This document shows, piece by piece, positions 1 to 64,000 of a stretch of 64,000 nt of DNA. This DNA is from Meghimatium bilineatum (taxonomy: Eukaryota; Mollusca; Gastropoda; Stylommatophora; Philomycidae), in contig CM067309.1 of NCBI GenBank assembly GCA_034231615.1, positions 37,413,750 through 37,477,749 of the forward strand, read 5' to 3'. Each line of letters begins with the position of its first letter. Position 1 is the stretch's first letter. Position numbers and translations under genes: made by a program. The notes below the pieces were generated by a model. That model did no database searches. It had not been told where the DNA came from and saw only the letters and a list, made by a program, of their open reading frames with translations.

Positions 1-180
1 TATTTCAACCAACTCAGGCTTACAATGTCCATCACTTTCTAGTGCTTGAAGAGCAGGCATAGAATCTGTAAAAATCACAATGTTTTGAACTTTTGACGGT
101 GAGGCATCAAATAGGTCTTCAGGTGGTACAAGGCAACTTCTAACGCTGATATTTCAATTTCTTGTCAATAAAACTAAGAT
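1..180 (-). mobile_element. LINE RNase H fragment
   Basis: The reverse complement reads EISALEVAL and then, after a frameshift, NIVIFTDSMPALQALESDG, the typical RNase H core of I/Jockey-type LINE polyproteins. It is broken and non-functional, and truncated by the window edge. Confidence 0.7.
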
Positions 181-351
181 CTAAGGAGATGTCCTTTTTG
201 TGTAGCTTTTGCTCAGGCACCCACGGGGGATGGGGTTTTTAAGGGACAGTTAGTCAGGGTTCAAAGGTATCGTGAAAGATATTTCCATTGCTCCAAACAG
301 CTACTCAAAAGTGTAGACAAAGGGTGAGGCATTGTTGCATAGTACAAATAT

Positions 352-668
352 TAATTTATGTGTGTAAAACACATTGGATAACTCTCTTAAAGATTGACTT
401 ATGTGTGTAAAACACATCAGATAGCTCTGTTAAAGATTGACTTATGTGTGTAAAACACATCAGATAGCTCTGTTAAAGATTGACTTATGTGTGTAAAACA
501 CATTGGATAGCTCTGTTAAAGATTGACTTATGTGTGTAAAACACATTGGATAGCTCTCTTAAAGATTGTCTTATGTGTGTAAAACACATCGGATAATTCT
601 CTTAAAGATTGATTTATATGTGTAAAACACATCAGATAGCTCTTAAAGATTGACTTATGTGTGTAAAA
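352..668. repeat. 43-bp minisatellite, about 7-8 copies
   Basis: The unit contains ACTTATGTGTGTAAAACACA and ends in TTAAAGATTG. It lies in the intron about 100 bp before the first exon of the window. Confidence 0.95.
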
Positions 669-765
669 CCGATATATTAACTTTTCCCCCGTAAAGACCT
701 CTCTTATCCATTATTACAAGTTCCCTGATGACAACTGATAGTGATGATGCACCTTGATTTTCTAG

Positions 766-962
766 GTATTACAGAAGCTGTGAGTGACACTCCTGTTGGC
801 ACGAAGTGCTGTGCTTGGATGACTGTTGAGCTTGAGGGCAATGCGAAGACCACTATTTACTGGCAGATTTGCCCAGCACATGATCCGAGTGAACCAACCA
901 TCAAGAAGATAGATGTCATCTTTGCTGCCCAGATGGCAAAAGCTAATGACTTCTATCAGAAG
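766..962 (+). CDS. GH63 glucosidase exon 1 of window
   Basis: The acceptor TTTTCTAG ends at 765; another AG at 773-774 is in the same phase, so a 9-nt alternative is possible. The donor is AAG|GTTAGT. The exon begins with 2 nt of a split codon and ends in phase 0. It encodes GTKCCAWMTVELEG...VIFAAQMAKANDFYQK, the end of the N-terminal beta-sandwich and linker. It aligns to the family segment ending '..FDAVFAARRAEADEFY'. Confidence 0.85.
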
Positions 963-3900
963 GTTAGTCATTTCTGTTTTATAACTCTCGAATGTTGGTG
1001 CATTTTCTAAGTCTTGATTCTTGATTATAAACCAGCATCATGGCACACGGGGCATTACCATAAGTGTTTTGCTCTCCGTTCCAGCAGCTATCCAAGAGTA
1101 TACAGACTGAAACTCCCAGCTAGATGTTGATTATGTGATCTTTCCAGATGTTGATTATGTGATCTTCGTAACTTTCTAGACACACTTTCTCCCCCTCACC
1201 CCTGGTTATCCCCATATTTTTCTTTGTCTATATTCACATTATGATCTTCAGCATCATCTTGTGCCTTCTGTAGTCTGCCTTCTGTAAATCAATGACCGCC
1301 CTTATTAGGTCGGCTCTATCTCTCTTCAATACTTTGCCCTCAATCATAGCATTGCCTGCCAATGAGTCTGCTCTTTCGTTACCTCTGACCCCCTCATGAC
1401 CAGGGCAGTATATCTATGTAATACTTTGGACAACCAAGTTGTTCGGTAACATGATCCAATCCTTTCTTAACATGCACCTTTCAAACTTTTTCCAAGAATT
1501 TTTTTTTTCAAAAACAACTTGTGATAATCACATTCTCTGTCTATTTCTGTTTGAAAATATTTATATTACATTATAATGTAAATATATTTAGAATTACTAT
1601 TTCTTGTTTCCGTAAAAAATGTGGGGGGGAAAACCATCAAAAAATAATTTTGTCCAGACTCTAAAATAAATACATGCTGAATCAGTTAATCTTGGTATGC
1701 ATCAATTCTAAGGCTCCATGGGGAAGTAGTTTATACATAAGAAAGTAATTTATTTTGCAAGGAACAGTTGAGGGTGAAGAAGAAGAAGCAGCCAAAGAAA
1801 ATCCTGAATTGATAACATCAAGAAATGGCAAACAGTTTGATTTTACTGCACAGACTGTTATACAACATGAAATCAGGATGCCAAAAGGATCTGAATAACA
1901 GATAAAGGCCATAGTAACACAGATAACTAGGCAATATGACAAATATGGGTAAAGAAAAAAATCTTACTTATAAATGCAGTAATAACATCTAATAAAATAT
2001 GTAGACAGGGACAAATTCAACGTTTTGGTCTTAGTGACCTTCATCAAGAAATAAAAACGGGATAAAAATAAAATGCAAAATTAAATATATATTTTAAAAT
2101 ATTTTGTCATTTTTCTGAAGAAAATATGTTGACTCAAGCTGCGAGGCAAATATTTGTCACCCTGAACAGACACGATTCAAATCTAATCTGCTATCACATC
2201 ACAAAGGAAACAAGAGCTTCATGACTCACTACAAATAATCGAAACAAATAAACCAATCATATTGGTCAAATTATGAAGATATACAATTGTGATAAAAATA
2301 TTGAAGGTCTATATTTTTTTTTCTTACGGTGATTATATTTTTCTCAGCTGTCTATTCTGTATATGTTTTTTTCTAGAATATTCCACAAGGTTGCTCCAAA
2401 GAAGAATCGAACATTTGTAGACAAGCTCTTGCAGGTTTATTATGGTCAAAGCAACTCTACATCTATAATATGGACATCAAGAATAAAGGTGAGTAATGCG
2501 TCTTGAATTTCGAATGTATTTCTTCGGAAATATTTCTTCATTGTTCTATTATGTCTATCATTTTATTAATCCTTTGACTAGATCTGGTTTTCTATGTTAA
2601 AATCAAATTCCGCTCATGTGTTACCAGTGCTCAAATGGGAAGCAGATAATATCAACAATGTATGTTGTAAGAGGCAACTAAGGAGATTTTGGTATGGAGT
2701 TGGCTGCATTATCCCATAAAGATTCAAACTGACCCAGAAGCCATGTTGAGGTCTGATGTGGCAGATATCACAACTAAGCTGTAAACCATGATGCAACACA
2801 TTCCGTTCTCCGGACTACATCCTGCTAATTTGCAGGGAGTTTGAAACACAATACATTCCATTCTCCTGACTACATCCTGCTAATCTGCAGGAGTTTGAGA
2901 CACAACACATTCCATTCTCTGGACTTTTTCTTTTTTTCATTACTGCATGTTTTCCTGTTAAGGAGTGCAGGGAGGCTGTTACAGCTGTGGAAATAAAGGC
3001 CGCTTTGCCAAAGCTGTCGCCGCGACGTGCACAGGAAGAATTTTTGTATTGCACCTCCGAAAGATAAAAATCCTTGTCCCAACCGCGGATTGAACCCGAG
3101 TCCTCAGGAATCCCATGCTGGCGTTCTAGCCGTACGGCCACGCGCTTCACTTCTTGTGGACTACATCCTTCTAATTTGTAGGGAGTTTGAGATTGAATGC
3201 AGAAGAAGAATCAAATGCTAATGTTATTTGAGTAAAACCTAATTTAAGAAAATATTGTTATGTACTTTTGGTAGAAGATAATTATGTATACTTATACACC
3301 AAATCCTCCATTTTTTACTTCTTTCTACGCTGATCCGTCTGATCCATAGATCACTTGGGTAAGCATCATAGAGGAAGCTGAAAGCTGGCTACACTTTTCT
3401 ATAGATTATTTTGCGGCTCACCTCCATACACACCTGTTACTGTTGTTTGGATGGTCACTGGTATGTATGTCTATTTTTCCCATGGGGTGTTTACTGGTTC
3501 AGATATCAGTGATACTACCTTTGGAAGATTCAATAACTGTTTTTGTAATGCTTGGCCTAGTGTATAAAGCTACTAGTTTTAAACCATCCTTGTGACAAAT
3601 TCTGAAATTGTTCTTTCGTTGGGTAGCTGTGACGGGAAAAGAACTTTCCCCATGGAGAGAAAGTGGTGATCTTCTTCTTCTTCAGCGTTCGCTATCAAAT
3701 AACCACAATGAATATTTCGTTTGATTTCCGCTGGGGAGCGTGAAGTACGTTGTGCTGCAAGTTCCACAATAGAACTGTGATTATTTGCACCCCGGTTGGC
3801 CATTTGTGGTCAGGACATCCGAGGTCCAGCACATCCGTTTTCGTCATACCTTTATTTTGGGTTTGGTCACTAAGAAGTGGTGATCATGTTTGAGATTTCT

Positions 3901-6900
3901 TGAATGTGACAGGCTTTTATCTTTCCTCAGAGCTGCTGAAAATGTATGATGAGTCATACTTTAAGACTCCGTTTGGAAAGAAGAAACTTGGATGGAACCA
4001 TTTAACTTGTCATGACATCTTGATTATGCCTGATAAATGGGAGTTTCCTTGGGTAAGACCACATCTTTTTACCAAATTTTGAATGAGTGGAACTCGTTGA
4101 CTGTAAGATCAGAATCTGTTTGTCATAGTTTCAATGGGGAGATGGCTTGCTAACATTAAGATTAAAATCAGTTTGTCATAGTTTCAATGGTGGGAGATGG
4201 CTTGCCAACATTAAGATTAAAATCAATGGGAGATGGCTTGCCAACATTAAGATTAAAATCAATGGGAGATGGCTTGCCAATATTAAGATGAAAATCAATG
4301 GGAGATGGCTTGCCAGCATTAATATTAAAATCATTTTGTCATAGTTTCAATGGTGGGAGATGGCTTGCCAACATTAAGATTAAAATCAGTTTGTCAGTGG
4401 GTGATAGATTGCTGAAAGTAGGAGATTTCTTTCTTCTTTTTCTTCCTCGCTATCAAACTCCTGCAGATGAAAAGGATGTAGCCAGGAGAATGTAATGTGT
4501 TTTGTGTCATGGTTTACAGCTTGGCTGCGATATCTACACATTTTTGCATGAGACATTTAACTTCAGCATGGTTTCTGTGATCGTTGACCCTGTATGCGAT
4601 GGGACAGCCAATTCCACACCATAACCTCCTTAGTTTCCTCTTACAACATGCACAGAAAGTAAACATTGTTGCTGTTCTTTGCTCCCCTTTTGGACCTCGG
4701 TGCACCAGGGATAACAGTAGAATTTGAAAACATTTTTCCAGAGTATAAGTGAGTAGAGATTGCTAATAGTAAAACTATTCTTTTATATTTACATGTAGGT
4801 CCTAGGTCCTTGTAGTACTGATGCGTAATGATACATACGAGTGTTAATTAAATGTTTTTGGTGCTCAAGGAATTTACATAATTTGTGTGGTGTGTGTTGT
4901 TGTCATATTTGTGGTGGCTTCAGAGTAAACACGTTGAAAATCATGACTAAAAATACACCTTTTCTTAGGGATTTCGGATTAGCCGAATTAGAAAACTTGT
5001 TGACTCACATTACAAGACAAATAGATGCTAGCTGAATGGACCTGGTTCAAATTCCATCTGCTGCCTTCTAATATTTTCATAATATTACAGTGCTTCTGTT
5101 TAAACTTTCCACAGTTTGCAGCTTGGGATCTGGCATTTCACAGTGTCCAGTATGCCAGGATTGATATGCCTTTAGCCAAGGAGCAAATCTTACTGCTCAT
5201 GTCCGACAGATATATGCATCCTAATGGTCAGGTGTGTGTGTGTATATATATATATATATATTGTCATTTTATGTGAAACAGTTCATTATATATTCAAATT
5301 AATAACATTTATGGGTCCTTCTCCACTCTGACGACAGCGAGATGTCATTTTTGGGAACGTCCTGTAATGTAGGTCAGAATATAATGTAAAAAAAACCATT
5401 TGTCTAGTGGGTGTGTTACTTGGAATATTGACTTGATTCGTTGTTTAAGTAGGTGTGCATAGTTGTTGGTGTTTAAACACAAATGTCAAAAGTTAAGTAT
5501 ATGCTAAGTATATGCTAAGTATATGTTAAGTATATGTTAAGTATATGTTAAGTATATGTTAAGTATATGTTAAGTATATGTTAAGTATATGTTAAGTATA
5601 TGTTAAGTATATGTTAAGTATATGTTAAGTATATGTTAAGTATATGTTAAGTATATGTTAAGTATATGCTAAGTATAGTTGTTAAGTTCAGTTGTTACGT
5701 TTTAGTTGTATAGTTAAGTAATGTTAACTATATCGTTGTTGGTTTTTAAGTATAGTTGTTGGTGTTCTTCTTCATTCGTTCTCAAACTCCTGCAGATTAG
5801 CAGGAAGTAGTCAGGAGAACGGAAATCGTTGTGCCATGGTTTACAACATTGCTGCGATATCTGCGCCTTTCGTCCTGACACATCCGACTTCAGCATGGCT
5901 TTGGGTCACTGACTCTATATGGGATGGGACAGCCAACTCCATCCCATAACCTCCTTAGTCGCCTTTTACGACATGTGTGGAAGGTAAACAGTGTTGCTAT
6001 TCTTTGCTCCCCTTTTGGGCCCGGCAACACATGTGCGTTTGTTGGTGTTAAATCACAAATGTCAATTGTAGTAGGTAAAGTTAAGTATATGTTAAGTATA
6101 GTTGTTAAGTTCAGTTAAGTTTTAGTTGTTAAGTATAGTTAAGTAATGTTAAGTATAGTTGTTTAGTTAAGTAATGTTTAGTATAGTTGTTGGTGTTAAA
6201 TCACAAATGTCAAATGTAGTAGGTATTTAGGTTAAGGAATCTCTTCAAGGGTGAGGGTTCTTTTTGGGTATGTTTTTGGATAGATTTATTAGTGGTTAAT
6301 ACTAGATTTCACGAGATCCAACGATGACACAAAAATTCTAAATGTTACATTATTAAAAGTCAACAATTTTACATATTTAGGCACCAATCCAGCACTGGAT
6401 GGAGACACATCAAAAGAAATTTTACACTGTATTGCCCTGGCAATGAGTGCTTTCAATAAACTACGTAACATCTGGACGTCAAACACACTAAGAAACACCA
6501 CAAAATTCAGGTTGTTTAACTGCAACATTATCCCAATTCTATCATATTGTTGCGAAAGTTGGAAAGCCACAAAAGCCACAGATAAGAGACTAAACATCTT
6601 TGAAAACAAATGCCTACGTACCATTCTGAACGTTAAGTGGAGTGACTTTAAATCTAACACTACTATAAGAGAGGAAAGCAAGCAAACCTATATATCTTCC
6701 TTCATTAGACAAAGGCATTGAACTTACACCGGCCATGTTCTCAGAATGAACAGCCTAAGAATTCCCCATCAGACACTATATTGGGTGCCACCTGGAGTAA
6801 GAAGAAGAGGGAGACCAGAGAATCTCTACGAAGAACCATTAATAGAGAAGGCATGTAAATGAACCTAAACAACACCCAAGAACAGAAGACCTGGCAACAC

Positions 6901-9900
6901 AAAGACAGAAATGGAAAGCTATGGTTTTTGCCCTATGCCCCATTATGGCCCTGGAGGAACATAACATAACAATACTAGGCTGTATTAGTTGTGGAATAAG
7001 GTGCCAACAGATCGAGGAGGTTGGAAGACGCTATAGATATCATCCTCTTGTAATGACATAGCTGTGCTATTGGTGATGCATGATGGTGTCTCTTGCAGGT
7101 ACCAGGTTGTGAGTTTGATCTAGGAGACCCCAATCCTCCAATCATTTGCTGGGCCGTGTGGAAACTGTACAAGCATGAAGGTGTTCGTGACCTAGCTTTC
7201 CTGAAGACTTGTTTTAATCGGCTAATCTTTTGCTTTCAGTGGTAAGAATATAGAAATGATATATTTGTTAATGGCAGTGGTGAGAAGATAGAATTAATAT
7301 ATTTGTTAATGGCAGTGGTGAGAAGATAGAATTAATATATTTGTTAATGGCAGTGGTGAGAAGATAGAAATGATATGATTTATTTGTTAATTTCAATGGC
7401 GAAAAGCTTTAATTGATAATTAACTTTTTGTTAGCAATAACTGGCCAGAGTATGGTTGCAATATCTAGCTACAGTGATGTTAGCAATATCTGGCTACAGT
7501 GTGATTAGCAATATCTAGCTACAGTGATGTTAGCAATATATGGCTACAGTCCCTTTAGCAATATCTGGCTTCAGCGTTATTAGCAATATATGGCTACACA
7601 GTCATTATCAATATATTACTACAGTGCCTTTATGAATATATGACTACAGAGCCATTAGCAATATATGGCTACAGTGTCATTAGCAATATATGGCTACTGT
7701 TCAGTTAGCAATATCTTGCTACAGTTCCGTTACCAATATCTGGGTACTGTGCCGTTTTCAATATATGGCCACGTTGTCGTTAGAAATATATGACTACAAT
7801 GCTGTTAGCCATACAGTGCAGTTAGAGATAACTGAAGATCAGATATTTTTGTAATGTCACATATTTTGTAAGCTTTTAATAATAAGTGTAGAAATCAACT
7901 AAAGCCATATTCAGCAAATAAGTGTATTTATTTTATATTTTTTGTCGCATTTAGGGGATCATAGAAAAAATAGAGAAACTAAAGAAAAAAAGAGGAAGAC
8001 CAAGAAAGACTCTTTGCAAAACAACCAAAGAAGATATGACTATGGGTTCTGCTGAAGACGGATTTTTCGGGCCATTAGCGCAATTAAAACGGCGACACAA
8101 CGCATTTCCATTCTCTGGACGACATCCTGCTGGAAATCTAGTTGGACCATGGTCCTGCTACAAGGGAGATCCAGCGGGAGTTTGAGAATGAACGCTGAAG
8201 AAGAAGAAGAAGAATGACTATGGGTCACATTAACATACAAGAATTACACACGCTAGAATCACATCCCTTGAACTGGAGAGCTTTAAGTTTCAGCACTATG
8301 CACTGTATTTTGTGCTAAAGGAACATAGATAGATAGACATGCAGGTATAGATATGTAGGTAAATAGATTGATGGATAGGCTGGCAGGTAGGTAGGTAAAT
8401 ATAGAGATAGATAGATGAGATCAGATTATATAGATAGATAGATTAGATATAGATCAGATTAGATAGATAGATTGCGAACAAGTTGTCTGAAAATCTGCAA
8501 ATTTGAAAAATTTCGTTAAAAATCTGTCCAACATGATATTCTCGTGATGTAAACACAAAACAGGAATCCTGAACTGAAATACGCAAAGGTTATGGTTTTA
8601 AATTAACCCAAGGCAAAATCAAAACAGAATATTGAACTTAACGATACGTCAAAATAGTGACTCATGCTCTACCAATAAAGGCGACTGTAGTTTCAAATGG
8701 CTAAAATAGAGTCCACAAACCTAAATACCTGCTAGAATTGACATTTGTGATTTCACACCAATGACCATGCACACCTACCTAATAACAAATAAAATCAACG
8801 CACCAAATAACACACCAAATAGCCTGATGGCTGTACACTATAGAAAATCCTATTTATATTATATTCTATGACCTACATTATAGAACTTTTCCAAAATAAT
8901 CTCATATTGTTTACTTCCGCTGTTTTCAGAGTAGGTAGAACCTATGTTTCTTTACAGTATTTCTTCATTGTTCGTTCTCAAACTCCTGTTGGTTAGCACA
9001 GCCGAAGACGGATGTGTCAGGCCATTGGTGCAAATAAAACGGCGACACAACCGCATTTCCATTCTCTGGACTACATCCTGCTGGAAATATAGTAGGACCA
9101 TTGTCCTGTTAGATCCAGTGGGAGTTTGAGAATGAACGCAGAAGAAGAAGTTGGTTAACAAGATATTATTTGGAGAATGGAATATATTGTGTAGTAGTTA
9201 ACAAATTAGGTTAATCGTTAAAATCAAATGTTACTAAACCATATGGCCAACAAAATAATGCAATGTAAAATCACTTGTATATGTATATTAATGTAACATC
9301 CAAGGTGGCACAAGAAGGACCCCAAGTCTTTGTTTATCTATGGTAATGGGTTCATGGGACTGGATAACATCAGCGTGTTTGACCGATCCAACCTACCTTC
9401 TGGCGTCACCTCTTTGAAACAGGTAAATATTGTATAAAGCTGCCTAAAACACCTTGTCTCTTCAATTTTGTTATTATTTTCACCTGTTTTCATTATCTTC
9501 TGATCTCAAAACATTATATACCTGTTTTCAACTTTTTTTTTTTTAACCCACTCAATCTCTGATAGCCTGCAAGCGTCCTGTATATATTCATTCCTGAATA
9601 AGCTGCTGACGTCTGCTTGACACAAGTAATTTAGGCTGATGTCCATTACTGGTTCCTTGCAAATAGACATGCTAAATTTAGCCCTGACATGATTACCGGT
9701 AATGATGGCTTCCAGTGTATTTTTCTGTATGTTTCTAACGGTTGCGGGTTATCGATAGGAGCTGTGGGTTATCAAATATGACCTTTAAATTTCATAAAAA
9801 TTTGGTAAGAATAGACCTACTTATAATTCAGATGAGGTTGATGGGCAATTTTTTTAATGGAATCTTAGAGAATGTGAATGAATCAGACGTTGAAGGGGAA

Positions 9901-12900
9901 TTAGTTCAGTATTTAGTAGTGAAAGTAACAACGATTGTCGTTCTGTAGTTTATTCTGAATGGTATGCGGGCCCGCCAAGCACACCATAGACCTAGTATTG
10001 ATTGAAAATAGTCAACACAGCTGATCTATGTCAATATTGATAAATTCCACTATGAATGAAGTGCTGCAAGAGCCTCATCCAGATTACTCTAATTATGACT
10101 AGGCCTATCTTTCACTATTTCTACGTGAGTCGATCTTCGAAGTAGACACAAAACAAACCAATGTGAATGCTGGTACAAAATTTTCGGGAAAACGAAATCC
10201 TTTTTGGAAACCTGTTTCACCAGATGTATAGGATTTTCATTCTGTGAACTAGACCTATATGTTTGGAGTAGTTAACAATTACAGAATGCTGTTGTCATGT
10301 TGTGTAAGGGAGACCACTGTGCAGCTTTCAACAAATTGACGCAAATAAATGAGGGAGACATAAAGAGCGCTCATTTTATTCCTCTTGCAAGTTAAATGAC
10401 AAGTAAACTTGTCTTACATGACATTCACAATGACATGTTCACAGATCAGTACCTCTTCCATTTATCTGTTAATTGGACTTTAAAATTGATTGCAAATTGT
10501 ATTTTATATTAATTTTCTTGCACAATCACCTCTGATTTGTATGGAGTTATTCCCCTTGTAATTAAGCCCAGAGTTTTTCCTGAACAGCTGGGATTGAAAG
10601 ACAGCAAGGTATATTTCGTTAAATTTTGTTCCAAAAACATGATCCACTGTTTTCATTATTAGTTAGTTAATTTGTTCTTTTCGTGTCACAGGCATCATTT
10701 ATTATCTACCTCAAAATATTTTGACATCACTTGACATGTTTTTTCCCTGCATATAGCGCTAACAACAATTAAAACATATATTGTGTCTACCTTGTCTCCT
10801 TAAACATTCTTCAAACATTTATTATGATCTTTTCCTTATTATTTTACACTCACCATCCATCTGTTTTCCTTGTGTTTTGTCCACTCCAAACATTGCTAAC
10901 CTGTTTCCTTATGTTTATTTTCGGCTCACCACATTGTCCATTCATTTTCCTGAACCTTAAGGACCTCAGATTACATTACGAAATTTTCCCCCCGGGCCCG
11001 GATTTTTTTTCCGACAGTGTGCATTATTTTTTATGAGTGTTTGGTAAATGCGATACATTTTTTGTTTGTAAGGATATCAAAATAATTTTTGCACATGTAA
11101 ATACAGGAGTGATTAATGAATATAATCATGTTTTTGTTGTTCTTGTATGTGTGATATGACAGTTGTGAGCAAGTTGTGAAGTTGAAAATTGGGGGGATAT
11201 CTCAAAACTATAATTAAAATAATTGCAAAAATAATTTCTTGGCACATATATACTTGAACAATGTTTGGCAACACTGATAAAATCCTCCTAAATACCTATT
11301 CCTGTTTTATATAAGCTGTTTCATATTCAAAGTAATATAATATGGACTGAACAAACGAATAAAACATGAAGAAATCACATACAGTGTCCATCCGTTCAAC
11401 ACTGTTGTTGTTCGTCCATCACAAGTGATGATGACCATTTTTTACATCCACTTTTGAAAATTCAATTTTAGTTATGTCCTTGATTATGAGTTCGTAGATG
11501 GCTAATGAGCCCTATTCGAGCTGTAAATGTCCTGGACAGTTCGGACATGGAATGACGACTGTAGACGGATCTTGGTCTATCCGTGACTTTCTAGCTGCTC
11601 TCCGCTGTTGAGCTGCTGCATTTCTCTTCTTTTCACAAGATGATGTGCTCTTTCTTATTTTAGAACGCCATGTAGATCTATTTTGTGTAAGTTCTTCCCA
11701 TGTATCGTGGTCTATTTCAAAGGCTTAGCTTTTCCCTTCGGGTGAATTTTTGTGGATATGAAAATGACTTGCACTGGGGATTTTGATTAAAGTGAGGAAG
11801 AGTTGTGCAAAGCGTCGACCTCACTCTCTTGTCTGACCTCATTTGAAACCAGTGGCAAAACGAATCGAGACGACTGGAAGTGAAGTACGATGCAGTGGAT
11901 GACCATGGTTTTCTACGTGTCTCACTATGCCCGATGTGGTCCACACCGTGTTGCTGGCGTTCGCCTACATTACCCGGTGGGCCGATAACCGTTCAACACT
12001 AAGCCTAGGCCAACATACAATGTAATTATTTTCCATGCCAACACGTGGCACCCCTGATGCATATTGTGCTTGTGTTATTAAATGAATAAATAAACATTCT
12101 AATAATACAACAACACACAAAAACAACAACTAAAACGTGTAGATATTACTTTCCATGATGATAACTTACCATGCTTACCGTACTTACCACCTCTGTACTA
12201 CATTTGATAGTAAAATATGGCGTCGAAAATCAACAAACGCCGTTCCAGAAATTATCTTACAAAATCAGCCAGCATTCTCCTTCTTACAATCGTAATGTGT
12301 AAAGGAATTTGACCTTTAGACTATTACATATTCCTAGCTTCGTATGGCAGAAATTCTACGTCATGTGAGCTCAACTTCGTGTGATTCTGTCGTGAAGAAT
12401 CGGGGCATAGTAACGGAGGTGACTGTAGACGCCGATTGGCCCTGGTAACGTAATGATGTCGGCATCTACAGATGCCTATGGGGTCCTTAAGATTAATTTT
12501 TACCCATTCTAACATTATCTACCTGTTTTCCAAATTCTTTCCTGCTCACAACATTATTTTCCAGAAATTTTTTTTCCATTCACAACATTGTATACCATTT
12601 TCATTATTTTTGTTCCCACTCACAACATTGTCCGCCTGTTTCTCTTTATTTCCCCCCACACTCAAACATTGTTCACTTGTTTTTTTACTCCCCCCCCCAA
12701 CACAACATTGTACACCAGGTTTTTTTAAGTGTCCCCCCCCCCCCTCACTGAAAAGTTGACTGAACTGTTTTGCCATACACAGGCTGACTGCACAGGATGG
12801 ATGGGATTGTTTGCCCTGAACATGCTTCAGATATCTATTGAATTATGTCAGTTTGACAGCAGCTATACAGACATGGCTGTTAAATTCCTCAAGCATTTCC

Positions 12901-15900
12901 TCAATATTGCTAAGGCCATTAATCGTTCAGTCAGTGAAGGAGGTTGGTTGTGATGAGTCATACGATTAGTAGTTTGCCTGCCTCTGGAAATATCTGTGAT
13001 GTAAGCTGTCCTGTTTGTGATATAAGCTGTCCTGTCTGTGATATAAGCTGTCCTGTCTGTGATATAAGCTGTCCTGTCTGTGGTATAAGCTGTCCGGTCT
13101 GTGATATAAGCTGTCCTATCTGTGATATAAGCTGTCCTGTCTGTGGTATAAGCTGTCCGGTCTGTGATATAAGCTGTCCTATCTGTGATATAAGCTGTCC
13201 TATCTGTGATATAAGCTGTCCTACTTTGGAAATATGTTGTCCTGTCTGATATGAACTGTCCTACTTGTGATTAATGTCCTGCTTGTGATATAAACTGTCC
13301 TATTTGTGATATAAGCAGTCCTACTTGGATATAAGTTGTCCTGCATGATATTAACTATCCTGCTTGTGATAACTGTCCTGCTTGTGATATAAACTGTCCT
13401 ACTTGTGATAGCTGTCCTGCATGTGATATAAAATGCCCTATTTGTGATATAAAATGTCCTATTTGTGATATAAATTATCCTGCATGTGATATAAAATGTC
13501 CTATTTATGATATAAAATGTCCTATTTGTGATATAGAATGTCCTATTTGTGATATAAATTGTCCTGCATGTGATATAAATTGTCCTGCATGTGATATAAA
13601 AATGTCCTGCTTGTGATAACTGTTCTACTTTTGGTATAAATTGTCCTACTTGTGATATAAACTGTCCTGCTTGGGATATAAATTGTTCTACTTGTGATAA
13701 CTATACACAATGTGTGCATAGAAAGTCAGTCAACCAAGAGTGTAGACTGTGCAGAAAGCCCTCTAGCCTACTGGAAAAAACTAAATAAAAAGTAACTTGT
13801 GTTCGGTGTAATGTTTGCACGTGTTAGTTATGGTTGTTAATGTGTTCAATTATTTGTTAATTTTATGTTTATAATGAGCCGATGTCATTGTATTCCTGGC
13901 AAACCCATAGGTACCCTGTCTCTCCCAGCATATGAAAAAAAGGATTCCTTACTGATGGTTCCCATGGCCCGCTGATTTAAACATTTTTTTAAATTCCACT
14001 CTGCAGACATTTAGTTCTACTACTACCACACGTAATACTGCTCTTGAAATGTCATCCTAGATGTGACATCGCTAGAGGTGTCCACATCAAGCAGGCGCTC
14101 ATGAAGCAGTTTCAGCACGCAGCTTATCCATTATTAACTCCCTGTCTATTGATACTCTGAACGCAGGTCTGTCTGTTATATTACCACACACACCAACATG
14201 TGCCGGACAGTAAATCCATGTGACACCCTGGAGTTTGGGTGCAGGTCTGTCTGTTATACCACAACACACACCAACATGTGCCGGACAGTAAATCCATGTG
14301 ACACCCTGGAGTTTGGACGCAGTTATATATGACATCCACACGTAATGACACATTCCAATTTGAATCTTCTGAAACATTGTCATGTTCATTTGTGATGTGA
14401 ATAATTACACGAGCATAGTATTCTATTTGATCTCAGTTTCATCATGCATGTCTCTGGTTACCTTTTCCTAGCACACCTTAATTAAACGGAGACTTGGCTT
14501 TAGTGGGGAAATTTCCCAGTGCCTTGTGGTTCCACTTAAGATTGATTTGACTATAAACCGTTAATTTCTGTTTATAAATCAATTCAATTATAAACCGAGG
14601 ACATGATTTTAATGTCCGAAATGTGACAATAAGTCTAGAATCCATTTATAGGCCGAGTTGTAGAATCCCATTATTATTAGAATGTAGGGGCAAGTGAAAT
14701 CATGCTGAAAGGAAATTAATACACACTTTAGCAACCGTAAGATACAAGGTCATTTCTTTAATTTGCCCCACTGACATTACCCAGGTACCTGAATGAATAG
14801 GACCACTTATTCCAGGAACGATACATCAGAGATAACACAGCTCAACACTTCCCTGACCACCTCTATAGACAGCTTATCACAGGTGGCGCCACTTTGGAAT
14901 AACAGGCCGTACTTTTCCAGACAAATTGTTTGTGTTTGGTGTCCAGGCGTTCTGATGTTGAACTGTACTAGTGAATAGTAATGAACTAATTATCTTGCCT
15001 CAGGGTTCAGACGAAATAACGGCAGACAGTTAAGTCTAAGCATGAAACGATAGAATGAATTTGTGTTTGTAGGATACAGAATAAATCATGTTTTTTCTGA
15101 TGGTAGGTTCCACAGTGAGAGGATATCCACTGCATAGTTACCCTATACTGGTAAGACAGTTCATTAAGTAGTTTTTGCCTTTTTCACAAATCACAGAGAC
15201 TTTTTAAGGTTTATCACTCAAATAGTTACCTTTCTTTAGCACCAAGAAGGTCTGTGGCCCCTTCCACCCAGTCTCTACATTTTTCTTCATGGTTCCTGCG
15301 AGTCTCTGTGGGAACCATATTGTTCAAATTGAGAAGCATTGGTATAGATAACCCTAGATCCAACAAAATATTGCAATATGAAATCATTTTAATGATGCAT
15401 TTGGTGATACAGACCCTATAAAAACTGCAGACCCAATAAAAACTGCAGACCCAACAGATTACTGCGGACTAAAAGCAAAACACTGCAGACCTAACAGATT
15501 ACTGCGGACTAAAAACAAAACACTGCAGACCTAACAGATTACTGCGGATGAAACAAAACACTGCAGACCCAACAGATTACTGCGGATGAAACAAAACACT
15601 GCAGACCCAATAAAAACTGCAGACCCAACAGATTACTGCAGACTAAAAACAAAACACTGCAGACCCAATAAAAACTGCAGACACAACAGATTACTACGGA
15701 TGAAACAAAACACTGCAGACCCAATAAAAACTGCAGACACAACAGATTACTACGGATGAAACAAAACACTACAGACAGAATAAAACATTGCATATACAAT
15801 AAAACTACAGACCAACAATATACTGCAGACTCAAAAAATACTTCAGAAACTTGATATGATGTTGATCTATTGATGATGCTGTTGATACATCGATGATGTA

Positions 15901-18900
15901 ATGATGATCTGTTGATATATCGATGATGTAATGATGATCTGTTGATGTATCGATGATGTAATGATGATCTGTTGATGTATCGATGATGTAATGATGATCT
16001 TTTGATGATGTGTGTACTTCTGTAGGTTTGTGGGATGAACAGGATAAGTTCTTCTATGATGTCATCCACTATCATGGACCCTATGTGACCCCTATTCGAC
16101 TCCGATCATGGACAGGCATTGTCCCTCTGTTTTGCTGCTGTACAATTGACCTGAAGCACTCTCCACTTATCAAGGCCTTCCTACTGAAATGTGACAGAGC
16201 ATACTCTCCTTTTGTATGGCCAGGTTTTTTTTGTGTGTTATAGTCTGAAAAATAAATATTTTGTATGGCCAGGTTTTTGTTTGTGTTCCAGTCAGAGAAA
16301 GAAAATAATTTGCAAAATTTTGAGATTATCAGGAATTAATTGATAACATTTTCTGCTGCAGTTTATTTTCAGTATTAAAAGGTGTCCATATATAAAGTAT
16401 TTCATTACAACCAGATGTCCATACATATATATATATCATATAAATAGACATCAGTCTGTATTTCAGTATAAACAGATCTCCATGTCTGTATTTCAATATA
16501 AACAGAACTCCATGTCTGTATTTCAGTATAAACAGATCTCCATGTCTGTATTTCAGTATAAACAGATCTCCATGTCTGTATTTCAGTATAAACAGATCTC
16601 CATGTCTGTATTTCAATATAAACAGAACTCCATGTCTGTATTTCAGTATAAACAGATCTCCATGTCTGTATTTCAGTATAAACAGATCTCTATGTCTGTA
16701 TTTCAGTATAAATAAATGCCCATGTCTGTATTTCAGTATAAATATACGCCCATGTCTGTATTTCAGTATAAATATAGGCCCATGTCTGTATTTCAGTATA
16801 AATATAGGCCCATGTCTGTATTTCAGTATAAATATAGGCCCATGTCTGTATTTCAGTATAAATATAGGCCCATGTCTGTATTTCAGTATAAATATAGGCC
16901 CATGTCTGTATTTCAGTATAAATATAGGCCCATGTCTGTATTTCAGTATAAATATAGGCCCATGTCTGTATTTCAGTATAAATGTATGTCATGTCTGTAT
17001 TTCAGTATAAACAAATATTAATGTCTGTATTTCAGTATAAACAAATATTAATGTCTGTATTTCAGTATTAACAGATATTAATGTCTGTATTTCAGTATAA
17101 ACAAATATTAATGTCTGTATTTCAGTATAAACAAATATTAATGTCTGTATTTCAGTATAAACAGATGTCCACATGTGTATTTAAGTATAAACAGAAGCCA
17201 ATGTCTGTATTTCAGTATAAACAGATCTCCATGTCTGTATTTCAGTATAAATAAATATTAATGTCTGTATTTCAGTATAAACAAATATTAATGTCAGTAT
17301 TTCAGTATAAACAAATGTTCACATGTGTATTTAAGTATAAACAGAAGCCAATGTCTGTATTTCAGTATAAACAGATGTCCATGTCTGTATTCAGGTTTGC
17401 AAGCTAGGAGATAATGAATTCTTTTTGACTCTTGTCTCCTATACAAAAATAAAACTGGTATTGAAGACAGTTTTCACAGAGGACGAGTTCCTGTCACCAT
17501 ATGGTATACGTTCACTTTCAAAGGTCAGTGAGAGTGAGGTCAGTGAGGGGAGCACTGAGAGTGGGATGAATGAGAGGTCAGTGAGAGTGATGTCAGTGAA
17601 GGGGGACTTTGTCTCAGGCTACGAATATGTGTTGTCAGGACCCAAAAGGGGAGCAAATATATCGACACTGTTACCTGACATGCATGTCATAAGAGGTGGC
17701 TAAGGAGGTTTTGGGGTGGAAACTATCCCATCCCATATGGGATCAAAGTGACCATAAGCCATGGTGAAGTCAAATGTGTCAGAACAAAATGCACAGATAT
17801 CGCAGCTAAACAGTAAACTATGGCACAGCACATTTCGTTCTCTGAACTACATCCTGCTAATCTGCTGGAGTTTGAGAATGAATACAGAAGAAGATGATGT
17901 CTTGGGCAGAAATTTTTTTTAGTGATCTAGCACACTTTGTGCATAAAACAAACTGTTGTAGTATTATCTTGTGTGGTAGTATTATCTTGTGTGGTAGTAT
18001 TATCTTGTGTGGTAGTATTATCTTGTGTGGTAGTATTATCTTGTGTGGTAGTATATGAAGATTCTTACTGTTGTAGTATTATCTTGTGTGGTAGTATTAT
18101 CTTGTGTGGTAGTATTATCTTGTGTGGTAGTATTATCTTGTGTGGTAGTATATGAAGATTCTTACTGTTGTAGTATTATCTTGTGTGGTAGTATTATCTT
18201 GTGTGGTAGTATATGAAGATTCTTACTGTTGTAGTATTATCTTGTGTGGTAGTACATAAAGATTCTTACTGTTGTAATTATTGTCTTGTACCGTCGGAGC
18301 AGTTTCACTGTTGTTAGAAAGGGAGAGACCTCTACTGTCATGATAACATGACCCGTGTGGGAGCCTATTTATAAAATCCTAGGCACAGTAGTTATCTGGA
18401 TATCTTGGTCACTGTCATTCTATCGTACACATCAGACCGCAGAAAGCACTTTGTGACTGATTGAAGGGGTAAACCATTCATCTGTTGGGATGAATAGTAG
18501 TCACACATTCTTATAACCTCCTTTCTTTCAACTGTTCCAGTATTCTGGTAACTGGTTAAGTGCTGTGGGGAGAATTTATTTTGTAGTTGTCTGATATAGA
18601 CTGTGTTTTCTTGTATTAACCCTTGAACTGCTACACGTACGTTTACTTGTTGCATCATCATACTGCAAAAGACAAGTTAACCGTTTTTATTTCATTTCCT
18701 ATTCCCTCATTGTTAAAAACGATTTGACTTTGAAATCGCCAAACAGCTCTATGTGTCAAACAAAACCATCCATGCTGTAAATGATTTCCAGTGCTAATGA
18801 AAAAATCCCGTATCGTGGAAGCTTTCTTGTTTCTATAGGACAACAAAACAATTTCTATCATAGCAACTATGATAATGCACAGCTGTCAACTTATTTTCCA

Positions 18901-21900
18901 TAATCTGCATTTTAACTAGTTATTTCTGTATTTCAATAAAAACGTCAGTATTTAAACACCACTATTTAAATATTTAGTATTTTAACCAGTATTTAAATGC
19001 TGACGTTTTTATTAAAATATGCATATAAATTTTAAAAACTAATTTATGGAAAAAAAAGTTGACAACTATGCTGTAACGGTGAAAAAAAAAGTTGACAACT
19101 ATGCTGTAACGGTGAAAAATGTGTCCTTGTTCCTTTGTTTTTTGTTACTGCTCATTGACGTTAGTTCTACTATTTATTAATTATACACTCGGATCCTTCT
19201 ATAGCATATTCTTTTATAAAAAAATTTCCTATATAACAACACTTTTCAAAATCCCCATATTTATTCTATATTGTTTGTACTGTATAGAACGAATGTCTGT
19301 TATTACATATATTGTGTCAGTCCGGACTAAGTTGTTTTAACTTTATTCCACTGTATTTACCAGTAACAATAATGCATTTTCATAGTAGTTATCGTTTCTT
19401 TGTTTGGTTACTGCGGCACACTCAACCTTGTTGGATATTCTCTGACAGTTTGGTTATTTATACAGAATGTAGCACAGCTGGGATAGGTTACTGTGAACAA
19501 TGTAGCAGGTAAACGATTAAGTAATGTGTGAAGAACTTATAGATTTGTGATATTGGCTGTTAATTTTCCCGATAAATAATCATAACTTTTGTAATGTGTA
19601 CTGGTAATGGATAAATTGACAACAGACAAAATAAATATCACTTTGTTTAGACTTGTCCTTGGTTTCAACAGGTCAACTTGCTGAGAATTGTGGGGAATTC
19701 AGAGCATTCATTAAGAAGACTACGTTCCGGAAATAATAGCTCACCTGAATAGTAATAATACTAATATGGAGGTGTTATGAAAAATAAAAAAAATACTATT
19801 GATATGGTGTTCATCCGTCATATTGACGATGGCAAAAACTGAACCATAATAATAATAAGAAATAAAAAATAATAAAGTTAATAGTGTGTTTTTAAATGAC
19901 TCACGGAATCACTATTGTTAGTGATACGGTAATGAAAGAAATGATAATAAGGAATAAGGACAATATAAACTGATGTTTCCGTCTGATACCTTCCTCAGAT
20001 ACAATAATGATCAATAATAGTTGAGGAGAAAAGTACTTTAAAAAAATGTTGAAATACAGTGTATTTGAAATATAGTAAAACCATCAAAGATTAATACAGG
20101 ACACGCCTGTGGGTTGCGGGGGGCCCGGAAGGGGAGCAAAGAATAGCAACACTGTTTACCTTCCACGCATGTTGTAAAAGGTGACTATGGAGGTTATGGG
20201 ATGGAGTTGGCTGTCTCATCCCATATAGGATCAGTGACCCAAAGCCATGCTGAAGTCAGATGTGTCAGGCCGAAAGGCGCAGATATCGCAGCAATGCTGT
20301 AAACCATTGCACAAAGCATTCTGTTCTCCGGACTACATCCTGCTAATCTGCAGGAGTTTGAGAACGAACACAGAAGAAGAAGAATACAGGACAGATTAAT
20401 TTTATTTACTGTGTATATATTTTAATAACATTTGTTTATTTTTATCCATATTTTTCTGTAATCATCAGCATACAAAGGGTGATGTGAAGTGGTTAAAACT
20501 ATCACTTTAGAAGAACCGTTTTATAGTTTGTTCAAATCTTCATCCAATAAATTGATTTGTTTTTTCTATTGTTAGGTGTATGAGGAGCAACCGTTTCTAT
20601 TTGACGTGGGCGAAACATCGCTAAATGTGAAGTACCTGCCTGGGGTGTCAGATTCAAACATTTTTGGTGGAAACAGTAACTGGCGAGGACCCATTTGGCT
20701 TTGCAGTAAGTACTCACTGTTTCAGGTTAATCAGTAAATGACAGTTAGTACTTAGATGTGATATGTCCATCAGTGTATCTGTTACTTAAGTCTGATGTAC
20801 TCATCAGTGTATCTGTTACTTAAGTCTGATGTACTCATCAGTGTATCTGTTACTTAAGTCTGATGTACTCATCAGTGTATCTGTTACTTAAGTCTGATGT
20901 ACTCATCAGTGTATCTGTTACTTAAGTCTGATGTACTCATCAGTGTATCTGTTACTTAAGTCTGATGTACTCATCAGTGTATCTGTTACTTAAGTCTGAT
21001 GTACTCATCAGTGTATCTGTTACTTAAGTCTGATGTACTCATCAGTGTATCTGTTACTTAAGTCTGATGTACTCATCAGTGTATCTGTTACTTAAGTCTG
21101 ATGTACTCATCAGTGTATCTGTTACTTAAGTCTGATGTACTCATCAGTGTATCTGTTTGGGATACCTAATGATCTAAGTCTGATACACACACACCAGTAC
21201 ATTTTGAACTTAAGTCTACGATATCCATCAGTACATTTGTAACTTAAGTCTGGGATATTTATCAGTACATTTGTAACTTAAGTCTGGGATATTTATCAGT
21301 ACATTTGTAACTTAAGTCTGGGATATTTATCAGTACATTTGTAACTTAAGTCTGGGATATTTATCAGTACATTTGTAACTTAAGTCTGGGATATTTATCA
21401 GTACATTTGTAACTTAAGTCTGGGATATTTATCAGTACATTTGTAACTTAAGTCTGGGATATTTATCAGTACATTTGTAACTTAAGTCTGGGATATTTAT
21501 CAGTACATTTGTAACTTAAGTCTGGGATATTTATCAGTACATTTGTAACTTAAGTCTGGGATATTTATCAGTACATTTGTAACTTAAATCTGGGATATTT
21601 ATCAGTACATTTGTAACTTAAATCTGGGATATTTATCAGTACATTTGTAACTTAAATCTGGGATATTTATCAGTACATTTGTAACTTAAATCTGGGATAT
21701 TTATCAGTACATTTGTAACTTAAGTCTGGGATATTTATCAGTACATTTGTAACTTAAGTTGAGATAACCGTAAGTGTCTCTGTTATGTAAGTCTGGGATA
21801 CCCATCAGTTTATATGTAACATAGGTCTTGTATATCCATCAGTGTATCTGTGACATAGGTCTATGATATCCATCAGTGTATCTGTGACATAGATCTGGTA

Positions 21901-24900
21901 TACCCAACAGTATATCTGTGACACAGGTCTAGGGTATCTGTTAACTCATTTATTTTATATACAGCTCATACCGGTGACATGTTCATGAGAATCCAGTGAA
22001 ACTTACTGAACACAACAAAACTCTGTGACAATATTATTCAATGCCTATAAAATATTGACAGTCCTCAAATAAATTCGGCTGAAAATTCAATGTGCAAATA
22101 TGACTCATCTCACTGCAGGACAAGGGTACATCATTGATGGCCATTTACACTACAATGTTAACACTGCAATAATGTTAACACTGCAATAATGTTGCGTTAT
22201 TTTTTTTGCAATAACATATATTATGTTTTATCTAGGCATTTAAATTATACAAAATTTAGCATTTAGTAATTTGGTGTCAGACTTGACCACTTGTGAAATG
22301 TTTAGTGTATCAACACTTTATATCAAACTTGACTATTTGCAAAACTATCAAATTCAAGTAGGAAGCATGAGGATAAATGAAAATAATTCTTACAGCTGAC
22401 GGGAATTGAACCAGGTCTGTTCTAGCAGCACCCAATCGCTTTGCAACACAAGTAAACAGGTTTTCCGTACTTGACCAACCACATCCCCAAAACTATTAGT
22501 ATATCAACCATTCAGTGTCAGACTTGACCACTTGTTAAATGTCTAGTATATGAATACTTGGTGTCAGACTTGACTACTTGTGAAATGTTTTATATATCAA
22601 CACTTGGTGTCAGACTTGACTACTTGTGAAATGTTTTATATATCAACACTTGGTGTCAGACTTGACTACTTGTGAAATGTTTTATATATCAACACTTGGT
22701 GTCAGACTTGACTACTTGTGAAATGTTTAGTATATCAACACTTGGTGTCAGAGTTGAGTAAATTTTTTCTCGTCATATCTGCAGTGAACTATCTGCTTGT
22801 CGAGTCTTTGGAGAAGTACTCAGATTTGGACAGAGTTTTCACTGTACCTTTAAGTGTTCCGTACCCTACAGGAACTCAAGCAGTAAGTTTCCCATGACTA
22901 TAGCCCTATTAAAATTTAAAAAATAAGTTCTACTGAATTAACAATTTTCTTATTAAAACATAGACAAAATTTTATCTTATTAAAAACATCATGAACTCCC
23001 TTGACTATCTTATTAAAAACATCATGAAATCCCTTGACTATCTTATTAAAAACATCAGGAGCTCCCTTGACTATCTTATTAAAAACATCATGAAATCCCT
23101 TGACTATCTTATTAAAAACATCATGAAATCCCTTGACTATCTTATTAAAAACATCATGAAATCCCTTGACTATCTTATTAAAAACATCAGGAGCTCCCTT
23201 GACTATCTTATTAAAAACATCAGGAGCTCCCTTGACTATCTTATTAAAAACATCAGGAGCTCCCTTGACTATCTTATTAAAAACATCAGGAGCTCCCTTG
23301 ACTATCTTATTAAAAACATCATGAAATCCCTTGACTATCTTATTAAAAACATCAGGAGCTCCCTTGACTATCTTATTAAAAACATCATGAAATCCCTTGA
23401 CTATCTTATTAAAAACATCATGAAATCCCTTGACTATCTTATTAAAAACATCAGGAGCTCCCTTGACTATCTTATTAAAAACATCATGAAATCCCTTGAC
23501 TATCTTATTAAAAACATCAGGAGCTCCCTTGACTATCTTATTAAAAACATCAGGAGCTCCCTTGACTATCTTATTAAAAACATCAGGAGCTCCCTTGACT
23601 ATCTTATTAAAAACATCATGAAATCCCTTGACTATCTTATTAAAAACATCAGGAGCTCCCTTGACTATCTTATTAAAAACATCAGGAGCTCCCTTGACTA
23701 TCTTATTAAAAACATCATGAAATCCCTTGACTATCTTATTAAAAACATCAGGAGCTCCCTTGACTATCTTATTAAAAACATCAGGAGCTCCCTTGACTAT
23801 CTTATTAAAAACATCATGAAATCCCTTGACTATCTTATTAAAAACATCAGGAGCTCCCTTGACTATCTTATTAAAAACATCAGGAGCTCCCTTGACTATC
23901 TTATTAAAAACATCAGGAGCTCCCTTGACTATCTTATTAAAAACATCAGGAGCTCCCTTGACTATCTTATTAAAAACATCAGGAGCTCCCTTGACTATCT
24001 TATTAACCTGTAGCAACCTGATGTTTCTACATGTTTACTTTTTCCATAGACACCCTATGCCGACATATGTCATAGTGAGGTAGCCAGCCATTTGTAGTCA
24101 TGGACAACAATCTTCCATGATAATTTCCCATCATGCCTTTATAATAACTATTTGCTAGTGATTGTCTCTGAATTTTTCACGCCGATATAAATACCCAGTC
24201 TTAATTTATTCGACCTCTTGACATTTGCAAGTCGTACTGTATTTACCTAACTTCAGTGTTGCCATTGTTCTGGAATTCTTCATGGATGATGATTCGGATG
24301 AAGACGATTTTAAGGCTTCAGTGTTGCAGCTACTGTAGATCAACGTATGAGAGTTGAAGGAGATGTTGATCATATTTAATAGTCATGTAATTGCTGTCAG
24401 TTATGTGGAATAGCAGGAAATGAGAGAGCTGATCAACTGGTCCACTTTGTCGGACACCCTCTGACCATTTGGTTATTTATATTGGCCAAGGAAGGTGCTA
24501 ACATGCAGCAACAGGATGTACCAATCAGCTATCACCAAAAGAAATCCATGATAAAGGCACAATGAAAGCCTAACTTACCTCCACGGGATGACTACCACCT
24601 ACTTAACAGACAAGAACAGGTCATCATATTTCGACTGAGAACTGGACACAATAGACTAAACAGCCATATGTATACAAAATTTAAAATTGGCACAACAGCA
24701 AAGTGTAATTGTGGACAAGTCAACCAGACTTCAGAACATATCCTTCAAGAATGTGCAAACTATGACACATTAAGATGCACATACTGGCCTTCTGATACAC
24801 CGATGAATGTTAAACTTTATGGTACAAAACAAGAAATGGAAAACACTGTCCAATTTATACAAGAAACAACACTGCAGATATAGACATTATTAGCGAACGA

Positions 24901-27900
24901 AAGAAGAAGAAGAAGAAGCTGTCAGTTATGACGAGGAAATTGAGGAGCCGAGTTTTCTACAGATAGTCCTATGGATGACCTTGAAACTGTAAGTTCTTTG
25001 TGTGCGTTTGTCCACACTGTCCATGTTGGTTGTCCACAATATAACACTGACAAGCAAACAACACCTCTAAACCATATCTAGCATCCACTTATCTCTATTA
25101 TCTCCAAATTTGAAATCAATAAATAAAAACGTTATGTAAACAACAACAAACAAAAAACATCCAGAAAAACCACAAATCATAAAAATGGAAGCAGGGTTCC
25201 AGAGCAAGTTGCATAATTGTGTGCATGAGTTGTTACAGGTTAAAAATTGTTTGTGTGTTTAATAAGAGACGACCTTCTTATTAACTCCCTTGTAGCAATC
25301 GGGGCGCGGACTTCTAGTTTAGGGTGCAGAGAATAGGGTGACTATCTTCTTTCCAGGAGGTGACTAAAGAAAGTTATGGGGTGGGAGGGGGTGTGGAAAA
25401 ATCATTGTTATTACTTAAGTAGAGAGAGATGCAGGCTAGTGCACCTTTATCCTGTTGTGGAAGACTCCTAGGTGGCGGGGAATGCTATGTGTGCCATCAC
25501 TGCAGATGGGTTAGCAGATCTGATGGAAGAATGATGAACTTGTTGGCTCTACACATACTTAGGAGCACCAGGGAACATTTGCCATTTCTTTTTCATGAGA
25601 CATTCTTCTTTGAGGCAACTAGGAGTTTGTTCTTGAGAAATTCTTCATTGAGACAACTAGAAGCTTGTTCTCGAGACATTCTTCATTGAGGCAGCTAGAA
25701 GCTTGTTCACGAGCTGAACAGTGCTTTAGTTATGATTTCCAAATATCTTTTTCTCCAATCTATTTGCTTTTGATGCCACCCTTAAGCGCTGTACTACCCT
25801 CTCATTGTTACTCAATAGCTGTACTTCTCCAGAATTCATTGTACTCAATAGCTGTACTTCTCCAGAATTCATTGTACTCAATAGCTGTACTTCTCCACAA
25901 TTGTACTTATTATTCTCAATGTTTGTGGAGCTTGGGACATGACAGACCCGGCAGTTCAGATCAGATGCTGTTTTACTCTGCTGCGACACAGTTGTAGCTG
26001 TGGGGACAGAGAGGTTTCTTTCAGGGATCTTGTTTGTTTTGTGTGAACAAATTTACTTCCTTCTCAATCTACAGATTGAGTCCATAATGCGTTAGCCAGA
26101 CTACTTTGCATGAGCTTTGATGCAGTCTGTTTCCAGGGTGCACCACGAGGAGGTCTTTTTAGATCTTGATTATCTGCTAACCCTTGGTTCACATGAGAGC
26201 AATGCAGAGCTCTTTGCACCCCTTCCTTTTCTTCCTTCTTTCTCTCTTTTTCTCTGTACATGAAACTCTAGTTTCAAGTGATGATCCTTGGGAGTTTCCA
26301 CAAAAAATGTCACTTGTAAACAAGATGTCATGAACCGAATTCAAACTCGAGATCTCTTGGGTGCAAGGGAAATCACTATCGCAGAGAGTATGTGGCTCGA
26401 AAGAAATTGACAGATATAAAAAATAAAAGAAGAATCTCTTCTCATTCGCAGAAGAATAGAAATCACGAAGAATTCAATGGAACTAAGTGAAGTTACATGT
26501 TAAGAAAATGCAGTGCACAAGAAAAATGTAAAATTAGAGATTTAAAAAAAAATGGTTCAAAAGTCATAGAAGATTGACTTCACTGCACTCAGATTTCCCA
26601 TATGTACGCTGTCACTCTCAACAAAGCTGCACGCTGTGCCTGCCGAGAGTACCACTCATAGCACGTAACTCCGTAGCTTCAAGTGATAATCCCCAGAGAT
26701 CTAAAAAAAATTCACCTTGTAAACAAGATGACACGAGTTGCATTCGAGCCCATGACCTCTTGAGCAGCTTAAATAAGAATATTGCTATAGAAAATGATTA
26801 ATCTGAGAATGAATGATGAAGAAGAAATACAAATATTGTTATAGGAAATATTTTGCTCGATATAGCATTTATCCATGAAATAACAAAGCCATGTTATGGT
26901 CAAACTTAACGTCAACTTGTGTTATGTTTTCCATTTCCAGAAGTCAACGTTTCTCATGATTGTTCATGATTTGTGTAAACGTATCGTCAGCATATTCTTA
27001 CCAGATAGATATGGCGCTAGACCTGTACATGGTGAGTGTAACATAAAGTTCTTTCTGTTGACATACCTATCAGCCTCGTGAGATCCTGTATATGGTGAGT
27101 GTAACATCAAGTTCTTTCTGTTGACATACCTATCAGCCTCGTGAGATCCTGTATTTGGTGAGTGTAACATCAAGTTCTTTCTGTTGACATACCTATCAGC
27201 CTCGTGAGATCCTGTATATGGTGAGTGTAACATCAAGTTCTTTCTGTTGACATACCTATCAGCCTCGTGAGATCCTGTATATGGTGAGTGTAACATCAAG
27301 TTCTTTCTGTTGACATACCTATCAGTCTCATGAGATCCTTCACATCAGAACCAAACACTGCAATGTGTTGTCAGGATCTGAAAGAGAGCAAGAATAGGAG
27401 CGACACTGTTATCTGCCATGCATGTCATAAGAGGTGGCTAGGGAAGTTTGGGGAGGGGGGGGGTGAAGTTGGCTGTCCCATTTCACAGAGGGTAGAAGTG
27501 CTCCATAGGCCTTGCTGAAGTCGGATGTGTCAGGTCGAAAGGCGCAGATTTCACAGCTGCGCCATAAAACATTACACAGAGCATTCCATTCTCTGGACTA
27601 CATCCTACAAATCTACAGGAGTTTGAGAACGAACACTAATCCATTTGTTCATAAACTCTCATCTCAAATCAATAACTATTGTTTATATTAGTTCATAAAC
27701 TCTCATCTCAAATCAATAACTATTGTTTATATTGATTGATTTGCTATTGTCTATGCTAATACAGTTCAATCCGGCTACTCTGGACACGAGTATAATAAAT
27801 CTCCCTATTTAACAACACTTTTCGAAATCCCCAATTATTTTTATTGTTTATTCTGTATATCCCTTACGGCCTTAGATTAAATTTACACAATATCCTCCGT

Positions 27901-30900
27901 GGGCCTGGATTCCTTTTTTGACAATGTGCATTATTTGTGGTGAGTGTTTGGTAAACGCGATAACTTTTTTGTTTGTAAAGATATCAAAATAATTTGTGCG
28001 CGTGTAAATAAAGAAGTGAACAATGCATATAATTGTGGGTTTTCTTTGTTGTTGTATGTGTGATGTGATGGTTGTGAATGAGTTAAATTTGGGTGGGGGG
28101 GGGGGATCTCAAGAATCCATTAAAATAATTGTAAATATAATTTGTTGATGACCGTAATACTTGAGTAAATGTGTGGCAACACTGATAAAATCCTCCTAAA
28201 TATTTATTCCTGTTGTATATATGTTGTTTCATATCGAAACTAATATAATATGGAATGAAAAAACTAATAAAACATGAAGAAATCGCATACAATGTCCGTC
28301 TGTCCATCCAACACTAGGTCTAGACCAACATACAATGTAATTATTTTCCATGCCAACACGTGGCACCCCTGATACATATTTTGTTTGTTTTATTTGATGA
28401 ATAAGTGAACATTCTTATAATATAACAACACACAAACAAAAATAGCAACTAAAACATGTAGATATTTCCACGACTCCGCCAAAGACGGATGTGTTGGGCC
28501 ATTGTCGCAAATAAAACGACAACAACACATTTCCATTCTCTGGACTACATCTTGCTGGAAATCTAGTAGGACCATTGTCCTGCTACAAGAGAGATCCAGC
28601 GGGAGTTTGAGAATGAACACTAAGAAGAACTTTCCACGATGATAACATGCCACGCGGTACTAGTATACTACATTTGATAGTAAAATATGGCGTTGAAACA
28701 AAATAGACAAAGTTGTTCCAAAAATTCATTGCCAAAAGCAGCCGGCTTTCTCCTTGTTAAAATCGTAATGTGTAAAGGAATTTGACCTTTAGGCTGTGAC
28801 GTATTTCTAACTTTGTGTTGCAGGAATTCTACATCATATGAGCTTAGCTTCCTGTGATTCCGTACTGATGAATCGGGGCATAGTAACGACGGAGGTGATT
28901 GGAGACCCCTACGGCCCTGGTTACATAATGCCGTCTGCTACTATAGACACCCATAGAGCCCGTACGAATATAGCGGATAGTAAATTTCTGCTATTATATC
29001 AATATTTCATATTTCCGGACTAATTTGTTCTAATGGGATTTGACTGTGTATTTCCTAATGTTTATTAACAATACAGGTCAGCAGAAAAGGTATGCTAAGG
29101 ACACAGACTGGGGTCACTTGGTACTTTTCTATGAGTATTTTAATGCTGAAACAGGAGAAGGTTGTGGTGCCAGGTAGGTGCCATATTGTTTGTATGCTGA
29201 CATCAAATATTTTATGCATGTATTGGTTGTAGTTGTATTGATCCCAAGGAACTAAGAGTTGTTAGTTCTTATTTCCTATGTGCTATCGGGTAGTTTCTCC
29301 AGAAATTTATTTCATGGCTGACGGAGCGGCATACAATTCTTTTAGAAGCCTCCTACTCATAGAGGGTAAATTCTAAGGGTTTTGTTGTACTTCTGTACCA
29401 TGCAGAATTTGAATCATCTTCCCTGCCAAGCATCCCTTCCTGTTAGGTGTCCATAGTAACCCAGTTCTGGACAATGGTCACTGGTATAGGTGGATCTGCA
29501 AGCTAATGCATTCCCCACCATCCAATCATCATTAAGTGTCGTGCCGAATGGCGTTGGTGATCATATTTCTCTATGTACATCGATCTCTCATATATGTCAC
29601 CATCTCTGTTGATCAAATTGAAGTCAAATCGAAGCCGTTTAGTCAAACTGTCCAATATCTTTTCTCTGGGTCTTCCCCTTGATCTTTTCCCTTGTATCTT
29701 TCCTGTTGTCACTATATTCTCTTCTCATTATGTGTCCAATAAATGTTCTGTCTTTTTCTTATAATCAATAATGCATCTTTTCACATGCATCCTTCTAAGA
29801 CATTCTTCATTAGTAATCTTTGCTGTCCACGGAATGCGTAACATTCTTCGAATAAACCACATTTCTGCTGCCTCCAATGATTTTTTGTGATGTCTTATTT
29901 ATTCTCCATGCTTCACTGTGGACAGAGAGCTGTGGAGAGCCATGACCGCCTACGCCACCCGGCATGGCACCTGATGATGATGCTTCACTTCTATAGAGTA
30001 GCACTCCAATGGAGCTCTCCAATTATGTAGCGCTAACATGTTTGCCAGATACTTGGTTGTTCCAGGAAATTGTCTCAAACTCCTGCAGATTATCAGGATG
30101 TAGTCCAGAGATTGGAATGTGTTGTGTCATGGTTTATATCATTGCTGCGATATCTGCGCCTTTTGGTCTGACACATCCAACTTCAGCATGGCTTTGGGTC
30201 ACTGACCCTATATGGGATGGGACAGCCAACTCCATCCCATAACCTCCGTAGTCGCCTTTTATGACATGCGTGGAAGGTAAACAGTGTTGCTATTCTTTGC
30301 TCCCCTTTCAGGCCCCGGCAACACATGGGGGTTTTAGTATTATTTTATTCATTAGTTTTACCTTTAGTATTCTCTCTTCTGTAGAATCTTTGTGTCAGTG
30401 AACATTCACCCAGTTTCAGTAAAGTGTTGTTGGCATCGCCATGGTTCAAGTATCTTCCCTGTTGTCACGACACTCTCCAAGTAACACGTTATTGTTTATT
30501 TTCGCCATTTCTCTTAGATTTCTGCGCATAATCTTGGTGCGTTCATGTGCAGATTGTCCTGTAAAAGGTAAATCTCTCTGATCATAAGTTCGCATTTACA
30601 CCCCGAGATTTCGAGCTTTCACTATTTCTTCTCTTTGTCAGGTGGTGGTAGGTGCATGTCTTCTTCAGCTGTGTTGTGTCTGTATAGAAGGTGTTAGTAT
30701 CAACTTGCATTAAAAGTTGATTGTTTTATTATTATTTTAATCAGCTGTTTTAAACTAAAAAAAATTGAATGAATTGGATACATCAAGACGATTCCGAGTA
30801 TTTTTCCACGTCAAACTGCTATTTAACACTTTTTAATATTGTACGTCTATGTTCACTTATTAAAGGGAAACAGTACTGCAGTGAATCCCAGGTCACTGTG

Positions 30901-32380
30901 GCATACCTGGAAATTAAAAAGTTGATCTCCTGGCTAGGAAAGGGGGATCACTGGAACAAATAGGAAGTGATAATACGTACTATGAATGTAAGACCATGTT
31001 AAAAGCAGAATTTAAGAAAAAGTGGAAGTAGATGCACCCAACTGCAGAACCAAATGACCCCTACCATCAAATTTCACGCAAGGAACAAACCATCATCTTC
31101 AGACTACGAACTGGTCACAACATATTGAGAAGTCACATGTTCCGAAAGCTGAAGATTGGCGAGACAGACTTGTGCAACTGTGGACTGAGCCCAGAGACTG
31201 CAGAACACATTCTTTATGCCTGTCAACTCTACCAAGAAGAGAGGGAGAAAATATGGCCTACTGAGACGGCATTGCTTCCAGACTTGAGGGGTTCCATGGA
31301 TGACCTGAAGCGAATCACACAATTCATTGAAGCTATTGGTGCTGTAATCTGATATCTGACTGAAGAACAATGAAGACTTATTAAAGTTTCAGTCAACTGA
31401 TGTATTACTTATAAATACCCTTGTTATAAAAGTTGATTGTGATAGTTTGGTACAATGGAATCCCCCTATAGCGCATCCTTTTATAACATATTTCCCTATA
31501 TAATAACACTTTTCCAAATTCTCAATTATATTTATCTGTTATTGTTTGTGCTGTGTATATAACGAATTTCTGTTATTACATACATATTTCATCTGTGCGG
31601 ACCAAGTTGTTATAATGAGATTCTGCTGTTTCATCTGTGCGGACCAAGTTGTTATAATGAGATTCTGCTGTTTCATCTGTGCGGACCAAGTTGTTATAAT
31701 GAGATTCTGCTGTTTCATCTGTGCGGACCAAGTTGTTATAATGAGATTCTGCTGTTTCATCTGTGCGGACCAAGTTGTTATAATGAGATTCTGCTGTTTC
31801 ATCTGTGCGGACCAAGTTGTTATAATGAGATTCTGCTGTATTCACTGAATGTTAGAGAATGAGAAGCCGGGCATATTTTTTTTAATCTGCTCTATTTTAA
31901 AGGGAGACAACTACAATAATTCTTGATCTTATAAATGTAATAGGGGGAGTTCTGTGCAGAACGTTGTCCTCATTGCCTACTGATTCCTATTTATACAAGC
32001 TGTCCAGCCTCTTCCAGTGCCTTATTTATAGACCCAAATCTTGGTCTGCATATTGTATTCAGTCCAAGAATCTGTCCCGCCACCAAAAGGAGGACAACTA
32101 CAGTAATTAATTCTCTATAAAGAAATTTGGCGTCAAAATAAGCAATATTTTGGGTAGAAATATGATATAATCTTTTTAGACATTGACAAGTATGTTATAA
32201 TTGAATAAAAATGTTCATGTCATTTTTTTCTTGCTAGACAAGTACCATAACTGTTGAGTTTAACACTTTAACAATAAATTTGTTTTTCATTTCAGTCACC
32301 AGACAGGATGGTCTGCCCTTGTGTTTGAATTTATACATAAACTCCACTCACTAAAGCGTCATGACCGATCTCAGATCTAA
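766..32380 (+). CDS. GH63-type glucosidase (YMR196W / MGH1-like), 3' 14 exons
   Basis: Partial gene; upstream exons are outside the window. Exons: 766-962, 2377-2488, 3931-4052, 5115-5231, 7099-7241, 9305-9422, 12783-12942, 16026-16213, 17395-17523, 20576-20705, 22785-22882, 26941-27031, 29077-29173, 32296-32380. Together they give 594 codons plus TAA, without internal stops. Seen: the ordered motifs [80 protein letters not shown] and HQTGW, which match from memory the (alpha/alpha)6-barrel glucosidases of the YMR196W/MGH1-like family in clan GH-G. By analogy with GH63 enzymes, Asp of WDLAF (5127-5129) is the likely general acid and Glu of FYEYF (29133-29135) the likely general base. Bacterial members are about 880-900 residues, so roughly 290 N-terminal residues are missing. 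Expected role: hydrolysis of an alpha-glucoside or short glycan; substrate unknown. No C-terminal membrane segment is seen. The exon 8/9 join is the weakest: the linker there is about 10 residues shorter than in bacterial relatives. Confidence 0.9.
1150..1500 (-). mobile_element. LINE RNase H C-terminal fragment
   Basis: The reverse complement encodes PGHEGVRGNERADSLAGNA and then KRDRADLIRAVID, the end of an RNase H domain. It cannot be the same copy as 1-180, because the two domain halves are in the wrong order on the minus strand. Confidence 0.7.
2377..2488 (+). CDS. GH63 glucosidase exon 2
   Basis: The acceptor is TTTTTTTCTAG|AAT and the donor AAAG|GTGAGT. The 112 nt start in phase 0 and end with one extra base. 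It encodes ICRQALAGLLWSKQLYIYN, the start of the alpha-helical barrel, matching the conserved 'RQAFAGLLWSKQFYHYDV' segment of the family. The following codon (GAG) is completed by exon 3. Confidence 0.88.
2640..2925 (+). mobile_element. SINE-like family B copy with duplicated tail
   Basis: It matches the family B copies at 20104 and 38127 over the GCAACTAAGGAG...GGACTACATCCTGC segment. The 3' tail (GACTACATCCTGCTAATYTG) occurs twice in succession, followed by a third partial copy. The 5' part is truncated. Confidence 0.75.
2935..3160 (-). mobile_element. tRNA-derived SINE
   Basis: The minus strand carries a tRNA-like head with a box-A-like GTGGCCGTACGGCTAGAACG and a box-B-like GGGTTCAATCC, followed by an unrelated body toward lower coordinates. 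It is flanked by family B tail sequence on both sides, so it is probably nested in one. Confidence 0.6.
3200..3900. other. Intron sequence, nothing recognised
   Basis: No conserved frame. I see no recognisable element between the SINE-like copies and exon 3; a 3579-3803 minus-strand open frame resembles nothing known to me. Confidence 0.4.
3931..4052 (+). CDS. GH63 glucosidase exon 3
   Basis: The acceptor is TTTCCTCAG and the donor TGG|GTAAGA. Its first 2 nt complete the GAG codon left by exon 2, and it ends in phase 0. It encodes [19 protein letters not shown], corresponding to the conserved 'YNADVISMPDKWEYPW' directly before the catalytic-acid strand. A 36-bp minisatellite starts within about 80 bp of the donor. 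Confidence 0.9.
4105..4398. repeat. 36-bp degenerate minisatellite
   Basis: Repeats of AATGGGAGATGGCTTGCCAA followed by CATTAAGATTAAAATC. It begins within about 80 bp of the exon 3 donor. Confidence 0.9.
4430..4706 (-). mobile_element. SINE-like family B copy
   Basis: A diverged minus-strand copy: tail ATCAAACTCCTGCAGATGAA at the low end and head TTTGCTCCCCTTTTGGACC at the high end. Confidence 0.8.
5115..5231 (+). CDS. GH63 glucosidase exon 4 (putative catalytic acid)
   Basis: The acceptor is CTTTCCACAG. The 39 codons are in phase 0 at both ends. It encodes FAAWDLAFH, then LAKEQILLLMSDRYMHPNGQ, the most diagnostic block of the family. The Asp in WDLAF is placed like the general acid of GH63 enzymes. 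The donor CAG|GTGTGT is the first GT of a (GT)n(AT)n microsatellite. Confidence 0.93.
5232..5262. repeat. (GT)n(AT)n microsatellite forming the exon 4 donor
   Basis: The GT/AT run begins exactly at the splice donor of exon 4. Confidence 0.9.
5497..5680. repeat. 11-bp minisatellite TAAGTATATGT, about 16 copies
   Basis: A nearly perfect run; weaker TTAAGTATAGTTG-type units continue to about 5760 and reappear at 6080-6190 after the SINE, so the SINE probably inserted into the array. Confidence 0.95.
5764..6030 (-). mobile_element. SINE-like family B copy
   Basis: Well preserved: GTTCTCAAACTCCTGCAGAT at the tail side, GGGATGGGACAGCCAACTCC in the middle, and TTTGCTCCCCTTTTGGGCCC at the head. Confidence 0.88.
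6295..6975 (+). mobile_element. LINE C-terminal fragment (RT end)
   Basis: It encodes FTYLGTNPALDGDTSKEI, then AFNKLRNIWTS, NIIPILSYCCESWKATK, NIFENKCLRTILNVKW and a late RRRGRPENLYEEPL. This is the usual C-terminal landscape of CR1/RTE-like LINEs: end of RT, then the 'YGCETW', 'RRIL' and 'RGRP' motifs. Frameshifts and stops break it. Confidence 0.82.
7099..7241 (+). CDS. GH63 glucosidase exon 5
   Basis: The acceptor is GTCTCTTGCAG and the donor CAGTG|GTAAGA; the exon ends in phase 2 and exon 6 supplies the last base of TGG. It encodes FDLGDPNPPIICWAVWKLYK and FNRLIFCFQW, matching the family's 'FGDVNPPVHAWA...FHKLLLNFTWW'. The donor region is copied about three more times by a 38-bp repeat downstream. 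In the exon frame the base right after TGG reads TAA, so using a decoy donor would add a stop. Confidence 0.92.
7236..7400. repeat. 38-bp repeat copying the exon 5 donor, about 4 units
   Basis: The first unit starts in exon 5 (CAGTGGTAAGAATATAG); later units carry GGCAGTGGTGAGAAGATAGA, so the donor is repeated three times. Confidence 0.92.
7445..7825. repeat. About 25-bp degenerate repeat (TTAGCAATATMTGGCTACAG)
   Basis: About 15 diverged units in the intron after exon 5. Confidence 0.88.
7950..8335 (+). mobile_element. LINE C-terminal fragment split by a SINE
   Basis: KKKRGRPRKTLCKTTKEDMT is followed after the SINE by MGHINIQELHTLESHPLNWR, giving the usual 'RGRP...DR.WR' end of CR1-like LINEs. 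The SINE A copy at 8048-8213 splits it. Confidence 0.7.
8048..8213 (+). mobile_element. SINE-like family A, complete, with TSD
   Basis: Head GAAGACGGATTTTTCGGGCC, tail TTTGAGAATGAACGC plus (GAA)n. A 12-bp target-site duplication ATGACTATGGGT lies at 8036-8047 and 8214-8225. Confidence 0.92.
8331..8475. repeat. GATA-rich microsatellite
   Basis: Imperfect runs of GATAGATAGATAG with GTAGGTAGGTA variants. Confidence 0.9.
8640..8935 (-). repeat. Dispersed repeat D, copy 2
   Basis: The reverse complement shares TATAATGTAGGTCATAGAAT and GTGAAATCACAAATGTCAAT with copy 1, without the inserted array and SINE. Confidence 0.6.
8999..9149 (+). mobile_element. SINE-like family A with TSD
   Basis: Head CAGCCGAAGACGGATGTGTC, tail plus GAAGAAGAAG. 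The target duplication GTTGGTTARCA is at 8988-8998 and 9150-9160. The left flank is the 3' tail of a minus-strand family B copy, so A is nested in B. Confidence 0.9.
9305..9422 (+). CDS. GH63 glucosidase exon 6
   Basis: The acceptor AG is at 9303-9304 with a weak pyrimidine tract; the donor is CAG|GTAAAT. The first base completes Trp, giving the WW pair of the family's 'TWWVNRKD'. It encodes [20 protein letters not shown], matching 'GGFLGLDNIGVFDRS'. It ends in phase 0. Confidence 0.9.
9547..10604 (+). mobile_element. TTAA-flanked (piggyBac-like) non-autonomous element, copy 1
   Basis: About 1.06 kb, similar to the reverse complement of 33937-34933. It starts after TTAA (9543-9546) with CCCACTCAATC and ends near GGGATTGAAAGACAG; the right TTAA has eroded. 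Common internal blocks include GGAGTAGTTAACAATTACAG and TCACAGATCAGTACCTCTTC-like text. No transposase frame is visible. Confidence 0.75.
10955..12490 (+). mobile_element. Pogo-like element, copy 1 (truncated, nested insertion)
   Basis: Similar to 27860-28950 over most of its length: AGATATCAAAATAATTT, CACTGATAAAATCCTCCTAA, CCATGCCAACACGTGGCACC, TAATGTGTAAAGGAATTTGA. The left end is missing. A LINE-derived insert occupies 11404-11988. Confidence 0.72.
11404..11988 (-). mobile_element. Internally deleted LINE with TSD
   Basis: A 12-bp duplication CCGTTCAACACT lies at 11392-11403 and 11989-12000; the related element at 28310 has the empty site. On the minus strand the 5' UTR-like part (to about 11730) joins directly to the C-terminal end: RSTWRSKIRKS, a long basic stretch, then a C..C / RTFTARIGLISHLRTH finger of CR1/Jockey type, and a CGAACAACAAC tail. 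Endonuclease and RT are absent. Confidence 0.85.
12500..12735. repeat. About 40-bp degenerate repeat (CTCACAACATTGT..CCTGTTT)
   Basis: Five or six diverged units ending just before exon 7. Related units occur at 9455-9540 and 10800-10960, so the array was apparently split by the inserted elements. Confidence 0.75.
12783..12942 (+). CDS. GH63 glucosidase exon 7
   Basis: The acceptor is CATACACAG and the donor GGAG|GTTGGT. It encodes ADCTGWMGLFALNMLQISIE and MAVKFLKHFLNIAKAIN, matching 'EQADGTSWMAMYCLNML' and 'ASKFFEHFVYIAHAMN'. It ends in phase 1; exon 8 completes a Gly codon. A 21-bp minisatellite begins about 50 bp past the donor. Confidence 0.9.
12990..13700. repeat. 21-bp minisatellite (GTGATATAAGCTGTCCTGTCT), about 33 units
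   Basis: Nearly perfect at the start and more degenerate toward 13700. The first part is open on the + strand because 21 is divisible by 3; no protein is inferred. Confidence 0.95.
14095..14345 (-). mobile_element. LINE RNase H end, with internal 2x duplication
   Basis: The minus strand encodes TWIYCPAHVGVC...ITDRPA twice in about 75-bp tandem units, the 'PGH.GV.GN..AD' end of RNase H, then RELIMDKLRAE. Confidence 0.68.
14390..15400. other. Intron sequence, nothing recognised
   Basis: AT-rich. I found no repeat unit, conserved frame or element end. Confidence 0.4.
15412..15835. repeat. Variable 19/35-bp repeat (ACTGCAGACC..ACAGATTACTGCGG)
   Basis: Mixture of AATAAAAACTGCAGACCCAA and CAGATTACTGCGGAYKAAAC units, rich in PstI-like CTGCAG. 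Confidence 0.9.
15858..16006. repeat. 30-bp repeat abutting the exon 8 acceptor, about 5 units
   Basis: Unit with TGATGATCTGTTGATGTATC followed by GATGATGTAA. It stops about 20 bp before the acceptor. Confidence 0.93.
16026..16213 (+). CDS. GH63 glucosidase exon 8 (3' end uncertain)
   Basis: The acceptor is TACTTCTGTAG. The first 2 nt complete Gly, then [20 protein letters not shown] and IRLRSWTGIVPLF follow, matching 'LWDEEDGFYYDVL' and 'RVRSMVGLIPLF'. I place the end at TTT|GTATGG because this leaves phase 0, which exon 9 needs. A second candidate donor, CCAG|GTTTTT (exon to 16223), would require exon 9 to start at 17408. The donor region is duplicated about 46 bp downstream. Confidence 0.8.
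16211..16305. repeat. 2x tandem duplication across the exon 8 donor
   Basis: TTTTGTATGGCCAGGTTTTT occurs at about 16211 and again about 46 bp later, each followed by similar TGTGTT..AGTC text. Confidence 0.85.
16446..17394. repeat. 30-bp minisatellite ending in the exon 9 acceptor, about 32 units
   Basis: Unit CATGTCTGTATTTCAGTATA followed by 10 variable bases. Subfamilies AACAGATCTC, AATATAGGCC and AACAAATATTAA occur in blocks. Every unit includes TGTATTTCAG, a good 3' splice site, and the last one is the real acceptor. Confidence 0.96.
17395..17523 (+). CDS. GH63 glucosidase exon 9
   Basis: The acceptor is the last unit of a 30-bp array (TGTATTCAG|GTT); the donor is AAG|GTCAGT. The 43 codons are in phase 0 at both ends. 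It encodes [16 protein letters not shown], matching '[16 protein letters not shown]'. The donor motif is copied three times within 80 bp; using the first copy would lengthen the exon by 15 nt in frame (VSESE). Confidence 0.88.
17520..17612. repeat. GGTCAGTGAGAG repeats starting at the exon 9 donor
   Basis: AAGGTCAGTGAGAG is followed by GAGGTCAGTGAGGG, GAGGTCAGTGAGAG and GATGTCAGTGAAGG. Confidence 0.85.
17636..17897 (+). mobile_element. SINE-like family B copy
   Basis: Head GGACCCAAAAGGGGAGCAAA, middle AGAGGTGGCTAAGGAGGTTT, tail AACTACATCCTGCTAATCTG and GAATACAGAAGAAGATG. Confidence 0.87.
17952..18272. repeat. 18-bp minisatellite with higher-order spacer
   Basis: GTAGTATTATCTTGTGTG units are grouped into blocks of 5, 4, 2 and 1, separated by TATGAAGATTCTTACTGTT. 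Confidence 0.95.
18280..18865. other. Intron sequence, nothing recognised
   Basis: Two minus-strand open frames (18392-18661, 18658-18861) have no recognisable motif. I treat them as non-coding. Confidence 0.35.
18870..19080. mobile_element. Foldback (hairpin) MITE-like element
   Basis: An imperfect palindrome: CAGCTGTCAACTTATTTTCC and AATAAAAACGTCAGTATTTA on the left recur inverted on the right (GACGTTTTTATT, GGAAAAAAAAGTTGACAACT). A 33-bp piece of the right end is duplicated at 19053-19117. Confidence 0.7.
19186..19353 (+). mobile_element. Pogo/Tigger-like MITE, TA TSD
   Basis: Bounded by TA; left end CACTCGGATCCTTCTATAGC, right end ATTCCACTG. The internal CAACACTTTTCAAAATCCCC is common to the other members. 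Confidence 0.78.
19370..20090. other. AT-rich intron sequence
   Basis: Nothing recognised except ATAATAATA-type microsatellite text and a possible ribozyme-like motif near 19966-20003 (see findings). Confidence 0.35.
20104..20382 (+). mobile_element. SINE-like family B, full length with TSD
   Basis: The best copy: 279 bp from CGCCTGTGGGTTGCGG to GAACACAGAAGAAGAAG. An 11-bp duplication AATACAGGACA lies at 20093-20103 and 20383-20393. It has no tRNA-like boxes. The body holds GGATGTGTCAGGCCGAAAG-like text and the tail GACTACATCCTGCTAATCTG. Confidence 0.93.
20576..20705 (+). CDS. GH63 glucosidase exon 10
   Basis: The acceptor is TTCTATTGTTAG and the donor TGCA|GTAAGT. It starts in phase 0 and ends with one base of a Met codon finished by exon 11. 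It encodes [17 protein letters not shown], the best-conserved block of the C-terminal half ('[18 protein letters not shown]'). Confidence 0.93.
20752..21165. repeat. 34-bp minisatellite, about 12 units
   Basis: Unit GTCTGATGTACTCATCAGTG plus TATCTGTTACTTAA; the array is essentially homogeneous. Confidence 0.96.
21185..21765. repeat. 34-bp minisatellite, second subfamily, about 16 units
   Basis: Unit GTCTGGGATATTTATCAGTA plus CATTTGTAACTTAA. It has the same period and layout as the preceding array, so both derive from one ancestor. Degenerate units trail to about 21940. Confidence 0.96.
22265..22755. repeat. 46-bp repeat (TTGGTGTCAGACTTGACTAC..)
   Basis: Diverged units up to about 22550 and then four nearly identical ones, ending about 30 bp before the exon 11 acceptor. 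The 22385-22480 piece interrupts it. Confidence 0.9.
22385..22480 (-). mobile_element. tRNA-SINE head fragment
   Basis: GACGGGAATTGAACCAGGTC and the following AGCAGCACCCAATCGCTTTG resemble the tRNA-like ends at 62650 and 63400. Confidence 0.55.
22785..22882 (+). CDS. GH63 glucosidase exon 11
   Basis: The acceptor is CATATCTGCAG and the donor GCA|GTAAGT. It encodes NYLLVESLEKYSDL, then FTVPLSVPYPTGTQA, matching 'VNYLLIEALQRF...FTVECPTGSG'. It ends in phase 0. The 31-unit 33-bp array starts 94 bp downstream. Confidence 0.9.
22976..24008. repeat. 33-bp minisatellite, 31 units
   Basis: Units start with CTTATTAAAAACATCA; two alleles follow, GGAGCTCCC and TGAAATCCC. The first unit starts at 22976 and a final partial one at 23999, which is 31 periods. 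Because 33 is divisible by 3, several frames on both strands are open (340 and 366 codons), but these are repeat artefacts. Confidence 0.97.
24406..24917 (+). mobile_element. 5'-truncated LINE with TSD
   Basis: A 13-bp duplication GCTGTCAGTTATG lies at 24393-24405 and 24918-24930. The insert starts inside the RNase H end (GIAGNERADQL), continues through IFRLRTGHNRLNSHMYTKF and the CNCG...TSEHILQEC zinc motif, and ends in (GAA)n. This is typical of I/Jockey-type LINE 3' ends. Confidence 0.92.
24931..25800. other. Intron sequence, little recognised
   Basis: The acidic codon run near 24285-24330 (MDDDSDEDDF) and sequence after the LINE (EEIEEPSF) may be one interrupted remnant, possibly of a transposase N-terminus; not provable here. 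Confidence 0.3.
25808..25900. repeat. 33-bp repeat, 3 units
   Basis: Unit CTCAATAGCTGTACTTCTCC plus AGAATTCATTGTA. Confidence 0.92.
26062..26225 (+). repeat. Dispersed repeat E, copy 1
   Basis: GCGTTAGCCAGACT..., GCAGTCTGTTTCCAGGGTGC and ATCTGYTAACCCTKGGTT are present here and at 61255-61445. Confidence 0.7.
26300..26780. repeat. Two related tRNA-like/low-copy repeat segments
   Basis: TTGTAAACAAGATG followed by an RGTTGCATTCGAGCCC-type segment occurs near 26312 and again near 26717, probably antisense tRNA-SINE heads. Confidence 0.4.
26941..27031 (+). CDS. GH63 glucosidase exon 12
   Basis: The acceptor is TTTTCCATTTCCAG and the donor CATG|GTGAGT. It encodes IVHDLCKRIVSIFLPDRYGA and RPVHG, matching 'LSRRLVRIFLRDAQGRRPVYGG'. 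It ends in phase 1. The exon end plus donor (CCTGTA.ATGGTGAGTG) is copied about four times by a 63-65-bp repeat in the intron. Confidence 0.9.
27022..27345. repeat. 63-65-bp repeat copying the exon 12 donor, about 5 units
   Basis: Each unit contains CCTGTATATGGTGAGTGTAA, a copy of the exon 12 end plus donor, followed by AGTTCTTTCTGTTGACATAC. Confidence 0.95.
27368..27645 (+). mobile_element. SINE-like family B copy
   Basis: GTGTTGTCAGGATCTGAAAG head, CATGTCATAAGAGGTGGCTA middle, and GGACTACATCCTACAAATCT tail. Confidence 0.82.
27762..29046 (+). mobile_element. Pogo/Tigger-like 1.3-kb element
   Basis: The left end follows TA with CAGTTCAATCC; the right end is GGGATTTGACTG, so the termini are inverted (CAGTTCAATCC / CAGTCAAATCC). 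Inside are AACAACACTTTTCGAAATCC (also present in the short MITEs) and the sequence common to 10955-12490. No transposase frame. A SINE A copy is nested at 28474-28630. The right end lies 30 bp before exon 13. Confidence 0.75.
28474..28630 (+). mobile_element. SINE-like family A with TSD
   Basis: Target duplication TTTCCACGA at 28465-28473 and 28631-28639. Head CCGCCAAAGACGGATGTGTT, tail TTTGAGAATGAACACTAAG. Confidence 0.9.
29077..29173 (+). CDS. GH63 glucosidase exon 13 (putative catalytic base)
   Basis: The acceptor is ACAATACAG and the donor CCAG|GTAGGT. It encodes [20 protein letters not shown], then GCGA, matching '[24 protein letters not shown]'. By position the Glu of FYEYF corresponds to the GH63 general base. 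It ends in phase 2. A 1.3-kb transposon-like element ends about 30 bp upstream. Confidence 0.92.
29500..30060 (-). mobile_element. RTE/CR1-type LINE 3' fragment
   Basis: The minus strand encodes EAAEMWFIRRMLRIPWTAK, TNEECLRRM, GKIQGKRSRGRPREKILDSL and a final IRHDT end with TAATGATGATT. Frameshifts break it, and it contains the nested 29918-29980 insertion. Confidence 0.8.
29918..29980 (+). mobile_element. 63-bp 5'-truncated LINE tail with TSD
   Basis: Encodes DRELWRAMTAYATRHGT and a stop, followed by GATGATGATG. A 9-bp duplication TGCTTCACT lies at 29909-29917 and 29981-29989. Confidence 0.85.
30070..30330 (-). mobile_element. SINE-like family B copy
   Basis: Well preserved: TCTCAAACTCCTGCAGATTA tail, GGGATGGGACAGCCAACTCC middle, CAGGCCCCGGCAACACATG head. 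Inserted in LINE-like sequence that continues to about 30640. Confidence 0.88.
30870..31354 (+). mobile_element. LINE RNase H end and zinc-motif fragment
   Basis: One frame with two stops: PGHCGIPGN, then VDLLARKGGS, IIFRLRTGHNILRSHMFRKL and CNCGLSPETAEHILYAC. Same family type as 24406-24917, but a more diverged copy. Confidence 0.85.
31453..31838 (+). mobile_element. Pogo-like MITE with amplified terminal repeat
   Basis: TA-bounded (31451-31452, 31839-31840); left end CAATGGAATCCCCCTATAGC, right end TTATAATGAGATTCTGCTG. The right-end segment is tandemly repeated in 42-bp units. Confidence 0.85.
31576..31848. repeat. 42-bp repeat made from a MITE end, 6-7 units
   Basis: Unit TTTCATCTGTGCGGACCAAG plus TTGTTATAATGAGATTCTGCTG; nearly perfect. 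Open on both strands since 42 is divisible by 3. Confidence 0.95.
31930..32060 (-). mobile_element. Possible LINE 3' fragment
   Basis: The minus strand reads INKALEEAGQL...RTTFC-like text, similar to 61600-61830. Very decayed. Confidence 0.4.
32296..32380 (+). CDS. GH63 glucosidase terminal exon
   Basis: The acceptor is TTTTTCATTTCAG. The first base completes Ser. It encodes HQTGWSALVFEFIHKLHSLK, then a short tail ending RSQI and TAA at 32378-32380. HQTGW is the conserved C-terminal motif of the family. The last codons, the stop and the start of the 3' UTR lie in a 2x tandem duplication of period 50 (about 32361-32460). Confidence 0.92.
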
Positions 32381-33040
32381 GATCTGTTGCCGTGGAGATT
32401 ATAGCACTTGATGAGAGATCTCAGATCTAGGATCTACTTTCTTGAAGATTACAGCACTTGCAAACCAAGAATTGTAGTATGGATACAGTAGTTCATCCAT
32501 GGCTATTTAAAAAAACACACAACTAGATGCCAAGAATTTTGGAATTGAAAATGTTCTTATTGAATTGATGCCAGCAAATTTTTCACATAATGTGAACATA
32601 TACACTATCATTTTATATTCTTTATACCTACTGACATAGTTGCTTGTTGTTTGTGTGTGAGGCTGTGAGGGTCAAGTAGAAAGGTCAACCAATCCTGTCT
32701 GTTGTACCTATTCTAGTCTGATAACAGTCAAAGCCTCTTCCTCTACTTCATTCAGTTATTCTTCCTCAACTCTGTTGGTAGAGGCCATGCAGAAAGAAGC
32801 TCAACCAAACTTGCCGACTGTTCATCCTGAGAGTTGCTACATCATACCATAGTTTCTTGTGCAAGGCTGTGATATCTGCACCTTTTAACCCCTACACTAT
32901 TTTCAACATTATTTTTGGGTTTAAGTTTGTCAATCCATTGCGCATAGAGACTTATCCTCTAATATCTACTGGCTTAGCCATACTGCAGCCATGAAGCTTC
33001 CTACCAGTAACCATTATAAGTGGAATAGGAGCATAGTCAG
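32381..33040 (+). other. Probable 3' UTR and flank
   Basis: It begins with the second copy of the 50-bp duplication. I see no clear AATAAA, no open frame and no recognised repeat, so the polyadenylation site cannot be placed. Confidence 0.4.
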
Positions 33041-33049
33041 TTAAGGCTA

Positions 33050-33360
33050 TAACCCCATTCACATCGTCTCTTCCCGTGTTATGTCTATTCAAAGTCATGT
33101 CTGGATAGTTCTCTCAGACTGTAAGCCCATTCACGTGTGTCTATTCAAAGTCAAGCCTGGATGTATTTCTAGATAGTTCTCTCAGACTGTAAGCCCATTC
33201 ACATCACCTCTTCCCATGTTTTGTCTATTCAAAGTCAAGCCTGGATGTATTTCTAGATAGTTCTTTCAGACTAAGCCCATTCACATCTCCTTTTTTCCAT
33301 GTTATGTCTATTCAAAGTCAAGCCTGGATGTATTTCTAGATAGTTCTCTCAGACTAACCC
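33050..33360. repeat. About 80-bp repeat, 4 units
   Basis: TCTATTCAAAGTCAAGCCTG, GATGTATTTCTAGATAGTTC and CTCAGACTGTAAGCCCATTC recur in order. Confidence 0.9.
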
Positions 33361-33442
33361 TATTCATGTTCTTGGTCATATTCATTTATTCTACATGGTT
33401 ATTTTATTTCGATGATTCAAGCTATCATCAGCATTTCCATAT

Positions 33443-33675
33443 TTCTCAAACTCCTGCTGGTTAGCATGATCCAGACAACGGAATGCATTGTGTCATAGTT
33501 TACAGCTTGACTGCAACTTTTGGCCTGACACACCCAACTTCAGCATGGTTTTTGGATCTTTTATCTATTGGATAGGACTGCCACTCCCCAAAATCTTTTT
33601 TTGTTTAGCTATCTCTTATGCATGACAGGACACAGTATTGCTATTCTTTGCTTCCTTTAGGGTCCTGGCAACACA
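33443..33675 (-). mobile_element. SINE-like family B copy, diverged
   Basis: TTCTCAAACTCCTGCTGGTT tail and GGTCCTGGCAACACACAG head; middle partly deleted. Confidence 0.78.
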
Positions 33676-33936
33676 CAGGTGTGTTATCTTTTAATGGCCG
33701 GACTAGCCTGACCAATCAATGGCAACAAATCTACATCTGCTATAATTCAGCTTATACATCAATCATTTATTTCTCAGAGATGATAATTTTGATGATATTT
33801 TTTGTTAGAAACACGTTTACCTGAAACATGATTAAACACTACAATATATATATGTGTGTGTATCGTTTCAGACTTTTGAAATTTTTTATAAGTTTGGTTC
33901 TATTGTCCTCTGGAAATTTAATTATTTTATGTTTAA

Positions 33937-34933
33937 CCCTTTCAATCCGAGCCGTTCAGGAAAAACTCTGGGCTTAATTCTCAGGACAAGGGGAAACTCC
34001 ACAGAAATCAGAAGTGATTGTGCAAGAAAATTAATATAAAATACAATTTGCAAACAATTTTTATGATTCACAGATAAATGGAAGAGGTACTGATCTGTGA
34101 ACATGTCATTCTGAATGTCATGTAAGACAAGTTTTGCTGATAAATGTTCAAATGAAAACTGCAAAGTGGTCTCCCTTACACAGCATGACAACAACATTCT
34201 GTAATTGTTAACTACTCCAAACTTATAGACCTTGTTCACGTAAAGAAAGCCCTGGATATCTGGTGAAACAGAGTTCTAAAACAGATCTAATTTTTCTGAA
34301 AATTTTGATACCTGTATACATAACGTTTGTTCTGTGCGTACTCCCAAAGAATGACTCATGTCGTAATAGTGAAAACTAGGCCTAGTCTTAAAAGCATAAT
34401 AATCTCGATCAATGTCATTTTCAGTACCTGATTTGTTGTAAAAATTAATAAATATTGACATAGATCAGCTGTGTTGAGTATTCTCAATTATTACTAGGTT
34501 TATGGTGTGCGAGGCTGGATGCGGACATCATCAATTAGGACTATATTACATCTTGCCGCTAATTTCATCTAGGCCTACTAGATACTGAACTACTACCCCA
34601 TCAACGTCTGATTCATTCATGTTCTATAGAATTTTATTTAAAAAATTGCGTATCAACATCATCTGAAGCATAAGTTTTACCGAGTTTTGAGGAAAATTGA
34701 AGGTCATAATAAACTTTGCACAGTTCAGAAATGACAGCTGTTAGAAATGATCGGGAAAACAACATTGGACACAGCCATTACTGGTAATCACGTCAGCGCT
34801 AAATTTAGCATGTCTATTTGCGTGGAAATGGTAACAGACATCAACCGAAATAACCGTGTCAATCTGACGAGAATGGCCGCTACGTAATGTATATATATAG
34901 CCAACGATTTTGGCCGGTAAGGGATTGATGGAG
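33937..34933 (-). mobile_element. TTAA-flanked (piggyBac-like) non-autonomous element, copy 2
   Basis: TTAA at 33933-33936 and 34934-34937. The left end is CCCTTTCAATCCGAGCCG and the reverse-complemented right end CTCCATCAATCCCTTACCGG, imperfect inverted termini. Inverted relative to copy 1. No transposase frame. Confidence 0.82.
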
Positions 34934-34949
34934 TTAACTATTGTCCGTG

Positions 34950-35435
34950 TAAAAGTATTTCAAGTCTTATGTTATTATCCCTGGTAAAAAGATTTTATTT
35001 GTTATGTTATCCTTGTAAAAGTATTTCAAGTCTTATGTTATTATCCCTGGTAAAAAGATTTTATTTGTTATGTTATCCTTGTAAAAGTATTTCAAGTCTT
35101 ATGTTATTATCCCTGGTAAAAAGATTTTATTTGTTATGTTATCCTTGTAAAAGGATTTCAAGTCTTATGTTATTATCCCTGGTAAAAAGATTTGATTTGT
35201 TATGTTATCCTTGTAAAAGGATTTCAAGTCTTATGTTATTACCCCTGGTAAAAAGATTTTATTTGTTATGTTATCCTTGTAAAAGTATTTCAAGTCATGT
35301 TATTATCCCTGGTAAAAAGATTTTATTTATGTTATCCTTGTAAAAGGATTTCATTTATTATTATTATCCTTTGTAAAATGATTTCATGTTATGTTATCCT
35401 TGTAAAAGGATTTCATTTGTTATGTTATCCTTGTA
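34950..35435. repeat. 66-bp repeat, about 7 units
   Basis: Unit TCTTATGTTATTATCCCTGG, TAAAAAGATTTTATTTGTTA, TGTTATCCTTGTAAAAGTAT, TTCAAG. Confidence 0.95.
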
Positions 35436-35479
35436 ACAGGATTGAATTATTTATAACCAGGTTAGTGGTGGAATCCACT

Positions 35480-37715
35480 CAGTGGTGGAACTCGGTTTAG
35501 TGGTAGAATTTGGGCTGGTTGTGTAACTCAGGCTGGTTGTGTAACTCAGGTTGGTTTGTAATTCAGGCTAGTCATAGAGCTTAGGCATTTCAACTCTTCC
35601 TCACTTTAATCAAAATCCCCAGTGCAAGTCATTTTCACATTCACGAAAATTCACCCGAAGGGAAAAGCTTTTCCCACTGACTCTAGGAGCATGGAATGTA
35701 CGTACACTCCTCGACAATGATCATAATCAAGGACATAACTAAAATTGAATTTTCAAAAGTGGATGTAACAAATGGTTATAATCACTTGTGATGGACGAAC
35801 AACAACAGAGCTTAGGCTAGCTGGATATCTCAGGCTAGTCATGGAGCTTAGACTAGCTGGAGATCTCAGGCTCGTCGTAGAGCTTAGGCTAGCTGGAGAT
35901 CTCAGGCTCGTCGTAGAGCTTAGACTAGCTGGAGATCTCAGGCTCGTCGTAGAGCTTAGGCTAGCTGGAGATCTCAGGCTCGTCGTAGAGCTTAGACTAG
36001 CTGGAGATCTCAGGCTCATCGTAGAGCTTAGGCTAGCTGGAGATCTCAGGCTCGTCGTAGAGCTTAGACTAGCTGGAGATCTCAGGCTCATCGTAGAGCT
36101 TAGGCTAGCTGGAGATCTCAGGCTCGTCATGGAGCTTAGACTAGCTGGAGATGTCAGGCTAGTCATGGAGCTTAGACTAGCTGGAGATCTCAGGCTAGTC
36201 ATGGAGCTTAGGCTAGCTGGAGATCTCAGGCTAGTCATGGAGCTTAGACTAGCTGGAGATCTCAGGCTCATCGTAGAGCTTAGGCTAGCTGGAGATCTCA
36301 GGCTCGTCGTAGAGCTTAGACTAGCTGGAGATCTCAGGCTCATCGTAGAGCTTAGGCTAGCTGGAGATCTCAGGCTCGTCATGGAGCTTAGACTAGCTGG
36401 AGATGTCAGGCTAGTCATGGAGCTTAGACTAGCTGGAGATCTCAGGCTAGTCATGGAGCTTAGGCTAGCTGGAGATCTCAGGCTAGTCATGGAGCTTAGA
36501 CTAGCTGGAGATCTCAGGCTAGTCATGGAGCTTAGGCTAGCTGGAGATCTCAGGCTAGTCATGGAGCTTAGACTAGCTGGAGATCTCAGGCTAGTCATGG
36601 AGCTTAGACTAGCTGGAGATCTCAGGCTCATCGTAGAGCTTAGACTAGCTGGAGATCTCAGGCTCGTCGTAGAGCTTAGACTAGCTGGAGATCTCAGGCT
36701 CGTCGTAGAGCTTAGACTAGCTGGAGATCTCAGGCTCGTCGTGGAGCTTAGGCTAGCTGGAGATCTCAGGCTAGTCATGGAGCTTAGGCTAGGCTGGAGA
36801 TCTCAGGCTAGTCATGGAGCTTAGGCTAGCTGGAGATCTCAGGCTAGTCATGGAGCTTAGGCTAGGCTGGAGATCTCAGGCTAGTCATGGAGCTTAGGCT
36901 AGGCTGGAGATCTCAGGCTAGTCATGGAGCTTAGGCTAGGCTGGAGATCTCAGGCTAGTCATGGAGCTTAGGCTAGGCTGGAGATCTCAGGCTAGTCATG
37001 GAGCTTAGGCTAGCTGGAGATCTCAGGCTAGTCATGGAGCTTAGGCTAGGCTGGAGATCTCAGGCTAGTCATGGAGCTTAGGTTAGCTGGAGATCTCAGG
37101 CTAGTCATGGAGCTTAGGCTAGGCTGGAGATCTCAGGCTAGTCATGGAGCTTAGGCTAGGCTGGATATCTCAGGCTAGTCATGGAGCTTAGGCTAGGCTG
37201 GAGATCTCAGGCTAGTCATGGAGCTTAGGCTAGTCATGGAGCTTAGGCTAGCTGGAGATCTCAGGCTCGTCATGGAGCTTAGGCTAGCTGGATATCTCAG
37301 GCTAGTCATGGAGCTTAGGCTAGCTGGATATCTGAGGCTAGTCATGGAGCTTAGGCTAGGCTGGAGATCTCAGGCTAGTCAGGGAGCTTAGGCTAGCTGG
37401 AGATCTCAGGCTCGTCATGGAGCTTAGGCTAGCTGGATATCTCAGGCTAGTCATGGAGCTTAGGCTAGGCTGGATATCTCAGGCTAGTCATGGAGCTTAG
37501 GCTAGCTGGAGATCTCAGGCTCGTCGTAGAGCTTAGACTAGCTGGAGATCTCAGGCTCGTCGTAGAGCTTAGACTAGCTGGAGATCTCAGGCTCGTCGTA
37601 GAGCTTAGACTAGCTGGAGATCTCAGGCTAGTCATGGAGCTTAGGCTAGTCATGGAGCTTAGGCTAGCTGGATATCTCAGGCTAGTCATGGAGCTTAGGC
37701 TAGCTTGAGATCTTC
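35480..37715. repeat. 36/37-bp minisatellite, about 60 units
   Basis: Unit GAGCTTAGGCTAGCTGGAGA plus TCTCAGGCTAGTCATG. The first half has strictly 36-bp units (hence 341- and 350-codon open frames on the two strands); the second half has many 37-bp units with TAGGCTGG. It is rich in palindromic GCTAGC and AGATCT. Interrupted at 35587-35806. Confidence 0.96.
35587..35806 (+). mobile_element. Internally deleted LINE inside the 36-bp array, with TSD
   Basis: AGAGCTTAGGC at 35576-35586 and 35807-35817. The 5' UTR-like part matches 11404-11988 reversed, continues into TLGAWNVRTLLDN (start of a LINE endonuclease), then jumps to the 3' end (NQGHN, GGACGAACAACAAC). No RT remains. Confidence 0.82.
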
Positions 37716-37826
37716 ATATGGAGTATTACCTAATATTGACCTGGGACACAATACATATGATCTTCGTATGGACAGAGTATTACCTAATATTAACCTCAAT
37801 CAATCAATCAATAAACCCATAACCCT

Positions 37827-38025
37827 TCAGGGCCATAGGGGTACCACATTGGATGCTTCAGCACACAGAGTCCTCCAGCGAATTCTATCGTCAGCGATGC
37901 GGATGAGTGTGGAAATATCTAGCCCTGTCCATTCCTTGATGTTGTCTGTCCATGTCTTTATTTGTCCTCCTCTGCTTCTTCCACCCTCGACAGTTCCCTG
38001 CAGTATTGTTTTTAACAAGGAATAT
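37827..38025 (-). mobile_element. LINE C-terminal fragment
   Basis: The minus strand encodes LKTILQGTVEGGRSRGGQIK, TWTDNIKEWTGL, then ADDRIRWRTLCAEASNV, the typical end of a CR1/RTE-like ORF2. Confidence 0.82.
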
Positions 38026-38126
38026 TAACCTAGGGCACATCGGACAAACATGTTAGGGGTGCCACATTTGAGTCCCTTTATAGTGTATACATTTATAACA
38101 AAATTCCCAATCGCCCATATTTTAGT

Positions 38127-38385
38127 GGGGTCTGAAAATGGATCAAAGAATAGCAATGCTGTTTACCTTCCATTCATGCCACAAGAGGCAACTAAGGAGG
38201 TTATGGGGTGGAATTGGCTGTCCCATCCCATAAAGGGCCAAAGTGAACCAGAAGCCATGCTGAAGTATCAGGCTGAAAGGTGCAGACATCGCAGTAAAGA
38301 TGTAAACCATGATACAATGTATTCTATTCTCCGGACTCCATCCTGCTAATTTGCAGGAGTTTGAGAATGAACACAGAAGTAGAAT
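38127..38385 (+). mobile_element. SINE-like family B copy
   Basis: TCTGAAAATGGATCAAAGAA head, GGGTGGAATTGGCTGTCCCA middle, CATCCTGCTAATTTGCAGGA tail. Confidence 0.85.
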
Positions 38386-38429
38386 AAATTCCCTGATTAT
38401 ATTTATTATTTATAACCACTTAAGAAACA

Positions 38430-38968
38430 CCATCAGACACTTATCATACACATGAACTAACTGAACAACACTTATCATACACATGAACTAACTGAACAAC
38501 ACTTATCATACACATGAACTAACTGAACAACACTTATCATACACATGAACTAACTGAACAACACTTATCATACACATGAACTAACTGAACAACACTTATC
38601 ATACACATGAACTAACTGAACACCACTTATCATACACATGAACTAACTGAACAACACATATACACATGAACTAACTGAACAACACTTATCATACACATGA
38701 ACTAACTGAACAACACTTATCATACACATGAACTAACTGAACAACACTTATCATACACATGACTAACTGAACAACACTTATCATACACATGAACTAACTG
38801 AACAACACTTATCATACACATGAACTAACTGAACAACACTTATCATACACATGAACTAACTGAACAACACTTATCATACACATGAACTATTATCATACAC
38901 ATGAACTAACTGAACAACACTTATCATACACATGAACTATTATCATACACATGAACTAACTGAACAAC
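38430..38968. repeat. 31-bp minisatellite, about 17 units
   Basis: Unit AACAACACTTATCATACACA plus TGAACTAACTG, with a few deletions. Confidence 0.96.
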
Positions 38969-39044
38969 TCTTTGCTGATGATAGTGCCTATTTCACAGTT
39001 CCAGTGAAGAACTGCAAGATTACATAACCCTACTCACCAAATGC

Positions 39045-39135
39045 TGCCTCAATCACAACATGGGGATCAACACAGAAAAATCAATCACAACATGGAGATC
39101 AACACAGAAAAATCAATCACAACATGGAGATCAAC
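39045..39135. repeat. 32-bp repeat, 3 units
   Basis: CAATCACAACATGGAGATCA plus ACACAGAAAAAT; the last unit runs into the LINE frame, so the repeat duplicates LINE coding sequence. Confidence 0.9.
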
Positions 39136-39810
39136 ACAGAAAAAACAGAACTAATGTCTATCGGCATAATACACATAACAATAAATATAAATGATCAACT
39201 ACTGAAACAAGTGCAGGAATTTAAATATCTTGGGAGCATTTGTACAGACGACGGAAGAATAGACAGAGAGATTGAGACAAGAATTTTTAAAAGCCAACTA
39301 CATAAATTATGAATTTACACCAATTTTGAAACACAAATCTATCCCAATGGAAACCAAAAGGTAAATCATAAATTCAATCCTCATACAAAGATTGTATTAT
39401 CATTGTTAGGCGTGTATACTAACAACCAAAAAACTAGAGAGAAAAAATGAGATGTCTAAGAAAAGCAGCAAACAGAACAAGAAGAGATTATGTGAGAAAT
39501 GAGGAGATTACAAGAACTGTTGGCACAACATCTGTGGTCAAATATATTGAAAAAAAAGTTTGAAATGGTTCTGCCACTTAATTAGAATGAACCCTTATTG
39601 GCCAGCGGCAAGAGCATACAACATGAAAACAGAAACAGCAAGATAAAGAGGGAGACCAAGAAGAAGGTGGATTGAAGGAGTTACAGACGTTCTGAGACAT
39701 AATATTACCGCATATCAAGCAACCAAACATGCAATGACCAGAAAACTGATCATTATTCCAAAATGTGACGCTTCACTGCATAAACAGAGAAAAGACGATA
39801 GTAACAACTT
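39100..39810 (+). mobile_element. RTE-type LINE fragment 1
   Basis: NTEKTELMSI, then LLKQVQEFKYLGSICTDDGR and REIETRIFKSQLHKL, the end of RT, followed by a frameshifted tail with MRRLQELL and KKKVD stretches. Confidence 0.78.
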
Positions 39811-39909
39811 CTGATTATTACAGAGATATTTCAATCAGTCCGGAGTAATTTATTATATAAGGATTCCACAGAGTTGAGAACAATTATTCAAATAAAAGAT
39901 GTATGCAAG

Positions 39910-40490
39910 TATAAACACACCTTAGTGTATGGACATAGTCACAAATGATGGCAGATGTGAAACAGAAGTTAAAAGGAGAATAGGAATTGCTAAAAGTACC
40001 TTCAATGACATGAGGAAATTATTAATATCTAAACAAATTACAAACAAGTTAAAAATGAGAATTATAAAATGCTATATCTATTCTATATTAATGTATGGCT
40101 CAGAAACATGGACACTAAATAAACAATTAGAAGACATAATTGATGCCTTTGAGATGTGGGTATATAAAGAATAGGGAGAGCATCATGGAAAGAGAAGAAA
40201 ACAAATAAAGAGGTGCTAAAGACACTTAATATGAAGAAAGAACTACTAAGAGAAATAAAGATCAGGCAAATAAAATATTTTGAACACATTAAAAGACATG
40301 ACACCTTATTGAAGACCTTACTTGAGGGTAAAGTCAAAGGGAAGCGAGCAAGAGGTAGGTAGAGATACAAGTTGGAGAGTAACATCATACGATGGACAGG
40401 TTAGTCTAGCAGAGTGCTCCACCAAGACATGAGATGTTGGAGATCCGCTGCAGCCAACCTTCGTTGCGGAGACAGCACGTGATCATGATG
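39910..40490 (+). mobile_element. RTE-type LINE fragment 2
   Basis: VTNDGRCETEVKRRIGIAKS, KCYIYSILMYGSETWTLNKQ, DAFEMWVYKE, then (frameshifted) a GKVKGK..RGR.R segment and an end near GTGATCATGATGAG. Same family as 62890-63170. Confidence 0.82.
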
Positions 40491-40511
40491 AGTAATTGGA
40501 CAGGTGTACAG

Positions 40512-43500
40512 GATAGCACAGTATAAGCTGATGTGGGGGTACAAGATTACCATGGCTGATAGCACAGTATAAGCTGATGTGGGGGTACAAGATTACCATG
40601 GCTGATAGCACAGTATAAGCTGATGTGTAGGTACAAGATTACCATGGCTGATAGCACAGTATAAGCTGATGTGGGGGTACAAGATTACCATGGCTGATAG
40701 CACAGTATAAGCTGATGTGGGGGTACAAGATTACCATGGCTGATAGCACAGTATAAGCTGATGTGGGGGTACAAGATTACCATGGCTGATAGCACAGTAT
40801 AAGCTGATGTGGGGGTACAAGATTACCATGGCTGATAGCACAGTATAAGCTGATGTGGGGGTACAAGATTACCATGGCTGATAGCACAGTATAAGCTGAT
40901 GTGGGGGTACAAGATTACCATGGCTGATAGCACAGTATAAGCTGATGTGGGGGTACAAGATTACCATGGCTGATAGCACAGTATAAGCTGATGTGGGGGT
41001 ACAAGATTACCATGGCTGATAGCACAGTATAAGCTGATGTGGGGGTACAAGATTACCATGGCTGATAGCACAGTATAAGCTGATGTGGGGTACAAGATTA
41101 CCATGGCTGATAGCACAGTATAAGCTGATGTGGGGGTACAAGATTACCATGGCTGATAGCACAGTATAAGCTGATGTGGGGGTACAAGATTACCATGGCT
41201 GATAGCACAGTATAAGCTGATGTGGAGGTACAAGATTACCATGGCTGATAGCACAGTATAAGCTGATGTGGGGGTACAAGATTACCATGGCTGATAGCAC
41301 AGTATAAGCTGATGTGGGGGTACAAGATTACCATGGCTGATAGCACAGTATAAGCTGATGTGGGGGTACAAGATTACCATGGCTGATAGCACAGTATAAG
41401 CTGATGTGGGGGTACAAGATTACCATGGCTGATAGCACAGTATAAGCTGATGTGGGGGTACAAGATTACCATGGCTGATAGCACAGTATAAGCTGATGTG
41501 GGGGTACAAGATTACCATGGCTGATAGCACAGTATAAGCTGATGTGGGGGTACAAGATTACCATGGCTGATAGCACAGTATAAGCTGATGTGGGGGTACA
41601 AGATTACCATGGCTGATAGCACAGTATAAGCTGATGTGGGGGTACAAGATTACCATGGCTGATAGCACAGTATAAGCTGATGTGGGGGTACAAGATTACC
41701 ATGGCTGATAGCACAGTATAAGCTGATGTGGGGGTACAAGATTACCATGGCTGATAGCACAGTATAAGCTGATGTGGGGGTACAAGATTACCATGGCTGA
41801 TAGCACAGTATAAGCTGATGTGGGGGTACAAGATTACCATGGCTGATAGCACAGTATAAGCTGATGTGGGGGTACAAGATTACCATGGCTGATAGCACAG
41901 TATAAGCTGATGTGGGGGTACAAGATTACCATGGCTGATAGCACAGTATAAGCTGATGTGGGGGTACAAGATTACCATGGCTGATAGCACAGTATAAGCT
42001 GATGTGGGGGTACAAGATTACCATGGCTGATAGCACAGTATAAGCTGATGTGTGGGTACAAGATTACCATGGCTGATAGCACAGTATAAGCTGATGTGTG
42101 GGTACAAGATTACCATGGCTGATAGCACAGTATAAGCTGATGTGGGGGTACAAGATTACCATGGCTGATAGCACAGTATAAGCTGATGTGGGGGTACAAG
42201 ATTACCATGGCTGATAGCACAGTATAAGCTGATGTGGGGGTACAAGATTACCATGGCTGATAGCACAGTATAAGCTGATGTGGGGGTACAAGATTACCAT
42301 GGCTGATAGCACAGTATAAGCTGATGTGGGGGTACAAGATTACCATGGCTGATAGCACAGTATAAGCTGATGTGGGGGTACAAGATTACCATGGCTGATA
42401 GCACAGTATAAGCTGATGTGGGGGTACAAGATTACCATGGCTGATAGCACAGTATAAGCTGATGTGGGGGTACAAGATTACCATGGCTGATAGCACAGTA
42501 TAAGCTGATGTGGGGGTACAAGATTACCATGGCTGATAGCACAGTATAAGCTGATGTGGGGGTACAAGATTACCATGGCTGATAGCACAGTATAAGCTGA
42601 TGTGGGGGTACAAGATTACCATGGCTGATAGCACAGTATAAGCTGATGTGGGGGTACAAGATTACCATGGCTGATAGCACAGTATAAGCTGATGTGGGGG
42701 TACAAGATTACCATGGCTGATAGCACAGTATAAGCTGATGTGGGGGTACAAGATTACCATGGCTGATAGCACAGTATAAGCTGATGTGGGGGTACAAGAT
42801 TACCATGGCTGATAGCACAGTATAAGCTGATGTGGGGGTACAAGATTACCATGGCTGATAGCACAGTATAAGCTGATGTGGGGGTACAAGATTACCATGG
42901 CTGATAGCACAGTATAAGCTGATGTGGGGGTACAAGATTACCATGGCTGATAGCACAGTATAAGCTGATGTGGGGGTACAAGATTACCATGGCTGATAGC
43001 ACAGTATAAGCTGATGTGGGGGTACAAGATTACCATGGCTGATAGCACAGTATAAGCTGATGTGTAGGTACAAGATTACCATGGCTGATAGCACAGTATA
43101 AGCTGATGTGGAGGTACAAGATTACCATGGCTGATAGCACAGTATAAGCTGATGTGGAGGTACAAGATTACCATGGCTGATAGCACAGTATAAGCTGATG
43201 TGGGGGTACAAGATTACCATGGCTGATAGCACAGTATAAGCTGATGTGGGGGTACAAGATTACCATGGCTGATAGCACAGTATAAGCTGATGTGGGGGTA
43301 CAAGATTACCATGGCTGATAGCACAGTATAAGCTGATGTGGGGGTACAAGATTACCATGGCTGATAGCACAGTATAAGCTGATGTGGGGGTACAAGATTA
43401 CCATGGCTGATAGCACAGTATAAGCTGATGTGGGGGTACAAGATTACCATGGCTGATAGCACAGTATAAGCTGATGTGTAGGTACAAGATTACCATGGCT

Positions 43501-46500
43501 GATAGCACAGTATAAGCTGATGTGGAGGTACAAGATTACCATGGCTGATAGCACAGTATAAGCTGATGTGGAGGTACAAGATTACCATGGCTGATAGCAC
43601 AGTATAAGCTGATGTGGGGGTACAAGATTACCATGGCTGATAGCACAGTATAAGCTGATGTGGGGGTACAAGATTACCATGGCTGATAGCACAGTATAAG
43701 CTGATGTGGGGGTACAAGATTACCATGGCTGATAGCACAGTATAAGCTGATGTGTAGGTACAAGATTACCATGGCTGATAGCACAGTATAAGCTGATGTG
43801 GAGGTACAAGATTACCATGGCTGATAGCACAGTATAAGCTGATGTGGAGGTACAAGATTACCATGGCTGATAGCACAGTATAAGCTGATGTGGGGGTACA
43901 AGATTACCATGGCTGATAGCACAGTATAAGCTGATGTGGGGGTACAAGATTACCATGGCTGATAGCACAGTATAAGCTGATGTGTAGGTACAAGATTACC
44001 ATGGCTGATAGCACAGTATAAGCTGATGTGGAGGTACAAGATTACCATGGCTGATAGCACAGTATAAGCTGATGTGGAGGTACAAGATTACCATGGCTGA
44101 TAGCACAGTATAAGCTGATGTGGGGGTACAAGATTACCATGGCTGATAGCACAGTATAAGCTGATGTGGAGGTACAAGATTACCATGGCTGATAGCACAG
44201 TATAAGCTGATGTGGGGGTACAAGATTACCATGGCTGATAGCACAGTATAAGCTGATGTGGAGGTACAAGATTACCATGGCTGATAGCACAGTATAAGCT
44301 GATGTGGAGGTACAAGATTACCATGGCTGATAGCACAGTATAAGCTGATGTGGAGGTACAAGATTACCATGGCTGATAGCACAGTATAAGCTGATGTGGG
44401 GGTACAAGATTACCATGGCTGATAGCACAGTATAAGCTGATGTGGGGGTACAAGATTACCATGGCTGATAGCACAGTATAAGCTGATGTGGGGGTACAAG
44501 ATTACCATGGCTGATAGCACAGTATAAGCTGATGTGGGGGTACAAGATTACCATGGCTGATAGCACAGTATAAGCTGATGTGTAGGTACAAGATTACCAT
44601 GGCTGATAGCACAGTATAAGCTGATGTGTAGGTACAAGATTACCATGGCTGATAGCACAGTATAAGCTGATGTGGAGGTACAAGATTACCATGGCTGATA
44701 GCACAGTATAAGCTGATGTGCAGGTACAAGATTACCATGGCTGATAGCACAGTATAAGCTGATGTGGGGGTACAAGATTACCATGGCTGATAGCACAGTA
44801 TAAGCTGATGTGGGGGTACAAGATTACCATGGCTGATAGCACAGTATAAGCTGATGTGGAGGTACAAGATTACCATGGCTGATAGCACAGTATAAGCTGA
44901 TGTGTAGGTACAAGATTACCATGGCTGATAGCACAGTATAAGCTGATGTGCAGGTACAAGATTACCATGGCTGATAGCACAGTATAAGCTGATGTGGGGG
45001 TACAAGATTACCATGGCTGATAGCACAGTATAAGCTGATGTGGAGGTACAAGATTACCATGGCTGATAGCACAGTATAAGCTGATGTGGAGGTACAAGAT
45101 TACCATGGCTGATAGCACAGTATAAGCTGATGTGTAGGTACAAGATTACCATGGCTGATAGCACAGTATAAGCTGATGTGCAGGTACAAGATTACCATGG
45201 CTGATAGCACAGTATAAGCTGATGTGGGGGTACAAGATTACCATGGCTGATAGCACAGTATAAGCTGATGTGGGGGTACAAGATTACCATGGCTGATAGC
45301 ACAGTATAAGCTGATGTGTAGGTACAAGATTACCATGGCTGATAGCACAGTATAAGCTGATGTGTAGGTACAAGATTACCATGGCTGATAGCACAGTATA
45401 AGCTGATGTGGAGGTACAAGATTACCATGGCTGATAGCACAGTATAAGCTGATGTGGGGGTACAAGATTACCATGGCTGATAGCACAGTATAAGCTGATG
45501 TGGAGGTACAAGATTACCATGGCTGATAGCACAGTATAAGCTGATGTGTAGGTACAAGATTACCATGGCTGATAGCACAGTATAAGCTGATGTGGAGGTA
45601 CAAGATTACCATGGCTGATAGCACAGTATAAGCTGATGTGGAGGTACAAGATTACCATGGCTGATAGCACAGTATAAGCTGATGTGGAGGTACAAGATTA
45701 CCATGGCTGATAGCACAGTATAAGCTGATGTGTAGGTACAAGATTACCATGGCTGATAGCACAGTATAAGCTGATGTGGGGGTACAAGATTACCATGGCT
45801 GATAGCACAGTATAAGCTGATGTGGGGGTACAAGATTACCATGGCTGATAGCACAGTATAAGCTGATGTGGGGGTACAAGATTACCATGGCTGATAGCAC
45901 AGTATAAGCTGATGTGGAGGTACAAGATTACCATGGCTGATAGCACAGTATAAGCTGATGTGGGGGTACAAGATTACCATGGCTGATAGCACAGTATAAG
46001 CTGATGTGGGGGTACAAGATTACCATGGCTGATAGCACAGTATAAGCTGATGTGGAGGTACAAGATTACCATGGCTGATAGCACAGTATAAGCTGATGTG
46101 GAGGTACAAGATTACCATGGCTGATAGCACAGTATAAGCTGATGTGTAGGTACAAGATTACCATGGCTGATAGCACAGTATAAGCTGATGTGTAGGTACA
46201 AGATTACCATGGCTGATAGCACAGTATAAGCTGATGTGTAGGTACAAGATTACCATGGCTGATAGCACAGTATAAGCTGATGTGTAGGTACAAGATTACC
46301 ATGGCTGATAGCACAGTATAAGCTGATGTGTAGGTACAAGATTACCATGGCTGATAGCACAGTATAAGCTGATGTGTATGTACAAGATTACCATGGCTGA
46401 TAGCACAGTATAAGCTGATGTGTAGGTACAAGATTACCATGGCTGATAGCACAGTATAAGCTGATGTGTAGGTACAAGATTACCATGGCTGATAGCACAG

Positions 46501-47823
46501 TATAAGCTGATGTGGAGGTACAAGATTACCATGGCTGATAGCACAGTATAAGCTGATGTGTAGGTACAAGATTACCATGGCTGATAGCACAGTATAAGCT
46601 GATGTGTAGGTACAAGATTACCATGGCTGATAGCACAGTATAAGCTGATGTGGGGGTACAAGATTACCATGGCTGATAGCACAGTATAAGCTGATGTGTA
46701 GGTACAAGATTACCATGGCTGATAGCACAGTATAAGCTGATGTGTAGGTACAAGATTACCATGGCTGATAGCACAGTATAAGCTGATGTGTAGGTACAAG
46801 ATTACCATGGCTGATAGCACAGTATAAGCTGATGTGGGGGTACAAGATTACCATGGCTGATAGCACAGTATAAGCTGATGTGGGGGTACAAGATTACCAT
46901 GGCTGATAGCACAGTATAAGCTGATGTGGGGGTACAAGATTACCATGGCTGATAGCACAGTATAAGCTGATGTGGGGGTACAAGATTACCATGGCTGATA
47001 GCACAGTATAAGCTGATGTGGAGGTACAAGATTACCATGGCTGATAGCACAGTATAAGCTGATGTGGGGGTACAAGATTACCATGGCTGATAGCACAGTA
47101 TAAGCTGATGTGGAGGTACAAGATTACCATGGCTGATAGCACAGTATAAGCTGATGTGGGGGTACAAGATTACCATGGCTGATAGCACAGTATAAGCTGA
47201 TGTGGGGGTACAAGATTACCATGGCTGATAGCACAGTATAAGCTGATGTGGAGGTACAAGATTACCATGGCTGATAGCACAGTATAAGCTGATGTGGGGT
47301 ACAAGATTACCATGGCTGATAGCACAGTATAAGCTGATGTGGAGGTACAAGATTACCATGGCTGATAGCACAGTATAAGCTGATGTGGAGGTACAAGATT
47401 ACCATGGCTGATAGCACAGTATAAGCTGATGTGGAGGTACAAGATTACCATGGCTGATAGCACAGTATAAGCTGATGTGGAGGTACAAGATTACCATGGC
47501 TGATAGCACAGTATAAGCTGATGTGGAGGTACAAGATTACCATGGCTGATAGCACAGTATAAGCTGATGTGGAGGTACAAGATTACCATGGCTGATAGCA
47601 CAGTATAAGCTGATGTGGAGGTACAAGATTACCATGGCTGATAGCACAGTATAAGCTGATGTGGAGGTACAAGATTACCATGGCTGATAGCACAGTATAA
47701 GCTGATGTGGAGGTACAAGATTACCATGGCTGATAGCACAGTATAAGCTGATGTGGAGGTACAAGATTACCATGGCTGATAGCACAGTATAAGCTGATGT
47801 GTAGGTACAAGATTACCATGGCT
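40512..47823. repeat. 46-bp satellite, 159 tandem units
   Basis: Unit GATAGCACAGTATAAGCTGA, TGTGGGGGTACAAGATTACC, ATGGCT. 7312 bp is 159 units with two 1-nt deletions (G-run, near 41090 and 47297). Nearly all variation is at two or three bases after GATGTG (GGGGG, GAGGT, TAGGT, CAGGT). Proximal units are mostly GGGGG; TAGG and GAGG forms dominate distally. No long frame is possible because 46 is not divisible by 3. Confidence 0.98.
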
Positions 47824-47829
47824 GATAAG

Positions 47830-48850
47830 ATTTTGCTTGTGTATGTGGACACATCTTAGAACCTAGAAAAACAAGCAACTGCTATCAGAGTGTGTGCACT
47901 TTAACTCTTAGTGGACCAGGGACGAATTTACCAAATAGGGAAAAATGACGAATAGGTTGTTGCTTGGTCCACAATGAGTTAATGTTCTATAGAGGATAAT
48001 TTGCTATCATGATAGACAAGTTTTGTATAGCTCAGATAACCTGGTAGTAATTGTCACCAATGTTCCATCTAAGTTGTGCAGTCGCTCATGATGTCAAAAC
48101 TGTGGAGCTGCTAACAAAAGTAACAATTTAAGATTGACTTGAATAAATGATTTTGTGCCAACACAAATCACCATCTGATCCGCACAAAAAATTTTTAGAA
48201 AGAGTAGAAGGTCAATGCTATATTTTGCATAAAATCAAGACAAAGAAAAAAACATGCCAGCAACATGTTCATTAAAACAATATACACCAAGTGTATTAAC
48301 AATTTTCATATGCAATACAAATATACAAAAATAGACAGGAGATAATGCACATGAAATGTTCAGAAATGAAGATTACAAAACACATACATTTTCAAATTTA
48401 AAACAAAAGTAAACGTGTGACTTCAATTTGATAATATTTGTTTCATTATAAATATTTGCTGTTTCAATATTTTCAATAAATAATGACGTTTTTTTACAGG
48501 GAATGTTTTTTTACATGAGGATACATCAACAAAACAGAGTGTACAAATGAATTTAAATTAAATATGTGTGTAAATGTGAATAACTTGTTAAATATGTACA
48601 CAACATCAAAGCCACACACCCGGAATGGGCAAAATACATTCAGTAGGTAAATTTTACTGGTCTGTCAAACAAAGTGGTACCGGCCCATCAAGCCAAGTTT
48701 ACTGACCCATCAAGCTGCTTAAAAAATACATGCACTGGTTCTTGAGCTGAGAAAGCACTACCTGGGACTTCAGGGAACTAACAAAATAAAGCTAGTTGTC
48801 CTGATCCCTCATGAAAAATCATCAATCCAATCCACATTTTCATCTTTTCC
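47830..48850. other. Non-repetitive flank of the satellite
   Basis: Contains the 82-bp TTAA foldback at 47901-47982. Otherwise AT-rich with no conserved frame. Confidence 0.4.
47901..47982. mobile_element. 82-bp TTAA-bounded foldback MITE
   Basis: TTAACTCTTAGTGGACCAGG at the left, and the right end reads in reverse TTAACTCATTGTGGACCAAG. TTAA at both outer ends. Confidence 0.72.
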
Positions 48851-48855
48851 TTTCC

Positions 48856-49275
48856 CACCCGTGTCATGTGGTGATTTGTAGAGATTCCCCACCTGTGTCA
48901 TGTGGTGATTTGTAGAGATTCCCCACCTGTGTCATGTGGTGATTCACAGAGGTTCCCCACCTGTGTCATGTGGTGATTCACAGAGGTTCCCCACCTGTGT
49001 CATGTGGTGATTCACAGAGGTTCCCCACCTGTGTCATGTGGTGATTCACAGAGGTTCCCCACCTGTGTCATGTGGTGATTCACAGAGGTTCCCCACCTGT
49101 GTCATGTGGTGATTCACAGAGGTTCCCCACCTGTGTCATGTGGTGATTCACAGAGGTTCCCCACCTGTGTCATGTGGTGATTCACAGAGGTTCCCCACCT
49201 GTGTCATGTGGTGATTCACAGAGGTTCCCCACCTGTGTCATGTGGTGATTCACAGAGGTTCCCCACCAGTGTCAT
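48856..49275. repeat. 34-bp minisatellite, about 12 units
   Basis: Unit ACCTGTGTCATGTGGTGATT plus CACAGAGGTTCCCC. Confidence 0.96.
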
Positions 49276-49339
49276 GTGGTGATCAGCATACCTACCTCAA
49301 AATAGTTGCAGACTTTCATGTTATTGAATGGTCTCTATA

Positions 49340-49610
49340 CACAATGCATGGAGCAGCGTTAGCGCACTGGCTTCGCATATTAGTTGTCCTGGGTTCATTC
49401 CCCAGTTGAGGAGGTAATGTTTTTCAGATCGCAATGGCTCCCGGGCTGACCCAGCCTTAAATGGGTTCCGGATTAATCTGGGAAGTAAAGACTGCGAGGG
49501 AGAGGAGATGGCTACCAACCTTATTTGCAGAGCCTCTGAAATGTGAGATCGCTAACATCTCACATCCCTACGGCATTAATAAATGATATGGGTTACTTTA
49601 CTTTTTTATA
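49340..49610 (+). mobile_element. tRNA-derived SINE with central domain
   Basis: Box-A-like AGCGTTAGCGCACTGGCTTC and box-B-like GGGTTCATTCC, then a conserved-looking core GGGCTGACCCAGCCTTAAAT and GGATTAATCTGGGAAGTAAA, ending GGTTACTTTACTTTTTT. The two boxes are about 35 bp apart, as in tRNAs. Confidence 0.82.
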
Positions 49611-49830
49611 CACAATGCTGTCACATGGTTTACTACAAGCCTGTAGAAAAGGTTTGAACCCACACGGGGTGTAGGTGTCAGAACATTGCCTTTAGTACTA
49701 AGAACTTAACGGTGGGTAACCCCCTCCCTCATCCTCCTCCATGATTTTCCAAATGAACATCATCAAAAAGATGAGAATATGCGAATGACCTTTGTTCTGT
49801 AACCCCCCCCACCTTTCCTTTCTGAAGACG

Positions 49831-49892
49831 CATCTGCCGCCCTGGGTTTATGACATACACAAGACTCCCTTTGTATTCCCTCTGGTTGCTTA
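49831..49892 (+). mobile_element. Penelope-like element fragment, upstream part
   Basis: GGGTTTATGACATACACAAG and CTCTGGTTGCTTA recur at 51229-51286; the LINE lies between the two copies. Confidence 0.6.
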
Positions 49893-51228
49893 TCTAAAAC
49901 AAGTCTATGTAAGTCGTATTTATCCAACTCTGGAATATAGATTGAGTACCGGGTACATATGCAATAGCAGTAACTACTCATATTCAGAAGCTGGACATAA
50001 TTAATAATGCAGGTCTCCGAATTATAACAGGAAGACTAAGGAGCATACCTATAACGTCAATGGAAGCAACAGCAGGATTACAAAATCTAATAGATCGCAG
50101 GGAGGAGAAAATTACAATAATGACAGAAAAATTTAGACATCTGAACATCACCCTATGCATGAGAAAGATTAACTAACAAAATACAGATTGAAAAGACCAA
50201 GCTTCAATCACCTATCAAAAAAACTTATGAAAGCCAATGAACCAGCAACAATCTGGATGAATGAGAACAGCTAGAAGCATATTACAACATTGCAAACACC
50301 TCACCCATATATACTGCAAAACTTACAATCCTTGGCACTGAGAGCAAAACTATGGAAACCCCTACTGCCCTCAAGGCAAAAACACTTGATCACTGAGACA
50401 CCCAAAACCCCAACTCACAGTGGATTCATGTCTTCACAGATGGAACATAAGAGGATGCAGTAAAGAAAGGAGGAGCTGGAATACTCATACCAAACACCCC
50501 AAAACTAGAACTTTCAAAAGCTACTGGCAAATTATCATCAAACTACAGAGAAGAACTACAAGCAATCTTAGAGGCATCAAAGGTTCCACAGGAACAGAGA
50601 CACTATATTAGCTCCTTTAATATAGTTTTCTTGCACAACTGCATGTCCGTGCTCCAGACCATCCAAAATGAACCTAAAGATCTATCAAAAATAACTCTAG
50701 AACTTTTAAATCAACTGTTAACAATAAAGTTGTGTTGCAGTGGATCCCTGCATACTGTAGAATTGCAGGAAATGAAGCAGCTGACAGACTGGAAAAAGCA
50801 GGTGCAAAAAAAGGAACAATTCCAGCACAGAATATCACTGACTGAATCAAAAACTCTCATCAAAAGAAAATACAAACATACATGGAGTCAGAGAACAGGC
50901 AGCAATTTCCACAGGACACCATTCTATAGCTAAGCAGGTCACAGCAAATAACAATTTTTAGGCTCCGACGGGACAGGCACAGGACACTACAGACTACAAG
51001 CACATTTCCACAAAATGAAGGCTGTCTAAAATGCCCATGTCAAAAGGGTCCCCAGACTCGAGAACATATTCTGCAGACATGCCTACTCTTCGGTGACTAA
51101 GATCTAAAATATGGCCCCAAGAGACATCTGAAGGTAAAGCTGTGGGGCAACCATGAGGACCTCCCGCTGATAACTTAATTCCTGTATAGACTTAATGAGC
51201 ATAGGAAACTGATCGAAGAAGAAGCTTA
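49893..51228 (+). mobile_element. I/Jockey-type LINE: RT end, RNase H, zinc motif
   Basis: In order: RT thumb (NNAGLRIITGRLRSIP, LQNLIDRREEKI), RNase H pieces (TDGT, GGAGILIPNTPKL, IAGNEAADRLEKAGA) and the zinc motif CPC...QTREHILQTC, ending in GAAGAAGAAG. Frames shift several times, so the copy is dead. It is inserted in a Penelope-like element. Confidence 0.85.
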
Positions 51229-51249
51229 CATCTACCACCCTGGGTTTAT

Positions 51250-52000
51250 GACATACACAAGACTAAGTATCCCCTTTGGTTGCTCACAGACGTGACAAGA
51301 ACCTCGGGGATGTATTGGTTTGGGAGTCATCTCTCGCCCGACATTTCTAAACATTTTGGCACCATCGGCTGCAAATGTAAAATATGCTACACCTGTGCCT
51401 ATGTCACCCAGACCTGGTCTGTCACATTCCCCAAAGCCACCTTCACCATTTAAGAGAGTTTCTCATGTGTGTCCTGGTAATATCATCTATACCATTATCT
51501 GCAAGTGCTGCACCATGATGTATATAGGTGAGACTGGAAGGAGGCTTGTGGACCAATTCTGCCAACATCTGTACAGCATCAAAAATATCTGGGAACTCCT
51601 GTTGCTGACCACTTCAATGGCTTGGGGCAGCCAGGATATCCAAGTGACGGCCATTAAGTTGTGCTCATATGAAAACCGAACCCATTATGTACTTAAGACC
51701 TGTTATATATATCAATTTGGCACGATTGAACCTTTCGGGATCAATGCTCACCAGTAGTATGGATGATATCATGATGTTCCGTCATTTCTCTATTTGTCTC
51801 GTTTCACATGTATGTGGCTGTGTTTTGTATATTTTCTGTGTTTGTGTTTTTTCACCTCTGACCTAGTTTCAACCCTCCCAGGTTATCTCCACATTTAGCT
51901 GTGCCATGTGAAATTCCTTCATGTCATTCTTGCTCCTCGTTTCTTGTACATAGTCTTGATAAAGGCCTTTTGATAAAAATGTACATATGTGTCGTATTAT
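51250..52000 (+). mobile_element. Penelope-like element, GIY-YIG endonuclease end
   Basis: Linker with GCKCKICYTCAY, then after a frameshift NIIYTIICKCCTMMYIGETG and RRLVDQFCQHL, and the end FGTIEPFGINAH. This is the linker-plus-GIY-YIG layout of Penelope-like retroelements. Where the family has a Glu before the 'WI..L.T' segment, this copy has Lys (VLKTCYIYQFGT), so it is probably inactive. Confidence 0.82.
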
Positions 52001-52214
52001 GTGTTTCCAGTGATTAACAAAACTACATGATCATGTGCCAAGCTTTGCCTGATGTATCTACGTGCCTGGTTTATTACATACACACATACACAGACTTCCT
52101 TATCAGCACAATCTTTCTAAGCTGCACACACACACATGCACAGAGAGTGCCTCACATGGGATTTAACACTCCCTCACAAAATCTAGAACTGTGGACCTAT
52201 AGAAAAGTTTTTCA

Positions 52215-53070
52215 AGTAGCACCTACAGAGTAATCTGCATATGTAAATTTGAAACTGTTCACACTACCATGCACATGCAGATTTGAAACTGTTCACACTA
52301 CCATGCACATGCAGATTTGAAACTCTTCTTCTGCTTCTTCTTTAGTGTTCATTCTCAAACTCCCGCCAGATCTCTCTTGTAGCAGGACAATTGTTCTACT
52401 AGATTTCCAGCAGGATGTAGTCCAGAGAATGGAAATGCGTTGTCTCTGTTTTATTTGCGCCAATGACCTGACACATCCGTCTTTGGCTGTTGAAACTGTT
52501 GAAACTACCACACACATGTAAATTTGAAACTGTTCAAACTACCATACACATGTAAATTTGAAACTGTTCAAACTACCATGCACATGCAGATTTGAAACTG
52601 TTCAAACTACCATGCAGATTTGAAACTGTTCAAACTACCATGCAGATTTGAAACTGTTCAAACTACCATGCACATGCACATTTGAAACTGTTCAAACTAC
52701 CATGCACATGCACATTTGAAACTGTTCAAACTACCATGCACATGCAGATTTGAAACTGTTCAAACTACCATGCACATTTGAAACTGTTCAAACTACCATG
52801 CACATTTGAAACTGTTCAAACTACCATGCACATTTGAAACTGTTCAAACTACCATGCACATGCACATTTGAAACTGTTCAAACTACCATGCACATGTAAA
52901 TTTGAAACTGTTCAAACTACCATGCACATGCAGATTTGAAACTGTTCAAACTACCATGCACATGCAGATTTGAAACTGTTCAAACTACCATGCACATGCA
53001 GATTTGAAACTGTTCAAACTACCATGCACATGCAGATTTGAAACTGTTCAAACTACCATGCACATACAAG
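52215..53070. repeat. 34-bp minisatellite (also 28/22-bp units)
   Basis: Unit TTTGAAACTGTTCAAACTAC plus CATGCACATGCAGA; deletions of the CATGCA motif give shorter units. A SINE A copy interrupts it. Confidence 0.95.
52328..52495 (-). mobile_element. SINE-like family A inside the 34-bp array
   Basis: CTTCTTCTGCTTCTTCTTTA tail and CACATCCGTCTTTGGC head; short TTGAAACT direct repeats flank it, though the array itself supplies that motif. Confidence 0.85.
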
Positions 53071-53133
53071 AAACATTTTAGGGAGACTACAGTCTATGAG
53101 TAGAAAGCTTCTTCTTACACACACAGTGGAATC

Positions 53134-53299
53134 CCATTATAACAACTTGGTCCGGGCTGACAAAATATGTATGTAATAACAGAAATTTGCTATATACAGT
53201 ACAAACAATATAGAATAAATATAACTTTGGGATTTTGAAAAGTGTTGTTATATTGGGAAATTTGTTATAACAGAATGTGCTATAGAGGAACTCCACTGT
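53134..53299 (-). mobile_element. Pogo/Tigger-like MITE
   Basis: CAGTGGAATCCCATTATAAC at one end and, reversed, CAGTGGAGTTCCTCTATAGC at the other: inverted termini of about 20 bp. TA follows the right end. Confidence 0.85.
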
Positions 53300-53309
53300 A
53301 TTATACTTT

Positions 53310-54790
53310 TCTCACAGTAGAGCCTTCTGGGTAATGAAAGACAGCTCTGAGACACACCCCCCACCACTACTCATTGCACATAGGAAGCAAGAGCTTCATT
53401 GCTCAGAACTAATGGGGATAAAAACAAACACCAACCTCACAGTTTATCATGGTAAAAAATGCTTGACCTTTTGTGCTGCTGTCTTTCATCCTTTCGACAT
53501 AGCCACAAGATATCTTCTACCATTTTGTAAACAGACATTCAATCACATCAAAGCTTGCAGTCATCTGTTGGCCAACTTCAGTAAAACTACGGTTTAAGTC
53601 TTCACTGTGCTATAAATAGCACACAATGTTTACATTTTTAACTAGACAACGTCATGGATTTCCGTGTAACACCAATGAAATTAATGGAAGCTGTACATCA
53701 CTTCTCCCGACACAAATGACATCAACCACATTTAAAATTATAATTTGTATAATTTATTTTTAAATTTACAACTGATCCTAACCCTTACCCCCATCCTTAA
53801 TCTAAATACTAATCCCAAATTAATATGCCTTTTCAATGAATATACCTTAATTTTAAATACAAATTTTACTAATCACGCTGCAAAGGTTAGGTAATACCTC
53901 GAAACTAGAACAAAGGTCACAGTTAAGACTTAAACCTTAGTTACGCCCCAACTTTTGCCCATATTGCATGCATACTTTTTCAATATAGGAGTTTGCATAA
54001 TCAACGATGCACAGTATAAATGAGTTTGACAAGCATTTAGTGCGTGGTACATTTAGTTCTGTTAAGTCTCCGTGAATGTCCTTGCCCTAATTTTTAAACT
54101 TGATTAAATACTAAACCAGCAGACAGCATCCATAAAACAAAGGTACGTGATATCACCAGATCTTTCACTGATGTTCTGTGACCTAATCTCATTCGGAATC
54201 TCATTACTGGAAACACTCCTTTTGTGTTACCAAAGTTTATCTTGAATATGCAGCCTCATTGGGTGAAGTTGTTATTCAAGTCCCCAAGAATAGAAGGCCT
54301 TCTGTCTTTGAGATGTCTAAGTTGGATTTTTTTCTCAACGTTTCAAGTATCATCAACAATCATCGAAACACAATTCAGGCTATGTTCTCACAAGTTGTAA
54401 CTCTCCTGTCCTGAAATCAAGAAAATAGGATAACAGTCTTGGGCCTTACTTATAATGTTTAGTCAATGAATATCTATTTGTATTTTTATAAGATACATGT
54501 ACTATACATTTGTAAAATATTGTAACTTTTTGTTTGTATACGTTCTTTCTTATCTGTAACCATATTGGTTAGCATTACAGATTACTACAGTTAGGCTTGA
54601 CTATGGCTGTTATTGCGTCAGACTGACGGTTCATGTTTCAAAAGATTTAAAATGGCATTTATAGATATGTTCAAATTGCAAGGTGTTTACTGATTAGGAC
54701 ATGTTAGTGTTTGCAGTAAGACAGGTTTCATCCAAGGTATCGATAGAGTGGGAGTTGATAATGAGGCGGGGGCTGAAACTGATGAGCACC
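53310..54790. other. Non-repetitive stretch, nothing recognised
   Basis: The 53334-53597 open frame shows no motif. The rest has no long frames, splice-site-bounded conserved peptide or repeat unit. It is one of the longest repeat-free stretches here. Confidence 0.4.
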
Positions 54791-54799
54791 TGCTTGACA

Positions 54800-55085
54800 C
54801 ACAGCTACTGATGATACACACAGCTACTGATGATACACACAGCTACTGATGATACACACAGCTACTGATGATACACACAGCTACTGATGATACACACAGC
54901 TACTGATGATACACACAGCTACTGATGATACACACCGCTACTGATGATACACACAGCTACTGATGATACACACAGCTACTGATGATACACACAGCTACTG
55001 ATGATACACACAGCTACTGATGATACACACAGCTACTGATGATACACACAGTTATTGATGATACACACAGTTATTGATGACACAT
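54800..55085. repeat. 19-bp minisatellite, about 15 units
   Basis: Unit GCTACTGATGATACACACA. Confidence 0.96.
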
Positions 55086-55384
55086 CTAGGATAATATTTG
55101 GTATTAAATTTGGTAGTGGTAGAACTGCTCGCCTGTTGGGTGGAATGAAAAGAATATTTAATTGGTGAGCTACAGGAATCATCAGCATCCATACCATTCA
55201 TCATGTGCTAGGGAAGACTGACCATCTATAGGCTTGCCTTTGAGTGCAATGATATCAGTTTATAACTATAACCACACATCTTTGTTTGTTTGAATCAGTG
55301 GGGTCCAGCTTTTACAATTGAATAGGTGATGGTCAACAGTTTCATGGTAGCAGATGAATAGTATGAAGACATATCATCAGTACT

Positions 55385-56455
55385 TTATCAAAAACACACA
55401 CATCAAGGAAAGAAGTAGCCCTTAAACTAATAAATATGATCTGGAGAAATGGAAAACTGCCTAAACATTGGAGAAATGCTCACATTTTAAAGTAACAATC
55501 CAGATGAACACAAAAGCTACCATCCCATACTTTTACATCATGTCTTTGGAAATTGGCAGAAAGAATGGTTAGCGTATGACTTTACTGGTTCCTCGAGAGC
55601 TCAAACATCCTCTGCCATGAACAGGCTGGTTTCAGAAAAGGCAGTTTCACAGAAGACCAACTATTACATTGACACAGAAAATCCATGATGGATTCCAGGA
55701 AAACAAACACCGTAGCCATCTTCTTTGACTTACAACAGGCTTATGATAGAGTATGGAGAAAGGGTCTCTTGGTGAAGATGATTTAGGTAGGAATTAGTGG
55801 AAAGCTATATAACTGGATAAAATACTTCCTCATTGACAGAACAATCCAAAGATAAATGATACAATCTCATCTAGAGATTTAGAGGAAGTTCAAGAGGAAG
55901 CTTTACCACAATTTCTCCTATAAACTGCTAGTCCTGAAGGAAACCATATGCGGAGTGAGCATCCAAAGAATGGCAATACTACAGTGGATACCATCCCACT
56001 GTGGCATACGAGGAAATATAGAGGCAGACAGACTGGCAAAGGATGGAGCAACACAGGAACAAAAAGACTAAGAAATCACCTACCAAGAAAAGAATACCCT
56101 CATCAAAGCCATTAGGAAAGTCGACCACCCAAAAGACAATTACCACTATCTCGACAAAGCTGATCGGGTTATTATCTTCCGCCTTAGAACAGGGCACAAC
56201 AGATTAAACTGCCACTTAAATTGACTAAGACTGGTCCCATCACCTCTCTGCCCATGTGGGTAGGCAGCACAGACCGCTGAACATATCCTGCAAGACTGCA
56301 ATACACTAATCCAGTTAAGGGAAAAACACTGGCCCACAGAGATGGATATCCACAGAAAGATGTATGGGAGCACTGATGAGCTTTCAAATGCAGCAGCATT
56401 TATTAAGAAAACAGGACTTGCTGTGTAGACATGTCAAACTGCGAATAATAAGAAG
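55385..56455 (+). mobile_element. I/Jockey-type LINE, RT and RNase H, internally deleted
   Basis: RT pieces KLINMIWRNGKLPKHWRNA, EQAGFRKGSFTEDQLL, VAIFFDLQQAYDRVWRKGLL; then, after a deletion, LQWIPSHCGIRGNIEADRLA, VIIFRLRTGHNRLNCHL, and the zinc motif CPCG..AQTAEHILQDC. It ends in GAAGAAGAAG. Stops and frameshifts are frequent. Confidence 0.88.
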
Positions 56456-56489
56456 AAGAAGACCAGTGTTCTGTTTCGAGCTGCACTCT

Positions 56490-56770
56490 CTTTCTCATTT
56501 ACAGACCTTGCCAAACATATCAAAGCTGAAAAAGCCCTCAATGCTTATGACCTAACAATATTGAAGAGCCATGAGAATGTTGAAAGTGCAGCCAAAAGAC
56601 TAAATGTAGATTTAAGAAGACTACACAAGTACTGTCAAACATGGAAGCTGAAAATAAACTGTGAAAAAACTGTCTATACCTTCCATATAAATGGAACATT
56701 ATATGGAATAAAAACCAGTTCCCAAACACATGCATATATCACACAATGGCATTGGGTCAAAGGGCACAAG
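56490..56770 (+). mobile_element. Second LINE RT fragment
   Basis: AYDLTILKSHENVESAAKRL, then LRRLHKYCQTWKLKINCEKT: the segment after the RT catalytic box. The aspartate-pair motif itself is degraded. It lies directly after the (GAA)n end of the previous copy. Confidence 0.78.
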
Positions 56771-56801
56771 CCCATGGACCGATGAATCAGCAACCAATCA
56801 A

Positions 56802-57165
56802 CCTAAAGATATCTATAACAAATTATATTTGTTAGTTTTCTAAAGATATCTATAAATTATATTTGTTAGTTTTCTAAAGATATCTATAAATTATATTTGT
56901 TAATTTTCTAAAGATATCTATAAATTATATTTGTTAGTTTTCTAAAGATATCTATAAATTATATTTGTTAGTTTTCTAAAGATATCTATAAATTATATTT
57001 GTTAGTTTTCTAAAGATATTTATAATAAATTATATTTGTTAGTTTTCTAAAGATATCTATAAATTATATTTGTTAGTTTTCTAAAGATATCTATAAATTA
57101 TATTTGTTATTTTTTAAAGATATCTATAAATTATATTTGTTAGTTTTCTAAAGATATCTACAAAT
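56802..57165. repeat. 34-bp minisatellite, about 10 units
   Basis: Unit AAAGATATCTATAAATTATA plus TTTGTTAGTTTTCT. Confidence 0.96.
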
Positions 57166-57179
57166 TCAAGTCTGCTAAT

Positions 57180-57740
57180 ATTCTGGTTAGTTGAACATAC
57201 TGTAGAAACCGCTGCAGGAGGACATGATTGGAGCCAAAAACAACCTTTAAGATAAAGCAAAGAGATGCTTCAAGGTACACAGACACAGAGTTTCAAGTGA
57301 TCTTCTATTCTAGAGTTCATTCAAGCATCCACTTGAAGCATCAAAGGGGAACAAACTGCAGTGGCCGCAGTTGGGTCAAGTACCCTGATAGAACAAGGCC
57401 AGAGTTACTTATCTTAGATATCACCTGAGGATTTAGAAACCGCAAAAATTAAGTTGTGGGAAGAAATCCTTCATTATTGAGAGATAGTGCCACAACTTTC
57501 TTCAATAAATAACAGATAGTACGATTACTATATGACACAATGAATATTGCACATTTTCTGCTGGTTGAATCAGTCGGATATTTCTCCGAGCTCAAATAAT
57601 AATCTGGACTTGGTATAGGTTTAAATCTTTAGTAAAAAAAAATATTGTGCTCAAGCTGGTGAGAAAAGAGGATGTGAAATTATGTGAACAGATGTATAAC
57701 ACCAGGTAGAATAAAGTTGGGGAAGCAATAAACTAATATT
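57180..57740. other. No gene recognised
   Basis: A short open frame (57228-57428) has no known motif; possibly LINE debris. Confidence 0.3.
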
Positions 57741-57754
57741 GAATCAACTAACCT

Positions 57755-58075
57755 AAGGAGAACAGGGGGGCTGTGAAGTGACAAGATGATTACTTCAGTA
57801 CTGCATAAACTAACCTAAGGAGAACAGGGGGGCTGTGAAGTGACAAGATGATTACGTCAGTACTGCACCAACTAACCTGAGGAGAATAGGGTAATAGTGA
57901 AGTGACATGATCAGATGACTTCAGTACTGCATCAATTAACCTGAGGAGAATAGGGGTACAGTGAAGTGACATTATCAGATGACATCAGTACTGCATCAAC
58001 CAACTGATGAGAATAGGGGGACAGTGACGTGACATGATCAGATTAATTCTCTACCACACTCTGCACAAACCTATG
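57755..58075. repeat. About 62-bp repeat, 5 units
   Basis: GGAGAACAGGGGGGCTGTGA, AGTGACAAGATGATTACTTC, AGTACTGCATAAACTAACCT; later units diverge. Confidence 0.9.
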
Positions 58076-58224
58076 AGAATAGGGGATCAATATTTTAGCT
58101 TATTATGTCAGTCTGGGACCCCATATAAAACCCTTCCTGATCCCATTTGTTGTCATAATTCACGTGTTGGGAACTTATGCTCTAGTTGATGAGATGTCTA
58201 TAGTGTTTATTTTGCAGAATCTTC

Positions 58225-58650
58225 ACAACACCTCATCTATTACCTATGTGTTCCAGCTTATTTACTGAGAAGGGGACTACAACACTTCATCTATTGCCTA
58301 TGTGTTCCAGCTTATTTACTGAGTAGGGGACTACAACACTTCATCTATTGCCTATGTGTTCCAGCTTATTTACTGAGTAGGGACTACAACACTTCATCTA
58401 TTGCCTATGTACTCCAGCTTATTTACTGAGTAGGGGACTACAACACTTCATCTATTACCTATGTACTCCAGCTCATTTACTGAGTAGGGGACTACAATAC
58501 TTCATCTATTACCTATGTACTCCAGCTCATTTACTGAGTAGGGGACTACAGCACTTCATCTATTACCTATGTGTTCCAGCTCATTTACTGAGTAGGGACT
58601 ACAACACTTCATCTATTGCCGATGTGCTCCAGCTCATTTACTGAGTAGGG
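58225..58650. repeat. About 54-bp repeat, 7-8 units
   Basis: ACTTCATCTATTGCCTATGT, GTTCCAGCTTATTTACTGAG, TAGGGGACTACAAC. Confidence 0.94.
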
Positions 58651-58836
58651 GATTACATCTATACAAAATTGTGCACTGATAAGATCTGGAGTATGAAATA
58701 CAGCTATGGACCCTTTCCCCAAATTGAACAAAAGGGTACAAGAGTGCTACAGCTTGTAATTCCTGCAGATTGAAACAAACACAGTGAAGCTGATTCTGCT
58801 ATTCAGAACATGCGGTTAAAATATAAACAGATAGTG

Positions 58837-59004
58837 CTTTCTTCTTCTTCTTCAACGTTTATTCTCAAACTCCCGCTGGATCTCTCTCTTGTAGCAGGAT
58901 AATGGCTCTACTTCATTTCCAGCAGGATGTAGTCCAGAGAATGGAAATGCATTGTGTCACCGTTTTATTTGCACTAATGGCCCGACACATCCGTCTTCGG
59001 CAGA
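58837..59004 (-). mobile_element. SINE-like family A with TSD
   Basis: CTTCTTCTTCTTCAACG tail, ACACATCCGTCTTCGGC head; AGATAGTG repeats at 58829-58836 and 59005-59012. Confidence 0.86.
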
Positions 59005-59079
59005 AGATAGTGGTTTGTATCAGAATATGGGGTTAAAATACAAACAGGTAGTGGTTTGATATCAGTTGAAGGAAGAACA

Positions 59080-59345
59080 TCTTTCTTCTCTTTATTTGCG
59101 TTCATTCTCAAGCTCCTGCAGATTAGCAGGATGTACTCTGGAGAACGGAATGTTATGTTTTTTGGTTTACAGCTGTACTGTGATAGCTGTGTTTTTCGGC
59201 ATGACACATCTGACTTCAGCATGGATTCTGAGTCACTTTGATTGTATATGGGATGGGACAGCCTTCTCCACCCTAAAACCTCCTTAGTTACCTCTTACGG
59301 CATGCATGGAAGGTAAACTATTGGTATTCTTTGCTGCTCTGGCAA
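59080..59345 (-). mobile_element. SINE-like family B copy, diverged
   Basis: GTTCATTCTCAAGCTCCTGC tail, GGGATGGGACAGCCTTCTCC middle, GGCAACACTTGGGG head. Confidence 0.8.
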
Positions 59346-59534
59346 CACTTGGGGAGGGTGATAATAAAATAGACTACAACTTTGGAGAAATTCTTACTGA
59401 GTTTCAACCTGTTTCTCTGTGGAATCATTCTTGCACAGGTTTTCATAGCTGCTGGCTGGATGACACCACAGGTAACGAGTTCTCAGCCAAAGTGACTGTT
59501 ATCAGCGAACCTGCAAAATTTGACAGCATTTGAA

Positions 59535-59815
59535 CTCAGACAAAACACACACAAAATTTGACAGCATTTGAACTCAAGACAAAACACACACAAAACTCAG
59601 ACAAAACACACACAAAACTTAGACAAAACACACACAAAAGTCAGACAAAACACACACAAAACTCAGACAAAACACACAAAATTCAGACAAAACACACACA
59701 AAACTCAGACAAAACACACACAAAACTCAGACAAAACATACACAAAACTCAGACAAAACACACGCAAAACTCAGACAAAACACACACAAAACTCAGACAA
59801 AACACACACAAAACA
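59535..59815. repeat. 22-bp minisatellite, about 12 units
   Basis: Unit CTCAGACAAAACACACACAAAA (quoted in two parts: CTCAGACAAAAC, ACACACAAAA). Confidence 0.95.
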
Positions 59816-59909
59816 GTGCTTGCGTTTAAATAAAATATATTTTTTTGTAAATTCAAGACGTCTTCATAAATGTACAATTGCTACATAAAAATTATAAGTT
59901 GTTCTGTTA

Positions 59910-60160
59910 CTTTCTAATAACCAACACAAAATTCTATGTGATTTCTTTCTAATAAACAACACAAAATTCTATGTGATTTCTTTCTAATAACCAACACAAA
60001 ATTCTATGTGATTTCTTTCTAATAACCAACACAAAATTCTATGTGATTTCTTTCTAATAACCAACACAAAATTTTATGTGATTTCTTTCTAATAACCAAC
60101 ACAAAATTCTATGTGATTTCTTTCTAATAACGACACAAAATTTTATGTGATTTCTTTCGA
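59910..60160. repeat. 35-bp minisatellite, about 7 units
   Basis: Unit AATAACCAACACAAAATTCT plus ATGTGATTTCTTTCT. Confidence 0.95.
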
Positions 60161-60169
60161 AAAGCATGA

Positions 60170-60765
60170 AGTAGTTGTGCTACGGTTTTATTTGCGCCAT
60201 ATAGGCATAGAACCAGCCCCGAATTTAGACTTGATAAGGCCCTAAGCTATTTGAGATATGGGGCCCTTTATAAGTTCAGATATTATATGTCAGTGTCAAA
60301 TATGTTTTTGAGGGCCACAAGAAAGTGGGAGCCTTAAGCTATAGTTTGTTTAGCTTATAAGTAAATCCTGCACTGCATACAACATCCTTTTTCTGCATGC
60401 TTTTAGTTTAGATGAATTTCCGATGACAACCTTCACACCTGGTATCAGGCGGCGAATGTGCATCAGTTCTATGCTGTGGAGGTTTACTACCCACTGTGCC
60501 CTAAACTTTGCAAGCCCAAACATGCCCCTGGGTGATAATTTCTGAGGAGATGGTAAGCAGAGATTAGACTTGGGTCGAATACATCTACCTCGTGGCAAGG
60601 CGTTTCACTGCCAGAGAATTTGCCTCATTTATTAATTCAAAATTGTATTACCCCATGTCCTCAGATACTGACCCTTATCTTGACTGTGAGCCTGTTTAGA
60701 TGTATTGTATAGTGGCCTTGTTTGCTTAAAGACTAAGATTTGATTACTTTTGGTTGAGGTTTTGT
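60170..60765. other. No gene recognised
   Basis: Possibly old repeat sequence. Two minus-strand frames (60350-60598, 60632-60820) have no recognisable motif. Confidence 0.3.
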
Positions 60766-60769
60766 TCTC

Positions 60770-60965
60770 AGATACTGTGAACACCTCATCCAAGACTGAG
60801 CTTCTAAACACAACTTTCATTTGTACAGAGATGATACTGTGAACACCTCATCCAAGACTTAACTTCTAAACACAACTTTCATTTGTACAAAGATGATACT
60901 GTGAACACCTAATCCAAGACTTAACTTCTAAACACAACTTTCATTTGTACAAAGATGATACAGAA
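60770..60965. repeat. About 62-bp repeat, 3 units
   Basis: GATACTGTGAACACCTCATC, CAAGACTTAACTTCTAAACA, CAACTTTCATTTGTACAAAG. Confidence 0.92.
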
Positions 60966-61254
60966 TGCGTCTTTTTCTTTCCACACTACGTGCTACCTGG
61001 AGACAGCTGAAGTTTCTTCTTGAGCATGAACTGAGTTCATTAGGTTTTTCTATTATCTCACTAATTTTTGCTTTTTTTTCTCGAACACTGAGCAGCTTTC
61101 GTGTGTACTCATGATGAATCTTGCTTCTCTGCTGACTTTCTCACTATTCTTGCCATAGTGAGCTTTTGGACATGACTACTCAACAGTCCAGCCATATACT
61201 GCAATAGCAATTTTTTTTAAAGTGGGGGCGAGATGTGCCAATTGGAGATAATTT

Positions 61255-61445
61255 TTGTCCTGTGCAATCAATTCTCTATCTCAGTCAACCTCTATCTGGA
61301 CAAAATCCATAAAGCGTTAGCCAGACTGGTTTAGGTGAGCTTCAAAGCAGTCTGTTTCCAGGGTGCATAACATTGAGGTGTTTTTGGGATCGGTTATCTG
61401 TTAACCCTGGGTTTGAAGGAGAGAGCAACGCAGAACCTCCCTTTG
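61255..61445 (+). repeat. Dispersed repeat E, copy 2
   Basis: Matches 26062-26225 over AAGCGTTAGCCAGACTGG, GCAGTCTGTTTCCAGGGTGC and GAGAGCAACGCAGA. Confidence 0.7.
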
Positions 61446-61599
61446 CAGACCAAACCTATAAGTTAATACACTAACAATATAGTAGAAACTTATCCCATGG
61501 TTAGTAGTTCTTTTTTGTTCAACTTTTAGATCAAGTTTTTGCAAGTCATTATAGAGAACTTGAGAAAATTACCAGTACAATAGTCCATCTATCTATGTG

Positions 61600-61830
61600 T
61601 TGTGTCCTTTGCAGAATGTTGTCCTCACTGCCACTCTGTAAGCCTCTCAGTCATGTGCAATCTTCCCAGCCTCTTCAAATGGCATGTTCAGAAGGTCTTC
61701 GATATCCTGTGTCTATCGCAGTCTTATTCTGCCTCTTGTTCTCGTTCCTGAACTTTTCCTACCATGATTAATCTTTCTAAACCATTGTCATGGTTGTTTT
61801 AACAGGTTTTGATGATGACATGCATTAGGA
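61600..61830 (-). mobile_element. LINE C-terminal fragment
   Basis: The minus strand reads GKVQER.RGRIR, then EDLLNMPFEEAGKIAHD and EAYRVAVRTTF, the end of a LINE ORF2. Confidence 0.7.
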
Positions 61831-62649
61831 TTGTCCCAGCTTCGCTGCTCGCAGAGTGATAGTCTAGCCCAGATGAGCATCTCTGCAAAAAAATTGTGGG
61901 GAACCCACAGTGACCTAAGACAAACCGCTCTATACATGATCAATACAGGACTAGATACGTAACACAGACGAAGCAGAAGGCTTATGAATATAAGTGAAGT
62001 AATGAAAACAAGGTTACAACCAAATTTTTAGAAATAATCCCAGATCTCGTGAGAGAAAAAAATAATAAAAACAACAACAGCCATGGCATCACTAAAGGGG
62101 TAACTTCATCATTGAAATGTTCAGCAATGTTAGAAGAACATTTTAGAAGGACTGGGTAAATTTTTTTTTTAAATATTGCCATTTTTTTCTCCCCTTAAAA
62201 AACATGTATAGTTAAGAAAAATTCTGAACATTTTGCTATTTCAGAGTGCAATGCCACAAGTTGGACGACCCTCTACTCAGGGGGGGGGGTGTTTGTCAAC
62301 AGAACATTACAACATAAAATCATATAAATTTAATGATAAAATGCTGGTCGGATTTTCATTTATTTTTTTTAAATCTATAGTGATATCTTCTAGAAATATA
62401 ATATTGCATGGTGGTTGGTCTGATGGCAAGACAAGATAACAATTAGACATGCATACATCAGATCCATTTTAGACTATAATCTTCCTGTGCAGACCACATC
62501 ATAAAAAACTCTTGCACACACTTATACTCTGTTCATTCTAAGAATGAAGAAGGTCCGTGCTTATGATTGACTGTTGGACGCAGAGCACATAAATCAAATG
62601 TTAACTGCGCAATAATTTCGCATTAGAACATAACACTGTTGTTAATTAA

Positions 62650-62850
62650 AAAATTCTTGAGACTAACGGGAATTGAACCAGTCCGTTCTACGGCACCAAA
62701 TCGCCTAGCAACAATTGCACACGCGTTTTTCAGTACTTGATTAACCGCATCTCCAAAAAAAGATGCGATTTCATCAAGCCATTCAAATCGTGCATACAAA
62801 GTCACCCGAACGGACCAATCGAGACAAGGACTATTACAACAACTAAAACT
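62650..62850 (-). mobile_element. tRNA-SINE, left arm of an inverted pair
   Basis: ACGGGAATTGAACCAGTCCG (box B antisense) and CACCAAATCGCCTAGCAACA. The arm repeats inverted at 63215-63410 almost base for base. Confidence 0.85.
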
Positions 62851-62889
62851 AATACTTGTATAACTAATACGGATATTATGTTATGTGTT

Positions 62890-63170
62890 TGTTGTTCATC
62901 ATCATCAAGTGCCGTCTCCGCAACGAAGGTTGGCTGCAACGTATCTCCAACATCTCCTGTCTCTTGTCTTGGTGGTGCACTCTGCTAGACTGTAACCTGT
63001 CCATCGTGTAATGTTACTCTCCCACTTGTATCTCTGCCTACCACTTGCTCGCTTCCCTTTGACTTTACCCTCAAGTAAGGTCTTCAATAGGGTGTCATGT
63101 CTTTTAATGTGTCCAAAGTATTTTATTTGCCTGATCTTTATTTCTCTTAGTAGTTCTTTCTTCATGTGTT
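62890..63170 (-). mobile_element. RTE-type LINE C-terminal fragment
   Basis: The minus strand encodes KKELLREIKIRQIKYFGHIK, LLEGKVKGKRASGRQRYKW, NITRWTGYSLAE and DRRCWRYVAANLRCGDGT, followed by TGATGATGATGAAC. It lies between the two tRNA-SINE arms. Confidence 0.88.
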
Positions 63171-63214
63171 TGTTGTTACTGAGGATATTTCAATACCTGT
63201 ACGGGATGTTTGTT

Positions 63215-63410
63215 GTTGTTGTAATAGTCCTTGTCTCGATTGGTCCGTTCGGGTGACTTTGTGTGCACGATTTGAATGGCTTGATGAAATCGCATCTTTT
63301 TTTGGATATGCGGTTAGTCAAGTACTGAAAAACGCGTGTGCAATTGTTGCTAGGCGATTTGGTGCCGTAGAACGGACTGGTTCAATTCCCGTAAGTCTCA
63401 AGAATTTTTA
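63215..63410 (+). mobile_element. tRNA-SINE, right arm of an inverted pair
   Basis: TTGCTAGGCGATTTGGTGCC and GGTTCAATTCCCGTAAGTCT on the plus strand; TTCTTGTCTCG-type start near 63225. Confidence 0.85.
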
Positions 63411-63464
63411 AAAATTGTCCTCTGGCTTCCTACTTAAATTTACTTGTTAATTTAAATCAATTAT

Positions 63465-63715
63465 TGCTAAGTGAAACATGTCTATCACAACAGTAATGTA
63501 TGTTTTAAATGTCTATCACAACAGTAATGTATGTTTTATATGTCTATCACAACAGTAATGTATGTTTTACATGTCTATCACAACAGTAATGTATGTTTTA
63601 CATGTCTATCACAACAGTAATGTATGTTTTACATGTCTATCACAACAGTAATGTATGTTTTAAATGTCTATCACAACAGTAATGTATGTTTTATATGTCT
63701 ATCAAACAGTATTTA
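63465..63715. repeat. 31-bp minisatellite, about 8 units
   Basis: Unit ATGTCTATCACAACAGTAAT plus GTATGTTTTAC. Confidence 0.96.
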
Positions 63716-63719
63716 AAAT

Positions 63720-64000
63720 AAATGTCCATGTAATATATCTTTGACATTCCATGATAAATTACTATAGCCGGTGTTATATCGTTGCGCAGGCGCAAATAGG
63801 TCAGGGTGCAACCATTATAGTTCCTTGTCTATTGTTTATCTCCAGGTGGAAGCTAGTTGATAGCATCCACACTTGCCGTTAAGTGGTTACGTGTAGGGGT
63901 GGGAGATGTAAGTTTCTGTTCAAGGTCAGATATGCCGTCTGAGTTGTACTGAGTCCACGTTTGAGGAGGGTGGTCGTGATGTTATCGGTCCATCTCTTTC
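63720..64000. other. Window end, nothing certain
   Basis: The last 30 bases may be another minus-strand LINE fragment, but the stretch is too short to say. Confidence 0.3.

What the first reader, a model, noticed from the sequence alone, without database searches (positions are those of the whole stretch)
5115..32460. Minisatellites seeded at exon borders copy the splice sites of one gene
Seen: the exon 5, 9 and 12 donors are the first of three to five tandem copies (CAGTGGTRAGAA, GGTCAGTGAGAG, TATGGTGAGTGTAA). The exon 8 donor region is duplicated with a 46-bp period. The exon 4 donor opens a (GT)n(AT)n run. The exon 9 acceptor is the last of about 32 units that each carry TGTATTTCAG. The stop-codon region of exon 14 is duplicated with period 50. 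With 14 exons, seven such coincidences look non-random. Inference: replication slippage or repair may begin at exon ends, or the repeats may be tolerated or selected as decoy splice sites. Using decoys at exons 5 and 12 would add stops; the first decoy at exon 9 would add five codons in frame.
Basis: partly seen in the sequence, partly recalled or inferred. Interest (0 to 1): 0.85.

Follow-up and report, generated by a model that had tools for sequence, protein, structure and literature searches.

The report
Intron minisatellites touching splice sites
Several splice sites of one animal enzyme gene lie inside short repeated DNA blocks, most likely because repeats fill a quarter of the gene and a copied splice site does little harm; a mild preference for exon ends is possible but unproven.

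Summary
The exon model holds. Fourteen exons read in one frame as an MGH1-like/GH63-type glycoside hydrolase, and 12 of 13 junctions align with bacterial homologues with gaps of at most five residues. Five junctions sit in or at tandem arrays whose units carry the splice site: donors of exons 5, 8, 9 and 12, and the acceptor of exon 9. Exon 4's (GT)n run is trivial, exon 8's donor is uncertain, and exon 14's stop-codon duplication is real but diverged (80% over 50 bp).

"Non-random" depends on the null. Junctions are no more repetitive than introns: 5 of 27 junction 20-mers have a near copy within 150 bp, against 24.2% of intronic 20-mers. If arrays are seeded as single units, donors exceed expectation (4 against 0.6, P about 0.002). 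That weakens to 4 against 1.26 (P 0.03) with transposon-like sequence excluded, and to P 0.13 without exon 8. Eight of 13 donors have an array within 100 bp downstream (2.1-3.6 expected), at a cut-off chosen after looking.

Best reading: ordinary minisatellite births, some straddling donors, kept because the first copy still splices. Human IFI6 is a cited precedent. A donor-end birth bias stays open; the own-genome search did not complete.

The parts
766..962 (+). exon 1 of those in the window (gene appears to continue upstream)
   Evidence: open in frame, AG/GT borders; aligned to bacterial homologues
2377..2488 (+). exon 2
3931..4052 (+). exon 3; array starts 51 bp after the donor
5115..5231 (+). 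exon 4; donor CAG|gtgtgt abuts a GT then TA run (simple repeat, trivial)
7099..7241 (+). exon 5
7237..7381 (+). 38-bp minisatellite, 3.8 copies, first copy holds the exon 5 donor (5 exonic bases); decoy donors at +38, +76, +114 lead to stops
9305..9422 (+). exon 6
12783..12942 (+). exon 7; array starts 52 bp after the donor
16026..16213 (+). exon 8; 3' end uncertain (weak donor, gap of about 10 residues against homologues)
16210..16312 (+). 49-bp duplication, 2.1 copies, containing the presumed exon 8 donor (4 exonic bases)
16454..17391 (+). 30-bp minisatellite; 32 units up to the exon, 26 with exact TGTATTTCAG; the last, TGTATTCAG, is the exon 9 acceptor
17395..17523 (+). exon 9
17522..17599 (+). 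degenerate 15-bp array (TRF score 65), first copy holds the exon 9 donor (2 exonic bases); decoy at +15 adds five codons in frame
20576..20705 (+). exon 10; array starts 62 bp after the donor
22785..22882 (+). exon 11; array starts 90 bp after the donor, degenerate copies reach to about +8 (p 0.007, one of 13 edges tested)
26941..27031 (+). exon 12
27022..27339 (+). 63-bp minisatellite, 5 copies, first copy holds the exon 12 donor (10 exonic bases); four decoy donors, three identical to the real one at -3..+6 and one (copy 3) with one changed base; all four lead to a stop
29077..29173 (+). exon 13
32296..32380 (+). exon 14 with the TAA stop
32361..32460 (+). 50-bp duplication of the stop-codon region, 40 of 50 identical

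Best explanation
This is a glycoside hydrolase gene in a minisatellite-rich animal genome. Tandem duplications of roughly 15-65 bp arise throughout the non-coding DNA and then expand. Those that fall inside coding sequence are removed by selection. A duplication that straddles a donor is nearly neutral: the first copy stays joined to the exon and splices as before, and the copied bit of exon becomes intron. A duplication of an acceptor is tolerated if the last copy is used. The result is arrays whose first (donor) or last (acceptor) unit is a working splice site and whose other units are look-alikes that are mostly ignored, or lead to messages with a premature stop if used. Shown: exon model, arrays, decoy motifs, reading-frame consequences, base-level lack of enrichment. 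Inferred: neutrality, removal by selection, which copy is spliced, and the order of events.
For: TRF arrays (score 50 or more) cover about 24% of the gene region. 24.2% of intronic 20-mers but 0.3% of exonic 20-mers have a near copy within 150 bp; for junction 20-mers it is 5 of 27 (P of 5 or more 0.82). With free placement of arrays, 6.1-6.8 junctions would be covered against 3-4 observed (d 0, three score cut-offs). Exonic overlap of the four donor arrays is 2-10 bp only, and exon flanks further in show no hidden likeness to the unit at exons 5, 8, 9 and 12 (p 0.40-0.89). In the exon 12 array copy 1 differs from the others by 2-4 bases and copies 2-5 from each other by 0-3; in the exon 5 array copy 1 differs by 4 from copies 2 and 3, which are identical. 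This is as expected of later amplification beside a constrained edge copy. [quoted passage not shown]
Against: Seed-type nulls still leave a donor excess: 4 of 13 against 0.6, P 0.001-0.003, or at score 100 or more 3 against 0.54-0.57, P 0.010-0.014; with transposon-like DNA excluded, 4 against 1.26, P 0.03. Placement with at most 10 coding bases gives P 0.0035 or below (d 0). Eight of 13 donors have an array within 100 bp downstream against 2.1-3.6 expected. The four donor overlaps are all short, under a fifth of the unit, whereas uniform straddling would give longer ones; selection may explain this but it was not tested. No RNA was available to show which copy is used.
Confidence: 0.68

Rival explanations
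1. Array birth is biased to exon ends, above all to the first bases of introns: slippage, repair or transcription-linked breaks start there, so donors become the first unit of new minisatellites.
For: Donors straddled 4 of 13 against 0.6; 8 of 13 donors with an array within 100 bp against 2.1 expected (0 of 4000 trials reached it), 3.6 with transposon-like sequence excluded (P 0.006); degenerate copies of the intron 11 array reach to +8 of the exon 11 donor, p 0.007, one of 13 edges tested.
Against: One gene, noticed because it looked odd; the 100-bp cut-off was chosen after looking, and at 50 bp with the mask the donor count is 4 against 2.54, P 0.23; without exon 8 the donor count gives P 0.025 unmasked and 0.13 masked; at score 100 or more with the mask 3 against 1.16, P 0.10; donor against acceptor is not significant (Fisher 0.16 and 0.24); the base-level rate at junctions is not above that of introns.
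Confidence: 0.17
2. The decoy arrays are selected or used: repeated donors or acceptors tune splicing, giving variable or NMD-degraded messages, as reported for the human IFI6 minisatellite.
For: Decoy donors score as high as the real ones (exon 5 8.6 against 8.3, exon 9 8.5 against 8.5, exon 12 10.1 against 10.1, recalled weights). The exon 9 acceptor motif columns are 98.7% conserved across 31 aligned units against 82.8% for the other columns. The exon 9 decoy at +15 adds five codons in frame.
Against: Decoys at exons 5, 8 and 12 lead to stops. The conserved stretch of the exon 9 array runs well beyond the acceptor motif. Donor-like motifs are not frequent in other gene arrays (0 of 25 in sense reach the median real donor, 1 of 25 a score of 6). 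No RNA data.
Confidence: 0.1
3. Arrays persist near exon ends because introns grew by transposon insertion in their middles, leaving old, array-bearing intron sequence beside exons. This is compatible with the best explanation and would account for the remaining excess.
For: Excluding transposon-like sequence roughly doubles the expected counts (0.64 to 1.26 straddled donors, 2.1 to 3.6 donors with an array within 100 bp) and removes the significance of donors plus acceptors together at the junction itself (4 against 2.57, P 0.25).
Against: The mask was generous (44% of the collapsed gene; 41 self-match intervals plus 9 intervals drawn by hand); a donor excess remains (P 0.03 at the junction, 0.006 within 100 bp).
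Confidence: 0.35

Closest known systems
Human IFI6 (G1P3, 6-16) minisatellite with multiple splice donors (Turri et al. 1995; the paper was not seen, only its reference and one sentence citing it in PMC4526556)
   Same: A minisatellite whose repeat units act as splice donors; the cited sentence says two downstream repeat units serve as splice donor sites.
   Different: There, use of repeat units as donors is reported from messages; here there is no RNA, units are 15-63 bp, and several junctions of one gene are concerned, one of them an acceptor.
Internal tandem repeats at exon-intron boundaries of human duplicated genes (PMC2812944, passages)
   Same: Minisatellites (on average 30-bp units) that cross exon-intron borders.
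   Different: There the repeats change exons or make new introns in recent paralogues; here the encoded protein appears unchanged.
Intron gain by tandem genomic duplication of AGGT (PMC3443670, passages; PMC4974935, start of abstract)
   Same: Tandem duplication that copies splice-site sequence.
   Different: There the copied exon segment makes both ends of a new intron; here only one end of an existing intron is copied.
Intronic minisatellite of abalone TSSK1-like intron 3 (PMC6905558, passages)
   Same: A 27-bp minisatellite with variable copy number in an intron of a mollusc gene.
   Different: No link with a splice site is described in the passages seen.

Membership tests
Minisatellite providing multiple splice donors (IFI6 type) | repeat unit contains a donor motif as good as the real one | tested here: met
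   exons 5, 9, 12: decoys 8.6, 8.5, 10.1 against real 8.3, 8.5, 10.1 with recalled weights; exon 8 0.9 against 0.9, weak in both
Minisatellite providing multiple splice donors (IFI6 type) | array begins at the exon end | tested here: met
   arrays start 5, 4, 2 and 10 bases inside exons 5, 8, 9, 12
Minisatellite providing multiple splice donors (IFI6 type) | downstream units are used as donors in messages | not testable with these tools
   no RNA data at hand
Intron gain by tandem genomic duplication | donor and acceptor ends of the same intron are copies of one segment | tested here: not met
   local alignment of the two ends (80 bp each) of all 13 introns: lowest P 0.066 (intron 11), introns 5, 8, 9, 12 P 0.36-0.93; units at the two ends of intron 8 differ, 49 and 30 bp. 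Old, diverged copies would be missed.
MGH1-like / GH63-type glycoside hydrolase (host gene) | matches the family profile above its cut-off | tested here: met
   PF22422 75 bits (cut-off 27), PF03200 47.9 bits (cut-off 22.4) for exons 4-14
glucosylglycerate hydrolase NF047898 (equivalog) | score above 550 bits | tested here: not met
   25.3 bits with exons 4-14 only

The most novel reading that the evidence does not exclude
In this lineage new minisatellites are born preferentially at the first bases of introns, with the donor as the first unit, so that exon ends act as seeding points for tandem arrays and each gene carries a changing set of decoy splice sites.
Probability: 0.15. Interest if true: 0.6.

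Novelty: new member of a known kind. Interest (0 to 1): 0.33.

Why it matters
If exon ends really seed tandem arrays, that would tie array birth to gene structure and give a source of splice variation that could be counted in any long-read assembly with RNA. As it stands the case is a well-mapped example of how a minisatellite-rich genome can copy splice sites without obvious harm to the encoded protein, and a caution that tests of such coincidences depend strongly on the null. It also warns that RNA mapping between repeated sequences can produce false introns (EASTR, PMC10632439, abstract).

Tried and rejected
Free placement and circular shift of whole arrays were set aside as fair nulls, since they allow arrays over coding sequence; they show only that junctions are not over-covered. 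Placement with at most 10 coding bases (expected 0.32-0.63 at d 0 over three score cut-offs, P 0.0035 or below, similar) was not taken as the main test because its cap was set after seeing the overlaps. Hidden extension of repeat likeness towards or into exons was looked for at 13 edges (8 donors, 5 acceptors); the lowest values were exon 11 donor side (p 0.007) and exon 7 acceptor side (p 0.023), weak for 13 tests. Other exon 8 donors (+19, +49, +77) all lead to stops; a missing small exon was looked for only by eye in the ORF list. A second gene in 34-64 kb as a test set: none recognised by eye in the list of ORFs of 50 residues or more, only pieces that look like transposon proteins; no family search was run on that half. 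A PDB sequence search gave one distant match, a mannosyl-oligosaccharide glucosidase (4j5t, E 0.00027). Species: not identified; a mollusc is my guess from recalled SINE-like sequence, no call supports it.

Literature: nine searches answered. In the listings and abstract starts that I saw there was no genome-wide test of minisatellite edges against exon ends; the library holds only open-licence papers. Turri et al. 1995 itself is not held. Passages on earthworm metallothionein introns with minisatellites (PMC12783039) and the yeast screen (PMC3618361) added nothing on splice sites beyond the Turri citation.

Full report
What the gene is. Exons 4-14 match the MGH1-like glycoside hydrolase domain and the GH63 C-terminal domain in Pfam. 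A scan of prokaryote genomes gave 80 candidate stretches, of which 11 loci encode a relative with 37-44% identity over nearly the whole of exons 4-14. In an alignment with all 11 (7 of 11 printed), 12 of 13 junctions pass with gaps of at most five residues. The exception is exon 8/9, where the animal protein is about 10 residues shorter. Exon 1 opens with an acceptor, so the N-terminal part probably lies outside the window.

What the arrays are. Tandem arrays (TRF score 50 or more) cover 35% of the window and 24% of the gene region. Five junctions lie in or at arrays whose units contain the junction motif. They are exon 5 donor (38 bp, 3.8 copies), exon 8 donor (49 bp, 2.1 copies), exon 9 acceptor (30 bp, 31.3 copies), exon 9 donor (15 bp, score 65) and exon 12 donor (63 bp, 5 copies). 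The donor arrays take in 5, 4, 2 and 10 bases of exon. The exon 9 acceptor array has 32 units up to the exon, 26 with exact TGTATTTCAG. Of 29 units listed with TGTATTTCAG, TGTATTTAAG or TGTATTCAG, 17 also have a TATAAAC- or TATTAAC-like sequence 24-25 bases upstream, a possible branch point by recall. Exon 4's GT run is a simple repeat, and exon 14's 50-bp duplication (40 of 50 identical) lies at the stop codon.

What decoys would do. Exon 5 decoys (+38, +76, +114) and the exon 12 unit decoys (+63, +126, +189, +252) bring stops, as does the exon 8 decoy at +49. The exon 9 decoy at +15 adds five codons in frame, and +57 would add nineteen; the other exon 9 GT sites listed bring stops. Small in-frame shifts without a stop are also possible at exon 4 (+6) and exon 12 (+6). 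By recalled donor weights the decoys equal the real sites, and the exon 8 donor is weak, 0.9 against a median of 8.3. On the sense strand 0 of the other 25 gene arrays carry a donor at or above that median (1 of 25 reaches a score of 6). Of 21 arrays outside the gene, 0 do in sense and 2 in antisense.

Is it more than chance? Base by base, no: 5 of 27 junction 20-mers have a 16-of-20 copy within 150 bp, against 24.2% of 29,561 intronic and 0.3% of 1,507 exonic 20-mers; the chance of 5 or more at the intronic rate is 0.82, and for donors alone (4 of 13) 0.39. Array by array, perhaps. If every array (30 at score 50 or more) is collapsed to one unit and dropped at random, donors are straddled 0.6 times on average against 4 observed, P 0.001-0.003, and all junctions 1.25 times against 4, P about 0.03. 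At score 100 or more it is 3 donors against 0.54-0.57, P 0.010-0.014, and for all junctions 3 against 1.1-1.2, P about 0.10. When transposon-like sequence (44% of the collapsed gene, partly masked by hand) is excluded, donors are 4 against 1.26 (P 0.03) and all junctions 4 against 2.57 (P 0.25); at score 100 or more, donors are 3 against 1.16, P 0.10. Without the doubtful exon 8 donor the donor count gives P 0.025 unmasked and 0.13 masked; without exons 8 and 9, 0.13 and 0.36.

A wider pattern. Eight of 13 donors have an array within 100 bp downstream: 2.1 expected, reached in 0 of 4000 trials; 3.6 with transposon-like sequence excluded, P 0.006. For acceptors it is 4 of 13 (2.1 and 3.7 expected). 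The cut-off was chosen after looking; at 50 bp with the mask the donor count is 4 against 2.54, P 0.23, and at 150 bp 8 against 4.4, P 0.02. The donor-acceptor difference is not significant (Fisher 0.24). Beside exon 11 the array's degenerate copies reach back almost to the donor (p 0.007, one of 13 edges tested). This is the part of the finding most worth a genome-wide test.

How it most likely works. Short tandem duplications arise everywhere in non-coding DNA. One that crosses a donor leaves a working donor on the exon, so it can persist and expand. In the exon 12 array copy 1 differs from the others by 2-4 bases while copies 2-5 differ from each other by 0-3; in the exon 5 array copy 1 differs by 4 from copies 2 and 3, which are identical. 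This is the pattern of an edge copy that took little part in later amplification. The two ends of the introns are not copies of each other (13 introns, lowest P 0.066), so intron gain by tandem duplication is not what is seen. Human IFI6 is cited as a case where such repeat units supply alternative donors (one sentence seen), and repeats at exon-intron borders are reported to change gene structure in human duplicated genes (passages). So the kind is known. What would be new is a bias of array birth towards exon ends, which one gene cannot prove.

Noticed in passing
40512-47827: A 7.3-kb minisatellite of 159 copies of a 46-bp unit, 98% alike, the highest-scoring array of the window.
   Followed up: no
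22916-24034: The 33-bp array of intron 11 is open for 349 residues on the plus strand and 372 on the minus strand and mixes two unit variants in irregular order.
   Followed up: no
16026-17523: The exon 8/9 joint lacks about 10 residues that the 7 printed bacterial homologues have; a missing small exon or a lineage deletion are both possible.
   Followed up: partly
766-32380: An animal-type gene with many introns whose prokaryote relatives found here are 37-44% identical over nearly the whole compared length; old ancestry or gene transfer was not examined.
   Followed up: no
10955-12495 and 27791-28970: Two diverged copies (76-87% identical in three pieces) of a repeated element of over 1 kb lie in introns 6 and 12 of the same gene.
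   Followed up: partly
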